Below are positions 1 to 53,288 of a stretch of DNA of 53,288 nucleotides, piece after piece (positions within the stretch are counted from its first letter, which is position 1; each line of letters begins with the position of its first letter). The translations under genes and the position numbers were made by a program. The stretch comes from Candidatus Borkfalkia faecavium. GTDB taxonomy: Bacteria > Bacillota > Clostridia > Christensenellales > Borkfalkiaceae. The DNA is taken from NCBI GenBank assembly GCA_019114755.1, contig DXEW01000031.1, positions 1 through 53,288 of the forward strand, in the 5' to 3' direction. Under the pieces are notes generated by a model, which did no database searches, was not told where the DNA came from, and saw nothing but the letters and a program-made list of their open reading frames with translations.

Positions 1-240
1 CTCTATGAAGCTTGCAACTCCTCCGCAGATATGGCTCTAACGGACTTGCCCGGCCGGTGGCGGATCGGCCGCGAAGGCGGCATTTTGCACAACAAAAAAC
101 GGTACCCGAGCAAGCTGTGTCCGCACGGACACTGCATCTCGATTCACTTGCATCGGTGGCGCACTTGCGCTGCCGAGGCTTGCCACGACGGGTTACAAAG
201 AATGGCTGTATGCTTGCGCTGTGACCTCACTTTTTGAGTA
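1..240 (+). other. No gene recognised; open frame cut by window edge
   Basis: One plus-strand frame is open from base 1 to a TGA near 237, but its predicted protein (rich in Cys, His and Arg) matches no family I know and has no convincing ribosome binding site. The stretch is less GC-rich than the chromosome further right and probably belongs to the mobile element that contains the relaxase. It may be the end of a gene that starts outside the window, or non-coding. Confidence 0.3.
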
Positions 241-261
241 GCGAACGGCAGTCATCACTGT

Positions 262-357
262 TTATAACGAGCGGCTTTTCTGCCGCTTATGGTGGAGGTT
301 CTCGCTTCCGCCGGTGCCTTTGCAGTCCTCTCATGAGGCGAGCAGAGGCCGTTATAA
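262..357 (+). ncRNA. Candidate structured RNA: compact four-way junction
   Basis: This stretch folds into a near-perfect cloverleaf. P1 pairs TTATAACG (262-269) with CGTTATAA (350-357). P2 pairs AGCGGC (270-275) with GCCGCT (282-287). P3 pairs GGTGGAGG (291-298) with CTTCCGCC (305-312). P4 pairs CCTTTGC (317-323) with GCAGAGG (342-348), capped by CCTC/GAGG (327-330/335-338). Only 0-4 bases join the helices. A strong intrinsic terminator follows at 390. It is not a tRNA (no T-arm or CCA). It sits in a mobile element upstream of oriT, so it could be a regulatory RNA or a single-strand replication origin. The fold was found by eye; no homologues were searched. Confidence 0.5.
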
Positions 358-389
358 GCATACCGTTTTTTGGACAGATCATAGAAACC

Positions 390-431
390 AAGTCCATGGA
401 AAGGTAACGCTTTCTGTGGACTTTTTGTTTT
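390..431 (+). terminator. Intrinsic terminator
   Basis: A 14-bp stem pairs 390-403 with 410-423 (all pairs made, two of them G-U), with loop GTAACG and then the T-rich tail TTTTTGTTTT. It would end a transcript carrying the structured element at 262-357, or one arriving from the left. Confidence 0.75.
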
Positions 432-501
432 ATTCGAGGCTATCCGTCCGCTCCTTTTAGCGCGGGTCAGAGATAGAGATAACGACAAGCAGGAGGAAAA
501 T

Positions 502-633
502 ATGAGCACCCAAACGACGATCAGACCACCATAAACCGGCAAGCAAATCACGGTCGAGCTTTTGAGTTCGACGAAGAAGTATAGCCCACTATACTTTGCG
601 AGCAAAGTATGTGGGCTCTGCGAGGCTTTTTAA
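502..633 (+). pseudogene. Small ORF broken by in-frame TAA, overlapping oriT
   Basis: An AGGAGG site at 491-496 precedes ATG 502. The frame reads MSTQTTIRPP, meets TAA at 532, then stays open for 32 more codons (ending KVCGLCEAF) to TAA 631, running straight through the oriT hairpins. Either the product is a ten-residue peptide, or a roughly 43-codon gene has acquired a nonsense codon. I do not recognise the protein. The strong ribosome binding site is the main evidence that it is or was translated. Confidence 0.25.
577..617 (-). other. oriT: Origin of transfer, MOBV (pMV158) type
   Basis: Two nested inverted repeats: AAGTATAG (577-584) with CTATACTT (589-596), and a larger hairpin of 583-599 with 602-617 (one bulged base). 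Read on the minus strand, the core AAAGTATAGTGGG/CTATACTT lines up with the pMV158 nick region, AAAGTATAGTGTG/TTATACTT. This predicts a relaxase nick on the minus strand between plus positions 584 and 585. A MobV relaxase gene starts about 40 bp away, as is usual for this family. The comparison is from memory of the pMV158 sequence. Confidence 0.75.
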
Positions 634-657
634 CTCAAAAATAACGGAGGTGAGAAT

Positions 658-1758
658 ATAAGTTTTTTAGTTTGTCACATGGAGAAGTATCACAAGACGG
701 ACATCGTCGGCGTCGAGCAGGAGAACGAGCGAGATGAAAACTATCAGGCGGACAACCCGCAAATTGACCCCACGCGCACGAGAGACAACTACAACATTAT
801 CAAAAGGCAACGATCTTACACGCAGTTCATCAACGATAAAATTGCGGCACTCGACTTGCCAACCAAAGTACGGAAGGACGCCGTGTTGATGTGCTCCTTT
901 GTTGTGGGCTCGGACAGAGCGTTTTTCGGGGAACTCTCACCGCGAGAACAGCAGCAATTCTTTGTGGACTGCACCCACTTCTTTGCGGAGCGGTACGGCG
1001 AGGGAAACATCGTCTCGGCGGTCGTCCACATGGACGAGACGACACCGCACCTACATCTGAATTTGATACCGATTGTCGACGGGCGGCTGTCTGCAAAGAC
1101 GCTGTTTGGACGAAAAGAGTTGCAAAGTTTGCAGACAGATTTTCACTCTGCCGTGGGCAAGAAGTGGGGTTTGCAACGAGGACGGGAAGGGAGTCTGGCG
1201 AAGCATCTCTCCACAGCGGAGTTCAAGGCGAAGAAGATCGTCGAGCAGGCGAACGGGGAAGCAGACCGCAAATTGCAAATCGCTCGGCTTCATGCGGATG
1301 ACATTGTCGAGCTGGCAAATGCTCAGGCCGAGCGTAAATTGCAGACGGCGCAGTCTCAGGCAGACGGGATCGTCGCGGAAGCCCGCTCGCAAGCGAACAA
1401 CGCCAAAGTACGAGCGCAGGAATATCTGGACGGCGTCATCTATTCAGTAGAGAACGAGAAGGCAAAGCCCATTCCAAAGCGGAGGCGTCAAGCAGAGGAA
1501 GAGATCGCCCTTCTCCGCTCAGAGAACGAGGCGCTACGGCAATCAAAGAGTATTGCCGACAAGGACAGAGCAGACTTATTCGAGCAGCTACAAAAGGCAG
1601 AGCGTGCAGGCAAGAGCAAGGAAAGTGCCTACAAAATGGTGACTGATATGCTTGCCGCCTATCCCGAAGAGTTTGACGCACTGCTGAGCAAGTCACGGGC
1701 AAAGAAGTCGGGCGTGTCGCCGTTCAAATCGCACGGTTTTGACCGCGACGGCAAATAA
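658..1758 (+). CDS. mobV: MobV/Pre family plasmid mobilisation relaxase
   Basis: Relaxase that nicks oriT and pilots the strand during conjugative mobilisation. The signature HMDETTPHLHLNLIP contains the HxDExxPHxH metal-binding motif of the MOBV family; the C-terminal half is coiled coil with repeated QA-rich heptads. An ATG at 679 gives 359 residues, but the codons before it read ISFLVCH. Family members typically begin MSF/Y..CHM, and GGAGG at 646-650 lies seven bases before ATA 658. I therefore place the start at ATA 658 (366 residues). The oriT just upstream is its likely substrate. No replication or integrase gene is visible, so the element is partial here or continues to the left. Confidence 0.88.
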   Translation: MSFLVCHMEKYHKTDIVGVEQENERDENYQADNPQIDPTRTRDNYNIIKRQRSYTQFINDKIAALDLPTKVRKDAVLMCSFVVGSDRAFFGELSPREQQQFFVDCTHFFAERYGEGNIVSAVVHMDETTPHLHLNLIPIVDGRLSAKTLFGRKELQSLQTDFHSAVGKKWGLQRGREGSLAKHLSTAEFKAKKIVEQANGEADRKLQIARLHADDIVELANAQAERKLQTAQSQADGIVAEARSQANNAKVRAQEYLDGVIYSVENEKAKPIPKRRRQAEEEIALLRSENEALRQSKSIADKDRADLFEQLQKAERAGKSKESAYKMVTDMLAAYPEEFDALLSKSRAKKSGVSPFKSHGFDRDGK

Positions 1759-1816
1759 CAACTGAATAAACGCTAAAAGGAGGAAAGCGATCGAGCGAAC
1801 TACATAACAGAGGGGA

Positions 1817-1966
1817 ATGGCGAGAAATAAGGAGATACAGAGCTGCGAGTTTGACTCGCTTGCAAGGTTTCTGCTTCCTGCGATCCGCGCGTTTTATGAG
1901 GATGAGGACAACCGGCGTGAATTTGAGGCATGGCAGGCAGAGCGGGCAAGACGGAATCACAAGTAA
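1817..1966 (+). CDS. Small hypothetical protein of the mobilisable element, 49 aa
   Basis: ATG 1817 follows GAGGGG at close spacing and lies 58 bp after the relaxase stop, so it is probably co-transcribed. The product begins MARNKEIQSCEFDSLARF and ends EAWQAERARRNHK; it is charged and likely helical. A perfect terminator follows 30 bp after the stop, which closes the mob transcript. I recognise no domain. Small proteins after MobV genes are common and may be accessory mobilisation or control factors, but that is inference. Confidence 0.6.
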   Translation: MARNKEIQSCEFDSLARFLLPAIRAFYEDEDNRREFEAWQAERARRNHK

Positions 1967-1996
1967 AAGTATTTGACTAAATTGCCGAATGGCAAG

Positions 1997-2034
1997 CGGC
2001 GGGCGCTTCAAACGAAGCGCCCGCCGTTATTTTA
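1997..2034 (+). terminator. Intrinsic terminator of the mob transcript
   Basis: Perfect 13-bp stem (1997-2009 with 2014-2026), loop AAAC, followed by a TTATTTTAT tail. Confidence 0.85.
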
Positions 2035-2050
2035 TGTTCTGAAGTAAATT

Positions 2051-2094
2051 TTAAAGGCGAAGCCGTCTCCTAATGGAAACGGGTTCGCCTTTAA
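2051..2094. terminator. Terminator-like hairpin after the tRNA operon
   Basis: Arms 2051-2064 and 2081-2094 pair at 13 of 14 positions. It lies just past the 3' end of the minus-strand tRNA-Glu and is rich in A/T on both sides. It probably ends the tRNA transcript, though the T-run is poor. Confidence 0.45.
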
Positions 2095-2100
2095 CTTGTT

Positions 2101-2175
2101 TGGTGACCCCACCGGGACTCGAACCCGGGTTACCGCCGTGAAAGGGCGATGTCTTAACCGCTTGACCATGGGGCC
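2101..2175 (-). tRNA. tRNA-Glu (TTC)
   Basis: Cloverleaf on the minus strand, with the anticodon loop CTTTCAC giving TTC, the T-arm GGTTCGAGTCC and an encoded CCA. The acceptor GGCCCCA pairs with TGGGGTC. It is the last gene of a three-tRNA transcript. Confidence 0.95.
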
Positions 2176-2389
2176 GTATGTATGTAAACCGCAAAAGCGG
2201 TCGTTTTCGGCTGAAATCTGAGGAGCCTGTCCTGAGATTTCTTTGCCCTCAAAAAGCCGTCGGACACTTTTTGAGAAGAAGGAGTTTTCGGCGGGATGCG
2301 CCGTCCCCGCTTGCGGGGGCAAAGCCGCGCAGAGGCTGTGGACTGCGCCGCCTTGAAAACGTGCCGCCCGGCAAAGCCGGATGGCGACA

Positions 2390-2466
2390 TGGTAGCGGCG
2401 GTGGGATTCGAACCTACGACCTATCGGGTATGAACCGATCGCTATAACCAACTAAGCTACGCCGCC
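2390..2466 (-). tRNA. tRNA-Met (CAT), elongator
   Basis: 77-nt cloverleaf on the minus strand with anticodon loop TTCATAC, T-arm GGTTCGAATCC and an encoded CCA. The acceptor GGCGGCG pairs fully with CGCCGCT allowing G-U, which is the elongator form and unlike the mismatched initiator nearby. The 214-bp spacer to tRNA-Glu shows no gene. Confidence 0.93.
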
Positions 2467-2563
2467 ATAAAACCGCCCGTTTGCGGGCGCCGCGCGCGTA
2501 CAGCCAAAACGCCGCGGATCTGCTGCCGAATGCACCGCACTTTTTGCGCGGCGGGCAGCGGCA

Positions 2564-2640
<77 letters not shown>

Positions 2641-2669
2641 ATATGGGCATTCCGTAAAGATGCTATCCT

Positions 2670-2698
2670 ATTTTATAGTATCGGAAGAAAATTGTCAA
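2670..2698 (-). promoter_or_regulatory. Promoter of the tRNA operon
   Basis: Minus strand TTGACA (2693-2698), 17-bp spacer, TAAAAT (2670-2675), about 30 bp before tRNA-fMet. Confidence 0.8.
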
Positions 2699-2821
2699 CT
2701 GATTTTAGCGGATGTTTGAAAATTTTTTGCCGTCGGGCAAAAATTTTTCTGCCATGCTCCCGCCTTTGCGCCTGCAAAGCGCGTCTGCGGCGGGGCGCGC
2801 GCAGATTGCCGAAAAAAATAC

Positions 2822-2851
2822 TTGACACGCCTTATATTTTTGTTTTACAAT
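2822..2851 (+). promoter_or_regulatory. Promoter of the ilv operon
   Basis: TTGACA (2822-2827), 18-bp spacer, TACAAT (2846-2851). It leaves a leader of about 360 nt before ilvB that carries tandem repeats and no T-box motif I can see. Confidence 0.7.
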
Positions 2852-2970
2852 GAAAAGAAAAGTTATCGGCGCGGCATCGCTTCCCCTGCCATAAGGGCCT
2901 TGCCTGCGGAAAACTCTCCCGCCATGCGGGGGCCGCCCTCGCCTGCGGGGGCGCGCAGGTGTCTATATGG

Positions 2971-3093
2971 GCGGCGGGCGCGGAGCACGCAACCCCGCTA
3001 TGCGGCGAATGCGGAGCCTGCAAACCCCACCATGCGGCGGACGCGGGGCCTGCAACCCCCGCTATGCGGCGGGCGCGGAGCACGCAACCACGC
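2971..3093 (+). repeat. 31-32 bp imperfect tandem repeat in the ilvB leader
   Basis: Four units start at 2971, 3002, 3034 and 3066, each beginning GCGGCG and containing GCGG(A/G)GC.(C)TGCAA or ACGCAA, then CCCC. They are very GC-rich and would form alternative hairpins in the leader RNA. Two short direct repeats of CTTCAATGCTA follow at about 3131-3155. Confidence 0.75.
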
Positions 3094-3218
3094 AAGGCGG
3101 GGCCAAAAGCGGCGTTCTGAGATCCGATACCTTCAATGCTAAAACTTCAATGCTATAAATTAAGGAAAGGCGGGCGGCTGCGCATGCGCTGCCGCGGCCC
3201 GCGCTGAAAGGAGAAAGC

Positions 3219-4868
3219 ATGAAACTCAAAGGTGCTGAAATACTCATCCAATGCCTCAAAGAGCAGGGCGTAGACACCGTGTTCGGCTACCCCGGCGGCT
3301 GCGTGCTCGACATTTACGACGCCATCTACCGCGACGGGAGCATACGGCACATTCTGACGGCGCACGAGCAGGGCGCCTCGCACGCGGCGGACGGCTATGC
3401 GCGCGCCACGGGCAAGACGGGCGTATGCCTGGCAACTTCCGGCCCCGGCGCCACCAACCTGGTGACGGGCATCGCCACGGCGTATATGGATTCCGTTCCC
3501 CTGGTGGCCATCACGGGCAACGTGACCGTTTCCAATTTGGGGCGAGACAGCTTCCAGGAAGTGGACATCGCCGGCATCACCATGCCCGTCACAAAGCATA
3601 ACTACATCGTAAAAGACATTACAAAACTGGCGCAGACGGTGCGCGAGGCGTTTTACATCGCCAACGCGGGCAGGAAGGGGCCGGTGCTCATCGATATCCC
3701 CAAAAATATCCAGACGGAGGAATGCGACTACCAGCCGCAGGCGCCGGAGCGCTATGTGCCCAAGGCGGTGCCCGCGCAGGCTTTGGAGCGGGTGCGGGCG
3801 GCGCTGGAAGGCGCCAAACGGCCGCTGATCCTGGCGGGCGGCGGCTGCGTCCGCTCGGGCGCTTCGCAGAACCTGTACGCATTGGCGCAGAAATTGCAGG
3901 CGCCCGTGTGCTGCACGCTGATGGGGCTGGGGGCATACCCTGCCTCCGACGGGCAGTACCTGGGCATGATCGGCATGCACGGCACCGACGCCGCCGCCAA
4001 GGCATTCCGCCGCGCGGACGCGGTGATCGCCTGCGGCATGCGCTTTTCCGACCGCGTGGCGGGCAACCGCGAAAAATTCCGCGAAGGAAAGACCATCATC
4101 CAGTTCGACATCGACGCCGCCGAAATAGACAAGAACGTGCCCGCAGACCTTTCGGTGATGGCGGACGTGAACGAGACTTTGAAATCGCTCCTGCCCCTGT
4201 TGGAACAGGGCGAGCGCAAGGAGTGGCTGAAAGAGGTTTCCGCCTATAAAGAATACGAGGCGGCGCACTTTGACAGCGGCCTGCCCGCCTACCGCATCCT
4301 TTCCGCCCTGAAAAACTTTACCGACGCCGACACGCCCGTAGCCACGGACGTGGGCCAGCACCAGATGTGGGCGGCGCAGTTCTGCGCCTTTGACAAGCCG
4401 CGCACCTTTATTTCCAGCGGCGGCCTGGGCACGATGGGCTTTGGCATGGGCGCCGCCATCGGCGCCTGCGTGGGCACGGGCAAAAAGACGGTGCTGGTGA
4501 CGGGCGACGGCAGCTTCCACATGAATTTGAACGAGCTGTGCACCGCCGTTTCGCAAAAACTGCCCCTCATCATCCTGCTGATGGACAACAACTGCCTGGG
4601 CATGGTACGCCAGTGGCAGACGCTGTTCTACGGCAAGCGCTATTCGCAGACCACGCTGGACAGGAAGACGGACTACTGCAAGCTCGCCGAGGCGTTCGGC
4701 GCGGAGGGAATGACCATCGCCTGCGAGGCGGACATTTTGCCCGTGCTCGGCCGCGCCTTTGCGGCGGAAGGGCCGGTGCTCGTGGACTGCAAGATCGGCA
4801 TCGACGACAAGGTGCTGCCCATGATCGCGCCCGGAAAGTCGTTCGACGACATCATTACCAAAATTTAG
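3219..4868 (+). CDS. ilvB: Acetolactate synthase, large (catalytic) subunit
   Basis: Thiamin-diphosphate enzyme that joins two pyruvates (acetolactate, valine/leucine path) or pyruvate and 2-oxobutyrate (acetohydroxybutyrate, isoleucine path). The 549 residues hold all three ThDP domains. The catalytic Glu50 is in HEQGASHAADGYAR, the FAD-type middle domain spans about 190-330, and the cofactor motif GDGS (429-432) runs to DNN (456-458). AGGAGA stands seven bases before the ATG. The regulatory subunit ilvN follows after 10 bp. The 360-nt repeat-bearing leader suggests control at the RNA level. Confidence 0.96.
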   Translation: MKLKGAEILIQCLKEQGVDTVFGYPGGCVLDIYDAIYRDGSIRHILTAHEQGASHAADGYARATGKTGVCLATSGPGATNLVTGIATAYMDSVPLVAITGNVTVSNLGRDSFQEVDIAGITMPVTKHNYIVKDITKLAQTVREAFYIANAGRKGPVLIDIPKNIQTEECDYQPQAPERYVPKAVPAQALERVRAALEGAKRPLILAGGGCVRSGASQNLYALAQKLQAPVCCTLMGLGAYPASDGQYLGMIGMHGTDAAAKAFRRADAVIACGMRFSDRVAGNREKFREGKTIIQFDIDAAEIDKNVPADLSVMADVNETLKSLLPLLEQGERKEWLKEVSAYKEYEAAHFDSGLPAYRILSALKNFTDADTPVATDVGQHQMWAAQFCAFDKPRTFISSGGLGTMGFGMGAAIGACVGTGKKTVLVTGDGSFHMNLNELCTAVSQKLPLIILLMDNNCLGMVRQWQTLFYGKRYSQTTLDRKTDYCKLAEAFGAEGMTIACEADILPVLGRAFAAEGPVLVDCKIGIDDKVLPMIAPGKSFDDIITKI

Positions 4869-4878
4869 GAGGACGCAG

Positions 4879-5397
4879 ATGAAAAAATATACCATCACGG
4901 CGTTGGTCGCCAATAAGAGCGGCGTTCTCACCCGCGTTTCCGGCCTGTTCGCGCGGCGCGGCTTCAACATCGAGAGCCTGTGCGTGTGCACCACCGAAGA
5001 CGAGGCGCTCTCGCGCATGACCATCGTGCTCAACGGCGACGACGCCATTTTGGCGCAGATGACAAAGCAGCTGGACAAGCTGATCGACGTGAAAAAGATC
5101 GCCGTGGCGGACGAGGGCAACACCATCTACCGCGAACTGCTGCTGGTGAAGGTCTCCGCCCCCGCCGACAAGCGCTCGGAGATCATCGAGATCAAAGAAG
5201 TATACAAGGCGAAGATCGTAGACCTTTCGCCCGAAACGCTGGTGCTGGAGATCACGGGCGAGCCCAACAAGCTGGACGGGTTCGTGCAGGTGATCGAGCC
5301 GTACGGCATTTTGGAGATGGCGCGCACGGGCGTTACCGCCCTCTCGCGCGGGGCGAGCTGCCTCAACGACCTGGTAGATTACAACGAGTCTATCTGA
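4879..5397 (+). CDS. ilvN: Acetolactate synthase, small (regulatory) subunit
   Basis: 172 residues, the usual length. An N-terminal ACT domain (about 3-75, ITALVANKSGVLTRVSGLF) would bind valine for feedback inhibition. The C-terminal domain (about 80-170, GEPNKLDGFVQVIEPYGI) stimulates the catalytic subunit. It follows ilvB by 10 bp with AGGAGG at 4868-4873, so the two are translated together as expected for a holoenzyme. Confidence 0.95.
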   Translation: MKKYTITALVANKSGVLTRVSGLFARRGFNIESLCVCTTEDEALSRMTIVLNGDDAILAQMTKQLDKLIDVKKIAVADEGNTIYRELLLVKVSAPADKRSEIIEIKEVYKAKIVDLSPETLVLEITGEPNKLDGFVQVIEPYGILEMARTGVTALSRGASCLNDLVDYNESI

Positions 5398-5443
5398 GCT
5401 ATCGAACGATTTCCCGCCTTTTGCGGCGGACAGACAAAAACAA

Positions 5444-5478
5444 GCCGCGCCCGTTCGGCGGCGCGGCAAACTTTTTAT
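5444..5478 (+). terminator. Terminator or attenuator between ilvN and ilvD
   Basis: GCCGCGCC (5444-5451) pairs with GGCGCGGC (5460-5467) and is followed by AAACTTTTTATAA. It may trim readthrough from ilvBN into ilvD rather than fully separate them. Confidence 0.5.
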
Positions 5479-5526
5479 AAAAAACGCGGACGATCGTAAA
5501 GACCGCGAACAAATAGGTGAACTGCG

Positions 5527-7191
5527 ATGAAAAATATCTTTTCGGAAGGAACGGCAATGTCTTCGCAGCGCTCGCTGATGCGGGCGCTGGGCTGGACGGA
5601 CAGCGAGATGCAAAAGCCCATCATCGGCATCATCTGCGCCCAGAGCGAGATCATCCCCGGGCACATGTACCTCGACAAGATCGCCGAGGCGGTGAAAGAA
5701 GGCGTGATCGCCGCGGGCGGCAAGCCCGTGGTGGTGCCCTCCATCGGCGTGTGCGACGGCATCGCCATGGGGCACGCGGGCATGCGCTATTCGCTGCCCT
5801 CGCGCGAGGTCATCGCCGACAGCGCCGAAATTTTGGCGCGGGCGCACGCCTTTTCGGGCATCGTATTCGTGGGCAACTGCGATAAGATCGTGCCCGGCAT
5901 GCTGCTGGCGGCCGTGCGGCTGAACATCCCCGCCGCCTTTGTTTCGGGCGGGCCGATGCTGGCGGGCAGGATGCACGGCAGAAGGCTTTCGCTCTCTTCC
6001 ATGTTCGAGGCGGTGGGCGCCTACAACGCCGGCAGGATCGACGAGGCGGAGCTGCACGAATACGAGTGCTCTTCCTGCCCGACCTGCGGCTCGTGCTCGG
6101 GCATGTTCACGGCCAACAGCCTCAACTGCCTGACCGAGGCGCTGGGCATCGCCCTGCCCGGCAACGGCACCATCCCCATGGTATATTCGCGCCGGCTGAT
6201 GCTGGCAAAAGAGACGGGCGCCGCCGTGATGCGCGCCGTGGAGAGCGGCCTGCGCCCCCGCGACATCATCACACCCAAGGCCCTGCGCAACGCGGTGGCG
6301 GTAGACAACGCCATCGGCGCTTCTTCCAACAGCGTGCTGCACCTGTTGGCGCTGGCGCGCGAGATGGGGCTGAACGAAACAGATTTTTCCATCGATACCT
6401 TCAACGAAGTGAGCGCCAAGGTGCCGCACATCTGCAAGCTGGCGCCGGCGGGCGAGCACTACATCGAAGACCTGAACGAGGCGGGCGGCATCTCCGCCGT
6501 CATCAGACAGCTGCAGGAAGCAGATCTCTTTGACGGCTCTGCCATGACCGTTTCGGGCGTGACGCAGGCGGAGCGGGTGAAAAGCGCCCGCGTGCTGGAC
6601 GATGCCGTCATCCGCCCCATGACAAACCCCTATTCCCCCACGGGCGGGCTCGCCATTTTGAAGGGCAACCTCGCCGCCGAGGGCGCGGTGGTGAAAAAGA
6701 GCGCCGTAGACCCCGCCATGCTCCGCCACAGCGGCCCCGCGCGGGTATTTGACTGCGAAGAAGACGCCATGGCGGCCATCTCCACCGGCAAGATCGCAAA
6801 GGGCGACGTGGTCGTCATCCGCTACGAAGGCCCCCAAGGCGGCCCCGGCATGCGCGAGATGCTTTCCCCTACCTCCGCCATCGTGGGCGCGGGGCTGGGC
6901 GCGGACGTGGCGCTCATCACCGACGGCAGGTTTTCGGGCGCGACGCGCGGCGCCGCCATCGGGCATGTGTGCCCCGAAGCCGCGGCGGGCGGCCCCATCG
7001 GCGTGGTGCGCGACGGCGACATCATCGATATCGACATCGAGGGCGGCAGGATCGACCTGCGCATCGGCGAAGAGGAACTCGCCGAGCGGCTGGCGCACTT
7101 TGTTCCCAAAGAAAAACCCGTAGACGGCTATTTGAAGCGTTACCGCGCCCAGGTGTCTTCGGCGAGCAACGGCGCGGTATTCAAAAAATAA
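5527..7191 (+). CDS. ilvD: Dihydroxy-acid dehydratase
   Basis: Iron-sulfur dehydratase converting 2,3-dihydroxy-3-methylbutanoate (or -pentanoate) to the 2-oxo acid in valine/isoleucine synthesis. 554 residues, full length. The family motifs are GNCDKIVPG (Cys118) and [16 protein letters not shown] (Cys184, 187, 190), which carry the cluster ligands, and GGSGP-like [12 protein letters not shown] near the C-terminus. AGGTGA precedes the ATG. The intermediate step gene ilvC is not next to it, unlike in many operons, and must be elsewhere if the path is complete. Confidence 0.95.
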
Positions 7192-7251
7192 ACCGCAGGG
7201 CAAGGCTCGCGCGGCAAAAGCGCCGCCTGCCTGCACGCGAAGGATATACAC

Positions 7252-8814
7252 ATGAAACTGCAAATATTCGATTCTACCCTGCGCGACGGCGCGCAGGGGG
7301 CAAATATCTCCTTTTCGGTGGAAGACAAGGTCAAGGTCATCGAAGAGCTGGACAAGCTGGGCGTAGACTTCATCGAGGCGGGCAACCCCTACTCGAACCC
7401 GGCGGAGATGCAGTTCTTCCAGCGCATCCGCGGCATGAAGCTGCAAAACGCGCAGATCGTGGCCTTCGGCTCCACCCGCCGCAAGGGCGTTCCCGCCGCG
7501 GAAGACGCCAATTTGAAGTCGCTGTTGGCGGCAGGCACCGACTATGTGGCCATCTTCGGCAAGAGCCACATCCGCCACGCCACGGACGTCTTAAAGGCCA
7601 CGCCCGAAGAGAATTTGGAGATGATCTACGACAGCGTTCGCTTCCTCGCCTCGCAGGGGAAGCAGGTCATCTTTGACGCCGAGCACTTTTTTGACGGCTA
7701 CAAGACGGACGAAACCTACGCCATGGCGGCCTTGGCGCGCGCCGCCGAGGCGGGCGCCTACTGCCTGTGCCTGTGCGATACCAACGGCGGCATCTTCCCC
7801 GACGAAGCGTACCGCATCACCCGCGCCGTGTGCGAGCGCTTCCCCGACGTCATCGTCGCCATCCACTGCCACAACGACGGCGGGCTGGCGGTGGCGGACT
7901 CCATCGAGGCGGTGAAGGCGGGCGCAAAGCAGGTGCAGGGCACCTTTTTGGGCTTCGGCGAGCGGTGCGGCAACACCAACCTTTCCACCGTCATCTGCAA
8001 TTTGCAGCTCAAGCGCGGGTACGAATGCATCCCGCCCGAAAACCTGAAAGACGTGTACGGCTGCGCCATGGCCATCGCCGAAACGGCCAACACCGCCGTG
8101 CCCGACAACCAGCCCTACATCGGCATGAACGCCTTCGCCCATAAAGCGGGCATGCACGCCGACGGGGTGCTGAAATATTCCTCTTCCTTCGAACACATCG
8201 ACCCCGCCATCATCGGCAACAAGCGCAAGTTTTTGCTTTCGGAAATTTCCGGCAAGAGCGCCATCTACGATAAGCTGAAGAGCTATTTCCCCTCCCTCGA
8301 CAAAAACGGCAGGGAGATGGGCGAGATCGTGGCGGCGCTGAAAGAGCGGGCGCTGGCGGGGTACCAGTACGAGGCAGCAGAAGCCAGCTTTGTGCTGCTG
8401 GTGGAAAAGATACTCGGCAAGTACACCAACTCGTTCGACCTCATCAGCTACAAGATCATCAACGAACAGCCCGCCATCGAGGGCAAGGTGGCGTCCGCCA
8501 TCGTCAAGATCCGCGTCAACGGCGTCACCAAGATCGCCGCTTCCGACGGCGAAGGCCCCGTGCACGCCATGGACTTGGCGCTGCGCGCGGCGCTTGCCGA
8601 CTTCTACCCCGAGATCGCGCGCATTTCGCTGACAGACTTTAAGGTGCGCGTGCTCGATTCCGCCAAGGCGACGGCGGCGAAGGTGCGCGTGCTCATCACC
8701 ACCGCGGACAGCGCCGACAGCTGGACGACGGTGGGCGTTTCGGAAGACGTGATCGAGGCGAGCTGGATCGCCCTCACGGACTCTATCGACTATATGCTGA
8801 TGCGCCGCCGCTGA
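7252..8814 (+). CDS. cimA: (R)-citramalate synthase
   Basis: Condenses pyruvate and acetyl-CoA to citramalate, the first step of threonine-independent isoleucine synthesis. It has an HMGL-type barrel with FDSTLRDGAQ (residues 5-14) and metal ligands AIHCHNDGG (His205, His207), then a C-terminal LeuA-type dimer/allosteric domain from about 400. The 520-residue length and the signature IVAFGSTRRKGV mark the long CimA subfamily, not isopropylmalate synthase. AAGGAT precedes the ATG. The leuCDB genes 3.6 kb downstream supply the following steps. Confidence 0.9.
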   Translation: MKLQIFDSTLRDGAQGANISFSVEDKVKVIEELDKLGVDFIEAGNPYSNPAEMQFFQRIRGMKLQNAQIVAFGSTRRKGVPAAEDANLKSLLAAGTDYVAIFGKSHIRHATDVLKATPEENLEMIYDSVRFLASQGKQVIFDAEHFFDGYKTDETYAMAALARAAEAGAYCLCLCDTNGGIFPDEAYRITRAVCERFPDVIVAIHCHNDGGLAVADSIEAVKAGAKQVQGTFLGFGERCGNTNLSTVICNLQLKRGYECIPPENLKDVYGCAMAIAETANTAVPDNQPYIGMNAFAHKAGMHADGVLKYSSSFEHIDPAIIGNKRKFLLSEISGKSAIYDKLKSYFPSLDKNGREMGEIVAALKERALAGYQYEAAEASFVLLVEKILGKYTNSFDLISYKIINEQPAIEGKVASAIVKIRVNGVTKIAASDGEGPVHAMDLALRAALADFYPEIARISLTDFKVRVLDSAKATAAKVRVLITTADSADSWTTVGVSEDVIEASWIALTDSIDYMLMRRR

Positions 8815-8874
8815 GCGAAAGGACAGTACCGACGCCGGGCGGAAAACGCATTCGGCGGCATGCCGCTCAGCGGC

Positions 8875-9012
8875 TGCGCGGGCTGCCGCAGTAAAGCCGG
8901 CAAACAGACGCCGAGGGCGCGCTCCGCAATGCGAAGCGCGTAAAACGAGCGCCGCGCTCCGCAAAGCGAAGCGCGTAAACAGAGGCGCGCTCTGCGGCAA
9001 AACAAACGAGCG
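8875..9012 (+). repeat. GC-rich imperfect tandem repeats between cimA and the glycosyltransferase
   Basis: Units of about 30-34 bp share GCGCTCCGCAA(A/T)GCGAAGCGCGTAAA. Two are clear (about 8918-8951 and 8952-8980), with decayed neighbours. The core is self-complementary and could form hairpins. No gene is seen here. Confidence 0.55.
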
Positions 9013-9050
9013 CAGCGCCCTGCCGCTGCGGAAAGACAAAGGGGAAAGAG

Positions 9051-10820
9051 ATGGTATTATACGAACTGCAATTCGGGGGCGGCCCCGCGGGCACGCGGGA
9101 GCTGTACTGGCGCGGGAGCGCCGCGCCCTGCATGGGCGGGGGGCTCTCGTTCCGTGCGGGAGACACCGCCGCCTTCGATACATATTTCAATTTATTTTCG
9201 CACGAAAAATACGCCCACCTGTGCGGCATCGGCGGCTTTACGCTGGTACTGCACGGCGAAGGGCGCTTTTTGGTGCGTTTTTTTTGGGCGCACGAGGGGG
9301 GAGAAGAGGAGATCGCCGCCTTCGCCTTTTCAGACGAGCTCAGCGCCCCCGTCGACCTTTCGGCGCTGCCGCAGCAAGGGTTTGTGTACTTTTCTTTAGA
9401 AGCGCAGACGGAGGGGCGCATCTTTTCCGGCTATGCGGCGGCGCAGCCGCCATGCCTGCGGGAAGCGCGCATCGCCGTCGTCATCTGCACCTACCGCCGC
9501 GAGCGCTTTGCCGAAGCGGCCGTACAGCGCTTTTTGGAAGCGGCGCAGATCGAGCCCGCATGGGGAGAGCGGCTGCACCTGTATATCTGCGACAACGCCG
9601 GCACCCTGCGCCTGCCCCCTTCTCCCCTCTATACCCTGCTGCCAGGGCGCAATTTGGGCGGTTCGGGCGGCTTTGCCAGGGGGATGGCGGCGGCAGCCTT
9701 TTCGCCCGATGCGGCGGGCGGGTTCAGCCACATCCTGCTGATGGACGACGACGTGCTGTGCCCGTTTGAAACGCTGGCGCGGACGTGGCGGCTCATAAGC
9801 TGCCTGCTGCCAGAGCACGCCTCCGCGACGCTCGGCGGGGGGATGCTGACGCTGGAAAGACCCGCCGTGCAGTACGAGGCGGGCGGGTATTACGACGGCT
9901 TTCACCTCGCCTCGCGCGGGCACGGGCTGCATCTGGCGGCGCGGGAAGCGCTGCTTGCAAACGAACGCCTGCCCAAGGCCAACTTCGCCGCCTGGTGGTA
10001 CTGCTGCATGGAGGCGGGCAGCGTGCGCGCGCACGGGCTGCCCATGCCTTTTTTTATCAAGAGCGACGACATCGAATACGGCATCCGCTGCGGGGAAGAG
10101 ATAATTTTTATGAGCGGCATCGGCGTATGGCACCAAGATTTTTCCGCCAAATACAGCGCCGCGCTGGAATACTACATCCGCCGCAACGAACTCATCACCT
10201 CTACCCTGCACTTCTCCGCCCGCGTGACGCGGCCGAAGTTCGCCATGCTGTACAACGTGTACAAGCAGCTCACCTTGAAGCGGTACGACGCCGCAGAGCT
10301 GATCCTGCGCGCCTATGAAGATTTTTTGAAGGGTCCGCAGTTTCTGCTGACCGCCGACGCGCAGCAGCTGCAAAGAGAGGTCGCCGCCGCCTGCGCGCCC
10401 GCCCTCTCGCTGGCAAAGATCGGCGAACGCTTCCCGCAGCTATCCCTCGTACAGCCGCCGCCTGCCAAGCGGCTGCCCCTGCCGCTGCGCGCGCTCCTTC
10501 TCATCGAAAACTTTTTGCCCTCCTTCTGTTTCAAAAAACAGCCCGCAGCCCTGCCCGAGCACGATACACCCGTGGCGAAGGCGTTTTTGCGCCGCACCGC
10601 CGTGCTGTGCAGCTACGGTGCGGGCACGGGGCACATCTGCACGCTGGATACGAAGCGGCGCGCCAAGCTCCGCCGCAGGGCGTGCAAGCTGTTTTTCGCC
10701 CTTTTGTTCAGATATAAAAAGGTGAAGAAGGCGTACCTCGCCCAAGCCGGCGAACTCTGTTCCGCCGCGCAGTGGCGGCGCGCGGAAGAAGGAAAAACGG
10801 ACGCCCCGCCCAAACGGTAG
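9051..10820 (+). CDS. GT2 glycosyltransferase, GlfT2-like galactofuranosyltransferase
   Basis: 589 residues. An N-terminal beta-rich domain (about 1-135) is followed by a GT-A domain that starts at IAVVICTYRRERF. The nucleotide/metal motif is MDDDV (Asp232-234), the acceptor-side motif SDDIEYG (338-344) and the conserved WHQDF (360-364), in the order seen in actinobacterial GlfT2 and its Firmicutes relatives. These proteins polymerise UDP-galactofuranose onto a lipid-linked or cell-wall glycan at the inner face of the membrane. The C-terminal helical region is Arg/Ala-rich. It has no functional link to the ilv genes beside it. The sugar specificity is inferred from the family only. Confidence 0.78.
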   Translation: MVLYELQFGGGPAGTRELYWRGSAAPCMGGGLSFRAGDTAAFDTYFNLFSHEKYAHLCGIGGFTLVLHGEGRFLVRFFWAHEGGEEEIAAFAFSDELSAPVDLSALPQQGFVYFSLEAQTEGRIFSGYAAAQPPCLREARIAVVICTYRRERFAEAAVQRFLEAAQIEPAWGERLHLYICDNAGTLRLPPSPLYTLLPGRNLGGSGGFARGMAAAAFSPDAAGGFSHILLMDDDVLCPFETLARTWRLISCLLPEHASATLGGGMLTLERPAVQYEAGGYYDGFHLASRGHGLHLAAREALLANERLPKANFAAWWYCCMEAGSVRAHGLPMPFFIKSDDIEYGIRCGEEIIFMSGIGVWHQDFSAKYSAALEYYIRRNELITSTLHFSARVTRPKFAMLYNVYKQLTLKRYDAAELILRAYEDFLKGPQFLLTADAQQLQREVAAACAPALSLAKIGERFPQLSLVQPPPAKRLPLPLRALLLIENFLPSFCFKKQPAALPEHDTPVAKAFLRRTAVLCSYGAGTGHICTLDTKRRAKLRRRACKLFFALLFRYKKVKKAYLAQAGELCSAAQWRRAEEGKTDAPPKR

Positions 10821-10962
10821 CGCCGTACCTTCCGCAGCGTGAAAGCGCGAAAGGCAAAGGCTCCCCGCCCGCACGGTAACGCCGCCCTCTCCGCCGTGCG
10901 GCACGGCGTAAACAACGGACATCCCGCCCGCGCGGTAATGCCGCACTTTCCGCATCTTTGGG

Positions 10963-11137
10963 TGTGGAAATATCCACAAAACTGCGCCGAAGGCCGCCCG
11001 CTTTTGCAAGCGGGCGGCCCTTTTGCCAAAAAGTTATCCCGAAAAAACCGCATTTTCGACGGATTTTTACAATATTTTTACAAAACGTGAAAAATTTATG
11101 ACAAGTTTATCCACACTGTGCAAAACTCTGTGGATAA
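10963..11137. promoter_or_regulatory. DnaA-box cluster with AT-rich tract
   Basis: Perfect consensus boxes TTATCCACA (11107-11115) and its inverse TGTGGATAA (11129-11137) are 13 bp apart. A near-palindrome of weaker boxes (TGTGGAAAT / ATATCCACA) lies at 10963-10978, and TTATCCCGA at about 11033. Between them is an AT-rich tract with two direct copies of ATTTTTACAA (11063-11072, 11074-11083). This resembles the parts of a replication origin, but no dnaA, dnaN or rpmH is near and flanking genes converge on it. It may be a DnaA-titrating or regulatory site. Confidence 0.5.
10992..11025 (+). terminator. Intrinsic terminator downstream of the glycosyltransferase
   Basis: Perfect 12-bp stem (10992-11003 with 11008-11019), loop TTGC, then CTTTTG. 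It is the only clear stop signal for the plus-strand transcript from 2850. Confidence 0.8.
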
Positions 11138-11149
11138 CTTTCGCGGCGG

Positions 11150-11285
11150 CCGCCCCTTTCAAAACACCCCTTTCGCAGCTGCCGCCGCCCCTTCCGCAGC
11201 GACCGCCTCCCCTTCCGAAACGGCCGACGCCTCTTCCAAAACGGCCGACGCCCCTTTCAAAACGCCCCTTTCAAAGCCGCTAAAA
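11150..11285. repeat. Degenerate CCTTTC/CCTTCC tandem repeats
   Basis: Short units such as GACGCC(C/T)CTTTC(C)AAAACG recur every 20-25 bp between the DnaA boxes and the lysR stop. No gene is seen. They are probably low-complexity sequence. Confidence 0.4.
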
Positions 11286-11301
11286 CACGGGCGCAGGCGG
11301 C

Positions 11302-12153
11302 TCACTTCCCCGCCAAAAGCGCCTCGGCGAGGGCGTTGCCGCGGCGGAAGGCGCAGTAGCTGATAAGCTCGGGCACGGCGAAATCGAGCGGGCGGATGGC
11401 CTCCAGCTTCCCTTCTTTGAGCTCTCGCTCCGCCATTTTGGCGGGCAAAAAGCTGTAGTCTAAACCCGCCAGCAGGTATTCGATAACTTTGCCGCTGTTG
11501 TCCACCTCAAAGCGGAAGGCGTGGCGGGGCGGGAAGAGGGAGCGCACGAATTCGCCCGCGTCACCGAAGGCGAAGTTGCACATCAAATATTCGCAGGAGG
11601 CCAGCTCCTGCTTGCGGATGCCGCCCCGAAAGGCGTTGGCAGCGGGAGAGGCGAGCAGCAGCAGCCTGTCCTGCGAGAAGCGGCGGCTGGTAAAGCCCGC
11701 CTTTTTGAAGGGCAGGTATGAAAAGGCGACGTCGATGATGCTGTCTTGCAGCATCTGCAAAAGGTCCGCCGAATGCCCCAGCACGACTTTGAGGGACACG
11801 TCTTGATTGTCGCTGAAAAAGCGGGAGAGCAAAGGGAAAAGGCTGCTTTCGTACACGGCGTTGATGCAGCCCACGCGCAGCTGCTTTTCGTAGCGGGCGG
11901 CGGAGTTGACTTCTTGAATAAAGCTCTCTTCCAGATCGTTGATGCGCAGGGCATAGCTTAAAAACAGCTGCCCCTCTTCGGTCAGCTCCACGCCCCCCTG
12001 CCGCCGCACGAACAGCTTTTGGCCCGTTTCATTTTCAAGCTCGGCGATGCGGTTGGTGACGGTGGACTGCGCCACGTACATGCGCTCCGCCGTGCGGGTG
12101 AAATTTTTCAGCTTTGAGAGCATGATAAAGGTCTTGATGCCGTCTGAATTCAT
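11302..12153 (-). CDS. LysR-family transcriptional regulator
   Basis: 283 residues from ATG 12153, chosen over an upstream start because GGGAGGG stands six bases before it. The N-terminal winged helix-turn-helix (MNSDGIKTFIMLSKLKNFT, then AQSTVTNRIAELE) is followed by a periplasmic-binding-protein-like effector domain from about residue 80. It is transcribed away from leuC, the classic layout for a LysR regulator of its neighbour, and a 22-bp palindrome overlaps the leuC promoter. The likely role is control of leuCDB in response to a branched-chain pathway intermediate; the effector cannot be told from the sequence. Confidence 0.88.
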   Translation of the reverse strand: MNSDGIKTFIMLSKLKNFTRTAERMYVAQSTVTNRIAELENETGQKLFVRRQGGVELTEEGQLFLSYALRINDLEESFIQEVNSAARYEKQLRVGCINAVYESSLFPLLSRFFSDNQDVSLKVVLGHSADLLQMLQDSIIDVAFSYLPFKKAGFTSRRFSQDRLLLLASPAANAFRGGIRKQELASCEYLMCNFAFGDAGEFVRSLFPPRHAFRFEVDNSGKVIEYLLAGLDYSFLPAKMAERELKEGKLEAIRPLDFAVPELISYCAFRRGNALAEALLAGK

Positions 12154-12233
12154 CTTTCCCTCCCCCTGCCGCGGCGCGGCAGGCAATTCGCTTTTTCGAT
12201 TACTGCAATTAAAATTATCTATTTTATAAATCG

Positions 12234-12262
12234 TTTACAAATTATAGCACTTGTGTTATAAT
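12234..12262 (+). promoter_or_regulatory. leuC promoter with overlapping palindromic operator
   Basis: TTTACA (12234-12239), 17-bp spacer, TATAAT (12257-12262). The -10 forms the right half of an inverted repeat, 12241-12262 (ATTATA.CAC / GTG.TATAAT, nine of eleven pairs), a good LysR-type site. A possible opposite promoter for lysR lies in the same AT-rich stretch (TTGTAA, 17 bp, TAATTT). The leuC leader is about 150 nt. Confidence 0.75.
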
Positions 12263-12419
12263 GATGTCAAGCAAAAAACGGAAGGGCAGCGCAAGGGACA
12301 CGTGCGCTGCGGCGGCTTAGCCCCGCGCACACGAAGGCCCTGCCGCGGCTTTTGCCCCGCGCGGGCAAAAAAAGCGCCTTCCGCATCCGAAAAACCGAAA
12401 AAAAAGGAGTACGGCAATT

Positions 12420-13679
12420 ATGGGAATGACAATGTCGCAAAAGATCCTCGCCGCGCACGCAGGGCTTGCCAGCGTGAAGGCGGGGCAGCTGATCGACGCG
12501 GAGCTGGACATGGTGCTGGGCAACGACATCACCTCGCCCGTGGCGGTCAAAGAATTTGAAAAGGCGGGCTTTACCTGCATCCAATGCCCCGCCAGGGTGA
12601 GCATGGTGATGGACCACTTCACCCCCAATAAAGACATCAAGGCGGCCGAACAGGTAAAGACGGTGCGCAATTTTGCCAACAAATACGGGGTGGAAAACTT
12701 TTTCGACGTGGGCCGCATGGGCATCGAACACGCCCTGCTGCCCGAACAGGGGCTTGTAGGCGCGGGAGATCTGGTCATCGGCGCCGACAGCCACACCTGC
12801 ACCTACGGGGCGCTGGGCGCCTTTTCTACCGGCGTTGGCTCGACGGATATGGCCGCCGGCATGATGAGCAACCGCTGCTGGTTCAAAGTTCCCGCGGCGA
12901 TCAAATTCGTGCTCAAAAACAAGCCCGCCAAGAACATCTGCGGCAAAGACATCATTTTGCACATCATCGGCCTCATCGGCGTAGACGGGGCGCTGTATAA
13001 ATCGATGGAGTTTGTGGGCGACGGCGTTCGGTACCTTTCCATCGACGACCGCTTCACCATCTGCAACATGGCGATCGAAGCGGGCGCGAAGAACGGCATC
13101 TTCCCCGTAGACGACGTGACGCGCGCCTATTTGGAAGGCCGCTTCAAGCGCGAGATCCGCGCCTTCGAGGCGGACCCCGACGCCGAATACGAGCGCACCA
13201 TCGAGGTAGACCTTTCCGCCCTCAAGCCGACGGTCGCCTTCCCCCACCTGCCCGAAAACACCCGCACCCCCGAAGCCTGGGGCGAGGTGAAGATCGACCA
13301 GGTGGTCATCGGCAGCTGCACCAACGGGCACATCTCCGACCTGCGCATCGCGGCGGACATTTTGCGCGGCAAACACGTCGCCAAAGGCGTGCGCTGCATC
13401 ATCATCCCCGCCACCAACACCATCTGGAAGCAGGCGATGCACGAAGGGCTGTTCGACGTGTTCATCGACGCGGGCGCCGTCGTCTCGACCCCGACCTGCG
13501 GCCCCTGCCTGGGCGGGCACATGGGCATCCTCGCCGCGGGCGAGCGCGCGGTGGCGACCACCAACCGCAACTTCGTCGGCCGCATGGGGCATGTAGACAG
13601 CGAAGTGTACCTCGCCTCGCCGTATGTGGCGGCGGCAAGCGCCGTGGCGGGCAAGCTCGCCACGCCCGACGAGATCTAA
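12420..13679 (+). CDS. leuC: 3-isopropylmalate / citramalate dehydratase, large subunit
   Basis: Aconitase-family large subunit that isomerises isopropylmalate, or citramalate to methylmalate, with LeuD. 419 residues, the short two-subunit form. The [4Fe-4S] ligands are Cys300 (GSCTNGH) and Cys360/Cys363 (TCGPCLGG). The start at 12420 follows GGAG with a longish gap; ATG 12426 is an alternative. It overlaps no gene and is followed by leuD after 21 bp. With cimA in the window and no leuA, citramalate may be its main substrate. Confidence 0.94.
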
Positions 13680-13700
13680 TTTAGCGGAGGACCATGAAAA

Positions 13701-14189
13701 ATGAACGTAAAAGGAACTGTTTTCAGATATAAAAGCGACGTCGATACCGACGTCATCATCCCGGCGCGCTACCTCAACACCACTTCGGAAGCGGAGCTGG
13801 CGTCGCACTGCATGGAAGACATCGACAAAGACTTCGTCAAAAAGGTGAAAAAGGGCGACATCATCGTGGCGGAAGACAACTTCGGCTGCGGCTCTTCGCG
13901 CGAGCACGCGCCCATCGCCATCAAGGCGAGCGGCATTTCCCTGGTCATCGCCAACTCGTTCGCACGCATCTTCTACCGCAATTCCATCAACATCGGGCTG
14001 CCCATTCTGGAATGCCCGGAAGCGGTGAAGAACATCAAGGCGGGCGACATCGTCTCCTGCGACCTCTCCAAAGGCGAGATCGTCAACGAGACCACGGGGC
14101 AGAAGTTCCAAGCAGAACCCTTCCCCGATTTTATCCAGAACATCATCGACAAGGGCGGCCTGATCGCCTCCATCAAGGCGCGCGGCTGA
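13701..14189 (+). CDS. leuD: 3-isopropylmalate / citramalate dehydratase, small subunit
   Basis: 162-residue swivelling domain partner of LeuC. It has the start motif [17 protein letters not shown] and the substrate-loop motif [12 protein letters not shown] (about residues 58-69), whose SSREH discriminates substrates in this family. GCGGAGG lies before a short out-of-frame ATG at 13694; the in-frame ATG at 13701 is used. An 84-bp gap separates it from leuB. Confidence 0.93.
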
Positions 14190-14273
14190 AGGCGCACGGG
14201 CTGAGGCAGCCAAGGCGCGCCGCCTTAAAAGCGGCATTTTGACCGATATTTTGAATTTGAAGAGGTAATAGCC

Positions 14274-15356
14274 ATGAAAAAGCATATCGCAGTGCTCGCG
14301 GGCGACGGCATCGGCCCCGAGATCACCGACGGCGCCATCGCCGTCCTTAAAAAAGTGGGCGAAAAGTTCGGCCACGAGTTTGAATTTGAACATCTGCTGA
14401 TGGGCGTCTGCGCCATCGAAGCGACGGGCGAACCGCTGCCGCAGTACACCATCGACCGCTGCCTGGCATCCGACAGCGTGCTCCTCGGCGCCGTAGGCGG
14501 CGCGGTGGGCGACCCTCGCATCAATAACCTGCCCGGGCACCTGCGCCCCGAAGCGGGCCTTTTGAAGATCCGCGCCGCGCTGGGGCTGTATTCCAACCTG
14601 CGCCCGGCGCGCCTGTTCCCCGCCCTGGCGGGGGCCTGCCCCCTGCGCAAAGACATCGCCGAAAAGGGCATCGACCTCGTGGTCGTGCGCGAGCTGACGG
14701 GCGGCATCTACTTCGGCGAGCGCGGCCGCGGCGTGGGCGAAGGCGGCGCCTTTGCCTATGACACCGAAAAGTACAGCGTGGAAGAGATCACCCGCATCGC
14801 CAAGATCGCCTTCGAACTGGCGATGAAGCGCAAAAAGCGGGTCATCTCCATCGACAAGGCGAACGTTCTGGAATCTTCGCGCCTGTGGAGAGAGACGGTG
14901 CACGCCGTCGCCAAAGACTACCCCGAAGTGGAAGTGACGGATATGCTGGTAGACAACGCCGCCATGCAGCTGGTGAAAAACCCCGCCCAGTTCGACGTGG
15001 TCGTCACCTCGAACATCTTCGGCGACATCCTCTCCGACGAGGCGGCGATGATCACGGGCTCCATCGGCATGCTGGCATCCTCCTCTTTGGGCGCCACCAA
15101 GCGCGGCCTGTACGAGCCCATCCACGGCTCCGCGCCCGACATCGCCGGCAAAGACCTCGCCAACCCCATCGCCACCATCCTTTCGGCGGCGATGATGCTG
15201 CGCGACTCCTTCGACATGCAGGCGGAGGCAAAGGCGGTGGAAGACGCCGTCAACGCCGTGCTGAATGAAGGCTACCGCACCGCCGACATCATGAGCGAGG
15301 GCATGAAGCAGGTCAAAGGCAGCGAGATGACCAAACTCATCGCCGAGCGGATCTGA
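14274..15356 (+). CDS. leuB: 3-isopropylmalate / methylmalate dehydrogenase
   Basis: NAD-dependent oxidative decarboxylase of the leucine path that also converts 3-methylmalate to 2-oxobutyrate in the citramalate path. 360 residues. It opens [24 protein letters not shown] (about 142-153) and the NAD region [14 protein letters not shown] near 280-293 are typical. AGAGGT precedes the ATG. It is the last gene of leuCDB, followed by a strong bidirectional terminator. Confidence 0.94.
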
Positions 15357-15385
15357 GGAAAAATTTTTCTGAACCACAACAAAAG

Positions 15386-15421
15386 CGGCTCTGTACGGTA
15401 CACCGTACAGAGCCGTTCTTC
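15386..15421. terminator. Bidirectional terminator between leuB and the zinc-ribbon operon
   Basis: Perfect 14-bp stem (15386-15399 with 15402-15415) with a two-base loop, a T-rich tail on the plus side and CTTTTGTTG on the minus side. It serves both converging transcripts. Confidence 0.85.
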
Positions 15422-15431
15422 TATATCCTGT

Positions 15432-16397
15432 TTACTTTTTCCCAAACATTTTTTTGACCGCTTCGTCTATTTTTTTCTCGATCCTTTTATTCACGCCGGG
15501 GGCAACTTTATCTACCCACGCCTCCACTTTTTTATTCCATCCGCGATAAGCGAAAATGCGGACGATCAGATACAGCGCCAAAGACGCTCCCGCAGCTATC
15601 AAAGCGGCAGACACCTGCAATTCAAACGGAACATCAAACAACACTGTCTGCATCATATAGAATTCTAAATTCTCTATAGCGGCGATCCCCAAAGAAATCA
15701 CAAAGCCCGCAACAGCGATCAGCAGAATAAAGAATAAGACATAAAAACCGGTCTTTTCCGACGGATGAGCTTTTATATATGCCGCGTCCTTCATCGTTTC
15801 ATCGCTCAACATCTTGATATTCTCTATTTTTCCATAATACTGCTGCACGCCGTCTTCCGGTGCGATATGATTATCGATCAACCAGTTGCTCAATAAGATA
15901 GCGGCACATGTTTTAGACAACATACCCGAAGCCAGATCATACGCTAACGCTATACACATGATAATGACAAGTGTACGGACCGTTTTAAATGTGTCGCCAG
16001 TTTGGGCGAGGCTTTCCAAAGGATCGCTGTTCCCCTGCCAGTTTGTAATGACAAAAAATGCGATCAACAGGCAAATTAAACCAATGGCAAGCAACGCGAT
16101 GCCCAGCCATTCGTCTATTGTTTGAATTTTATACCGGAAAGGCGCGGCTGCCTTCCATGTTTCTTCATAGTTGGTTTGATTTTCAGAAACAGACTGTTCG
16201 CCGCCTGTATCGGCTGCAAACTTTTTCTGCCCGCGATCGCGTTTAAATGCGTATCCGCAATTCGCACATTGCTCCGGCTTCCCTACATATACCGCCCCGC
16301 ATTCCGGACAGTAAGTAAATTGACAGCCGCAATGTACGCAATGATCTGCTCCGCTGGATATCTGTGCCCCGCATTCAGGGCATTGAATTAAAGCCAT
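15432..16397 (-). CDS. Zinc-ribbon membrane protein, 321 aa
   Basis: Starts MALIQCPECG with two tandem zinc ribbons (CxxC pairs at about 6/9, 20/23, 30/33, 44/47). A charged linker of about 45 residues follows, then about five hydrophobic segments in two pairs and one single, and a Lys-rich amphipathic tail ending VKKMFGKK. No enzymatic motif is seen. GAGGAG stands six bases before the ATG. It is the last gene of a three-gene operon controlled by the XRE protein at 17557. Its base composition is clearly AT-richer than its neighbours, which suggests transfer. The function is unknown; the family resembles the loosely defined zinc-ribbon membrane proteins of Firmicutes. Confidence 0.8.
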   Translation of the reverse strand: MALIQCPECGAQISSGADHCVHCGCQFTYCPECGAVYVGKPEQCANCGYAFKRDRGQKKFAADTGGEQSVSENQTNYEETWKAAAPFRYKIQTIDEWLGIALLAIGLICLLIAFFVITNWQGNSDPLESLAQTGDTFKTVRTLVIIMCIALAYDLASGMLSKTCAAILLSNWLIDNHIAPEDGVQQYYGKIENIKMLSDETMKDAAYIKAHPSEKTGFYVLFFILLIAVAGFVISLGIAAIENLEFYMMQTVLFDVPFELQVSAALIAAGASLALYLIVRIFAYRGWNKKVEAWVDKVAPGVNKRIEKKIDEAVKKMFGKK

Positions 16398-16407
16398 ATG
16401 CTTCTCC

Positions 16408-16983
16408 TCAGTAATATTCTGATTTTAAATCAATGCATTCAAAATATCTTTTTTGCTTTATTGTCTCAAACTTTACTGTATATTCTATTTGCTTTTTCTC
16501 CGACAGCCACTGCTGAAACCGTTTCAAAACGATCAGCCATCGTTTTTTATTTTTACTCAGTAAAATTTTCAGCACGATGGCCGTGACCACCATTCTCAGA
16601 CAAAACAGCACATACAGTGCTGTTCCGCCGTAAAACAGCTGAACCGAAACGATCTTTTCTTCATCGATCAAAAATCTTCCTCCTATCAGCAGAAGGATAA
16701 ACATGATCAAATCGACGACCCGCCATTTCTGCAATTTTTCTTGCTGCAGCATCTTATTTTTTACTTTTCTGTACTTTGGATGTATATGATAAAACTCATC
16801 CCAAAGGGCAGTTTGTTCCGACCGTTCTATGTCATCAAACTGCTTTTTTTCACTTTCCTTTTCATCTTCACCCTCTGCTTCTGCCGAAAAATTTTCTTTC
16901 AGCAACAGATAGCCGCAATGTATACAGGCAGGCTGCGTATCGCTTATCTTCCTTTTACAATTCGGACATTCTATCAGCGCCAT
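16408..16983 (-). CDS. Zinc-ribbon membrane protein, 191 aa
   Basis: Opens MALIECPNCK, nearly the same as the next gene, with one zinc ribbon (CxxC at 6/9 and 20/23). An acidic linker is followed by two hydrophobic segments (about 90-135) and a basic, helical C-terminal half of some 50 residues that is probably cytoplasmic. AGGAGA precedes the ATG, which lies three bases after the previous stop. The shared ribbon start suggests the two genes arose by duplication of the ribbon or are targeted to the same partner. The function is unknown. Confidence 0.78.
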   Translation of the reverse strand: MALIECPNCKRKISDTQPACIHCGYLLLKENFSAEAEGEDEKESEKKQFDDIERSEQTALWDEFYHIHPKYRKVKNKMLQQEKLQKWRVVDLIMFILLLIGGRFLIDEEKIVSVQLFYGGTALYVLFCLRMVVTAIVLKILLSKNKKRWLIVLKRFQQWLSEKKQIEYTVKFETIKQKRYFECIDLKSEYY

Positions 16984-16986
16984 TTT

Positions 16987-17466
16987 TTAATCTCCTAAGA
17001 CATCTTCCATGATCACTTCCAATTCAAAATCGCGAAAACGATACGACGGATGACCTTTCCCATTTGCGACCATCCCCGCAATATATCCGTTGGTTGCCAT
17101 CTCCATTTCAAATTCGGATATTCTTTCGATAGATTTTGACGTATACTTAAAACAGATCACTTTTTCTTGCGGCGTCTGTGTGTACGTGATCTGATAATAG
17201 TACTGCCCGGTGGTATTGATCCATATACAATATATTTCTTCTATCTCGGCCGCCCCGCCTGCGCCGGAATAGACTAGCCGTGCTGTTTCGACCGCACCTT
17301 CATACCCCCGTAGTTCTCGAATTTCGCTTTTGCTGTCTTCCAGTTTCTGCTCTTCGCTGCGGAAGTCGTTCATGCTGACATATATCAAGCATATCGCGCC
17401 TGCCGCCAGCAAAACCGAAATAATGAAATGTGTCCAAAAACCGATCGATCCTTTTACTTTTTCCAT
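16987..17466 (-). CDS. Membrane-anchored hypothetical protein, 159 aa
   Basis: First gene of the operon. One N-terminal membrane segment (about 10-32, FWTHFIISVLLAAGAICLI) is followed by a soluble domain of about 125 residues, likely outside the cell, with many aromatic and beta-prone stretches (YYYQITYTQTPQEK, VICFKYTS). No family is recognised. The ribosome binding site is weak. The 5' leader of about 40 nt contains one of the two operators, so repression would act close to the start of this gene. Confidence 0.72.
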   Translation of the reverse strand: MEKVKGSIGFWTHFIISVLLAAGAICLIYVSMNDFRSEEQKLEDSKSEIRELRGYEGAVETARLVYSGAGGAAEIEEIYCIWINTTGQYYYQITYTQTPQEKVICFKYTSKSIERISEFEMEMATNGYIAGMVANGKGHPSYRFRDFELEVIMEDVLGD

Positions 17467-17486
17467 CTTAATTTATCCGCCATTGC

Positions 17487-17499
17487 TACCATTTTGGTA
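17487..17499. promoter_or_regulatory. Operator O1 of the XRE island
   Basis: TACCATTTTGGTA is a perfect palindrome of arms TACCA/TGGTA. Its centre is 32 bp (three helical turns) from that of O2. It covers the likely -35 region of the XRE gene and the early leader of the opposite operon. Confidence 0.8.
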
Positions 17500-17511
17500 G
17501 TTTATGTGTCA

Positions 17512-17540
17512 AGTATACTACCAATTTGGTAATATGTCAA
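17512..17540 (-). promoter_or_regulatory. Promoter of the zinc-ribbon membrane operon
   Basis: Minus strand TTGACA (17535-17540), 17-bp spacer, TATACT (17512-17517). The -10 lies in the palindrome AGTATACT, so a plus-strand -10 (17514-17519) for the XRE gene overlaps it. Both promoters are flanked by O1 and O2. Confidence 0.82.
17519..17531. promoter_or_regulatory. Operator O2 of the XRE island
   Basis: TACCAATTTGGTA is a second perfect palindrome with the same arms. It sits inside the spacer of the minus-strand promoter, between -35 and -10, where a bound repressor would block polymerase. Confidence 0.82.
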
Positions 17541-17556
17541 GGAATTGAGGGCATCT

Positions 17557-17766
17557 ATGCAAATAATTTTAGGGCAAAGATTAAAGGAATTGCGCGAAGA
17601 GAAGGGCTTAACGCAAAAACAAGTGGCCGCGGCACTGAACTTAAACACCGTGACCTATCTGCATTACGAAAAGGCGCAGCGCGAACCGCCCCTTTCCGTC
17701 CTTGCAGATATGGCAAAATTTTTTGACGTCAGCGTCGATTACCTGCTCGGCCTGACCGATTTTTGA
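17557..17766 (+). CDS. XRE-family (Cro/C1-type) repressor, 69 aa
   Basis: A single helix-turn-helix domain and nothing else: LGQRLKELREEKGLTQKQVAAALNL, then HYEKAQREPPLSVLADMAKFFDVSVDYLLGLTDF. I use ATG 17557 (GAGGG six bases before), not the TTG at 17545. It is divergent from the three-gene membrane operon, and two identical-arm palindromes lie between them. By analogy with other one-domain XRE repressors, it binds O1 and O2 as dimers and represses both directions. No sensor domain or protease partner is visible, so how it is released is unknown. Confidence 0.85.
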   Translation: MQIILGQRLKELREEKGLTQKQVAAALNLNTVTYLHYEKAQREPPLSVLADMAKFFDVSVDYLLGLTDF

Positions 17767-17824
17767 TCGTCTGCACATACGGCGGGCGAAGCGGAAGAAC
17801 GGTGATGTTTTTTGCTCCCACCCG

Positions 17825-17854
17825 TTGACAAACCGTTCCCAAAAGCGGTATAAT
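17825..17854 (+). promoter_or_regulatory. Promoter of yggS-sepF
   Basis: TTGACA (17825-17830), 18-bp spacer, TATAAT (17849-17854). A 12-bp hairpin (17857-17868 with 17873-17884, then GTTCTTT) begins almost at the transcription start. Confidence 0.85.
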
Positions 17855-17872
17855 AGAGCCGCACTCGTAAAA

Positions 17873-18022
17873 ACGGGTGCGGCTGTTCTTTATTTGGAAC
17901 GTTGCGGCGCGGCGGCAGCTTGTATGCCCGCGCCCGCACGGGTACGGCTGTTTCTTTATTTGGAAAGACACGGCGCGGCGGCAGCTTATATGCCCGCGCC
18001 CGCACGGGTGCGGCTGTTTCCT
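17873..18022 (+). repeat. 65-66 bp tandem repeat in the yggS leader
   Basis: Units begin ACGGGT(G/A)CGGCTGTT at 17873, 17938 and (partial) 18004. Each full unit holds an inner inverted repeat GGCGCGG...CCGCGCC and a T-rich segment TTCTTTATTTGG. The repeat follows the promoter directly, so it is transcribed as a 270-nt leader. Confidence 0.8.
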
Positions 18023-18131
18023 TTCAAAATTGAAAAATTTCCTCGCGCGGAAAGTACTTTTGAGGCGCGGAAAAGGGCATTGAAAAATTCCCCCGCGCGG
18101 AAAACGTTCCGGCGCAAAAGAGGGCGATGGC

Positions 18132-18806
18132 ATGATCAAAGAAAACGTACAAAAAGCGCTTGCAGAGCTTGCGGGCGGCAACTGCTTCGGCGAAAAGGTG
18201 ACGCTCGTCGCCGCCACAAAGACGCGCACCGCCGAAGAGATCAACGAGGCGATCGCCGCGGGCATCACCGACATCGGCGAAAACCGCGTGCAGGAATTTA
18301 CCGAAAAATACGACCTGGTGCAGGGCGGCAGGCGGCACTTTATCGGGCACTTGCAGACCAACAAGGTCAAGTACCTGATCGGCAAGACCGACCTCATCCA
18401 GTCGCTCGACCGCGAAGAGCTGGCGGAAGAACTGCAAAAGCGGGCGGAAAAGGCGGGCTGGACCGCCGAGTGCCTGGTAGAGATCAACGCCGGCAGCGAA
18501 CTTTCCAAAAGCGGGTTTTTCCCCGAACAGGCGGCGGAAGCGGTACAAAAACTGGCGGCTTACCCGAATATTCGCCTGCGCGGGCTGATGGCAATGCTTC
18601 CCATTTGCGAAAATACGCAACATTTGCGTTCATTATGCTTGTCTATTCGTGAAATTTATGATACAATAAAGAAGGAAAGAAAAGCGTTCGATGTGCTTTC
18701 GATGGGCATGAGCGGCGATTGGCGGCTGTGCGTGGAGTGCGGCAGCAACATGATCCGCCTCGGCACGGCGCTGTTCGGCGAACGGCACTACCCCGCCAAG
18801 GCCTGA
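18132..18806 (+). CDS. yggS: YggS/PipY family PLP-binding homeostasis protein
   Basis: A one-domain TIM-barrel PLP carrier (224 residues) that keeps vitamin B6 and amino/keto acid pools in balance. The PLP lysine is Lys30 in VAATKTRTAEE. GENRVQEF, HFIGHLQTNK and SMGMSGD are family signatures, the last binding the phosphate. It comes just before sepF, the order found in the cell-division region of many Gram-positives (ylmE-sepF). The leader is unusually long and repetitive. Confidence 0.93.
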   Translation: MIKENVQKALAELAGGNCFGEKVTLVAATKTRTAEEINEAIAAGITDIGENRVQEFTEKYDLVQGGRRHFIGHLQTNKVKYLIGKTDLIQSLDREELAEELQKRAEKAGWTAECLVEINAGSELSKSGFFPEQAAEAVQKLAAYPNIRLRGLMAMLPICENTQHLRSLCLSIREIYDTIKKERKAFDVLSMGMSGDWRLCVECGSNMIRLGTALFGERHYPAKA

Positions 18807-18826
18807 ACGCGAGGAGTTTTGGCTGT

Positions 18827-19159
18827 ATGCTCGGACAAGACAACGGCACCCGCCGCCGCATCTTCGGCAAGGCGGAAAAACACGCCCCTGCCGCGCCCGC
18901 GGCGGAAAAAGGCGATAAGCAGCCGGCAAGCGGCGCTACCCTGCTGCGCCACCCCCGTTCGTTTACCGACGTGGAAGAGATCATCGACCGCCTGCGCGAA
19001 CGCCGCACGGTGATCGTGTACCTGAGCGAGGTGAACACGGCCACGGCCCAGCGCGTGACCGACATGCTCAGCGGCGCCGTTTACGCCTTGGGCGGCACGG
19101 CGGCAAAGCTGCAGAAGGACATGTACATCTTTACGCCCGACGGCGTAGAGGCCAAATAA
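18827..19159 (+). CDS. sepF: Cell division protein SepF
   Basis: FtsZ-binding protein that anchors the Z-ring to the membrane and shapes the septum. 110 residues from ATG 18827 (GAGGAG ten bases before). A short N-terminal helix (MLGQDNGTRRRIF) and an Ala/Pro linker precede the SepF core (about 33-108) with VIVYLSEVNTATAQRVTDMLSGAVYALGG and the ending DMYIFTPDGV. The membrane-binding N-terminus is shorter than in Bacillus. It is 20 bp after yggS and likely co-transcribed. Confidence 0.92.
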   Translation: MLGQDNGTRRRIFGKAEKHAPAAPAAEKGDKQPASGATLLRHPRSFTDVEEIIDRLRERRTVIVYLSEVNTATAQRVTDMLSGAVYALGGTAAKLQKDMYIFTPDGVEAK

Positions 19160-19217
19160 GGTTTCACCTTTACACCCGTTCCTATGGGAACGGACAAGAA
19201 GATATACTTGAACCGGG

Positions 19218-19256
19218 AAAGGAGGCAGACAAATGTCTGCCTCCTTTCTCGTTTTG
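19218..19256 (+). terminator. Intrinsic terminator after sepF
   Basis: Perfect 14-bp stem (19218-19231 with 19234-19247), two-base loop, then CTCGTTTT. A smaller CCGTTCC/GGAACGG hairpin lies just before it. Confidence 0.85.
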
Positions 19257-19315
19257 CCTGATGAAACCGCCCCAAGCTGCTTTATGAAACCGCCCCGGGC
19301 GAGGAAACGGAACAG

Positions 19316-19369
19316 CCCCCTCTTCCGTCACTTCGTGACACCTTCCCCCCAAGGGGAAGGCAAGGGTAA
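19316..19369 (+). repeat. Dispersed short repeat, CCCTCTTCCGTC family
   Basis: CCCTCTTCCGTC, a variable palindromic centre (ACTTCGTG), then CACCTTCCCCCCAAGGGGAAGG. Related copies lie at 20970-21012 and 25791-25831 with different centres. Confidence 0.6.
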
Positions 19370-19418
19370 GTACCCGCGCGCCGCATGCGCGACGCGCGCC
19401 CGTCTCGATTCAAATGTA

Positions 19419-19517
19419 AAATGTATAGTGTAAAATGTAGAATGTAAAATTTTGGACACATTGAAAAAATGTTTTTGCCTTCTTCCTCCATTTACCATTC
19501 TACATTTATCATTTCTT
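19419..19517. repeat. TGTAAAATG inverted-repeat element, copy T1
   Basis: The left arm is built of TGTAAAATG/TGTAGAATG repeats (19419-19450), the centre has GGACACATT then AAAAAATG, and the right arm ends ACCATTCTACATTTATCATT. Same plan as T2 (21056) and T3 (35433). No protein is encoded. The gap 19160-19525 holds only this, the terminator and the short repeat before it. Confidence 0.7.
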
Positions 19518-19525
19518 TCTTCGTA

Positions 19526-20881
19526 TTATAAAGATGTAACCTGTTTTTTGTGTCTTCTCCGCAAAGCGGCGATGCCGTCAAAGGCATTCATGCCGAGGCC
19601 CAAGATCAGCCAGGTATAGTACAGCACAAAGCGCCAAATGAGCACATACCAGAAGAGCACGCTTTCGGTAAGCCCCGCGAACGCCGCCATGAACACCATT
19701 TCGATGGCGCCCGAATTGCCGGGGGTGGGGATAAAGGTGGCGGCGTAGGTAGAGTACATCGCCAGCACCATCACCAGCCATAAAAGCTGCGCGCCCTCGT
19801 AACCCATCACCGAAGGGCCGCACATCGCCACCAGCAGCAGATAGGGCTGGACGAGCTCGATGCTCGGCTCGCCCAAACACAGCAAAAACAGCACGAAAAA
19901 TTCTTTCGGTTTTTTATAGATGAACTGCGAGATGGCGGCAAAATCGTCTATCCATTGGCGCATCTTCGCCTCCCACTTGTCGGGGTTTTTGACGATGCGC
20001 ACGGCGTGCAGCAGTTTCACGAATAAATTGACGACCCACTTGACGAGCCCCGGCAGGAACACGACGATGGTCACGAATACGGGGATGAAGGCGTTGATGC
20101 CGAAGCCCACCCAGCCGCACACCAAGACGGTGGTGCGCATCGCCTCGTCGGGGATGGCGGAAAGCTGCGGCACCCCCAAGCCCATCACCAGCGCCGCCAC
20201 GAAGGTAAAGCCGAGCATGTGGATGCCATATTTGACCATGGTGACGGAAGTGGCCGCCGTGGCGGGGATGCCCTGGCGGTACATGTAGTAGATCTGCATG
20301 GGCTGCCCCCCCGAAGAAAAGGGGGTGATGCACTCGTAAAACTTGCCCACCAGCGCCACCTTCGCTCCCTTGCCGAAGGACAGCGGGTAGCCGCCCGTCT
20401 TGCCCAGAATGGTGAATTTGAGCGTTTCCATCACGAACATGATGATGAACAGCGCCGCCACGGGCAACAGCAGCCACCAGTTCATGCCGCGCATCACCTC
20501 GGCAAAGGTGGCGGCGTCGCCCCCGGCGAGCGTTTGGCTGAGCTGAAACAGCACCGAAATGACGCAGGCGATGATGACGGCGGCGATGACGCCCCAGACG
20601 ATGTTCTTGCGCCGCTGCTTTTTGAGGGCCGCCTTGGAATACTTCCCGCCCTCCGCGGGCTGCTGACCGCTTTCTATGGGCGTCGCCGCCCCTGCGGAGG
20701 CGGCTTGCGTCTGTATGGCGGCCTGCGCCCCCTTTTCAACGGAAGGCGATCCCTGTGCGGCAGGCTGCGCCCCTTTTTCGGCAGACGGCAGATCTTGCGC
20801 GGCGGGCACAGCCTCTTGTTCGGAAGGCTGCGGCGGCGTATGTTGTACGGGCGCGGAAACGCCCTCTTGTTTATGTTCCAT
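19526..20881 (-). CDS. Flippase-like membrane protein (LPG synthase transmembrane / YbhN family)
   Basis: 451 residues. The first 85 are low-complexity Ala/Glu/Gln/Pro with two copies of SAEKGAQPAAQ-like units; then come about eight membrane segments from NIVWGVIAAVIIACVISVLF on. The family motifs around FYECITPFSSGGQPMQIYYMY and TFIPTPGNSGAIEMVF are clear. Relatives are uncharacterised or act on lipid-linked substrates (aminoacyl-phosphatidylglycerol or glycolipid flipping); no synthase domain is present. The ribosome binding site is weak. Its neighbour is an LtaS-like enzyme, so a role in envelope lipid traffic is plausible. Confidence 0.85.
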   Translation of the reverse strand: MEHKQEGVSAPVQHTPPQPSEQEAVPAAQDLPSAEKGAQPAAQGSPSVEKGAQAAIQTQAASAGAATPIESGQQPAEGGKYSKAALKKQRRKNIVWGVIAAVIIACVISVLFQLSQTLAGGDAATFAEVMRGMNWWLLLPVAALFIIMFVMETLKFTILGKTGGYPLSFGKGAKVALVGKFYECITPFSSGGQPMQIYYMYRQGIPATAATSVTMVKYGIHMLGFTFVAALVMGLGVPQLSAIPDEAMRTTVLVCGWVGFGINAFIPVFVTIVVFLPGLVKWVVNLFVKLLHAVRIVKNPDKWEAKMRQWIDDFAAISQFIYKKPKEFFVLFLLCLGEPSIELVQPYLLLVAMCGPSVMGYEGAQLLWLVMVLAMYSTYAATFIPTPGNSGAIEMVFMAAFAGLTESVLFWYVLIWRFVLYYTWLILGLGMNAFDGIAALRRRHKKQVTSL

Positions 20882-20969
20882 TCTTTACCGTTTACTGTTT
20901 TGAATTTTGCGTTTAAGCATGAGAGTCTTCGGTGCGCTTCGCTTTTACATTGTCCTGCGCCCCTCTTCC

Positions 20970-21012
20970 GTCGGCTTCGCCGCCACCTTCCCCCGAGGGG
21001 GAAGGCAAGGGT
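20970..21012 (+). repeat. CCCTCTTCCGTC-family short repeat
   Basis: CCCTCTTCCGTC, centre GGCTTCGCC, then CACCTTCCCCCGAGGGGGAAGG; the same frame as 19316 with a different palindromic centre. Confidence 0.6.
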
Positions 21013-21055
21013 AAGTACCCGCGCGCCGCATACGCGACGCGCACCTTGCGCGATA

Positions 21056-21164
21056 AGTGATAAATGTAAAATGTAAAGTGTAAAATGTAGAATTGAGGAC
21101 GAATTAAAAAATGTTCTTATCTATTCCATAATTTTACATTCTACATTCTACATTTTACATTGAA
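21056..21164. repeat. TGTAAAATG inverted-repeat element, copy T2
   Basis: The left arm 21059-21093 and right arm 21131-21162 are mirror images made of TGTAAAATG-type units; the centre contains GAGGAC then AATTAAAAAATGTT, matching T1 and T3. A further solo arm of the same type lies at 21279-21310. Confidence 0.72.
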
Positions 21165-21169
21165 AGAGA

Positions 21170-21252
21170 GATCCTTCGACTCGGTCGCTGCGCTCCCTCG
21201 CTCAGGATGACAGGGAGGGGTGAGTTTCGTCGCTTCGCTCCTCAGGATGACA
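21170..21252 (+). repeat. GATCCTTCG...CTCAGGATGACA repeats (two)
   Basis: One full unit (21170-21212: GATCCTTCGACTCGG, a palindromic centre, CTCAGGATGACA) and one shortened unit ending at 21252. Similar short palindromes are widespread in bacterial intergenic DNA. With T2 and a solo arm they fill the 466-bp gap 20882-21347, where I see no gene. Confidence 0.65.
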
Positions 21253-21347
21253 GGAATAATATTATTTTCAGAGATCCTCAATTTTACATTCTACATTCTA
21301 CATTTTACGCTCCCTGCGTCAGCTCGAAAGAAAAAGTGTGAACAAAT

Positions 21348-23771
21348 CTATACGCTTACATGCACAAGGTCGGCGATGTCGCGGTAGGCGAAATAGTCGT
21401 AGCGGTACATGTCTTCCAGCATTTCCTGCTTTTCGTCGTAGCGGAGGAGCCCTTCGACGAAGGCGTTGCAAGCGTCGGAAAAATACCGCGAGCCGCCGGC
21501 AAAGCGGATGCAGATAAAGCCGTTTTCGTCGGCATATACGGGGCCTTCTTCCTCGCCGATGAGCTCGCCCGTATAGATGACGCGCGCGCCGCCCTGTTCG
21601 GAAGCGAGCCGCCCGTTGGGATAGAGGGTGAGCTGGCCGTCGAACGAGGTATACACGCCGTCCTCTTCTTCTGCGGCGAGGTATAAAATTTCGCCGTCGA
21701 AGTAGATGCCGCGGATAAAGATACCCGATTCGCGGCTGACGAAGGTGGTGACGGGGGCGCGGAAGACGCTGCTGCCCTGGTAGAGGTTGGTGTTAAAGTC
21801 GAAGCCGAGCAGGTCCAAGAGGGTGGGCAGCACGTCGAGCGAGCTGCAGGGCTTTGTCACCTCGCCGCCGTAGTAGCCGCTGCGGGAGAGGGAATAGTAG
21901 AACTCGCCCGCATAGGCGGAGAGGAACTGCTCGCAGTCGTTGACGTATTCCTCCGCCGCGTACATGTTTTCCACCTCGAGCGCCATGGCGCCGTCCCAGA
22001 TGAAGAAGGGGATGTTGTACAGGCTCGTATCGTAATAGACGCCGTCTGCCACCTGCTTGAAATAGTAACTCTGCTCGTCGTAATAGCGGTTGTGGTCTGC
22101 ATAGAAGACGAACAGGGTGTTCTCCAGCTCGCCCGTCTGCTCTAAATAGTGCACGAGGCGGTTGACGCCGACATCGAGGTCCATCAGCCCCGCCTGATAG
22201 CGCTTGAACATGAGGTATTCCTGCGTGAGTTCGCCCTCTTCGCCGCGCTCGCCATGCGGCACGGCAAAGCGCTCGTCTACATATTGTGTGGGATAGCCGT
22301 CTATGTATTCGTAATAGGTCTCCAGATTCTGCACGGTGCAGCTTTCGGAAAACTGCTGCTTTTCCTCTTCGGTCATCTCGCCGGGGTAGTCGCCGCCGCG
22401 CAGGTCGTCGTAATGGCCGTGACTGATGAGGGAGAGCATCATGGTATAGAAGCGCCCGTTTTCGCCGCCGTCGGTAAACGCCCCCAGATACTGCGAGATC
22501 ATCTCGCTGTCGCGGTCGAAGTCGTAGAACCAGGTCTTGTCGTAATACCCTTCGAGGCGAGACATATCTTCGAGGAAGTGCGTGTTTTCGAACCCGTACA
22601 GGTCGCCGTGCGTTTGGCCGCGGCTGTAAAAGCCGCTGTCGTTGGCGTGGAAATAGTTGGTGGTGTAGCCCGCCGACTGCATGATATGCGGCAGGGTAAA
22701 GGAAAAGTCGTGCTCCAAAAGCCCTTCGCCGTTGGCGCCCGAAGGGATGATGGAGTTGCGCAGCTGCGCCGGGTAGCTGCCCAACACGGACAGCGCCTCG
22801 GAATGGTTGGTCTTATCGCGGGCGTAGTACTCGCTCATGCGCCAGCCGTTTTTCGCCATCGCGTAGAGGGTGGGGGTGTAGTCTTTGTTGATGCCGTACC
22901 ACTCGCCCGATTCGATGACGATGAGCACCACGTTTTTGCCGCGGTACCTGCCCGCCATGTAGCCGTTTGCGGGCAGGGCGCTGTTCCATTCCCCTCCTTC
23001 AAAATAATCGTCCAGCTCGGCGAGCTGCTCGTCGCGCTCTTCGCGGGTGATCTCATCTCCGCCGCTTCCCAGCCAGTTGAAAAAGTTTTTGCTGTAGAAG
23101 CCGAAAAAGCCGAATTTTTTGAAGGCTTCGGCGGTGAGGAACTGCGTTTCGTAGAGGTACATGTCGTCTTCGTATTTATACAGCGAATCCTGTACGTCGG
23201 AACGGCGGAAGGAGAACAGCGAGGCGCTGTACAGCCCGAAGCAGGCGCTGGCGGAGATGACCACCGTGAATGCCAAGAGCAGCGCCGTATGCCATTCGAA
23301 GCAGGGGGCCGTCTTCATCTTCTTTTGCAGAAAGATGCAGCCCGTGAGCACGCCGCCGTAGAACAGCAGGGCGAAGATGACCAGCCCCAAAGAGCCGAGC
23401 AGCATGCGCGGGTTGAACACGTTGCCCGCCTCGCCGATGATATTGAGCATGGAAAAGCTGAACACCATGTTGCTCATATCCAGCAGGATGGCGTCTACCA
23501 CGCACAGCACCGCCTCTAAAAACAGCAGCACGCCGATGACGACGATCTGCGCCACGAACCCGGGCACGATGAACACGCCCAGCGTGACCATGAGCAGTAC
23601 GCTCAGATCGAGCAGAAAATATCCCGGCAGCACGCCCAACCCCGCCGAAAGGAAGGCGGCGATCTCTAAAATGAGCGCCGCGGCAAAATAGATGGCGGCA
23701 AATATCGCCTTTTTGACCAACACCCGTGTGGTCTGCGCGCCCCGTCCGGCGCGCGACAGCGCGTTCTCCAT
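21348..23771 (-). CDS. LtaS-like sulfatase-fold phosphoglycerol transferase
   Basis: Lipoteichoic-acid-synthase-type enzyme moving glycerol-phosphate from phosphatidylglycerol to a glycolipid or polymer outside the membrane. 807 residues from ATG 23771 (AGAGGT just before), longer than LtaS (about 650). There are five membrane segments in the first 200 residues. The extracellular alkaline-phosphatase fold has metal Glu in ESGEWYG (about 287), the nucleophile Thr in KTNHSEAL (about 319) and the metal pair in YADHNRYY (about 555). A beta-rich C-terminal extension follows the domain. Whether it makes lipoteichoic acid or another polymer is not shown. Confidence 0.88.
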   Translation of the reverse strand: MENALSRAGRGAQTTRVLVKKAIFAAIYFAAALILEIAAFLSAGLGVLPGYFLLDLSVLLMVTLGVFIVPGFVAQIVVIGVLLFLEAVLCVVDAILLDMSNMVFSFSMLNIIGEAGNVFNPRMLLGSLGLVIFALLFYGGVLTGCIFLQKKMKTAPCFEWHTALLLAFTVVISASACFGLYSASLFSFRRSDVQDSLYKYEDDMYLYETQFLTAEAFKKFGFFGFYSKNFFNWLGSGGDEITREERDEQLAELDDYFEGGEWNSALPANGYMAGRYRGKNVVLIVIESGEWYGINKDYTPTLYAMAKNGWRMSEYYARDKTNHSEALSVLGSYPAQLRNSIIPSGANGEGLLEHDFSFTLPHIMQSAGYTTNYFHANDSGFYSRGQTHGDLYGFENTHFLEDMSRLEGYYDKTWFYDFDRDSEMISQYLGAFTDGGENGRFYTMMLSLISHGHYDDLRGGDYPGEMTEEEKQQFSESCTVQNLETYYEYIDGYPTQYVDERFAVPHGERGEEGELTQEYLMFKRYQAGLMDLDVGVNRLVHYLEQTGELENTLFVFYADHNRYYDEQSYYFKQVADGVYYDTSLYNIPFFIWDGAMALEVENMYAAEEYVNDCEQFLSAYAGEFYYSLSRSGYYGGEVTKPCSSLDVLPTLLDLLGFDFNTNLYQGSSVFRAPVTTFVSRESGIFIRGIYFDGEILYLAAEEEDGVYTSFDGQLTLYPNGRLASEQGGARVIYTGELIGEEEGPVYADENGFICIRFAGGSRYFSDACNAFVEGLLRYDEKQEMLEDMYRYDYFAYRDIADLVHVSV

Positions 23772-23807
23772 ATGACCTCTTCTGTCGGGCGGCCCCGCCC
23801 CGTACAA

Positions 23808-23880
23808 ATGCTTTCTCTTTGGATGGGCGGTGCCCTGTACAAATGCTTTCTCTTTTTATGGGCGGCTCCGCCGCCCGATA
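23808..23880. repeat. Short tandem repeat upstream of the LtaS-like gene
   Basis: TACAAATGCTTTCTCTTT occurs twice, 38 bp apart (about 23813 and 23837), inside GGGCGG-bounded units. No gene lies in 23772-23972. Confidence 0.55.
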
Positions 23881-23969
23881 TGATACTTTTTTTCCGGCGG
23901 CCTTGCCGCCTGTTTCTATTTTCGGCTCCCGCCCCTGCGGGCGGACGCATGCCTTCCCGATTATTGTAA

Positions 23970-24012
23970 CATAAAACGCCGCAAATGCCTATCAAAAACA
24001 GGCGTTTGCGGC
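23970..24012 (-). terminator. Intrinsic terminator downstream of rarA
   Basis: Minus strand 13-bp stem (24000-24012 with 23978-23990; one G-T pair), nine-base T-rich loop, then GTTTTAT. Confidence 0.75.
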
Positions 24013-24046
24013 GACGGCGATTGTGAAAATTGTGTTATTCTGCCCT

Positions 24047-25483
24047 TTATTTGCCTTCTGCGGGCGGCGCATCCTGCGTGTCGCCCTTCGTCTGCCCCGC
24101 CTGTACGCCTGTATCCCGCTGCGCGCCCCCTTGGGGAGCGCTCCCCTTCCCCCGCGGCGGGTGCGCCTCGCGCAGGCGGGCGCGCTTCCATGCCTTGATG
24201 TCTTGCAGGCGGGCGGAAAACTTCGCCTCCGCCCCCTCCTGCGTGGGGGTGTAGTATTCCCTTCCCGATAAAGAATCGGGCAGGCACTGCATGTCGGTCA
24301 GCTTTTCGGCGGTATCGTGGGCGTATTGGTAGCCCTTGCCGTAGTCCAGCTCGCGCATGAGCTTTGTGGGCGCGTTGCGGATGACGAGGGGCACGGGCTC
24401 GGCGAGCATGGTGAGCGCGTCTTTGCGCGCCCGCCCGTAGGCCACATACAGCGCGTTCGACTTGGGCGCCAAAGACAGGTACACCACCGCCTCGGTCAGG
24501 TGCACGGTGCATTCGGGCATGCCGATCCAGTGGCAGGCCTGGTAGGCGGCGACGGCGACCTCTAAGGCGCGCGGGTCAGCAAGGCCGACGTCTTCGGCGG
24601 CAAAGCGGGTGACGCGGCGGGCGATGTACAGCGGGTCTTCGCCCGCTTCGAGCATGCGCGCCAGCCAGTACACGGCGGCGTCGGGGTCGGAATTGCGCAT
24701 CGACTTGTGCAGGGCAGAGATGAGGTTGTAGTGCTCTTCGCCCGTCTTGTCGTACAAAAGCGATTTTTTGGAAATGCACTGTTCGATGGTCTCGCGGGTG
24801 ACGAGGGTGCGCTCCCCCTGCACCTGCCCGTTGAGCACCGCCATCTCTAAGGTAGTGAGGGCGGAACGCGCGTCGCCGTTGGCAAAATTGGCGATCGCGG
24901 TGATGAGCTCGTCTTCGATGTCTACCCTGCCGCCGAAGCCTCGCTCGTCCGCCAGGGCGCGGCGGAGGAGAGCGGCGATCTCTTCCGTCTTCAGCGCCTG
25001 CAGCACGAACACCTTGCAGCGCGACAAGAGCGCCCCGTTGACCTCGAAGGAAGGGTTTTCGGTGGTGGCGCCGATGAGGATGATGCTGCCCCGCTCTACA
25101 AAGGGCAGAAAGGCGTCTTGCTGGGCCTTGTTGAAGCGATGGATCTCGTCTACAAACAGGATGGTCTTGGCGCCAAACAGGCGGCCGCGCTCGGCACGCT
25201 CCATGACGGCGCGGATCTCTTTGATGCCCGAGGTGACGGCGGAAAAGTCGATAAATTCCGCCTTGGTGCGCCCGGCAATGATGCGGGCGAGGGTGGTCTT
25301 GCCCACGCCCGGCGGGCCCCAGAAGATCATCGAGCCGATCTTGTCGCTCTCGATCAGCCGCCGCAGCACCTTGCCTTCGCCCAACAGGTGCGTCTGGCCC
25401 GCAAATTCGTCCAGCGTGCGCGGGCGCATGCGCGCGGCGAGCGGCTGGCTGTCTTCGCTTTCAAACATCGAACGCTGCTGCAT
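24047..25483 (-). CDS. rarA: Replication-associated recombination protein A (MgsA)
   Basis: AAA+ ATPase of the clamp-loader superfamily that acts at stalled replication forks with SSB and RecA. 478 residues; typical proteins have about 420-450. Walker A GPPGVGKT is at 56-63, Walker B with DEIHRFNKAQQDAFLP about 108-123, and the C-terminal tetramerisation domain includes IGMPECTVHLTEAVVYLS. The last 45 residues are a charged Gly/Ala-rich tail not usual in the family. AGGAGG precedes the ATG, and a composite repeat element ends just before this site. Confidence 0.94.
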   Translation of the reverse strand: MQQRSMFESEDSQPLAARMRPRTLDEFAGQTHLLGEGKVLRRLIESDKIGSMIFWGPPGVGKTTLARIIAGRTKAEFIDFSAVTSGIKEIRAVMERAERGRLFGAKTILFVDEIHRFNKAQQDAFLPFVERGSIILIGATTENPSFEVNGALLSRCKVFVLQALKTEEIAALLRRALADERGFGGRVDIEDELITAIANFANGDARSALTTLEMAVLNGQVQGERTLVTRETIEQCISKKSLLYDKTGEEHYNLISALHKSMRNSDPDAAVYWLARMLEAGEDPLYIARRVTRFAAEDVGLADPRALEVAVAAYQACHWIGMPECTVHLTEAVVYLSLAPKSNALYVAYGRARKDALTMLAEPVPLVIRNAPTKLMRELDYGKGYQYAHDTAEKLTDMQCLPDSLSGREYYTPTQEGAEAKFSARLQDIKAWKRARLREAHPPRGKGSAPQGGAQRDTGVQAGQTKGDTQDAPPAEGK

Positions 25484-25500
25484 AAAACCTCCTTCTATGT

Positions 25501-25716
25501 ATTCACGCGTTCCTCGGCGAGCTGACGCCTGCGGAACGCCGTGATTTGAGGAACACCCCGCTGTCCGCCCATTGGGCGGCGCAGCCGGAGTTTTCCTCTT
25601 CGCGCGGCTTTTGGGGGCACACCTTTATCAAATGCCGCGCAAATTCACCTTTCCTGCATAAGCCTTACGGCAAATTGGGTGCGCTGGCGCAAAAGCGCGG
25701 TTTTGCTTGCGCGAGG
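25501..25716 (-). repeat. Composite hairpin element, copy C1
   Basis: Reads on the minus strand: hairpin A (GCAAAACCGCGCTTTTGC), block B (CCCAATTTGCCGTAAGGC.. to AGGAAAGGTGAA), hairpin C (TTTGCGCGGC / GCCGCGCGAA around ATAAAGGTGTGCCCCC), hairpin D (ends CGGACAGCGGGG) and hairpin E (25501-25545, loop GTCAGC). It ends 18 bp before the rarA start codon, next to its ribosome binding site. Confidence 0.8.
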
Positions 25717-25728
25717 ATTATTTTCAGA

Positions 25729-25831
25729 GATCCTTCGGTGCGCGCGGCTCTGCCGCGCTTACTCAGGATGACAGAAAGGAGACGTGCGCCCCTCTTCCGT
25801 CCTGCGTACCGCAGGACACCTTCCCCCAAGG
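25729..25831 (+). repeat. GATCCTTCG repeat plus CCCTCTTCCGTC repeat
   Basis: GATCCTTCGG...CTCAGGATGACA (25729-25772) with a CGCGCGGC/GCCGCGC centre, followed by CCCTCTTCCGTC, centre CCTGCGTACCGCAGG, CACCTTCCCCCAAGGGGGAAGG (25791-25831). Confidence 0.65.
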
Positions 25832-25917
25832 GGGAAGGCAAGAACAGGCGCCCGCACCCTCTGCAAAATGTCCGCTCCTGCGCGCTCGCGCGCGGGATAG
25901 GGACTAACCCCCTATCT

Positions 25918-26147
25918 CTCCAAACACTCAAAAAAGGAAAAATCACACTTTTTCCTTTTTTCCCCTGCGAGTATACGGATGAGGGTGAATGCGGCGCGAT
26001 TTTATAAAAGGTGTGCCCCTAAATATCGCGCCGCAGAGGGGTGAAACCGCCGCCAACACGGCGCGCAAAATTGCGCGACGAGCGCATGGCAGGTTTCCCC
26101 CTTCCTCTCGACGATTTGTTTTGTCATCTCAAAACAAATCGTGAGAA
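25918..26147 (+). repeat. Composite hairpin element, copy C2
   Basis: Same order of blocks as C1 but with a different A hairpin (AAAAAGGAAAAAT / CTTTTTCCTTTTT), block B GTATACGGATGAGGGTGAA, hairpin C GCGGCGCGAT / ATCGCGCCGC around ATAAAAGGTGTGCCCC, then GAAACCG and hairpin E (26106-26145). Closest to C5. It abuts the stop of the sugar-transferase gene. The 668-bp gap 25484-26151 holds only repeats. Confidence 0.8.
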
Positions 26148-26151
26148 CTCT

Positions 26152-26985
26152 CTATCTCCTTCTAAAATTCTCCCTGTCGACGGCCTCTTGCGCTTTGCGG
26201 CGCAGGCGCTCTTTTTCTTCTTCGGCAAAGGCGGCGTATTCTGCTTCCGAGATCTTCCCTTCGCGCAGCAGATAATCGAGATAGCGCCATTGCCCGCAGA
26301 CGCCCAGGTTGTCGCCTTCGCCCCGGCAATGGGCGGCGAAAGCGGAACAGAAGAACACCGCGTCGCGCAGCAGGGAGAAGTGCGCGGCGTATTCGGCGTC
26401 TTCTTCAAACATGTCGTCAAAGGTCAGCTTTTTGCCCCCGTAGCGGGCAAGCGAACTCACGAGCCCCGGCCGCACCGCAAAGCGGGCGCGCTGCTCCCCG
26501 GTGAGGGCGGCGGCGTCGGCGGGGAGCATGGGGCGGGGGCCGACGAAGCTCATCTTCCCCAAAAATACGGCGGGCAGCGCCGTATACCAGCGCATGCCGC
26601 AGGCGCGGCATACCCTGCCCAGCGGCGTGGTGCGCGCGGATACGGGCAGCGGCAGGCCGCCTTCGTCGTATGCCGTGCGCTCGCAGCGCAGCAGCACGAG
26701 GCGGAAGGCCTTCCCCTTTTTGCCGTACACGTCCATCCCTTCAAACAGGGTAAAGCCCTCTTCTTTCCTGTAAATAAAGAAAGATACGAGCAGAAAGAGG
26801 GCGAAAAATGGCAAAAAAGCCGCCAGAAAGGCGACGGAAAAGAGTATATCGAGCAGGCGCTTGCCCAGCCAGCGATAGTTGAGCGCCAACAGTAGCACCA
26901 GCACGCACACGTCCGCGATCGCCCATACGGCGACGCCCGCGGGCGTGTTCCAAAACGCCACAAAGGCAGACACGAGCAGCTCCAT
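26152..26985 (-). CDS. Bacterial sugar-transferase-like protein, active-site dyad absent
   Basis: 277 residues from ATG 26985 (GGGAG ten bases before). Two or three N-terminal membrane segments precede a PglC/WcaJ-type monotopic phosphoglycosyl transferase domain. SFVGPRPML and the later VRPGL...YGGKKLTFDDMFEEDAEY match the family (usual SFVGPRP, RPGITG.....L....ER.E.D..Y). Where members have SLDELPQL with the catalytic Asp-Glu, this protein has GMRWYTAL, so both acids are missing. It may be inactive, changed in role, or a subunit. It starts 36 bp after the engB stop. Confidence 0.75.
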   Translation of the reverse strand: MELLVSAFVAFWNTPAGVAVWAIADVCVLVLLLALNYRWLGKRLLDILFSVAFLAAFLPFFALFLLVSFFIYRKEEGFTLFEGMDVYGKKGKAFRLVLLRCERTAYDEGGLPLPVSARTTPLGRVCRACGMRWYTALPAVFLGKMSFVGPRPMLPADAAALTGEQRARFAVRPGLVSSLARYGGKKLTFDDMFEEDAEYAAHFSLLRDAVFFCSAFAAHCRGEGDNLGVCGQWRYLDYLLREGKISEAEYAAFAEEEKERLRRKAQEAVDRENFRRR

Positions 26986-27020
26986 GATGATCATTCTCCC
27001 ACTAAAACCTGTCGGAAAGG

Positions 27021-27629
27021 CTATTCCTCTCCGCTTTCTTCTTCGTCTTCTGCGGCGGCGTTCTCGCACACGCGGGCGATCTCGGCAAGCACCGCATCTT
27101 TGCCGAAGCCCGTCTGATTGGAGACGGCGATGACGTTCCCCTCCCCCGTAGACAGGGCGGCGGCGAGGGCGCGCACGGCGGCCTTGACGCGCGTTTTGCC
27201 CAGCTTGTCCGCCTTGGTGGCGACGACGGTGAAGGGAATGCGCCGCGCATAGAGGAATTCGATCATCGTCTTGTCGTCGGCGGAGGGCGGATGGCGCAGG
27301 TCAACGAGGGCGAACACATGCGCGATGGCGCTCTCTTGGGCGAAGAAGTCGTCTAACAGCCGCGCCCAGCGCTGTTTTTCCGCCGCCGACACGCGCGCGA
27401 AGCCGTAGCCGGGCAGGTCGGCGAGCACGAAGCCGTCAAACTGAAAATAGTTGACGAGGCGCGTCCGCCCCGGTTCCGCCGAAGCGCGCGCCAGCTTTTT
27501 TTGGTTGGCGAGCATGTTGATGAACGAGCTTTTGCCCACGTTCGAGCGGCCGCTGACGGCGATGACGGGCTGCTCCGTCTGCAAAAAGCCCTTTTTATCC
27601 GCCGCCGAAGTCAAAAATCTGGCTTGCAT
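27021..27629 (-). CDS. engB: Ribosome biogenesis GTPase YsxC/EngB
   Basis: Essential GTPase in late 50S assembly. 202 residues from ATG 27629 (CGGAGA eight bases before); the open frame extends further up but that part is repeat-derived. G1 GRSNVGKS (27-34), G3 DLPGYG (71-76) and G4 TKADK (about 137) are intact. The tail is acidic (AAAEDEEESGEE). It follows lon in transcription order, as the lon-engB pair does in Bacillus and many Clostridia. Confidence 0.94.
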   Translation of the reverse strand: MQARFLTSAADKKGFLQTEQPVIAVSGRSNVGKSSFINMLANQKKLARASAEPGRTRLVNYFQFDGFVLADLPGYGFARVSAAEKQRWARLLDDFFAQESAIAHVFALVDLRHPPSADDKTMIEFLYARRIPFTVVATKADKLGKTRVKAAVRALAAALSTGEGNVIAVSNQTGFGKDAVLAEIARVCENAAAEDEEESGEE

Positions 27630-27691
27630 GGGTTTCTCCGTTGTGTTTTTTTGAAGTCGGAAAGAGGCACAGGCCGAGCGCCCGCCTCTTT

Positions 27692-27740
27692 CAAATGTAA
27701 AATGTAGAATGGTAAATTGCGGATACAATAAAAATAATAC
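27692..27740. repeat. TGTAAAATG element, partial copy T4
   Basis: One arm AAATGTAAAATGTAGAATGG with the centre GCGGATACAATAAAAATAAT, matching the left half of T1-T3. The other arm is missing and composite element C3 begins directly after. Confidence 0.6.
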
Positions 27741-27952
27741 TCGCGCAAGCAAAATCACATTTTTGCGCCCGCGCACCCAATTTGCCGTAAGGCTCTTGCA
27801 GGAAAGGTGAATTTGCGCGGCGTTTATAAACGAGAGCCCCTAAACCGCCGCGCAAAGAGGAAAACTCCGGCTACTCCGCCCAACGGGCGGACAGCGGGGT
27901 TGTCCTCAAATCTCGACGATTTGTTTTGTCAGCTCAAAACAAATCGAGAACA
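27741..27952 (+). repeat. Composite hairpin element, copy C3
   Basis: GCGCAAGCAAAA...TTTTGCGC (A), CCCAATTTGCCGTAAGGCTC (B), TTTGCGCGGCG/CCGCCGCGCAAA around TTATAAACGAGAGCCCC (C), GGCTACTCCGCCC/GGGCGGACAGC (D), and E (27911-27949, arms CGATTTGTTTTG/CAAAACAAATCG). E ends eight bases from the lon stop codon. Confidence 0.82.
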
Positions 27953-27956
27953 ACTT

Positions 27957-30275
27957 TTAGATCCCCACGATCGCATTCTCGAACACTTCGCCCACGTCGG
28001 CGACGGGGATGAAGTGCAGCTGATCGCGCACGGCGGCGGGGATCTCTTCTTCGTCCTTCTGATTGTCTTTGGGGATGATGATGTTTTTGATGCCGATGCG
28101 GTGGGCGGCGAGCGACTTTTCTTTCAAGCCGCCGATGGGCAGCACCTTGCCGCGCAGGGTGATCTCGCCGGTCATGGCCACGTCTTTGCGGACGGGCTTA
28201 TGGGTAAAGGCGGAGAGGATGGCGGTGGCCATGGTGATGCCGGCGCTGGGGCCGTCCTTCGGGGTAGCGCCCTCGGGCACATGGATGTGGATATCCGTTT
28301 CGGCAAAGGCGTCGGGCGCGATGCCGTAGCGCTCGGCGTGGGCGCGGATATAGCTGATGGCGGCGCGGGCAGATTCCTTCATCACCTCGCCCAGCTTGCC
28401 GGTGAGCAGTATTTCGCCCTTGCCGGGCATGGCGGAGACCTCGATGGTCAGGGTGGTGCCGCCGAACGCCGTCCAGGCAAGGCCGGTGGCGGCGCCAACT
28501 TCGTTGCCTTCCAGCCCGGACTTATCCTCGCTGTAACGGCGCACGCCCAGCAGCTCTTCTACCTCCGCCGCGGTGACGACCTGCTTGGGCAGCTCCCTGT
28601 CTTCGGCATAGCGCACGGCGATCTTGCGGCAGACGGAGCCGATCTGCCGCTCTAAACTGCGCACGCCCGCCTCCATCGTGTAGCCCTCGATGATGGCGGT
28701 GACGGCGCTCGGCTCGATCTCCAAAATTTCCGGTTTGAGGCCGTTTTCGGCGATCTTTTTGGGAATGAGATAGCGGGAGGCGATCTCGCACTTTTCTTCC
28801 AGCGTATAGCCGTTGAGCTCGATGAGCTCCATGCGGTCCAGCAAGGGGGCGGGGATGGTATCGACGGTGTTCGCGGTGGTGATGAACAGCACCTTGGAAA
28901 GGTCGTACGGCACCTCTAAAAAGCGGTCGCGGAAGGAAGAATTCTGCTCGGGGTCGAGCACTTCCAACAGGGCGCTGGCGGGGTCGCCGCGCATATCGGA
29001 AGAGACTTTATCGATCTCGTCCAGCAAAAACACGGGGTTGATCGTGCCCGCCTGGCGCATGGCGTAGATGATGCGCCCGGGGATGGCGCCCACATAGGTG
29101 CGGCGATGGCCGCGGATCTCGGCTTCGTCTTTGACGCCGCCCAGGCTCATGCGCACAAAGTTCCTGCCCAGCGCCCGCGCCACAGACTTGGCGATAGACG
29201 TTTTGCCCACGCCGGGAGGGCCGACGAAGCAGAGGATGGGCGCGTTCATGCTCTTTGTCAGCTGCAATACCGCCAGGTATTCGGTGATGCGCGTTTTGAC
29301 CTTTTCCAACCCGTAATGGTCTGCATCGAGCACCTCGCGGGCGGCGGAAAGGCTTTCGGTATCCTTGCTCTCTTCCGTCCACGGCAGGTCGATCAGCCAG
29401 TCGAGATAGTTGCGGATGACGGTGTATTCGGGCGAGGACGGGGGCATCTTGTCGGTACGGGCGAGCTCTTTGAGCGCCTTTTCCTCTATTTCGGCGGGCA
29501 TGTGCCTGGCCTTGATCTTTTCGGTCAGCTCGTCGCGCTCTTCCGCGTCGTCGCCCAGCTCGGAATGGATGGCCTTAAGCTGTTCGCGCAGGAAGTATTC
29601 CTTCTGGTTTTTATCGATGTTCTTGCGCACGGTGGCGCTGATCTTTTTTTCCAGCCGCGCGATCTCCAGCTCGTCGTTCAAACAGCGCTCGAACAGCTTG
29701 AGCCGCTCGACCACGCCCGCCGTCTCCAAGATCTTCTGCTTGACCTCTTCGCGGATATGCAGAAAGGTGAGGGCGCTGCCGATGTAGGCGTCGGGATCGG
29801 AAATATTTTCCAGCGCGGCGGCGGCCTCTTTGGAAAAGCGCATGTCGGCGGCCTGGATGTCGCGCATCACGTCTTGCGCGGTGCGGAAATACGCCTCTTC
29901 CAGCACGGGGTCGCCGTGCACCGCCTTGAGCTCGTACACGTTGGCGTACAGGCAGCCGTCCTCTTCATACACCTCTTCCGCCTTGGCGCGGTACAGCCCC
30001 TGCACGGACAGGCGCAGGTTCCCCGTAGGCAGCTTGGCGATCTGCTTGATGCGCACCACCGTGCCCACGGCGCAAACGTCGGCGGGGGTGATCTCTTCTT
30101 TGGAAGCGTCTTTCTGCAGGGCGACGAACAGCGTCATTTCCCGCTCGGAGGCGCGCGAAACGGCGGTCAGGGAGATGAGCCTGCCCGCATCGAATGTATT
30201 GGCGGTATCGGGGAAGATGACCTTCCCGCGCAGCGATACCAGCGGATAATTGACCAGTTTTTTTGTTTTCGGCAT
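27957..30275 (-). CDS. lon: ATP-dependent protease Lon
   Basis: Cytosolic AAA+ protease of damaged and regulatory proteins. 772 residues from ATG 30275 (GAGGAA six bases before). The N-terminal substrate domain ([17 protein letters not shown]) precedes a coiled coil, Walker A GPPGVGKT (about 352-359) and Walker B FLLDEIDK. The C-terminal protease domain has the Ser-Lys dyad in PKDGPSAG (about Ser675) and [10 protein letters not shown] (about Lys718). Two promoter cores lie upstream. No CIRCE or CtsR site is visible, so heat control, if any, uses another route. Confidence 0.96.
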
Positions 30276-30354
30276 AAGGTTCCTCGGTATAAGACAGACA
30301 GACGCCACTCCGCCGCGCACGGCGCGGCAAGGGCACATTCCTATCCTTGCAGAC

Positions 30355-30434
30355 AGTATAGCACAAACGCCGCAGCCAAAAACCGCGGCTCGTATTTTCC
30401 CTTACAGTATAGCACAAACGCCGCCGATTTACAA
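30355..30434 (-). promoter_or_regulatory. Tandem promoters of lon
   Basis: A 19-20 bp sequence CGGCGTTTGTGCTATACTGT occurs twice on the minus strand, with -10s at 30406-30411 and 30355-30360, each an extended -10 (TGCTATACT). The distal one has TTGTAA (30429-30434) at 17 bp. The duplication gives two start points 51 bp apart. Confidence 0.65.
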
Positions 30435-30470
30435 GCCAATTTGCAAAGATACCGGCATTACCCGGCATGC

Positions 30471-30499
30471 AAAAACGGCCCCGCGGCATTTGCCGCGGG
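30471..30499 (-). terminator. Intrinsic terminator after the 231-aa membrane protein gene
   Basis: Minus strand CCCGCGGCA / TGCCGCGGG stem (30491-30499 with 30480-30488), followed by GGCCGTTTTTGC. Confidence 0.65.
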
Positions 30500-30548
30500 A
30501 CGCGAATTCTTTTATTTCTGCTCCCCTTGCGGGGGCGGGTTGCCCTTT

Positions 30549-31244
30549 TCAATACAGCACGGCGTTCGAGTCTTGGTCGATGCTGAACAGGGGCGGCGCT
30601 TCCCCTTCCCCCTCGACGACGCTGACGTTGACCAGCTTGCCCACCGTTAAATTTTCGATACATTTATCTTCCATCCACGCCGTGCGCGAGAGCACCCGTT
30701 CGCCCCCCTTTCCGTCAATGCGGATGGTCAGTCTGACCTCGGAGCAGCCGTTTTCCTCTTCTCCCGTCAAGCACAGGTCGGTCAGCATCGCCCTATATCG
30801 AACGCCCTTAGTGCGCAGAAGGGCGCGCTGCTCGCTAGTAAACCCGCGCGGGTTGCGCAAAGACGCAAAGCGCTCAAACCGCTCTTGCAGGGCATCGTCG
30901 GCGACGGGGGCGGTGTCGACGACACCGAGCTTGCTCTCCGGGTCGTAGCGGATGGGGAAGAGAGAACCTTCCCGCAGCTTAGAAAGTTCCGTCATCGGCA
31001 CGATCTGCTTTACCTGCACGGGCTCCGTTCTCCCGTCTTCTTGGAGGGCTTCAAATCTCAAGAGAAGTTCGGGCTGTTCGTTGACGTACAGCCCCGTATT
31101 CTGCGCGCCGCGCAGGATACCGATGGTGCGCTCGGTAAAGTTCTTTTTTTTGCCCCTGTTCTTCCGGATGCTATGCAGCGAAACGGCGACTACGATCACG
31201 GCAATGGCGACGGGCAGCGCCCATGAGAGCACATCTGTCCACAT
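30549..31244 (-). CDS. Membrane-anchored hypothetical protein, 231 aa
   Basis: One N-terminal membrane segment (about 6-23, LSWALPVAIAVIVVAVSL), a basic stop-transfer patch KNRGKKKN, then a cytoplasmic beta-rich domain with two similar halves (about 38-115 and 145-230), each with a strand pattern like TGLYVNEQPELLLRFEAL. No motif is recognised. AGGAGA precedes the ATG. Its own promoter is at 31300-31328 and its terminator at 30471, so it is a single-gene unit between thiN and lon. Confidence 0.72.
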   Translation of the reverse strand: MWTDVLSWALPVAIAVIVVAVSLHSIRKNRGKKKNFTERTIGILRGAQNTGLYVNEQPELLLRFEALQEDGRTEPVQVKQIVPMTELSKLREGSLFPIRYDPESKLGVVDTAPVADDALQERFERFASLRNPRGFTSEQRALLRTKGVRYRAMLTDLCLTGEEENGCSEVRLTIRIDGKGGERVLSRTAWMEDKCIENLTVGKLVNVSVVEGEGEAPPLFSIDQDSNAVLY

Positions 31245-31299
31245 ATTCCTTTTTTCTCCTCTCTCTATGATTTAATAGAACATACCCCCGTGCATTGTT

Positions 31300-31328
31300 A
31301 TTATACCATGCAAAGGAAGGCAAGGCAA
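31300..31328 (-). promoter_or_regulatory. Promoter of the 231-aa membrane protein gene
   Basis: Minus strand TTGCCT (31323-31328), 17-bp spacer, TATAAT (31300-31305). Just upstream are two direct copies of TTGTAATAAAA (31348-31369). A hairpin CCCCGCAG/CTGCGGGG (31393-31420) lies between this promoter and thiN. Confidence 0.7.
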
Positions 31329-31537
31329 CCGCGCGGCGGGGAAAGCGTTGTAATAAAATTGTAATAAAACACACTGCAAGCGCATAGCAAGACCCCGCAG
31401 GGCAAAACGCTTCTGCGGGGCGAGACTTTTCTTTGGTCAGTGAAATTTTTCTTTTGTATAGGAAGGTCAGCCGCCCGTGCGGCAGGCGAGGCGCAGCAGC
31501 GCCCGCACCGCGAGCGGCGGCCGGATGCAGATGATGG

Positions 31538-32149
31538 CTACCACTTTGCTTCCCTCCGCACTTCAAACACGAAGAGCGTACCCGCGTCGCAGACAATAGA
31601 TGCCTCTTCCGCCTCGACGACGTTGCTGATGCCGCGGCAGCTGCCGGCGGTGAGCGTGAGGTCGGAGAGCGGGTACTTGAGCCCTTCACTCTCTATGATA
31701 TGCGCACGGCGGCCGACGGGTGCCAGCGAAACCGTTTTGCCGCGCATGCCGCGCCAGTAAATTTTGCCCTCGGCGCAGTAGACGTCGCAATGGTTGGAGC
31801 GCATCACCGTGCGCGCCCCGCGCAGAAAGCCCGCGTAGCACAGCTGCAGGTTGCCGAAGAGGTGGTCTTCTCTGCCGCCGCCCCCGCCGTAAATTTCAAT
31901 GACGTCGCAGCCGCGGGCGAGCAAAAGGTCTAAGGCGATCTCGCCGTCGGTAAAGTTTTTTTCTACGGGATACACCTGCGCGTTTTGGGGCACATAGCCG
32001 AGCGAATCGAAATCGCCCGCGCACAGGTCGATGCGCACCTTGCCCTGCGCCCAGCGCAGCGCGCCGTCGCAGCAGACGGTGAGCGCGTCTTTATCGTCGA
32101 TTTGATCCTGAAACGGTTCCCCGTTCAATAAGATGATGCCCCGCCTCAT
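31538..32149 (-). CDS. thiN: Thiamine diphosphokinase
   Basis: Adds pyrophosphate from ATP to thiamine to make ThDP, the cofactor of the IlvB enzyme in this window among others. 203 residues. The N-terminal catalytic motif AGDFDS (44-49) and KNFTDGEIAL are typical, with GGGGGREDH for nucleotide binding; a beta-rich C-terminal domain binds thiamine. Its start overlaps the rpe stop by four bases (ATGA), so they are translationally coupled. Confidence 0.92.
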   Translation of the reverse strand: MRRGIILLNGEPFQDQIDDKDALTVCCDGALRWAQGKVRIDLCAGDFDSLGYVPQNAQVYPVEKNFTDGEIALDLLLARGCDVIEIYGGGGGREDHLFGNLQLCYAGFLRGARTVMRSNHCDVYCAEGKIYWRGMRGKTVSLAPVGRRAHIIESEGLKYPLSDLTLTAGSCRGISNVVEAEEASIVCDAGTLFVFEVRREAKW

Positions 32150-32805
32150 CGGATATCCCTCAGATTTTGAATGGTCTTTGCCATATCGGGCGCGTGGAAC
32201 ACGGTGCTGCCCGCCACGATGACGTTGACGCCCGCCGCCTTGACGGAGGCGACGTTTTCTTCGGTGATGCCGCCGTCCATCTCGATATCGCGCTCTAAAC
32301 CCGTCTTTTCAAAGAAATTGCGCGCCTCTTCCGCCTTGGCGAGGGTGCGCTCGATGAGTTTTTGCCCGCCGCGGCCGGGGTACACGCTCATCACCAGCAG
32401 CATATCGAACAGTTCCGCGTATTCGGCGACGGCGGCAAAGGGGGTATCGGGGCTGATGGCGACGCCCGCACGGATGCCGTACGAGCGGATGAAGCGCAGC
32501 GTGTCTTTGAGGGCGTCGCCGCACGCCTCGGCGTGGACGGTGACGATGTCTGCCCCGGCGTTGACGATGTCGCTGACTTTATTGAGCGGGCGCACGCACA
32601 TGATGTGCACGTCCAGCGGCAGCGAGGTGTGGCGGCGCACCGCCTCGATCATGTGCATGCCGAAGGTGATGGTGGGAACGAAGGTGCCGTCCATCACGTC
32701 GCAGTGGATGAGGTCGGCGCCGCAGCGCTCCAGCCGCTCTACCTCTTCTCCCATTTTGGAAAAGTCCGCCGCCAAAATAGACGGCGCGATCTTGATCTTT
32801 TTCAT
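32146..32805 (-). CDS. rpe: Ribulose-phosphate 3-epimerase
   Basis: Pentose-phosphate enzyme interconverting ribulose-5-P and xylulose-5-P. 219 residues, the normal length of this TIM barrel. SILAADFSKM, the metal/acid motif HCDVMDG, DIHIMCVRP and the second catalytic Asp in EMDGGITEENV are all present. In other Firmicutes rsgA lies just before rpe; here it does not. Its promoter is at 32868-32896. Confidence 0.95.
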   Translation of the reverse strand: MKKIKIAPSILAADFSKMGEEVERLERCGADLIHCDVMDGTFVPTITFGMHMIEAVRRHTSLPLDVHIMCVRPLNKVSDIVNAGADIVTVHAEACGDALKDTLRFIRSYGIRAGVAISPDTPFAAVAEYAELFDMLLVMSVYPGRGGQKLIERTLAKAEEARNFFEKTGLERDIEMDGGITEENVASVKAAGVNVIVAGSTVFHAPDMAKTIQNLRDIR

Positions 32806-32867
32806 AAGCCCACCCCTTTATAAGATGAAAGGCGCCCCCGCCGGGAAGCGCCCCTGCCTGTGATATA

Positions 32868-32896
32868 ATCATACACCACAAAGCCGCATTTGTCAA
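32868..32896 (-). promoter_or_regulatory. Promoter of rpe-thiN
   Basis: Minus strand TTGACA (32891-32896), 17-bp spacer, TATGAT (32868-32873). Confidence 0.78.
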
Positions 32897-33014
32897 GCCT
32901 TGCGGGGAAAAAGTGGGAGAAGGAAAGGGCGGCGCGGCCCCGCCCCCGCGCAGCCGATCCGCCTCTTTCAAACAAACGATGAAAGGGCGCGCGGCAAAGC
33001 CGCGCGCCCCCTCC

Positions 33015-33059
33015 CTCACGGAAAATTCTTTTGTCGGCACAAAAGAATTTTCCGTGAAC
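33015..33059. repeat. Solo E-type hairpin
   Basis: CTCACG, then a perfect 15-bp stem GGAAAATTCTTTTGT / ACAAAAGAATTTTCC with loop CGGC, then GTGAAC. It lies 18 bp past the rlmN stop and has no T-run on either strand. It matches the terminal hairpin of the composite elements. Confidence 0.8.
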
Positions 33060-33076
33060 CGTGAATTGCGCGCACA

Positions 33077-34111
33077 TTATTTTAGTCTTTTCGCCCGCAG
33101 CTGGCCGCAGGCGCCGCCGATGTCGCCGCCGATGGTGCGCCGCAGGGTGGCGGACAGACCGCCTTTTTCCAACAGCCCCAAAAAGCGGTACGCCTGCTTT
33201 TCGGATATGCCGCAAAGGCCGCGCTCTTTGACCTCGTTGAGGCGGATGAGGTTGACGTGGCAGGGCCTGCCGCGCAGCAGCGAAATGAGCTGCGCCGCGT
33301 GCGCGGGGTCGGCGTTTTCGCCTTCGATGAGAGAATACTCGAAGATATAGCGGCGGCCCGTCTTTTCAAAATAATAGTCGCAGGCGCGCAAAATTTCGGC
33401 AATGGAATACGCCTTGGCGACGGGCATGATGCGGGCGCGCTCGGCGTCGTTGGGGGAATGCAGCGACACGGTGAGGTTGACGGGGATGCCCTCCTCCGCC
33501 AGGGCGCGCATCTGCGGCACCAGCCCGCAGGTGGAGAGGCTGATGTTGCGGGCGCTGATATTGATGCCCCCGGGGGCGGTGACGTTCTTCAAAAAGCGGA
33601 CGGTGTTGGCGTAATTGTCCAGCGGTTCGCCGCTGCCCATCAGCACGACGTTGGTGACGGCGCGCTTTTCCGCCGTGCCGCCGCAGCGGGCGTTGACGGC
33701 GAGGATCTGGCACAAAATTTCGCCGGCGGTGAGGTCGCGCACCAGCCCGTTCAGCCCCGAAGCGCAGAAGGCGCAGTTCATGCGGCAGCCCACCTGGGTA
33801 GACACGCACTGCGTTCTGCCGTATTTATAGCTCATCAGCACCCCTTCGACGATGTTGCCGTCCGCCAAGGCGAAGAGGTATTTTTCGGTGCCGTCGGCAG
33901 AGGTGTAGATCTCGGCGATGCGCACGGGCTCGTCTTCAAACCGCTGCAGCAGTTTTTGCTTCAAGGCGGCGGAGAGCTCGGTGATGTCTGCAATTTTTTT
34001 GCCGCGCATGAGGCCGCGATACAGCTGCCCGGCGCGGTATTTTTGTTCGCCCAGCTCTGCCATCAGCTGCTCTACTTCGGCAAAGGAAAGATCCTGCAAG
34101 ATCTGCTTCAT
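33077..34111 (-). CDS. rlmN: 23S rRNA / tRNA adenine C2-methyltransferase RlmN
   Basis: Radical-SAM enzyme that methylates A2503 of 23S rRNA and A37 of some tRNAs. 344 residues. The radical-SAM cluster ligands are Cys109, Cys113 and Cys116 (GCRMNCAFC). MGSGEPLDNY binds SAM, and the C-terminal methyl-carrying Cys is in RTIGGDIGGACGQL. Its ATG overlaps the rsmB stop by four bases. prpC-prkC normally follow it in this cluster but are absent. Confidence 0.95.
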   Translation of the reverse strand: MKQILQDLSFAEVEQLMAELGEQKYRAGQLYRGLMRGKKIADITELSAALKQKLLQRFEDEPVRIAEIYTSADGTEKYLFALADGNIVEGVLMSYKYGRTQCVSTQVGCRMNCAFCASGLNGLVRDLTAGEILCQILAVNARCGGTAEKRAVTNVVLMGSGEPLDNYANTVRFLKNVTAPGGINISARNISLSTCGLVPQMRALAEEGIPVNLTVSLHSPNDAERARIMPVAKAYSIAEILRACDYYFEKTGRRYIFEYSLIEGENADPAHAAQLISLLRGRPCHVNLIRLNEVKERGLCGISEKQAYRFLGLLEKGGLSATLRRTIGGDIGGACGQLRAKRLK

Positions 34112-35343
34112 GATGATACCTTCCGTAAATGTGCGATGTAAAAGCCCGCGCCCATGGAGATATGCGGCAGAAACTGCATGCCGCAGCGGGTGTTTTTATG
34201 GGGAAGGGGGCTGGTTTCTTCTTGGACGGCAAAGGGCGCGCCCTCACTGAGGAATTTTTCCACCACGGCGTCGTTTTCTTCTGCAAACACGGAACAGGTG
34301 GAATAGTACAAGTCGCCCCCGGGCGCAACGTACCGGGCGCAGGTGCGGAGGATAGAAAGCTGCACGGCGGAAAGTTCGGCGAGAGACTCTTCCTTCCGCA
34401 GCAGCTTGATATCGGGGTTTTCCCCCGCCACGCCGAAGCCGGAACAGGGCACGTCGCACAATACCGCCGAAAAAGCGCCCTCGTATTTTTCATCATAGAT
34501 AGAAGAATCGCGGCAGACGATGTGAACGTTTTCGCGGTGCATGCGGCGGCAGTAGCTTTGGATGAGTTCGGCGCGGTGCGGGTGCAGCTCGAAGGCGGTG
34601 ACCTGCGCGCACTTTTCAGACAGGAGCACGCTTTTGCCGCCGGGCGCGGCGCAGGCGTCGAGAAGGGTATCGCAGGGGGAAACGACGCCGCAGATGGCGA
34701 CCGAACCGACCGACTGGAAGGTGTATTCGCCCGCGTCGTAGCCGGCGTCTCTGCGGAAGGACGAGAAGGCGTACACGCCCGCAAACGGGGTGGGCTCCGC
34801 CGCCTCCGCCCCGTATTTTTGCGCCATGCCGGGGGCGAAGCGCACGAAGGTGCGCGCCGGCTGCGGCTGCATGATCGCCTCCGCCTCGTCTCCGTACGCC
34901 GCCAACAGCCGACGCACGGCAAAGCGTGGATAGGAATAGCGGACGGAGAGGTATGCTTCCCTCTCTTTGGGCAGAGAGAGTTTTTCCGCATCGAAGGCGC
35001 GCAAGAAAGCGTTGATAAAGCCCGCCGCGCCCCCTTTGCCCAGTTTTTTGACCAGCGACACGGCGTTGTCGGTGACCATATACCGCGGCTTTTGCATAAA
35101 CAGGAGCATGTACAGGGCGACCTTCAAGAGGATGCGCACGGGCAGCTTGGGGCTTTTGGGCGCGAAGGCGCGGATGCAGAAATCGAGATAGATGTCGTTT
35201 TCCAGCACGCCGTAGCAGACCTTGGCGGTGCGGGCGCGGTTGCACTCTTCGATAGGCGTTTGGGTGAGCGCCTGCTTGAGATATGTTCCGCCGCTGTACA
35301 CGGAATGCAGAACGGCATATGGATCGTAGAGGGGGTTGGTCAT
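34108..35343 (-). CDS. rsmB: 16S rRNA m5C967 methyltransferase
   Basis: 411 residues from ATG 35343 (GGAGG nine bases before); the open frame upstream is repeat DNA. An N-terminal NusB-like domain (about 1-140) is joined to a Rossmann methyltransferase. The SAM motif is DACAAPGGKS, the release Cys is about 300 in DVPCSGFG and the nucleophile Cys about 350 in YSTCSVF. It is coupled to rlmN by a four-base overlap. A variant E hairpin lies between its ribosome binding site and the repeats upstream. Confidence 0.94.
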   Translation of the reverse strand: MTNPLYDPYAVLHSVYSGGTYLKQALTQTPIEECNRARTAKVCYGVLENDIYLDFCIRAFAPKSPKLPVRILLKVALYMLLFMQKPRYMVTDNAVSLVKKLGKGGAAGFINAFLRAFDAEKLSLPKEREAYLSVRYSYPRFAVRRLLAAYGDEAEAIMQPQPARTFVRFAPGMAQKYGAEAAEPTPFAGVYAFSSFRRDAGYDAGEYTFQSVGSVAICGVVSPCDTLLDACAAPGGKSVLLSEKCAQVTAFELHPHRAELIQSYCRRMHRENVHIVCRDSSIYDEKYEGAFSAVLCDVPCSGFGVAGENPDIKLLRKEESLAELSAVQLSILRTCARYVAPGGDLYYSTCSVFAEENDAVVEKFLSEGAPFAVQEETSPLPHKNTRCGMQFLPHISMGAGFYIAHLRKVSS

Positions 35344-35359
35344 GGCTTTATACCTCCGG

Positions 35360-35395
35360 TTCACGAAAATCTCGCTCCGCTGCGATTTTCGGGAG
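35360..35395. repeat. Variant solo E hairpin upstream of rsmB
   Basis: TTCACGAAAATC and GATTTTCGGGAG pair around TCGCTCCGCTGC. It has the same termini as the E family with a different loop, directly before the rsmB ribosome binding site. Confidence 0.6.
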
Positions 35396-35432
35396 CCCTT
35401 TTTTTTCCGCGCAGTCGAACGGGTCTCATCCA

Positions 35433-35539
35433 AATGTAGAATGTAGAATGTAAAATGTAAAATTCAGGATATATTCAAAAAAATATTTGATACGCCATCC
35501 AAAATTTACCATTTTGCATTTTACACTTTACATTTATTT
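35433..35539. repeat. TGTAAAATG inverted-repeat element, copy T3
   Basis: The left arm is repeated TGTAGAATG/TGTAAAATG units (35433-35463), the centre is CAGGATATATTCAAAAAAATATTT, and the right arm ATTTTGCATTTTACACTTTACATTT. It is followed by a GATCCCTCG...CGGGATGACA short repeat (35573-35602). Confidence 0.7.
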
Positions 35540-35621
35540 GCCGTGTTCGGAACAGCTCTCTGTTCAAGACAAGATCCCTCGACTGACGCTCGGGATGACA
35601 AGGAAAGATTCAATCAAATTC

Positions 35622-35838
35622 TCGCGCAAGCAAAACCACGCTTTTGCGCCCGCGCACCCAATTTGCTGTAAAGCTCTTGCAGGAAAGGTGAATTTGCGCG
35701 GCGTTTATAAACGAGAGCCCTTAAATTGCCGCGCAAAGAGGAAAACTCCGGCTGCTCCGCGCCAAAAGCGCGGACAGCGGGGTTGTCTTCCTCTCACGGA
35801 AAATCGCAGGCGTCAGCTCGCCGAGATTTTCGTGAACC
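35622..35838 (+). repeat. Composite hairpin element, copy C4
   Basis: Blocks A-E as in C3, about 85-90 percent identical by eye in A-C. D differs (CCGCGCCAAAAGCGCGG) and E has arms GGAAAATC..GGCG / CGCC..GATTTTCG around TCAGCT (35793-35837). A GATCCTTCG-type repeat follows (35848-35879). The 568-bp gap 35344-35911 holds no gene. Confidence 0.82.
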
Positions 35839-35911
35839 GTTTATGAGATCCTTCGCCGCTTTGCTCCTCAGGATGCCGGAAGGGATCGGCGGCGAAGTGT
35901 GCAAGCCGCCC

Positions 35912-36841
35912 CTACTCCCCCAGCACGTCGCCCGGGGAGATCTTTCTGCCGTTGACGGCGTCTGCCGCGCGGAGGGGCTTGCCGCCTTCAAACTGCAAGG
36001 ACAGGATGCGCACGCACCCCTCCCCCGCCTGCACGAGGATGCCGCGCTTATCCGCCCGCAGCACCTCGCCCGGCTGCCCCGTGCCCGCCTCGGCAGGGGC
36101 GGGCTGCGCCGCCAACAGGTTGATGAGCCCCCCGCGCAGCGCGGTGAAGGCGAGAGGTTCCGGGCACATGGCGCGCACCAGGCGGCAGACCTCTTGGGCG
36201 GGTCTTGAAAAATCGACGCGGCAGTCTTCCTTCTTGATCTTTTTACAGAAGGTGACGCCCTCTTCCCCCTGCGGCGTGAACACGGCGGTGCCGCTTTCCA
36301 CTTTTTTGAGCGCTTCGACGATCGCCTCCGCGCCCAGGGCGGAGAGCTCGGCAAGGAGCTCGCCCGCCGTCTTTTCCCCCACGAGGACGCGGCGGGAAAG
36401 CAGCATGTCGCCGCTGTCCAGCCCCAGTTCGGTGCGCATGACGGTGACGCCCGTATATTTGTCGCCCGCCAGCACCGCATGCTGCACGGGCGATGCGCCC
36501 CGCCAGCGGGGCAACAGGGATGCGTGGATGTTGTACACCCCGCGCGGGAAGGCATCCAGCACCTCCTGCGTGAGGATCTGCCCGTAGGCGCAGGTGACCA
36601 TCGCCCCGCAGCCGAGGGCCGCAAGCTCTGCGGCGTGGTCGCGGATGCGCTCGAAGCAGTATACGGGCAGCCCCGCCCCCTGCGCGCACACCTTGACGGC
36701 GTTGGGGGTGAGAAGGCGCTTTCTGCCCACGGGGCGGTCCGGCTGAGTGACGACGGCGGCGATATCGAACCCCGCCGCCAACAGTGCCTGCAGGGGCGCG
36801 ACGGACATGCGCGCGTCTGCCCCGGCGTAAACGATCTTCAT
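35912..36841 (-). CDS. fmt: Methionyl-tRNA formyltransferase
   Basis: Formylates initiator Met-tRNA with 10-formyl-THF; its substrate tRNA-fMet is encoded at 2564. 309 residues from ATG 36841 (GGAG six bases before). The catalytic Asn104 and His106 are in YNIHASLLPRWRG, the Asp is in the LDSGDML region, and an OB-like C-terminal domain binds tRNA. It follows def after a 133-bp gap with short CGCGCACGC repeats (about 36925-36990), wider than usual for this pair. Confidence 0.94.
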   Translation of the reverse strand: MKIVYAGADARMSVAPLQALLAAGFDIAAVVTQPDRPVGRKRLLTPNAVKVCAQGAGLPVYCFERIRDHAAELAALGCGAMVTCAYGQILTQEVLDAFPRGVYNIHASLLPRWRGASPVQHAVLAGDKYTGVTVMRTELGLDSGDMLLSRRVLVGEKTAGELLAELSALGAEAIVEALKKVESGTAVFTPQGEEGVTFCKKIKKEDCRVDFSRPAQEVCRLVRAMCPEPLAFTALRGGLINLLAAQPAPAEAGTGQPGEVLRADKRGILVQAGEGCVRILSLQFEGGKPLRAADAVNGRKISPGDVLGE

Positions 36842-36974
36842 ACAAAACTCCAAAATGCTATGGTTCGGAAGGCACGGGAGGCCTTTTGCGGCGGCCGAAA
36901 AAAGCCGAAAAGCCGCCCTGGCAAATTCAGTCGCGCACGCTGTACAAAATCAGCCGCGCACGCGCTGCTTGCAG

Positions 36975-37433
36975 TTAGTCGCGCACGCGCTCGACAGATT
37001 CCGCCTTGTCGATATACAAGACGCCGTCCAAGTGGTCGAGCTCGTGGCAGACGGCGCGGGCGAAAAAGCCGCGGGCGGTGAGCTTTTGCGGCTTGCCGAA
37101 GCGGTCGAAAAACTCCACCGTCACCTCCATGGGGCGGCGCACGACGCCGCGGCGGCCGCGCACGGACAGGCAGCCCTCGTAGCCGATCTGTTCCCCCTTC
37201 GCCTGCACGATGACGGGGTTGACGAGCTCGAAAAAGCCCTCTTCCACGTCGATGACCACGGCGCGGCGCAATACGCCCACCTGCGGGGCGGCAAGGCCGG
37301 CGCCCTCTTCCCGGCGGACGGTGTCCTTCATGTCGTCTAACAGGGTCGCCAGCTTTTCGTCGAAGCGGGCGACGGCAAAACATTTTTTGCGCAGGACGTC
37401 GTCTCCGACCTGCACTACATTGCGGATAGCCAT
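36975..37433 (-). CDS. def: Peptide deformylase
   Basis: Removes the formyl group from new proteins, the partner step to fmt. 152 residues. All three motifs are present: GAGLAAPQVG (44-53), EGCLS with metal Cys88, and HELDH with metal His130/His134. AGGAGG is nine bases before the ATG, and it is 21 bp after priA. Confidence 0.95.
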   Translation of the reverse strand: MAIRNVVQVGDDVLRKKCFAVARFDEKLATLLDDMKDTVRREEGAGLAAPQVGVLRRAVVIDVEEGFFELVNPVIVQAKGEQIGYEGCLSVRGRRGVVRRPMEVTVEFFDRFGKPQKLTARGFFARAVCHELDHLDGVLYIDKAESVERVRD

Positions 37434-37454
37434 GTATCGATTCCTCCTCTCCCC

Positions 37455-39620
37455 TCAGCTCAAATTGGCGGGGTTTTCTTCGACGTAAACGAGTACGTCG
37501 CGCGTTTTATATTGCAGGGCGCGCTCGTAGATCTGTGAGAGCAGCCCGTCGCCCGTCAGGCGCATGAGCACCTGATAGCGGAATTTATCCTGGATGCGTT
37601 TGACGGGGGACTTCATTTTATTGAAGAACAAAAACTCCTGCGGGTGGGCGTCGAACAGCTCTTTGAGGGAAAAATACACCTCTTTGAGCACTTCGAGCGC
37701 CTTTTTTTCCTCTTCCGCCGTCACCATCACCCGCACGATCTTGGCAAAGGGCGGGAAGGCGGTGGAAGCGCGGAGGGATATTTCGTGCTTATAAAAGCCC
37801 TCGTAGTCGTAACGGATGGCAAAGCGCAGGATGTAGTTGGAAGGGTCGTACGTCTGCAATACCACCCTGCCCGCCTCTTCGGCGCGGCCGCACCGCCCCG
37901 CCACCTGGGTGATGAGCTGAAAGGTGCGCTCGCCGCTGCGGTAATCGGAAAAGTGCAGGCTCATATCGGCATCGAGGATGCCGACCAGCGTGACCGCGGG
38001 GAAGTCGTGCCCCTTGGCGATCATCTGCGTGCCGACGAGGATATCCGCCTCGCGCGAGGCGAAGCGCTTTAAGATCTTGTAATGCCCCTCTTTGCCTGCG
38101 GCGGTATCCTGGTCCATGCGCAAGACGCGCGCCTGCGGGAACAGCCTGCGCAGTTCCCCCACCACCTTCTGCGTGCCCGTGCCCGTATAGCTCAGGTGCA
38201 CGCCCCCGCAGGAGGGGCAGGCGGTGAGCATCTTATACGTCGCCCCGCAGTAGTGGCATTTGAGGCAGTTTTCTTCGCTGTGGTAGGTGAGGGAAACGTC
38301 GCAGCGGGCGCACTTGACCACGGCGCCGCACTCGCGGCAGACCACGCTTTGGGCAAAGCCGCGGCGGTTCAAAAAGATGATGGCCTGGTTGCCGCTTGCA
38401 AGGCAGCTTTCCAGCTCGTCTTTGAGCGGGCCGGAAAAGGCGCCCGCGTTGCCCCGCCGCACCTCTTGCCGCATATCCGCCACGATGACCTCTGGCAGCG
38501 GCTTTTTGTTGATGCGTTCGGGCAGGCGGATGAGCTCGTATTCGCCCGTCTCCGCGCGGCGGTAGGTATCTACCGAGGGTGTGGCGCTGCCCAAAACCAG
38601 CTTGCAGCCGTTGTATTTGGCGCGGAAGGCCGCAACTTCGGCGGTGGAATAGCGGGGGCTCGTTTCGCTGCGGTAGCTGCCGTCGTGCTCTTCGTCGATG
38701 ATGATGACGCCCACGTTTTCGACGGGCGCGAACACGGCGCTGCGGGCGCCGATGGCGATCTTCGCCTCGCCCGTGCGCAGCCGCCACCATTCGTCGAACT
38801 TTTCGCCCGCCGAAAGGCCGCTGTGCAGGATGGCCGCCTGCGCCCCGAACCGCTCGCGCAGCTGCAGCAGCATCTGCGGGGTCAGCGAAATTTCCGGCAC
38901 CAGAAAGACGGCGCTCTTGCCCGCCGCCAGCGCCTTTGCGATGAGGGTGAGGTACACCTCCGTTTTCCCGCTGCCCGTGACGCCGTGCAAAAGCTGCACC
39001 GCCTTGTTCGATTTGGCGATGGTATCCACCGCCGCCTGCTGGGCGGGCGTGAGGGCGCGGGAAGGCGCCTGCCCCTGCGCGCCCGTATAGGGGGTGCGGC
39101 GGGTGCGGCGCTGTTCTGTGCGGAAAACGCCCTTTTGGATGAGGGCGCCGATGGCGGAACGGCCGAATTTTGCCGCAAGCTCGGCAAGCGGGGCTTCGCC
39201 CTCTTGGCAGAGATAGCAAAGCGCCGCCGCCTGCGCCTTGGCGCGGGGAGAGATGTCTGCCTCCCCGCCCGCAGGCAGCACCCAGGTCTGCTGCTTTTCG
39301 CGCACCTGCCCGCGGCGCATTTCGGCGGGCAGAAACAGCCGCAGCACCTGCGCCTTGGGGCAGTGATAGCGGGCAGCCAGCGCCTCCGCCAGCTGCAGGC
39401 ATTCGGGGGTGAGCGCCTCGTCCACCACCGCCGCCACGGGTTTCAGGCGGGAAGGGTCGAACTCGCTCTCCTCTTTCAGGCGCATGACGTAGCCGTCGAT
39501 CACCCTGCCGCCGAAGGGCACGCGCACGCGGCAGCCGGGATGCACGCCTTCGATGGCCGTATATTCAAATATCCTGTCGACCTCGCTGCCGGCGATGTCT
39601 ACGATCACTTCTGCGACCAT
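37455..39620 (-). CDS. priA: Primosomal protein N' (replication restart helicase)
   Basis: 3'-5' DEAH-type helicase that reloads the replisome at broken forks. 721 residues from ATG 39620 (GGGAG eight bases before). An N-terminal 3'-DNA-binding domain (VDRIFEYTA, CRVRVPFGGR), Walker A GVTGSGKT (about 212), IDEEHDGSYRSE as the DEEH box, and the four-Cys-pair zinc module CRECG..CARC..CLKCHYCG..CPSCG are all present. coaBC, which usually sits between rpoZ and priA, is missing. Confidence 0.95.
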   Translation of the reverse strand: MVAEVIVDIAGSEVDRIFEYTAIEGVHPGCRVRVPFGGRVIDGYVMRLKEESEFDPSRLKPVAAVVDEALTPECLQLAEALAARYHCPKAQVLRLFLPAEMRRGQVREKQQTWVLPAGGEADISPRAKAQAAALCYLCQEGEAPLAELAAKFGRSAIGALIQKGVFRTEQRRTRRTPYTGAQGQAPSRALTPAQQAAVDTIAKSNKAVQLLHGVTGSGKTEVYLTLIAKALAAGKSAVFLVPEISLTPQMLLQLRERFGAQAAILHSGLSAGEKFDEWWRLRTGEAKIAIGARSAVFAPVENVGVIIIDEEHDGSYRSETSPRYSTAEVAAFRAKYNGCKLVLGSATPSVDTYRRAETGEYELIRLPERINKKPLPEVIVADMRQEVRRGNAGAFSGPLKDELESCLASGNQAIIFLNRRGFAQSVVCRECGAVVKCARCDVSLTYHSEENCLKCHYCGATYKMLTACPSCGGVHLSYTGTGTQKVVGELRRLFPQARVLRMDQDTAAGKEGHYKILKRFASREADILVGTQMIAKGHDFPAVTLVGILDADMSLHFSDYRSGERTFQLITQVAGRCGRAEEAGRVVLQTYDPSNYILRFAIRYDYEGFYKHEISLRASTAFPPFAKIVRVMVTAEEEKKALEVLKEVYFSLKELFDAHPQEFLFFNKMKSPVKRIQDKFRYQVLMRLTGDGLLSQIYERALQYKTRDVLVYVEENPANLS

Positions 39621-39751
39621 CCCCTGCGCTCCCCGCGCGGCTGTTCCGCGCCTTATGAAAAATAAAATGCCCGCGCGCCGCTTACCAAAGCGCCGCGCCT
39701 TTCGACCCAAAAGACGCGCCCGTGCCCTTCAAACCAAAAAACACCCGCGCA

Positions 39752-39784
39752 AATAAAAACAAATGCCCCGATCGCTCGGAGCAT
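39752..39784 (-). terminator. Intrinsic terminator after rpoZ
   Basis: Minus strand ATGCTCCGA (39784-39776) pairs with TCGGGGCAT (39771-39763; one G-U), loop GCGA, then TTGTTTTTATTT. Confidence 0.8.
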
Positions 39785-39844
39785 CTGCGGCTCGGCCAAG
39801 GCAAAACAAACCGCGCCCGGTTTATTGCAGCTCGGTCATGCCCC

Positions 39845-40066
39845 TCAGTCTTTGGTCATCGTCAGCTTGCCGGAGGCGATCTCCTGGCAGGCGAGCGCGA
39901 TCTCTTTGATGCCGCCGGGCAGCTCGTGCAGGCCCTGGCTCTGCTCCTGATCGATGATCTGGCGGGCGCGCTTGGCGACGACCACGCACAGCGCATAGCG
40001 CGAGGCGGGCTCTTCGGGCGTGCCCAGTTTTTCTACCAATTTGTCCACTACCGGTTCGTTGATCAT
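39845..40066 (-). CDS. rpoZ: RNA polymerase omega subunit
   Basis: 73 residues. It aids folding of beta-prime and assembly of polymerase. The family signature SRYALCVVVAKRARQI (residues 22-37) is clear. GAGGT is seven bases before the ATG. It is usually preceded by gmk, but the 192 bp between yicC and rpoZ encode nothing recognisable. Confidence 0.92.
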   Translation of the reverse strand: MINEPVVDKLVEKLGTPEEPASRYALCVVVAKRARQIIDQEQSQGLHELPGGIKEIALACQEIASGKLTMTKD

Positions 40067-40258
40067 ATTTGTACCTCTTTTTTTCGAGAATGAATGCTGA
40101 TTACTGCGGCGCCCTGCGCCCGGAAAGGGGCGCGCCCGCGCTTTGGGCTACGGCACACAGGCCGCCTTTATTGAGCCGCTCGCTGCGGCACGCAGACCGC
40201 CTTGATCGAGCCGCGCGCTGCGGGCATGCCGCTCCCCGTGCGGGAAGCGCCTTCCCCT

Positions 40259-41134
40259 TTATTCTACGTTCTGCACCTGTTCGCGGATCTTTTCGATCTC
40301 GTTTTTGAGGGCGAGGGCGGCGCCGGTGACCTCTAAATCGTTGCTCTTGGAGCAGATGGTGTTCGCCTCGCGGTTAAATTCCTGGATGAGGAAGTCTAAC
40401 TTTCTGCCCACGCGCTCCTCGCCGCAGATGGCGCGGAACTGCGAGATGTGCGACTTCAAACGGGTGAGCTCTTCGTCGATGTTGGCCTTATCGGCAAACA
40501 CCGCCGCCTCGGTGAGAAGGCGCGCCTCGTCGTACTCGACGCCGGCAAGCACTTCGCGCAGGCGCTCCTGCATCTTGGCGCGGTAATTTTCCGCCACCTG
40601 CGGGGCGCGGGCAGAGATCTTCTGCACCAGCTCTTCGCAGGTATCCATGCGCGAGAGCATGTCGGCGGCGAGCTTTTCGCCCTCTTTGGCGCGCATGGCG
40701 TTGAGCTTTTCCAGCGCGGCGGAAAGGGCGGAAAACAGCGCCGAAGGGAGGGTATCGTCCTCTTCGGTCACCTCTTCGGTGCGCACCACGTCGGCACACT
40801 TCATCATCGCCGACAGGGTGAAATCGTCTGTTAAGTTCGGGAACAGCGCCTTGACCTTTGCCGCCGCCGCTGCCCAGCCGCGGGCGGCGTTTTCGTCTAC
40901 ATACAGCGTTTTGGGCTTTTCGCGCTTATCGACAAAGTTGACGAAGATGTCGGCATGGCCGCGCGTCAGCTGCTCGCGCACACGCTGCCGCACCGGCTCT
41001 TCGCAGGCGATAAATAATTTGGGGCTTTTGAAAGACACGTCGAGGTAGCGGTTGTTGACCGTTTTGATCTCGACGGTCAACTCGATGCCGCCCTCCCTGT
41101 ATTCGCCTTTGCCGTAGCCTGTCATGCTGAACAT
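40259..41134 (-). CDS. yicC: YicC/YloC family endoribonuclease
   Basis: 291 residues from ATG 41134 (GGAAGG before it; ATG 41125 giving MTGYG is an alternative). The N-terminal MFSMTGYGKGEY and C-terminal CGEERVGRKLDFLIQEFNREANT are hallmark motifs; the latter holds acidic residues needed for RNA cleavage. The middle is coiled coil. Family members are stress-linked endoribonucleases. It heads the cluster that runs to rlmN in many Firmicutes. Confidence 0.93.
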   Translation of the reverse strand: MFSMTGYGKGEYREGGIELTVEIKTVNNRYLDVSFKSPKLFIACEEPVRQRVREQLTRGHADIFVNFVDKREKPKTLYVDENAARGWAAAAAKVKALFPNLTDDFTLSAMMKCADVVRTEEVTEEDDTLPSALFSALSAALEKLNAMRAKEGEKLAADMLSRMDTCEELVQKISARAPQVAENYRAKMQERLREVLAGVEYDEARLLTEAAVFADKANIDEELTRLKSHISQFRAICGEERVGRKLDFLIQEFNREANTICSKSNDLEVTGAALALKNEIEKIREQVQNVE

Positions 41135-41202
41135 ACCGAAAAAACCTTCCTGTCCTTCTTTTGCTCGCCGAGTCAATACACTCGCCCTATTTTGTTCGTA
41201 CC

Positions 41203-41231
41203 ATTATAACAGAAAAGGCAGAAAATTGCAA
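41203..41231 (-). promoter_or_regulatory. Promoter of yicC-rpoZ
   Basis: Minus strand TTGCAA (41226-41231), 17-bp spacer, TATAAT (41203-41208). Confidence 0.78.
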
Positions 41232-41317
41232 GCTATTTTGCCCCGGCGGCGGGGCGGGCGGAACATTGCAGGCAGAAATTTTTGAAAGAAAATTTGCGGA
41301 AGGAAACTTGCGCGCGG

Positions 41318-45881
<4,564 letters not shown>

Positions 45882-45939
45882 GTGTATCCCTGTACTTTCC
45901 GCGGAAACGCCGCGCCTTTCGCTTTGTAAAACCTGCCCT

Positions 45940-45968
45940 ATTATACCACAAACGGCGGCGGGGGGCAA
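45940..45968 (-). promoter_or_regulatory. Promoter of pcrA-ligA
   Basis: Minus strand TTGCCC (45963-45968), 17-bp spacer, TATAAT (45940-45945) with TG extension. Confidence 0.75.
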
Positions 45969-46031
45969 CCAAAAGGTACGCACCTTGTCAGCCTTTGCAT
46001 CCCTCGTATTCGCGGCGAAAGGCAAAAACGT

Positions 46032-46433
46032 TCAGCCTTTGCGCCCCTCGTATTCGCATTCGCGGCGGAAGCGCTCTAAGGCCTTTAAGTACCGCTCGGA
46101 GAGGGTGAGGGTGTAGCGCTGCTTTTCTTCGTACGAGAGAGAATCGAACACGGCGCGGTCGGTGAGCCGACCGATGGCGTCGGACACCTCGCCCTCGGCG
46201 AGCAGGAGCTGCTTGACCTTCTGGTAGAAGGCGTCGTCATCGCCGCCGCGGATGGTGCAGGTGACCTTGCCGGCAAAATAATGGCCGGCGCGGCTTTCGT
46301 TGACGCCCGCGTCTTTGGCGCGCGCCAGTTCGCCCCGCAGCTCTTCTTTGCAGTTTTCCCAAAAGCCGCTCTTCAAGCGGTTCTTTGCCTCTTTTGCGAT
46401 GCTCTTAAAACTCTTCGGCTGGCTTTTCGGCAT
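46032..46433 (-). CDS. Hypothetical protein, 133 aa, between rpsU and pcrA
   Basis: From ATG 46433 with GGAGG six bases before. The product is soluble, helical and basic (starts MPKSQPKSFKSIAKEAKNRL), with a central CTIRGGDDDAFYQKV and a C-terminal helix pair rich in Arg/Glu. No domain is recognised. The good start signal and full codon structure support a real gene. It follows the rpsU terminator by 30 bp, so its transcript either reads through or starts in the gap. Confidence 0.7.
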   Translation of the reverse strand: MPKSQPKSFKSIAKEAKNRLKSGFWENCKEELRGELARAKDAGVNESRAGHYFAGKVTCTIRGGDDDAFYQKVKQLLLAEGEVSDAIGRLTDRAVFDSLSYEEKQRYTLTLSERYLKALERFRRECEYEGRKG

Positions 46434-46465
46434 ACAAGACCTCCGCAAACGACAAATTTCGCGCA

Positions 46466-46501
46466 AACAAAAAGCCCGCTATCTTGCAATAACAGGCTTT
46501 T
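46466..46501 (-). terminator. Intrinsic terminator after rpsU
   Basis: Minus strand AAAAGCCTGTTAT pairs with ATAGCGGGCTTTT (all 13 pairs, three G-U), loop TGCAAG, then TTTGTTT. Confidence 0.82.
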
Positions 46502-46510
46502 GTATCCGGG

Positions 46511-46690
46511 TTAGTTTTTAGAACTTCTCTTGCGTGCCGCTTCCGACTTCTTCTTTTTGCGCACGGAAGGCTTCTCGTAATGTTCTTTACGGCGAAGATC
46601 TCCGATGATGCCGTCGCGCGAGCACTTCCTCTTGAACCGGCGCAGTGCGCTGTCAATCGACTCGTTTTCTCCGACTCTGATCGTGGACAT
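46511..46690 (-). CDS. rpsU: 30S ribosomal protein S21
   Basis: 59 residues starting [19 protein letters not shown] with the family core [15 protein letters not shown] and a very basic tail ([15 protein letters not shown]). GGAGG stands ten bases before ATG 46690. S21 sits at the mRNA exit region near the anti-Shine-Dalgarno and aids initiation. It has its own promoter (46741-46770) and terminator. Confidence 0.95.
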
Positions 46691-46740
46691 TCCTATCTAC
46701 CCTCCTTCGCCTGACGCAGTTATTTTTTGACAACGCTGAT

Positions 46741-46770
46741 ATTGTAATATAAGAAGGCGCCCGCTGTCAA
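46741..46770 (-). promoter_or_regulatory. Promoter of rpsU
   Basis: Minus strand TTGACA (46765-46770), 18-bp spacer, TACAAT (46741-46746). Confidence 0.78.
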
Positions 46771-46788
46771 GCCATTTGCGGCGGCTTT

Positions 46789-46844
46789 GCGGAAAATTTT
46801 TCAAGGGAAAGGAATGCTCTGCGGAAAATTTTTCAAGGGAAAGG
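46789..46844 (+). repeat. Identical 24-bp direct repeat, period 32
   Basis: GCGGAAAATTTTTCAAGGGA followed by AAGG occurs at 46789-46812 and again at 46821-46844 with no change, 25 bp before the strong promoter at 46869. It may be a protein-binding site pair. Confidence 0.75.
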
Positions 46845-46868
46845 GCGGCCTCTCTCCCCCGCCCCCGC

Positions 46869-46897
46869 TTGACAAATAGCCTGCATACGATTATAAT
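46869..46897 (+). promoter_or_regulatory. Full-consensus promoter of the 533-aa membrane protein gene
   Basis: TTGACA (46869-46874), exactly 17 bp, TATAAT (46892-46897): both hexamers are perfect, so a high basal rate is expected. Confidence 0.9.
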
Positions 46898-46981
46898 ATA
46901 CCTGTCATTTTTTCAGACAAAAAGTGACGCCGCGCCCCCTTTTTACAGACCATACGGGCGGCGCGGAAGGAGAAAATTACC

Positions 46982-48583
46982 ATGGCTAAACACACGATGT
47001 CTGCCGCCGAGCGGCAGGCGCACAAAAAACTGATCGCGCCCAACATCGTCATCACGCTGCTTTGCTGGGCGGCGGCGGTTTCGCTGATCTTATGCCCCTG
47101 GCTGGATATGCGCGTGCCCGTCAACCAAGACTTAGCGGCGGCGGTGGTAGAGGCGATGGGCCCTTCCGCCGACATCGACGAAGACCAGCTGAATTTTATC
47201 GTCAAAGACGTAGATTCCGAAGTCCGCGTCACCCTCTCTCCCCTGCAGCTGTTGGAAGCGGGCACGAGCGAAGGGCGGCAGGGCCTGAAAAATATGCTGG
47301 AAGAGGTGCTCGCCGAGGCGACCTCGACGGTGGACGAGATCGTGCAGCAGGCGCTGCCCGCAGCGCTTTCGACGGCCATCGTCAATACGGTGCTGGAAGA
47401 GCTGCCCGCAGATTTCACCTATGAAGAGGTGGAGATCCCGCAGGAGATGAACGACACCGTCAACAAACTCGCCGAAAAGACGGACCCCGAAGAGATCAAG
47501 ACGGAACTCAAAGGCGACTTTATTTCCGCCGCCGAGAGCTTTGTAGCCCAAAACAGCGCTCTGTTGGGCATCGGCGAACTTTCCGAAGAGGACCGCGCGC
47601 AGCTGGAGAGCATCTTTGAAGAGGCCGTAGACCTGATGACGGTGGACGGGGAATTTTCCCTTTCCAATATCGACAAGGCCATCTCCGAGCTGATGAACAA
47701 CTACGGCGGCTCGCTGGAAGAGAGCGGCATGCAGCCCTTTGCCGTCACCTTTGCCGCCGCGCGCGAGGCGACGAGCGGCAACGCCGCCATCGACTTTATC
47801 CGCGACCCCGGCGCCTATGTAGATTCTTTGAGCGAGACGGACGTGCAGCTGATCAAGGCCGTCTGCCTGTGGACGGCGGTATTCATGCTGTTTATCGCCG
47901 TGCTGTGGGCGATCTTGTCTCTGTTTGCCTTCATCCACATCTTCACCCCCAATAAAAAGGTGGGCATGTGGTATGTGAAGGCGACGGGCTACCTGCCCTG
48001 CCTGCTGTTCGTGATCGCGCCCGCCATCGCCATGACGGCGCTGCCCACCCTGATGCCCGAATTCCCCGCCCTCGGCATCACCTTCGGCGGACTTGTGCTC
48101 ATTTCGGGCGCCTGCTACATCGCCCTGTGGCTGGTTTCCGCCATCTGGTGCCACATCGTGCGCAAGCAGATCGACAAGGCCGCCTATGCCGCCCGCATGA
48201 CCGCAGCGGCAGCCGCCGCGGCCGACGCGGCTGCGCCCGCCCTGGCAGGCGCGCCCGCAGACGAGGTGCCCGCAAACTATGTGCCCGCGGCAGAAAGCGC
48301 GTATGACGCCGCCTATGCGGAAGCGCCCGCCTATACGGAAAGCCCCGCCGCCGAGGCTGTTTATGAACAGGAGCCCGCCGCCCAAGCCTCCGCATACGAG
48401 GCCGCCCCCGCCGAGGCCGCTTACGAAGAAGCGCCCGCGTATGAAGATACGGCCGCCGAAGCGCCCGCAGACGCGGCGCAGGCAGACGGCGCTGCCGATG
48501 GAGAAGCGCCCGCCCCGGCAGACGAACCCGCCGGCGCCTCCGCAGAAACGCCCGCCCCCGCCGACGGCGAAGAAAACAAATGA
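46982..48583 (+). CDS. Membrane protein with large extracytoplasmic domain and Ala/Pro/Glu tail, 533 aa
   Basis: No family recognised. Order: short basic N-terminus, one membrane segment (about 21-42), an acidic helical domain of about 250 residues probably outside the cell (many DEE and LEE runs), then three or four membrane segments (about 295-400) and a cytoplasmic tail of about 130 residues of Ala/Pro/Glu/Tyr repeats (AEAPAY, EEAPAYED). It is the only plus-strand gene among minus-strand neighbours, driven by a perfect promoter, with AGGAG nine bases before the ATG and its own terminator. Likely an abundant envelope protein; the role is unknown. Confidence 0.8.
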   Translation: MAKHTMSAAERQAHKKLIAPNIVITLLCWAAAVSLILCPWLDMRVPVNQDLAAAVVEAMGPSADIDEDQLNFIVKDVDSEVRVTLSPLQLLEAGTSEGRQGLKNMLEEVLAEATSTVDEIVQQALPAALSTAIVNTVLEELPADFTYEEVEIPQEMNDTVNKLAEKTDPEEIKTELKGDFISAAESFVAQNSALLGIGELSEEDRAQLESIFEEAVDLMTVDGEFSLSNIDKAISELMNNYGGSLEESGMQPFAVTFAAAREATSGNAAIDFIRDPGAYVDSLSETDVQLIKAVCLWTAVFMLFIAVLWAILSLFAFIHIFTPNKKVGMWYVKATGYLPCLLFVIAPAIAMTALPTLMPEFPALGITFGGLVLISGACYIALWLVSAIWCHIVRKQIDKAAYAARMTAAAAAAADAAAPALAGAPADEVPANYVPAAESAYDAAYAEAPAYTESPAAEAVYEQEPAAQASAYEAAPAEAAYEEAPAYEDTAAEAPADAAQADGAADGEAPAPADEPAGASAETPAPADGEENK

Positions 48584-48601
48584 TTTTCCGCAAATTAAAT
48601 T

Positions 48602-48636
48602 ACGCGGCGCACCGTTCGGTGCGCCGCGTGTTTTTT
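48602..48636 (+). terminator. Intrinsic terminator
   Basis: Perfect 12-bp stem (48602-48613 with 48618-48629), loop GTTC, then GTTTTTT. Confidence 0.88.
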
Positions 48637-48646
48637 ACACTATGTT

Positions 48647-48690
48647 CTCACGGAAATTTCTTTCGTCAGCACGAAAGAAATTTCGTGAAC
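48647..48690. repeat. Solo E-type hairpin
   Basis: CTCACG, stem GAAATTTCTTTCGT / ACGAAAGAAATTTC with loop CAGC, then GTGAAC. It lies between two converging genes and has no T-run. Confidence 0.8.
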
Positions 48691-48705
48691 TAACTTGCAC
48701 GCCCC

Positions 48706-49506
48706 CTACAGCCACAAAGCGACGCTGTTCAAACTTTCTAAAATACAGGAAGGGGCGTCGGAAGCGGGCAGGGCGGCCGCCTTGGCGGCGTCCGTTTCGC
48801 CGCTCAATACCAAGATCGTGTTGAAGCGGTTGTTGTTGCCGAAGCGGATATCGGTATGCGGCCTGTCGCCCACCATGGTGACGGCCTCGGGCGGCAGGTG
48901 CAGGCGGGCTAGAAGGCGCTCGCCCATCACCGTGTACGGCTTGCCGACGATGACGTCCGGCAGGCGGCCGCTCGAAGTCTGCAACAGGCGGATGAACGAG
49001 CCGACGTCCGGCGGATACACCCCCTCGGCGGGGCAGACGTCGTCGGGGTGGGTGGCGATGTACACCTTCCCCTCGGCGATGAGGCGGTTGGCATTGACCA
49101 GCTTTTGATAGGTGAGTGTGGTGTCGTAGGCGAGCACGCAGATATCCGCGTCTTTTTGTAAACGGATGCCGGCGGCGGCGAATTCGGCTTTGAGCGCGTC
49201 GGTGCCGACGAGATATACCGAGCGCCCGGGGAATTTTTCCTGCAAATACTCGATGGTCGCCATGCCGGAGGTATAGACGAAGTCTTCCGCCGCAAACAGC
49301 CCCAGCCGCTTTAATTTTTGGGCGTATTCCGCCGCCGTTTTGGAAGAATTGTTGGTGCAGTAGACGATCTTTCTGCCCGAAGCGCGGATGGCGGCGAGGG
49401 TGGCGGCCATGTCGCCGATGGGGCGCTCGCCCAGATAGACGGTGCCGTCCATATCCAGCAAAAAGGCGCGGGTGCGCTCCACGAGCGCGCGCGGGTCAGT
49501 ATCCAT
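48706..49506 (-). CDS. HAD-superfamily (NagD/class IIA) sugar or nucleotide phosphatase
   Basis: 266 residues, AGGAGG eight bases before the ATG. HAD motif I FLLDMDGTVYLG (nucleophile Asp and acid Asp), motif II VYCTNNSS, motif III Lys in VGKP and motif IV MVGDRPHTDI are all present. The class IIA cap lies between motifs II and III. Relatives hydrolyse small phosphate esters (4-nitrophenyl phosphate, AMP, UMP, sugar phosphates); the physiological substrate cannot be told. Confidence 0.9.
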   Translation of the reverse strand: MDTDPRALVERTRAFLLDMDGTVYLGERPIGDMAATLAAIRASGRKIVYCTNNSSKTAAEYAQKLKRLGLFAAEDFVYTSGMATIEYLQEKFPGRSVYLVGTDALKAEFAAAGIRLQKDADICVLAYDTTLTYQKLVNANRLIAEGKVYIATHPDDVCPAEGVYPPDVGSFIRLLQTSSGRLPDVIVGKPYTVMGERLLARLHLPPEAVTMVGDRPHTDIRFGNNNRFNTILVLSGETDAAKAAALPASDAPSCILESLNSVALWL

Positions 49507-49529
49507 AGCGTTTTCCTCCTGTGTGCGGC

Positions 49530-49735
49530 GTTTTTTATTTTTGGAAAGGAAGGGCGAGCGGGCTTTTTTGTAAAGGCGCGCCGCTTTTTATTTTTGGGAA
49601 AGTAAGGAAGGGCGGAGTTTTTTTGTAAAGACGCGCCGCCTTTTATTGTTTGGAAAGAAGGGAGCGGCTGCCTTCCCCTTCTATACAGAGACGGGTGAGG
49701 TCTCCTTCCATACAAAAACGGGCGCGGCTCTTTCC
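49530..49735. repeat. Imperfect tandem repeats between the HAD gene and the 441-aa gene
   Basis: Three units of about 55 bp share TTTTTATTTTTGG(G)AAAG..AAGG.AGGGC, a run of six or seven T, then GTAAAG(G/A)CGCGCCGC. They are followed by two or three units of about 27 bp with CTATACAGAGACGGG-type cores. There is no gene in 49507-49739. Confidence 0.6.
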
Positions 49736-49739
49736 CCTT

Positions 49740-51065
49740 CTATACGGAGACGGGCGGAGCGGCGAGGGGCGGCGTGGGCAGAAGCCCCAGTTCGCGTTCG
49801 AGCACGGCGGCCGAAAGGCGGGGCGAAAGCTCGGCGGAAAGGTCGTACAGGCGGGCGAACAGGCCGTCTGCGGGGGCGGGCTGCGCCGGCAGGGTACGGC
49901 ATAAGAGCTCTGCCGAGGCGGCAAGGCGGGCGCGCACTTCTAAAAACCGCTCGGCGAGGGCGAAACTTTCGGCGCCGCGGGGGATATGTACGTTGCGGGC
50001 GACGGCCTTGGCGGAAAGCCCGCTTTCGCGGGCGGCGCGCCAGATGCGCGCGGGGTAATCTGCCACGAAAAAGGGCCTGATCTCCGCCTTTCCGAACAGA
50101 TACAAAAAGCGGCGGGCGAAATAGGCGGCGAGGGCGGGAAGCTGAGGCCGCGGGCACAATTTTGCCGCCCCCAGGCAGGCGAAGGGAGCCCGCCCCTGCA
50201 CTTCGAGCGCGAAGGCGGCGGAGGCGGAAAATTTTTCTTCCGCGCTTTCGGCCGCGGCAAAGGCTTCGGCAATGGCGCGGAAGGGGGCTTCCTCTTCTCG
50301 CTTGCCGAAGGCGCTGCAGATGGCGGCCTCTTCGGCGCATACGCCCGCAAAGCAGGCGAGGGCGGGCGCCTCTTGCAGCAGGGCGGCGTCTGCCAAGATC
50401 ATGTCGGCAGGGGCGAGCGGATAGCCCTGCCACGGGGGCGGAGCGAACGGCGCAAACAGCCCTTCCGCCGCCGTATCGGTGGGGATGAGAAGGGAAAAGG
50501 CGCCGCGTAAGGTAGCAAAAAAGCGCGCCCCCGCAATGCCGCGCGGGCCGATGCCGACGGCGGCGCGGATGTCGTCTGCCAGCGAAAACAGCTGCGTAAA
50601 GTCTCCGCCGATGACGGCGCAGGCGGGGCGGAATTTTTTTAAGGCGACGCGCACCCGCTCCGCCGCCTGCGGCGGGATCGCCTCGTCGATGACAAGCGCC
50701 GCCTTGCCGTAGGGCAAGAGGGCGGAAAGCGCTTCCCCCGCATGCTCGCACGGGCAAAACAGCAGCTGCACCGCCGCCCCCGCGCGGGCGCGGGCCTCTG
50801 CAAACAGATCGGCTTGCTTTGTTTCGTCCTTTTTGAAGCCGCCGTTCTCCAGCGCGCCAGTCTGCATGAACAAGCCGCCGCCGTTCTCCCGCGCGCCGGT
50901 CTGCATGAACAAGCCGCCGCCGTTCTCCCGCGCGCCGGCCTGCATGAACAAGCCGCCGCCGTTCTCCAGCGCGCGGGCCTTAGGAAACAGGTCTCTTTGT
51001 TTGGAACTATCGCTTGTACGATCGCAGGCACGCCCCTGCGCCATCAGATCGGCCATGGCCGTCAC
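49740..51065 (-). CDS. Unrecognised protein with N-terminal 13-residue repeats, 441 aa
   Basis: GAGGT six bases before the ATG. After about 30 residues comes a repeat of the 13-mer TGARENGGGLFMQ, in about 3.6 copies (LENGGGLFMQAGA, RENGGGLFMQTGA twice, LENGG), coded by a 39-bp minisatellite. The rest is Ala-rich with alternating strands and helices: KAALVIDEAIPPQAAERVR and CAVIGGD faintly suggest the nucleotide domain of iron-alcohol-dehydrogenase or dehydroquinate-synthase folds, but no metal-binding triad is seen. Treat as unknown. The reading frame and start are good, and the repeats keep the frame. Confidence 0.65.
   Translation of the reverse strand: MTAMADLMAQGRACDRTSDSSKQRDLFPKARALENGGGLFMQAGARENGGGLFMQTGARENGGGLFMQTGALENGGFKKDETKQADLFAEARARAGAAVQLLFCPCEHAGEALSALLPYGKAALVIDEAIPPQAAERVRVALKKFRPACAVIGGDFTQLFSLADDIRAAVGIGPRGIAGARFFATLRGAFSLLIPTDTAAEGLFAPFAPPPWQGYPLAPADMILADAALLQEAPALACFAGVCAEEAAICSAFGKREEEAPFRAIAEAFAAAESAEEKFSASAAFALEVQGRAPFACLGAAKLCPRPQLPALAAYFARRFLYLFGKAEIRPFFVADYPARIWRAARESGLSAKAVARNVHIPRGAESFALAERFLEVRARLAASAELLCRTLPAQPAPADGLFARLYDLSAELSPRLSAAVLERELGLLPTPPLAAPPVSV
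50840..50985 (-). repeat. 39-bp in-frame minisatellite
   Basis: About 3.6 near-identical 39-bp units inside the 441-aa gene, each CCGCCGTTCTCC(A/C)GCGCGCC..CTGCATGAACAAG on the plus strand. The period is a multiple of three, so changes in copy number keep the frame. Confidence 0.85.
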
Positions 51066-51149
51066 CTCGGAAAAGAATTTTTTAGCTTTACTTTTTTTCT
51101 TTTCTTTGGTGAAACCTTCTCACAATTTCTTTCGAGCTGAAAAATTGAG

Positions 51150-51372
51150 TTCACACAATTTCTTTCGAGCTGACGAAAGAAATTGTCGTGAGGAAGGGGG
51201 AAACCTGTTGTTCGCAGCCTATTCGGCGGCTCTGCAACGGTTTCTCCCCTCGCCGCCGCGCCTTTCAGGGCACACCCTTTATAGGATGCGCGGCGGCTTC
51301 ACCTCCATCCGTATGCTCATAAGGGAAAAAAGGAAAAAGTGTGATTTTTCCTTTTTTTGAGAATTGTTTGGA
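51150..51372 (-). repeat. Composite hairpin element, copy C5
   Basis: On the minus strand: A hairpin AAAAAGGAAAAAT/CTTTTTCCTTTTTT, block B GCATACGGATGGAGGTGAA, hairpin C GCCGCCGCGC/GCGCGGCGG around CTATAAAGGGTGTGCCCTG, GAAACCG, and E (51150-51192, arms ACAATTTCTTTCG/CGAAAGAAATTGT). Closest to C2. A second fragment of E arm (51117-51138) and a piece of blocks A-B (51378-51440) lie beside it. Confidence 0.78.
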
Positions 51373-51377
51373 ATAAA

Positions 51378-51556
51378 AGCGCGGCTTCTCCTTTCCTGCA
51401 TGAGCGCTGGTACAAAAGCATGGTTTTGCTTGCGTATGTATTTACCTTTCATGTTCTCACAATTTCTTTCGAGCGGCCGTCTGCGGAACGTCGCAGGCAA
51501 TGCCGAGATCTTCGTGAACCGCAATTTTACATTCTACATTCTACATTTTACATTCA
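51378..51556. repeat. Repeat debris: composite fragment, E-like mosaic and TGTAAAATG arm
   Basis: 51378-51440 matches blocks B and A of C1 with deletions. 51453-51516 has E-type termini (TCTCACAATTTC ... TTCGTGAACC) with a foreign GCGGAACGTCGCAGG centre. 51523-51556 is a TGTAAAATG arm that supplies the hisC stop codon. The 475-bp gap 51066-51540 holds no gene. Confidence 0.65.
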
Positions 51557-52617
51557 TCCAGCAACTCGTCTAAAGCGGCGAGGAGGGCGTCGTTTTGGGC
51601 GGGGCTGCCGATGGTGATGCGGCAAAATTCTTCGATGCGCGGCTTTTGGAAGTGGCGCACCAGCACGCCCCGCGCCTTCAGCCCTTCGTACACGGCGCGG
51701 CCGGAGACCGCCCCGTGCCGCGCGAACACGAAGTTCGCCTTGGAAGGCAGCACAAAAAAACCGCGTTTTGCAAGTTCCCGCGTCAGCCGCTCGCGCTCGG
51801 AGACGACGAGCGCGTTCTTCTCTTGATAATAGGCGCCGTCGGCAATGGCGGCGGCGCACACCGCCTGGCAGATGCGGTCGACGGGGTAAGAATTGAAGCA
51901 GTCGCGGCAGCGTTCCAACCCGTCGATGAGGGCGGGGCTGCCCACGGCGTAGCCGCAGCGCATGCCCGCCAGCGAATACCCCTTGGAAAAGGTCTTGACC
52001 ACGAGCAGGTTCCGGTTTTTCTGTACGAGGGGCACGGCGCTTTCATTATAAAAAGGCATGTACGCTTCGTCTATGATGACGGTGCGGTAGGCGTTGCGGC
52101 GCACGAAGACCTCGATCTCTGCCCGCGGGATGCCGATGCCCGTGGGGGCGTTGGGGTTGGCGACCAAAAGCCCCTGCGCGCGCGTTTCGCTGAGCTTTCC
52201 AAGATCTTGCGTGAAGTCTTCTTCTAAGGGAACGACGGTATGGGGAATGGAAAAGAAGTCGGCAAACACGGGGTAGAAGCTGTAGGTGATGTCGGCAAAG
52301 GCGGCGCCGTCTCCGTCTGCATCGAAAAAGGCGGCAAAGCAGAGCGCCAATATCTCGTCCGATCCGTTGCCGCAGAACACCTGTTCGGGCAGCACCCCTT
52401 CCGCCGCGGCGATGGCCTGGCGCAGCCCCTGCATGGCGAGAGGCGGGTAGAGATTCAGGGTAGAAAAATCGTACCGGCGGTACGCTTCCAGCGCCTTGGG
52501 GCTGGGCGGATACGGGTTTTCGTTGGTGTTGAGCTTGACGTACTGCCTGTCGCTCGGCTGTTCGCCCGCCGTGTACGGCGTGACAGAGCGCGCCTTTTTG
52601 CTTAAAAAGTTTTGCAT
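51541..52617 (-). CDS. hisC: Histidinol-phosphate aminotransferase
   Basis: PLP enzyme of histidine synthesis (imidazole-acetol phosphate to histidinol phosphate). 358 residues, fold type I, with KLNTNENPYPPSP, the aspartate of the DEAYMPFY loop and the Schiff-base Lys about 211 in TFSKGYSLAGMRCGYA. GAGGG is six bases before the ATG. No other his gene is near. The last codons (ECKM, then stop) come from a TGTAAAATG repeat arm, so an element seems to have landed at the 3' end and reset the terminus. Confidence 0.92.
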   Translation of the reverse strand: MQNFLSKKARSVTPYTAGEQPSDRQYVKLNTNENPYPPSPKALEAYRRYDFSTLNLYPPLAMQGLRQAIAAAEGVLPEQVFCGNGSDEILALCFAAFFDADGDGAAFADITYSFYPVFADFFSIPHTVVPLEEDFTQDLGKLSETRAQGLLVANPNAPTGIGIPRAEIEVFVRRNAYRTVIIDEAYMPFYNESAVPLVQKNRNLLVVKTFSKGYSLAGMRCGYAVGSPALIDGLERCRDCFNSYPVDRICQAVCAAAIADGAYYQEKNALVVSERERLTRELAKRGFFVLPSKANFVFARHGAVSGRAVYEGLKARGVLVRHFQKPRIEEFCRITIGSPAQNDALLAALDELLDECKM

Positions 52618-52644
52618 AGTTCCCTCTTTGGCGTATTTGTTACA

Positions 52645-52673
52645 ATCATACCCCGTTTACACAAAAAAGTCAA
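52645..52673 (-). promoter_or_regulatory. Promoter of hisC
   Basis: Minus strand TTGACT (52668-52673), 17-bp spacer, TATGAT (52645-52650). Confidence 0.72.
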
Positions 52674-52736
52674 GCGGCGAGAGAGCTGCCCCGCCGCTTG
52701 TTCTGCCTTTCGGCAAAATAACAAAATTTATTCCGC

Positions 52737-53021
52737 TCAAAGCTGCTCCGCGCCCGGGGCGGGCAGCTTGCACACGTCTGCCCAGCCGCAGAAGTTGGAG
52801 GCAAACTGTTCCAGCTGCGCGCAGGTGAGCTCGATGGCGCTGTTGGAACTGCCGCAGGCGGGGAACACGGTAGAAAAGCGGCGGAGAGACTCGTCTAAAT
52901 ACACCTCCACCCCCGCGTTGACGGCAAAGGGGCAGACGCCGCCCACGGCATGCCCGGTGAGCGCTTCCGCCTCGGCGGGGACGAGCATCTTGGCCTTGCA
53001 GCCGAACGCCGCTTTAACCAA
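52737..53021 (-). pseudogene. YbaK/ProX-type aminoacyl-tRNA deacylase, 5'-truncated
   Basis: The 94 codons match the C-terminal two thirds of a small tRNA-editing deacylase: VKAAFGCKAKMLVPAEAEAL, TGHAVGGVCPFA, VYLDESLRRF and GSSNSAIELT are the family core, with the conserved Gly-Gly-x-Cys-Pro-Phe. The usual first 60 or so residues are absent. The frame stays open upstream to about 53114, but that part (containing YCNEDEPQGAQKAPFRAGPF) is not deacylase sequence. Position 53025 or so therefore marks a junction with inserted or rearranged DNA. Only a TTG start is available, so it is probably not functional. Confidence 0.72.
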
Positions 53022-53024
53022 GTC

Positions 53025-53288
53025 AAAGCAAAAGGGACCCGCCCTGAAAGGCGCCTTTTGCGCGCCTTGCGGCTCATCCTCATTGCAATACCGCAGTGGG
53101 TATTGCTGCTTCGTCTATCGCCCCAATCCATCGCAAAATGCGCTCTTTCAGGGTGCATAGCAATCGCAAGCGGGTAGATCACTATACTGTAAGGGAGAGA
53201 TACGGACCCGATCAAAAGCGGCAAGCGGTGTTGAAGCTCTCGCTTGTGTGCTCTTGGCTCGTGCTGCACGCTTCGTTTTTTTGAATTG
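53025..53288. other. Probable mobile-element edge, no gene recognised
   Basis: The sequence changes character where deacylase similarity stops: less GC-rich and without the codon pattern of the neighbours. Short open frames exist on both strands but none has a clear start signal or a family I know. A promoter-like TATACTGTAAGG is at about 53193. It runs off the window. Confidence 0.4.

Follow-up and report, generated by a model that had tools for sequence, protein, structure and literature searches.

The genome of Candidatus Borkfalkia faecavium (1.73 Mb, 89.9% complete) contains a repeat of about 215 bases, composed of hairpins in the fixed order A-B-C-D-E (B in type I copies), which has no coding capacity of its own and whose many copies are dispersed and intergenic. 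The reading we favor, at a probability of about 0.65, is that of a structured repeat, non-autonomous and dispersed over the chromosome, which spreads within species and is reshuffled meanwhile; it is best filed as a combinatorial form of BOX-like non-autonomous structured repeats. Many genomic copies, named in the original prediction as support for it, do exist: two BLAST searches of this genome returned 65 and 60 matches, and a covariance model (R1) found 67.

Copies and pieces in the window

Five copies with one order of blocks had been predicted in the window (the whole 53,288-nt stretch of DNA analysed), and we confirmed both their places and their order, as well as their location in gaps within a run of minus-strand genes. 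They comprise two subtypes: type I, with C1 (25501–25716, minus strand), C3 (27741–27952, plus strand), and C4 (35622–35838, plus strand), and type II, with C2 (25918–26147, plus strand) and C5 (51150–51372, minus strand, A through E). The training set of R1 consisted of 24 type I copies, C1, C3, and C4 among them; C2 and C5 were left out. It matched its training copies in the window at E-values below 1e-46, with A-D of C1 at 25543–25713 (E hairpin at 25503–25544), of C3 at 27742–27912 (E at 27911–27949), and of C4 at 35623–35795 (E at 35794–35835). C2 (A-D 25930–26109; E at ∼26106–26147) and C5 (match at 51188–51436), from outside the training set, were matched at E-values of ∼1e-17. Only C1 to C3 (3/5) abut a gene: the E end of C1 lies ∼19 nt ahead of the start codon of rarA/mgsA (25483), that of C2 ∼5 nt from the stop codon of a sugar transferase gene (26152, minus strand), and that of C3 7 nt from the lon stop codon (27957, minus strand). 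C4 and C5 have no adjoining gene, the nearest to C4 being fmt (stop 35912, minus strand), ∼77 nt past E, and the called start nearest C5 (51056) being ∼94 nt past E.

Pieces of the repeat occur as well. Ahead of C5 lies a truncated type I piece (∼51373–51443, minus strand) that holds A, B, and the beginning of C. TTTTATTCCAAACAATTCTC links this piece to C5 at its 5′ end, and joints resembling this one were found again in other copies of the same genome. In a degenerate copy (32933–33061, plus strand; R1 E-value 0.00088) the E hairpin (33016–33057) is the sole clear part, and this hairpin is ∼20 nt from the stop codon (33077) of an RlmN-like gene. A solitary E hairpin (48648–48688, plus strand) is ∼18 nt from the stop codon (48706) of a HAD hydrolase gene.

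Type I copies have an extra hairpin B (CACC/GGTG), whose 3′ side is formed by the block AGGAAAGGTGAA and whose stem reads CACT/AGTG in some congeners. By eye, the alignments have E flanked by TC...GA(A/G)C, and no clear inverted repeat was seen at the ends of the repeat. As RNA, C3 and C2 fold with z-scores of -6.0 and -8.8, each better than 200 of 200 dinucleotide shuffles. The expectation of no Rfam match was upheld, one search yielding three tRNAs only and another, of 25480–27970, one match (E-value 0.16) outside the copies. Among 129 rows from a home-made ORF caller, no called ORF overlapped a copy by more than 60 nt; mechanical ORFs do overlap copies.

Covariation and whole-hairpin exchange

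The original prediction read the differing but complementary arms as selection on structure. The arms do co-vary: 94.9% of cells were paired as compared to 80.3% in shuffled alignments, slid controls were also far exceeded, cells with double changes numbered 117 versus 41.4 in shuffles, and helix C had double changes at all 10 pairs. The number of pair types (31 versus 30.1 shuffled) does not stand out. The loops and joints are conserved, as had been proposed. However, whole hairpins are exchanged, and wobble asymmetry is clear in hairpin D alone, so the claim of selection stands only in part.

Evidence for exchange comes from the 44 of 70 own-genome copies that could be segmented. These carry 8 alleles in the AB slot, 11 in C, 10 in D, and 10 in E, with 32 C-by-E combinations, and keys based on exact arms gave eight four-gamete quartets among own-genome copies. 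Within type I (23 copies), C and E combine independently, 391 of 2000 shuffles scoring as high, but over all 44 copies they do not (3 of 2000). Hairpins have thus been exchanged between copies of this genome as whole cassettes, combinatorially, and under such exchange arms co-vary without stepwise compensation. What looks like RNA covariation in this bacterial repeat comes at least partly from the swapping of whole hairpins, and caution is necessary in covariation-based RNA discovery.

A strand-symmetric count of GU versus AC pairs, made hairpin by hairpin, gave 89:24 in D, a clear strand asymmetry as expected of RNA, and 8:2 in A, a weak one. Hairpins C (19:14) and E (1:3) are near-pure Watson-Crick with no clear GU excess, a pattern that a DNA-level process would also give; the outer eight pairs of C are all Watson-Crick in 41 of 44 copies and seven of eight are so in the other three. 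Two other counts were set aside: one on model columns (GU 201, AC 41; 128 rows) leans too much on a few columns, and a first simple count (C helix GU 9, AC 4; D outer GU 267, AC 87) was noisy for D.

Polarity, host range, and turnover

The most surprising feature of the family, absent from the original prediction, is that its E end prefers gene boundaries. In 51 of 98 copies, at most 25 nt separate the E end from such a boundary, as compared to 2 of 98 for the A end; under uniform placement, the expectation for E was 2.7 in the own genome (observed 26/49; A, 0/49) and 4.2 in congeners (observed 25/49; A, 2/49). Of 203 copies submitted to classing by a strict E rule, which misplaced E in C4 (counted as start) and C5 (counted as stop), 113 failed the rule, 26 had too short a flank, and 25 belonged to neither class; among the 29 stop-class copies, 24 have E at 1–10 nt from the stop codon, and 10 copies were start-class, ahead of a start codon. 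The neighboring genes are ordinary, diverse, and unrelated (two scans, 10 proteins each), and copies sit in either orientation relative to them. Because one end is placed next to the start or stop codons of unrelated genes, targeted insertion or retention at gene ends can be tested directly.

R1 matches were present in 36 of 40 genomes of the genus, own included, with counts from 0 (4/40) up to at least 70, and the family thins out across the order (23 of 297 genomes). Seven loci in another genus of the family (g26) show the same order of blocks together with the sequence motifs of A, B, and C, but with D shortened. The rarA site is occupied in the own genome and empty at all 29 congener loci; the family turns over, this site being filled here only among the loci compared. 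In a tree of 91 copies, taken as the top matches of a model whose training set included own copies, genome labels need 41 changes versus 61.8 when shuffled (0 of 200 as low), and the 27 own copies need 7 versus 23.4. Among the 13 labels tabled, clustering by genome is clear in G000, G015, and G028, weaker in G008 and G018, and not found in G012 (85 of 500 shuffles as low), G017, G009, G020, G023, G032, G022, and G035, so that it rests on a few genomes. Some positions are shared between species, the asnS 3′ end being occupied in four (own, G012, G063, and G021) and the ylqF 5′ end in G030 and G034, a pattern equally compatible with old retained insertions, with function, or with hot spots. No copies were found in searches of phage, plasmid, and viral sequences; two viral contigs had a 17-base match and neither had a model match. 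Carriage by phages, viral contigs, or plasmids was rejected or weakened. The restriction to a single lineage, taken with these empty searches, does not suggest horizontal spread.

Origin and affinities of the repeat

Given the polarity, one could envision a cis-acting RNA (attenuator, terminator, or 3′-end element) selected at gene ends, the copies being domesticated regulatory parts. The distances of E from stop and start codons would suit such an RNA, as would the conserved loops, the GU excess of hairpin D, the filled asnS 3′ end in four species, and the GNRA tips of hairpin B (25 sense versus 4 antisense in 108 segments). In addition, 12 terminator-like sites were found in 25480–27960 versus 4.3 expected, two within copies (25680–25699, plus strand, inside C1 and antisense to it; 27895–27915, plus strand, inside C3). 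However, most of these sites lie outside the copies, no T-run was seen by eye after E, and the 2.5 kb contain a single, weak promoter-like match. Together with unrelated neighbors in either orientation, the 29 empty rarA loci, and the four genus genomes that lack a match, these observations make this explanation unlikely. A gene-specific switch is ruled against by the diverse neighbors and the empty rarA site. More doubtful again is the idea that pairing is kept by mutation, through template switching at palindromes during replication, in a family that is otherwise neutral debris: the near-pure Watson-Crick C and E hairpins, without clear wobble bias, and the intact outer pairs of C are what it would leave behind, but the wobble bias of D, the polarity to gene ends, and the recurrence of block order and motifs in g26 are not.

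An element of the REP/REPIN type, or one derived from IS200/IS605, with a Y1 (HUH) transposase as its mover would share with our repeat its hairpins, extragenic location, high copy number, inverted neighbors in congeners, and, as in some REPs, proximity to stop codons. We nevertheless consider it highly improbable, as Y1_Tnp had no match in the own genome (89.9% complete), Y1 and element counts over 40 genomes correlate negatively (Spearman -0.36, p 0.02), and inspection of the alignments by eye showed no GT(A/G)G head. Of the 12 genomes with 45 copies or more, 5 have Y1 and 7 lack it; of the 9 with no more than 5 copies, 7 have it. The idea of E as a REP on its own was rejected or weakened: in 175,200 bases (own loci plus window), 24 of 33 E-like hairpins have A-D upstream, and at least four of the other nine are by place inside copies whose loop-C insert escapes the rule, a rule that also overlooks the solitary E at 48648–48688. 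Least probable is a remnant of a guide RNA (omega RNA of TnpB/IscB or bridge RNA of IS110) or a reverse-transcribed RNA; the repeat is of suitable size (∼200 nt), structured, and apparently mobile, but it has no Rfam match, and of the matches to reverse transcriptase RVT_1 (PF00078; 4/40 genus genomes), the TnpB zinc-ribbon (PF07282; 1/40), and the IS110 recombinase (PF02371; 6/40), none is in the own genome. All four mover models tested miss the own genome, which rejects or weakens Y1/REP mobilization, reverse transcription, TnpB, and IS110 as candidates.

Returning to the non-autonomous dispersed repeat, we envision that an enzyme acting in trans would move copies through hairpin-rich single strands or foldback dimers, and that recombination, or template switching over short homologies, would swap hairpins at the conserved joints GTGAA, GAGG, and AAATC. 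Insertions might persist where E can end the neighbor's transcript or precede its ribosome-binding site. A transcribed repeat would be an untranslated structured stretch that, through its position, may influence the neighbor's termination, stability, or translation in the way suggested for REPs and BOX elements, rather than acting as a gene-specific switch. An unlikely further reading is a dedicated hairpin-cassette system, in which an enzyme would recognize the slot joints, swap whole hairpins, and insert E at translation boundaries; were it true, each genome would maintain at its gene ends a pool of structured untranslated regions assembled combinatorially.

That no described MITE has such a plan holds in detail for the literature covered, but the pneumococcal BOX elements are a close kind. 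In the available text of PMC3049150, BOX of Streptococcus pneumoniae is a modular boxA-boxB-boxC intergenic element of 67–637 bp, tabled at 86 sites, with a transcribed form of predicted secondary structure; it is read as a parasitic non-autonomous element and is over-represented between convergent genes. The likeness, drawn by description and not by sequence, lies in modularity, many intergenic copies, and recombined sub-units. BOX as described there varies in unit number (A1B1C1, A1B2C1), whereas ours has five ordered slots with interchangeable hairpins; terminal inverted repeats and target duplications are reported for BOX, while here no clear inverted repeat was seen at the ends and the loci compared offer no near-identical empty site by which a duplication could be defined; and the same text does not mention a polarity like that of E, which here favors gene boundaries. 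REPs, BIMEs, and REPINs are, in the available portions of PMC2817692 and PMC12306157, extragenic high-copy palindromes that form mosaics and inverted doublets, some REPs lying at most 15 nt from a stop codon. Our repeat resembles these in its extragenic palindromes, copy number, mosaic build, and nearness to stop codons, with inverted neighbors in some congener copies, and differs in having a unit of five hairpins (∼215 nt), in lacking their head motif by eye, and in its relation to Y1. The bcr1 element of the Bacillus cereus group is also a short, structured, possibly mobile repeat; its host differs, and it is likened to ours by description alone.

Neighboring copies in congeners form 17 A-to-A pairs (one being overlapping matches) and 32 tandem pairs, and those in the own genome 2 (one overlapping) and 14, respectively. 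The A-to-A neighbors in congeners enclose a short AT-rich center. A promoter before A was considered and not adopted: the 20 nt ahead of A are AT-rich, and five-of-six TATAAT-like matches cluster there at -13 to -9, which holds 83 of the 190 matches over 188 upstream sequences (shuffled total, 126); this pile-up may reflect composition or half of the AT-rich center of dimers.

Anatomy and folding of the copies

The five copies in the window are present, with the shared order of blocks that the original prediction described: C1 (25501-25716, minus strand), C2 (25918-26147, plus), C3 (27741-27952, plus), C4 (35622-35838, plus) and C5 (51150-51372, minus). Hairpin A has the core CAAAA-YCRCRY-TTTTG; in hairpin B of type I copies (C1, C3 and C4) CACC is closed with GGTG, GAA coming next, and type II copies (C2 and C5) are without the CACC arm. 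The loop of hairpin C resembles TTTATAAnnGnGTGCCCCnAAA, hairpin D begins GAGG(A/G)AAAC or a variant, and TC...GA(A/G)C marks the bounds of hairpin E. Folded as RNA, C3 reaches -87.2 kcal/mol, where its shuffles average -60.3 (z -5.99), and C2 reaches -96.9 kcal/mol, where the average is again -60.3 (z -8.83); none of the 200 shuffles of either copy did as well. The absence of a known RNA family also held, as gathering-score Rfam matches in the window were three tRNAs only, and a permissive search of 25480-27970, which contains C1-C3, gave a single match (E 0.16) outside the copies.

Loop C holds an insert in some copies of the same assembly (the own genome), and a recurrent joint there links a truncated piece of type I to the element that follows it. 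In five own copies (contigs C9 ~130, C17 ~88800, C6 ~15780, C5 ~6600 and C2 ~400) the inserts are similar, about 130 nt long and start like ACAAACAGGGCTCCCGAAAATCGC; they could represent one more exchangeable module, or else a mobile repeat distinct from this one.

Copy number, spread and turnover of sites

The expectation of many genomic copies was borne out: BLAST gave 65 own-genome matches with C3 and 60 with C2. We built a covariance model of the A-D part, R1 (170 positions, 33 pairs), from 24 type I training copies, nine own and 15 congener; it recovered all five window copies, including C2 and C5 from outside the training set, together with many further genomic matches, at least 67 of them in the own genome. 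Of the 40 genus genomes, 36 (own counted) have matches, and the number per genome ranges from 0 to at least 70, the high counts being lower bounds since no more than 70 candidates were scored in each. At 1e-5, 23 of 297 genomes sampled from the order match: the own genome and G030 within the genus, 15 from two further genera of the family and six from other families. The class sample yields four matching genomes out of 391, every one of the same family. BLAST with C3 matched the own genome and 31 of 36 congeners, and none of 24 genomes of other families. Seven copies examined in g26, another genus of the family, keep A, B and C and have a much shorter D; by eye, a start codon lies downstream of E at two of these loci (L243 and L247). 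One named contig, from an uncultured Clostridia MAG (L093), carries a copy, and the closest named relatives of the window RarA are mostly uncultured Clostridia MAGs. In phage, plasmid and viral collections no match was confirmed by the model.

At the rarA start, the site of C1, none of 29 congener loci has an R1 element (the start was placed by script in 26); the only two R1 matches in rarA loci both belong to the own locus. In a tree of 91 copies, whose rows are best matches to a model partly trained on own copies, all genome labels required 41 changes against 61.8 when shuffled (0/200 as low), and the 27 own copies required 7 against 23.4 (0/500 as low). The values were 5 against 8.8 for G015 and 2 against 5.0 for G028; clustering was absent for G012 (7 against 7.8; 85/500 shuffles as low) and, with few rows each, for G017, G009, G020, G023, G032, G022 and G035. 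Gene conversion could add to clustering by genome. Some sites are shared: family scans confirm occupation of the asnS 3' end in the own genome, G012, G063 and G021, and of the ylqF 5' end in G030 and G034. Further cases were recognized wholly or partly by eye, namely asnS in G014 and G027, ruvA in G012 and G007, and ftsY in G022 and G011; the G012 gene at the putative ruvA site is RuvA by family scan, the G022 gene, of which 200 residues were scanned, has FtsY as its best match, short of the full-length cut-off, and a second copy at the G027 locus adjoins a RelA/SpoT gene. Sites common to several species may reflect insertions of early date, hot spots or function that has been retained.

Covariation and exchange of hairpins

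The covariation had originally been taken as the mark of selection on structure, and of this the excess of double changes stands. On A3, a sequence-only MAFFT alignment, the given structure pairs 94.9% of cells against 80.3 shuffled (sd 0.9), cells with both sides changed number 117 against 41.4, and slid control structures reach 36-51% pairing; in helix C all ten pairs have double changes. The number of pair types is unremarkable (31 against 30.1). The step from double changes to selection is weakened by whole-hairpin exchange and by a wobble bias found mainly in D. Among 44 of 70 own copies, those segmentable by rule, there are 8 alleles for AB, 11 for C, 10 for D and 10 for E, with 32 C-by-E combinations, and exact arm keys leave 8 four-gamete quartets. 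Within type I (23 copies) C and E combine independently (mutual information 1.441 against 1.320 shuffled; 391/2000 as high); over all 44 they are not (3/2000 as high), because the subtypes keep partly separate hairpin sets. Exchange, counted in the own genome only, may be a source of between-species co-variation too.

Two readings compete here with that of a spreading repeat: a functional cis-acting RNA at gene ends, and pairing kept by mutation, through template switching in palindromes, without selection. A strand-symmetric wobble count over 134 filter-passing copies of 199 distinct matches, in which conserved wobbles inherited by many copies enter repeatedly, gave 117 GU and 43 AC, divided as 89:24 in D, 19:14 in C, 8:2 in A and 1:3 in E. 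This suggests RNA-sense selection on hairpin D and weakly suggests it on hairpin A; for C and E the count lends it no support. Hairpin B has GNRA tips in 25 sense and 4 antisense cases among 108 distinct segments, and GNRA-like loops are favoured by DNA hairpins also. The RNA reading is thus limited because hairpins are exchanged whole between copies and because the wobble asymmetry comes mostly from D.

Placement, mobility and arrangement

The element is polar with respect to genes. Among copies flanked by genes on both sides, a gene boundary is no more than 25 nt from the E end in 26 of 49 own copies (2.7 expected under uniform placement within the same gaps) and in 25 of 49 congener copies (4.2 expected), and from the A end in none and two, respectively; the side closer to a gene is that of E in 39 of 49 own (sign test 3.8e-5) and 37 of 49 congener copies (4.7e-4). 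These counts rest on a home-made ORF caller, with a fixed 44 nt assigned to E, and on 48 of 60 BLAST-fetched own loci plus 78 congener loci, after removal of copies that were in loci under 1500 bases, odd-length, duplicated or lacking a gene on one side or both. Strict placement of E was possible in 90 of 203 copies. It faces an opposite gene's stop codon in 29, the distance being 1-10 nt in 24 of these, and lies ahead of a start in 10; in 25 it does neither, and 26 copies have short flanks. In the window C1, C2 and C3 adjoin a gene, and C4 (~77 nt) and C5 (~94 nt) lie away from one.

The nearest kind are the pneumococcal BOX elements, which excerpts of PMC3049150 present as modular, structured and read as parasitic and non-autonomous; the Borkfalkia repeat is likewise modular and structured. 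In excerpts of PMC2817692 and PMC12306157, REPs have high copy number and form mosaics and doublets, and some are no further than 15 nt from a stop codon, a position in which ribosome stalling is reported; the Borkfalkia repeat resembles them in its copy number and mosaic build, in its A-to-A neighbour pairs, which may correspond to doublets, and in the closeness of some copies to stop codons. It is set apart by its five fixed slots with interchangeable hairpins, by its polarity and by the lack of a Y1 match in its own genome. As predicted, no described element with the same plan appeared among the titles and abstracts of a literature search, subscription journals being mostly outside its scope. 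Models for Y1_Tnp, RVT_1, PF07282 and PF02371 found no mover in the own genome, although, at 89.9% completeness, such a gene was possibly missed. Across the 40 genus genomes Y1_Tnp occurs in 22, and its counts correlate negatively with those of the element (Spearman -0.36, p 0.02): 5 of the 12 genomes rich in copies have it, as do 7 of the 9 poor in them. RVT_1 occurs in four, PF07282 in one and PF02371 in six. We favour, with a probability of about 0.65, a non-autonomous, dispersed structured repeat that spreads within species and is reshuffled. Our confidence is reduced because many genomes are without clustering and because C4 and C5, of the five copies in the window, do not adjoin a gene; a cis-acting RNA and pairing kept by mutation are given slightly more weight.

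Congeners have 17 A-to-A neighbour pairs (one of overlapping matches) and 32 tandem neighbours, the own genome 2 A-to-A (one overlapping) and 14 tandem; nine congener A-to-A pairs are spaced 18-25 nt, and the centre between them is AT-rich and nearly palindromic (TTATTATTTTAATAATCAA in L223, for example). Congener loci L203, L209, L211, L223 and L241 hold A-to-A inverted pairs with an AT-rich centre of 22-25 nt, and in L241 genes at both E ends leave the gap nearly filled. On own contig C11 a tandem array (L018, 255-1685) of ~282-bp period, with three near-full elements and one partial, directly adjoins a tmRNA gene (255-628). Other repeats occur in the window: CACCTTCCCCC...GGGGAAGGCAAG repeats in gaps (19337-19409, 20982-21054 and 25815-25855), apparently a separate family, and CCTTCG...CAGGATG repeats adjoining C1 (25731-25780) and C4 (35853-35895). 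Minisatellite-like ATGTAAAATGTAGAATG runs recur at 19419-19469, 21062-21112, 21273-21308, 27686-27736, 35432-35531 and 51516-51565, and in several own copies they stand just upstream of hairpin A.
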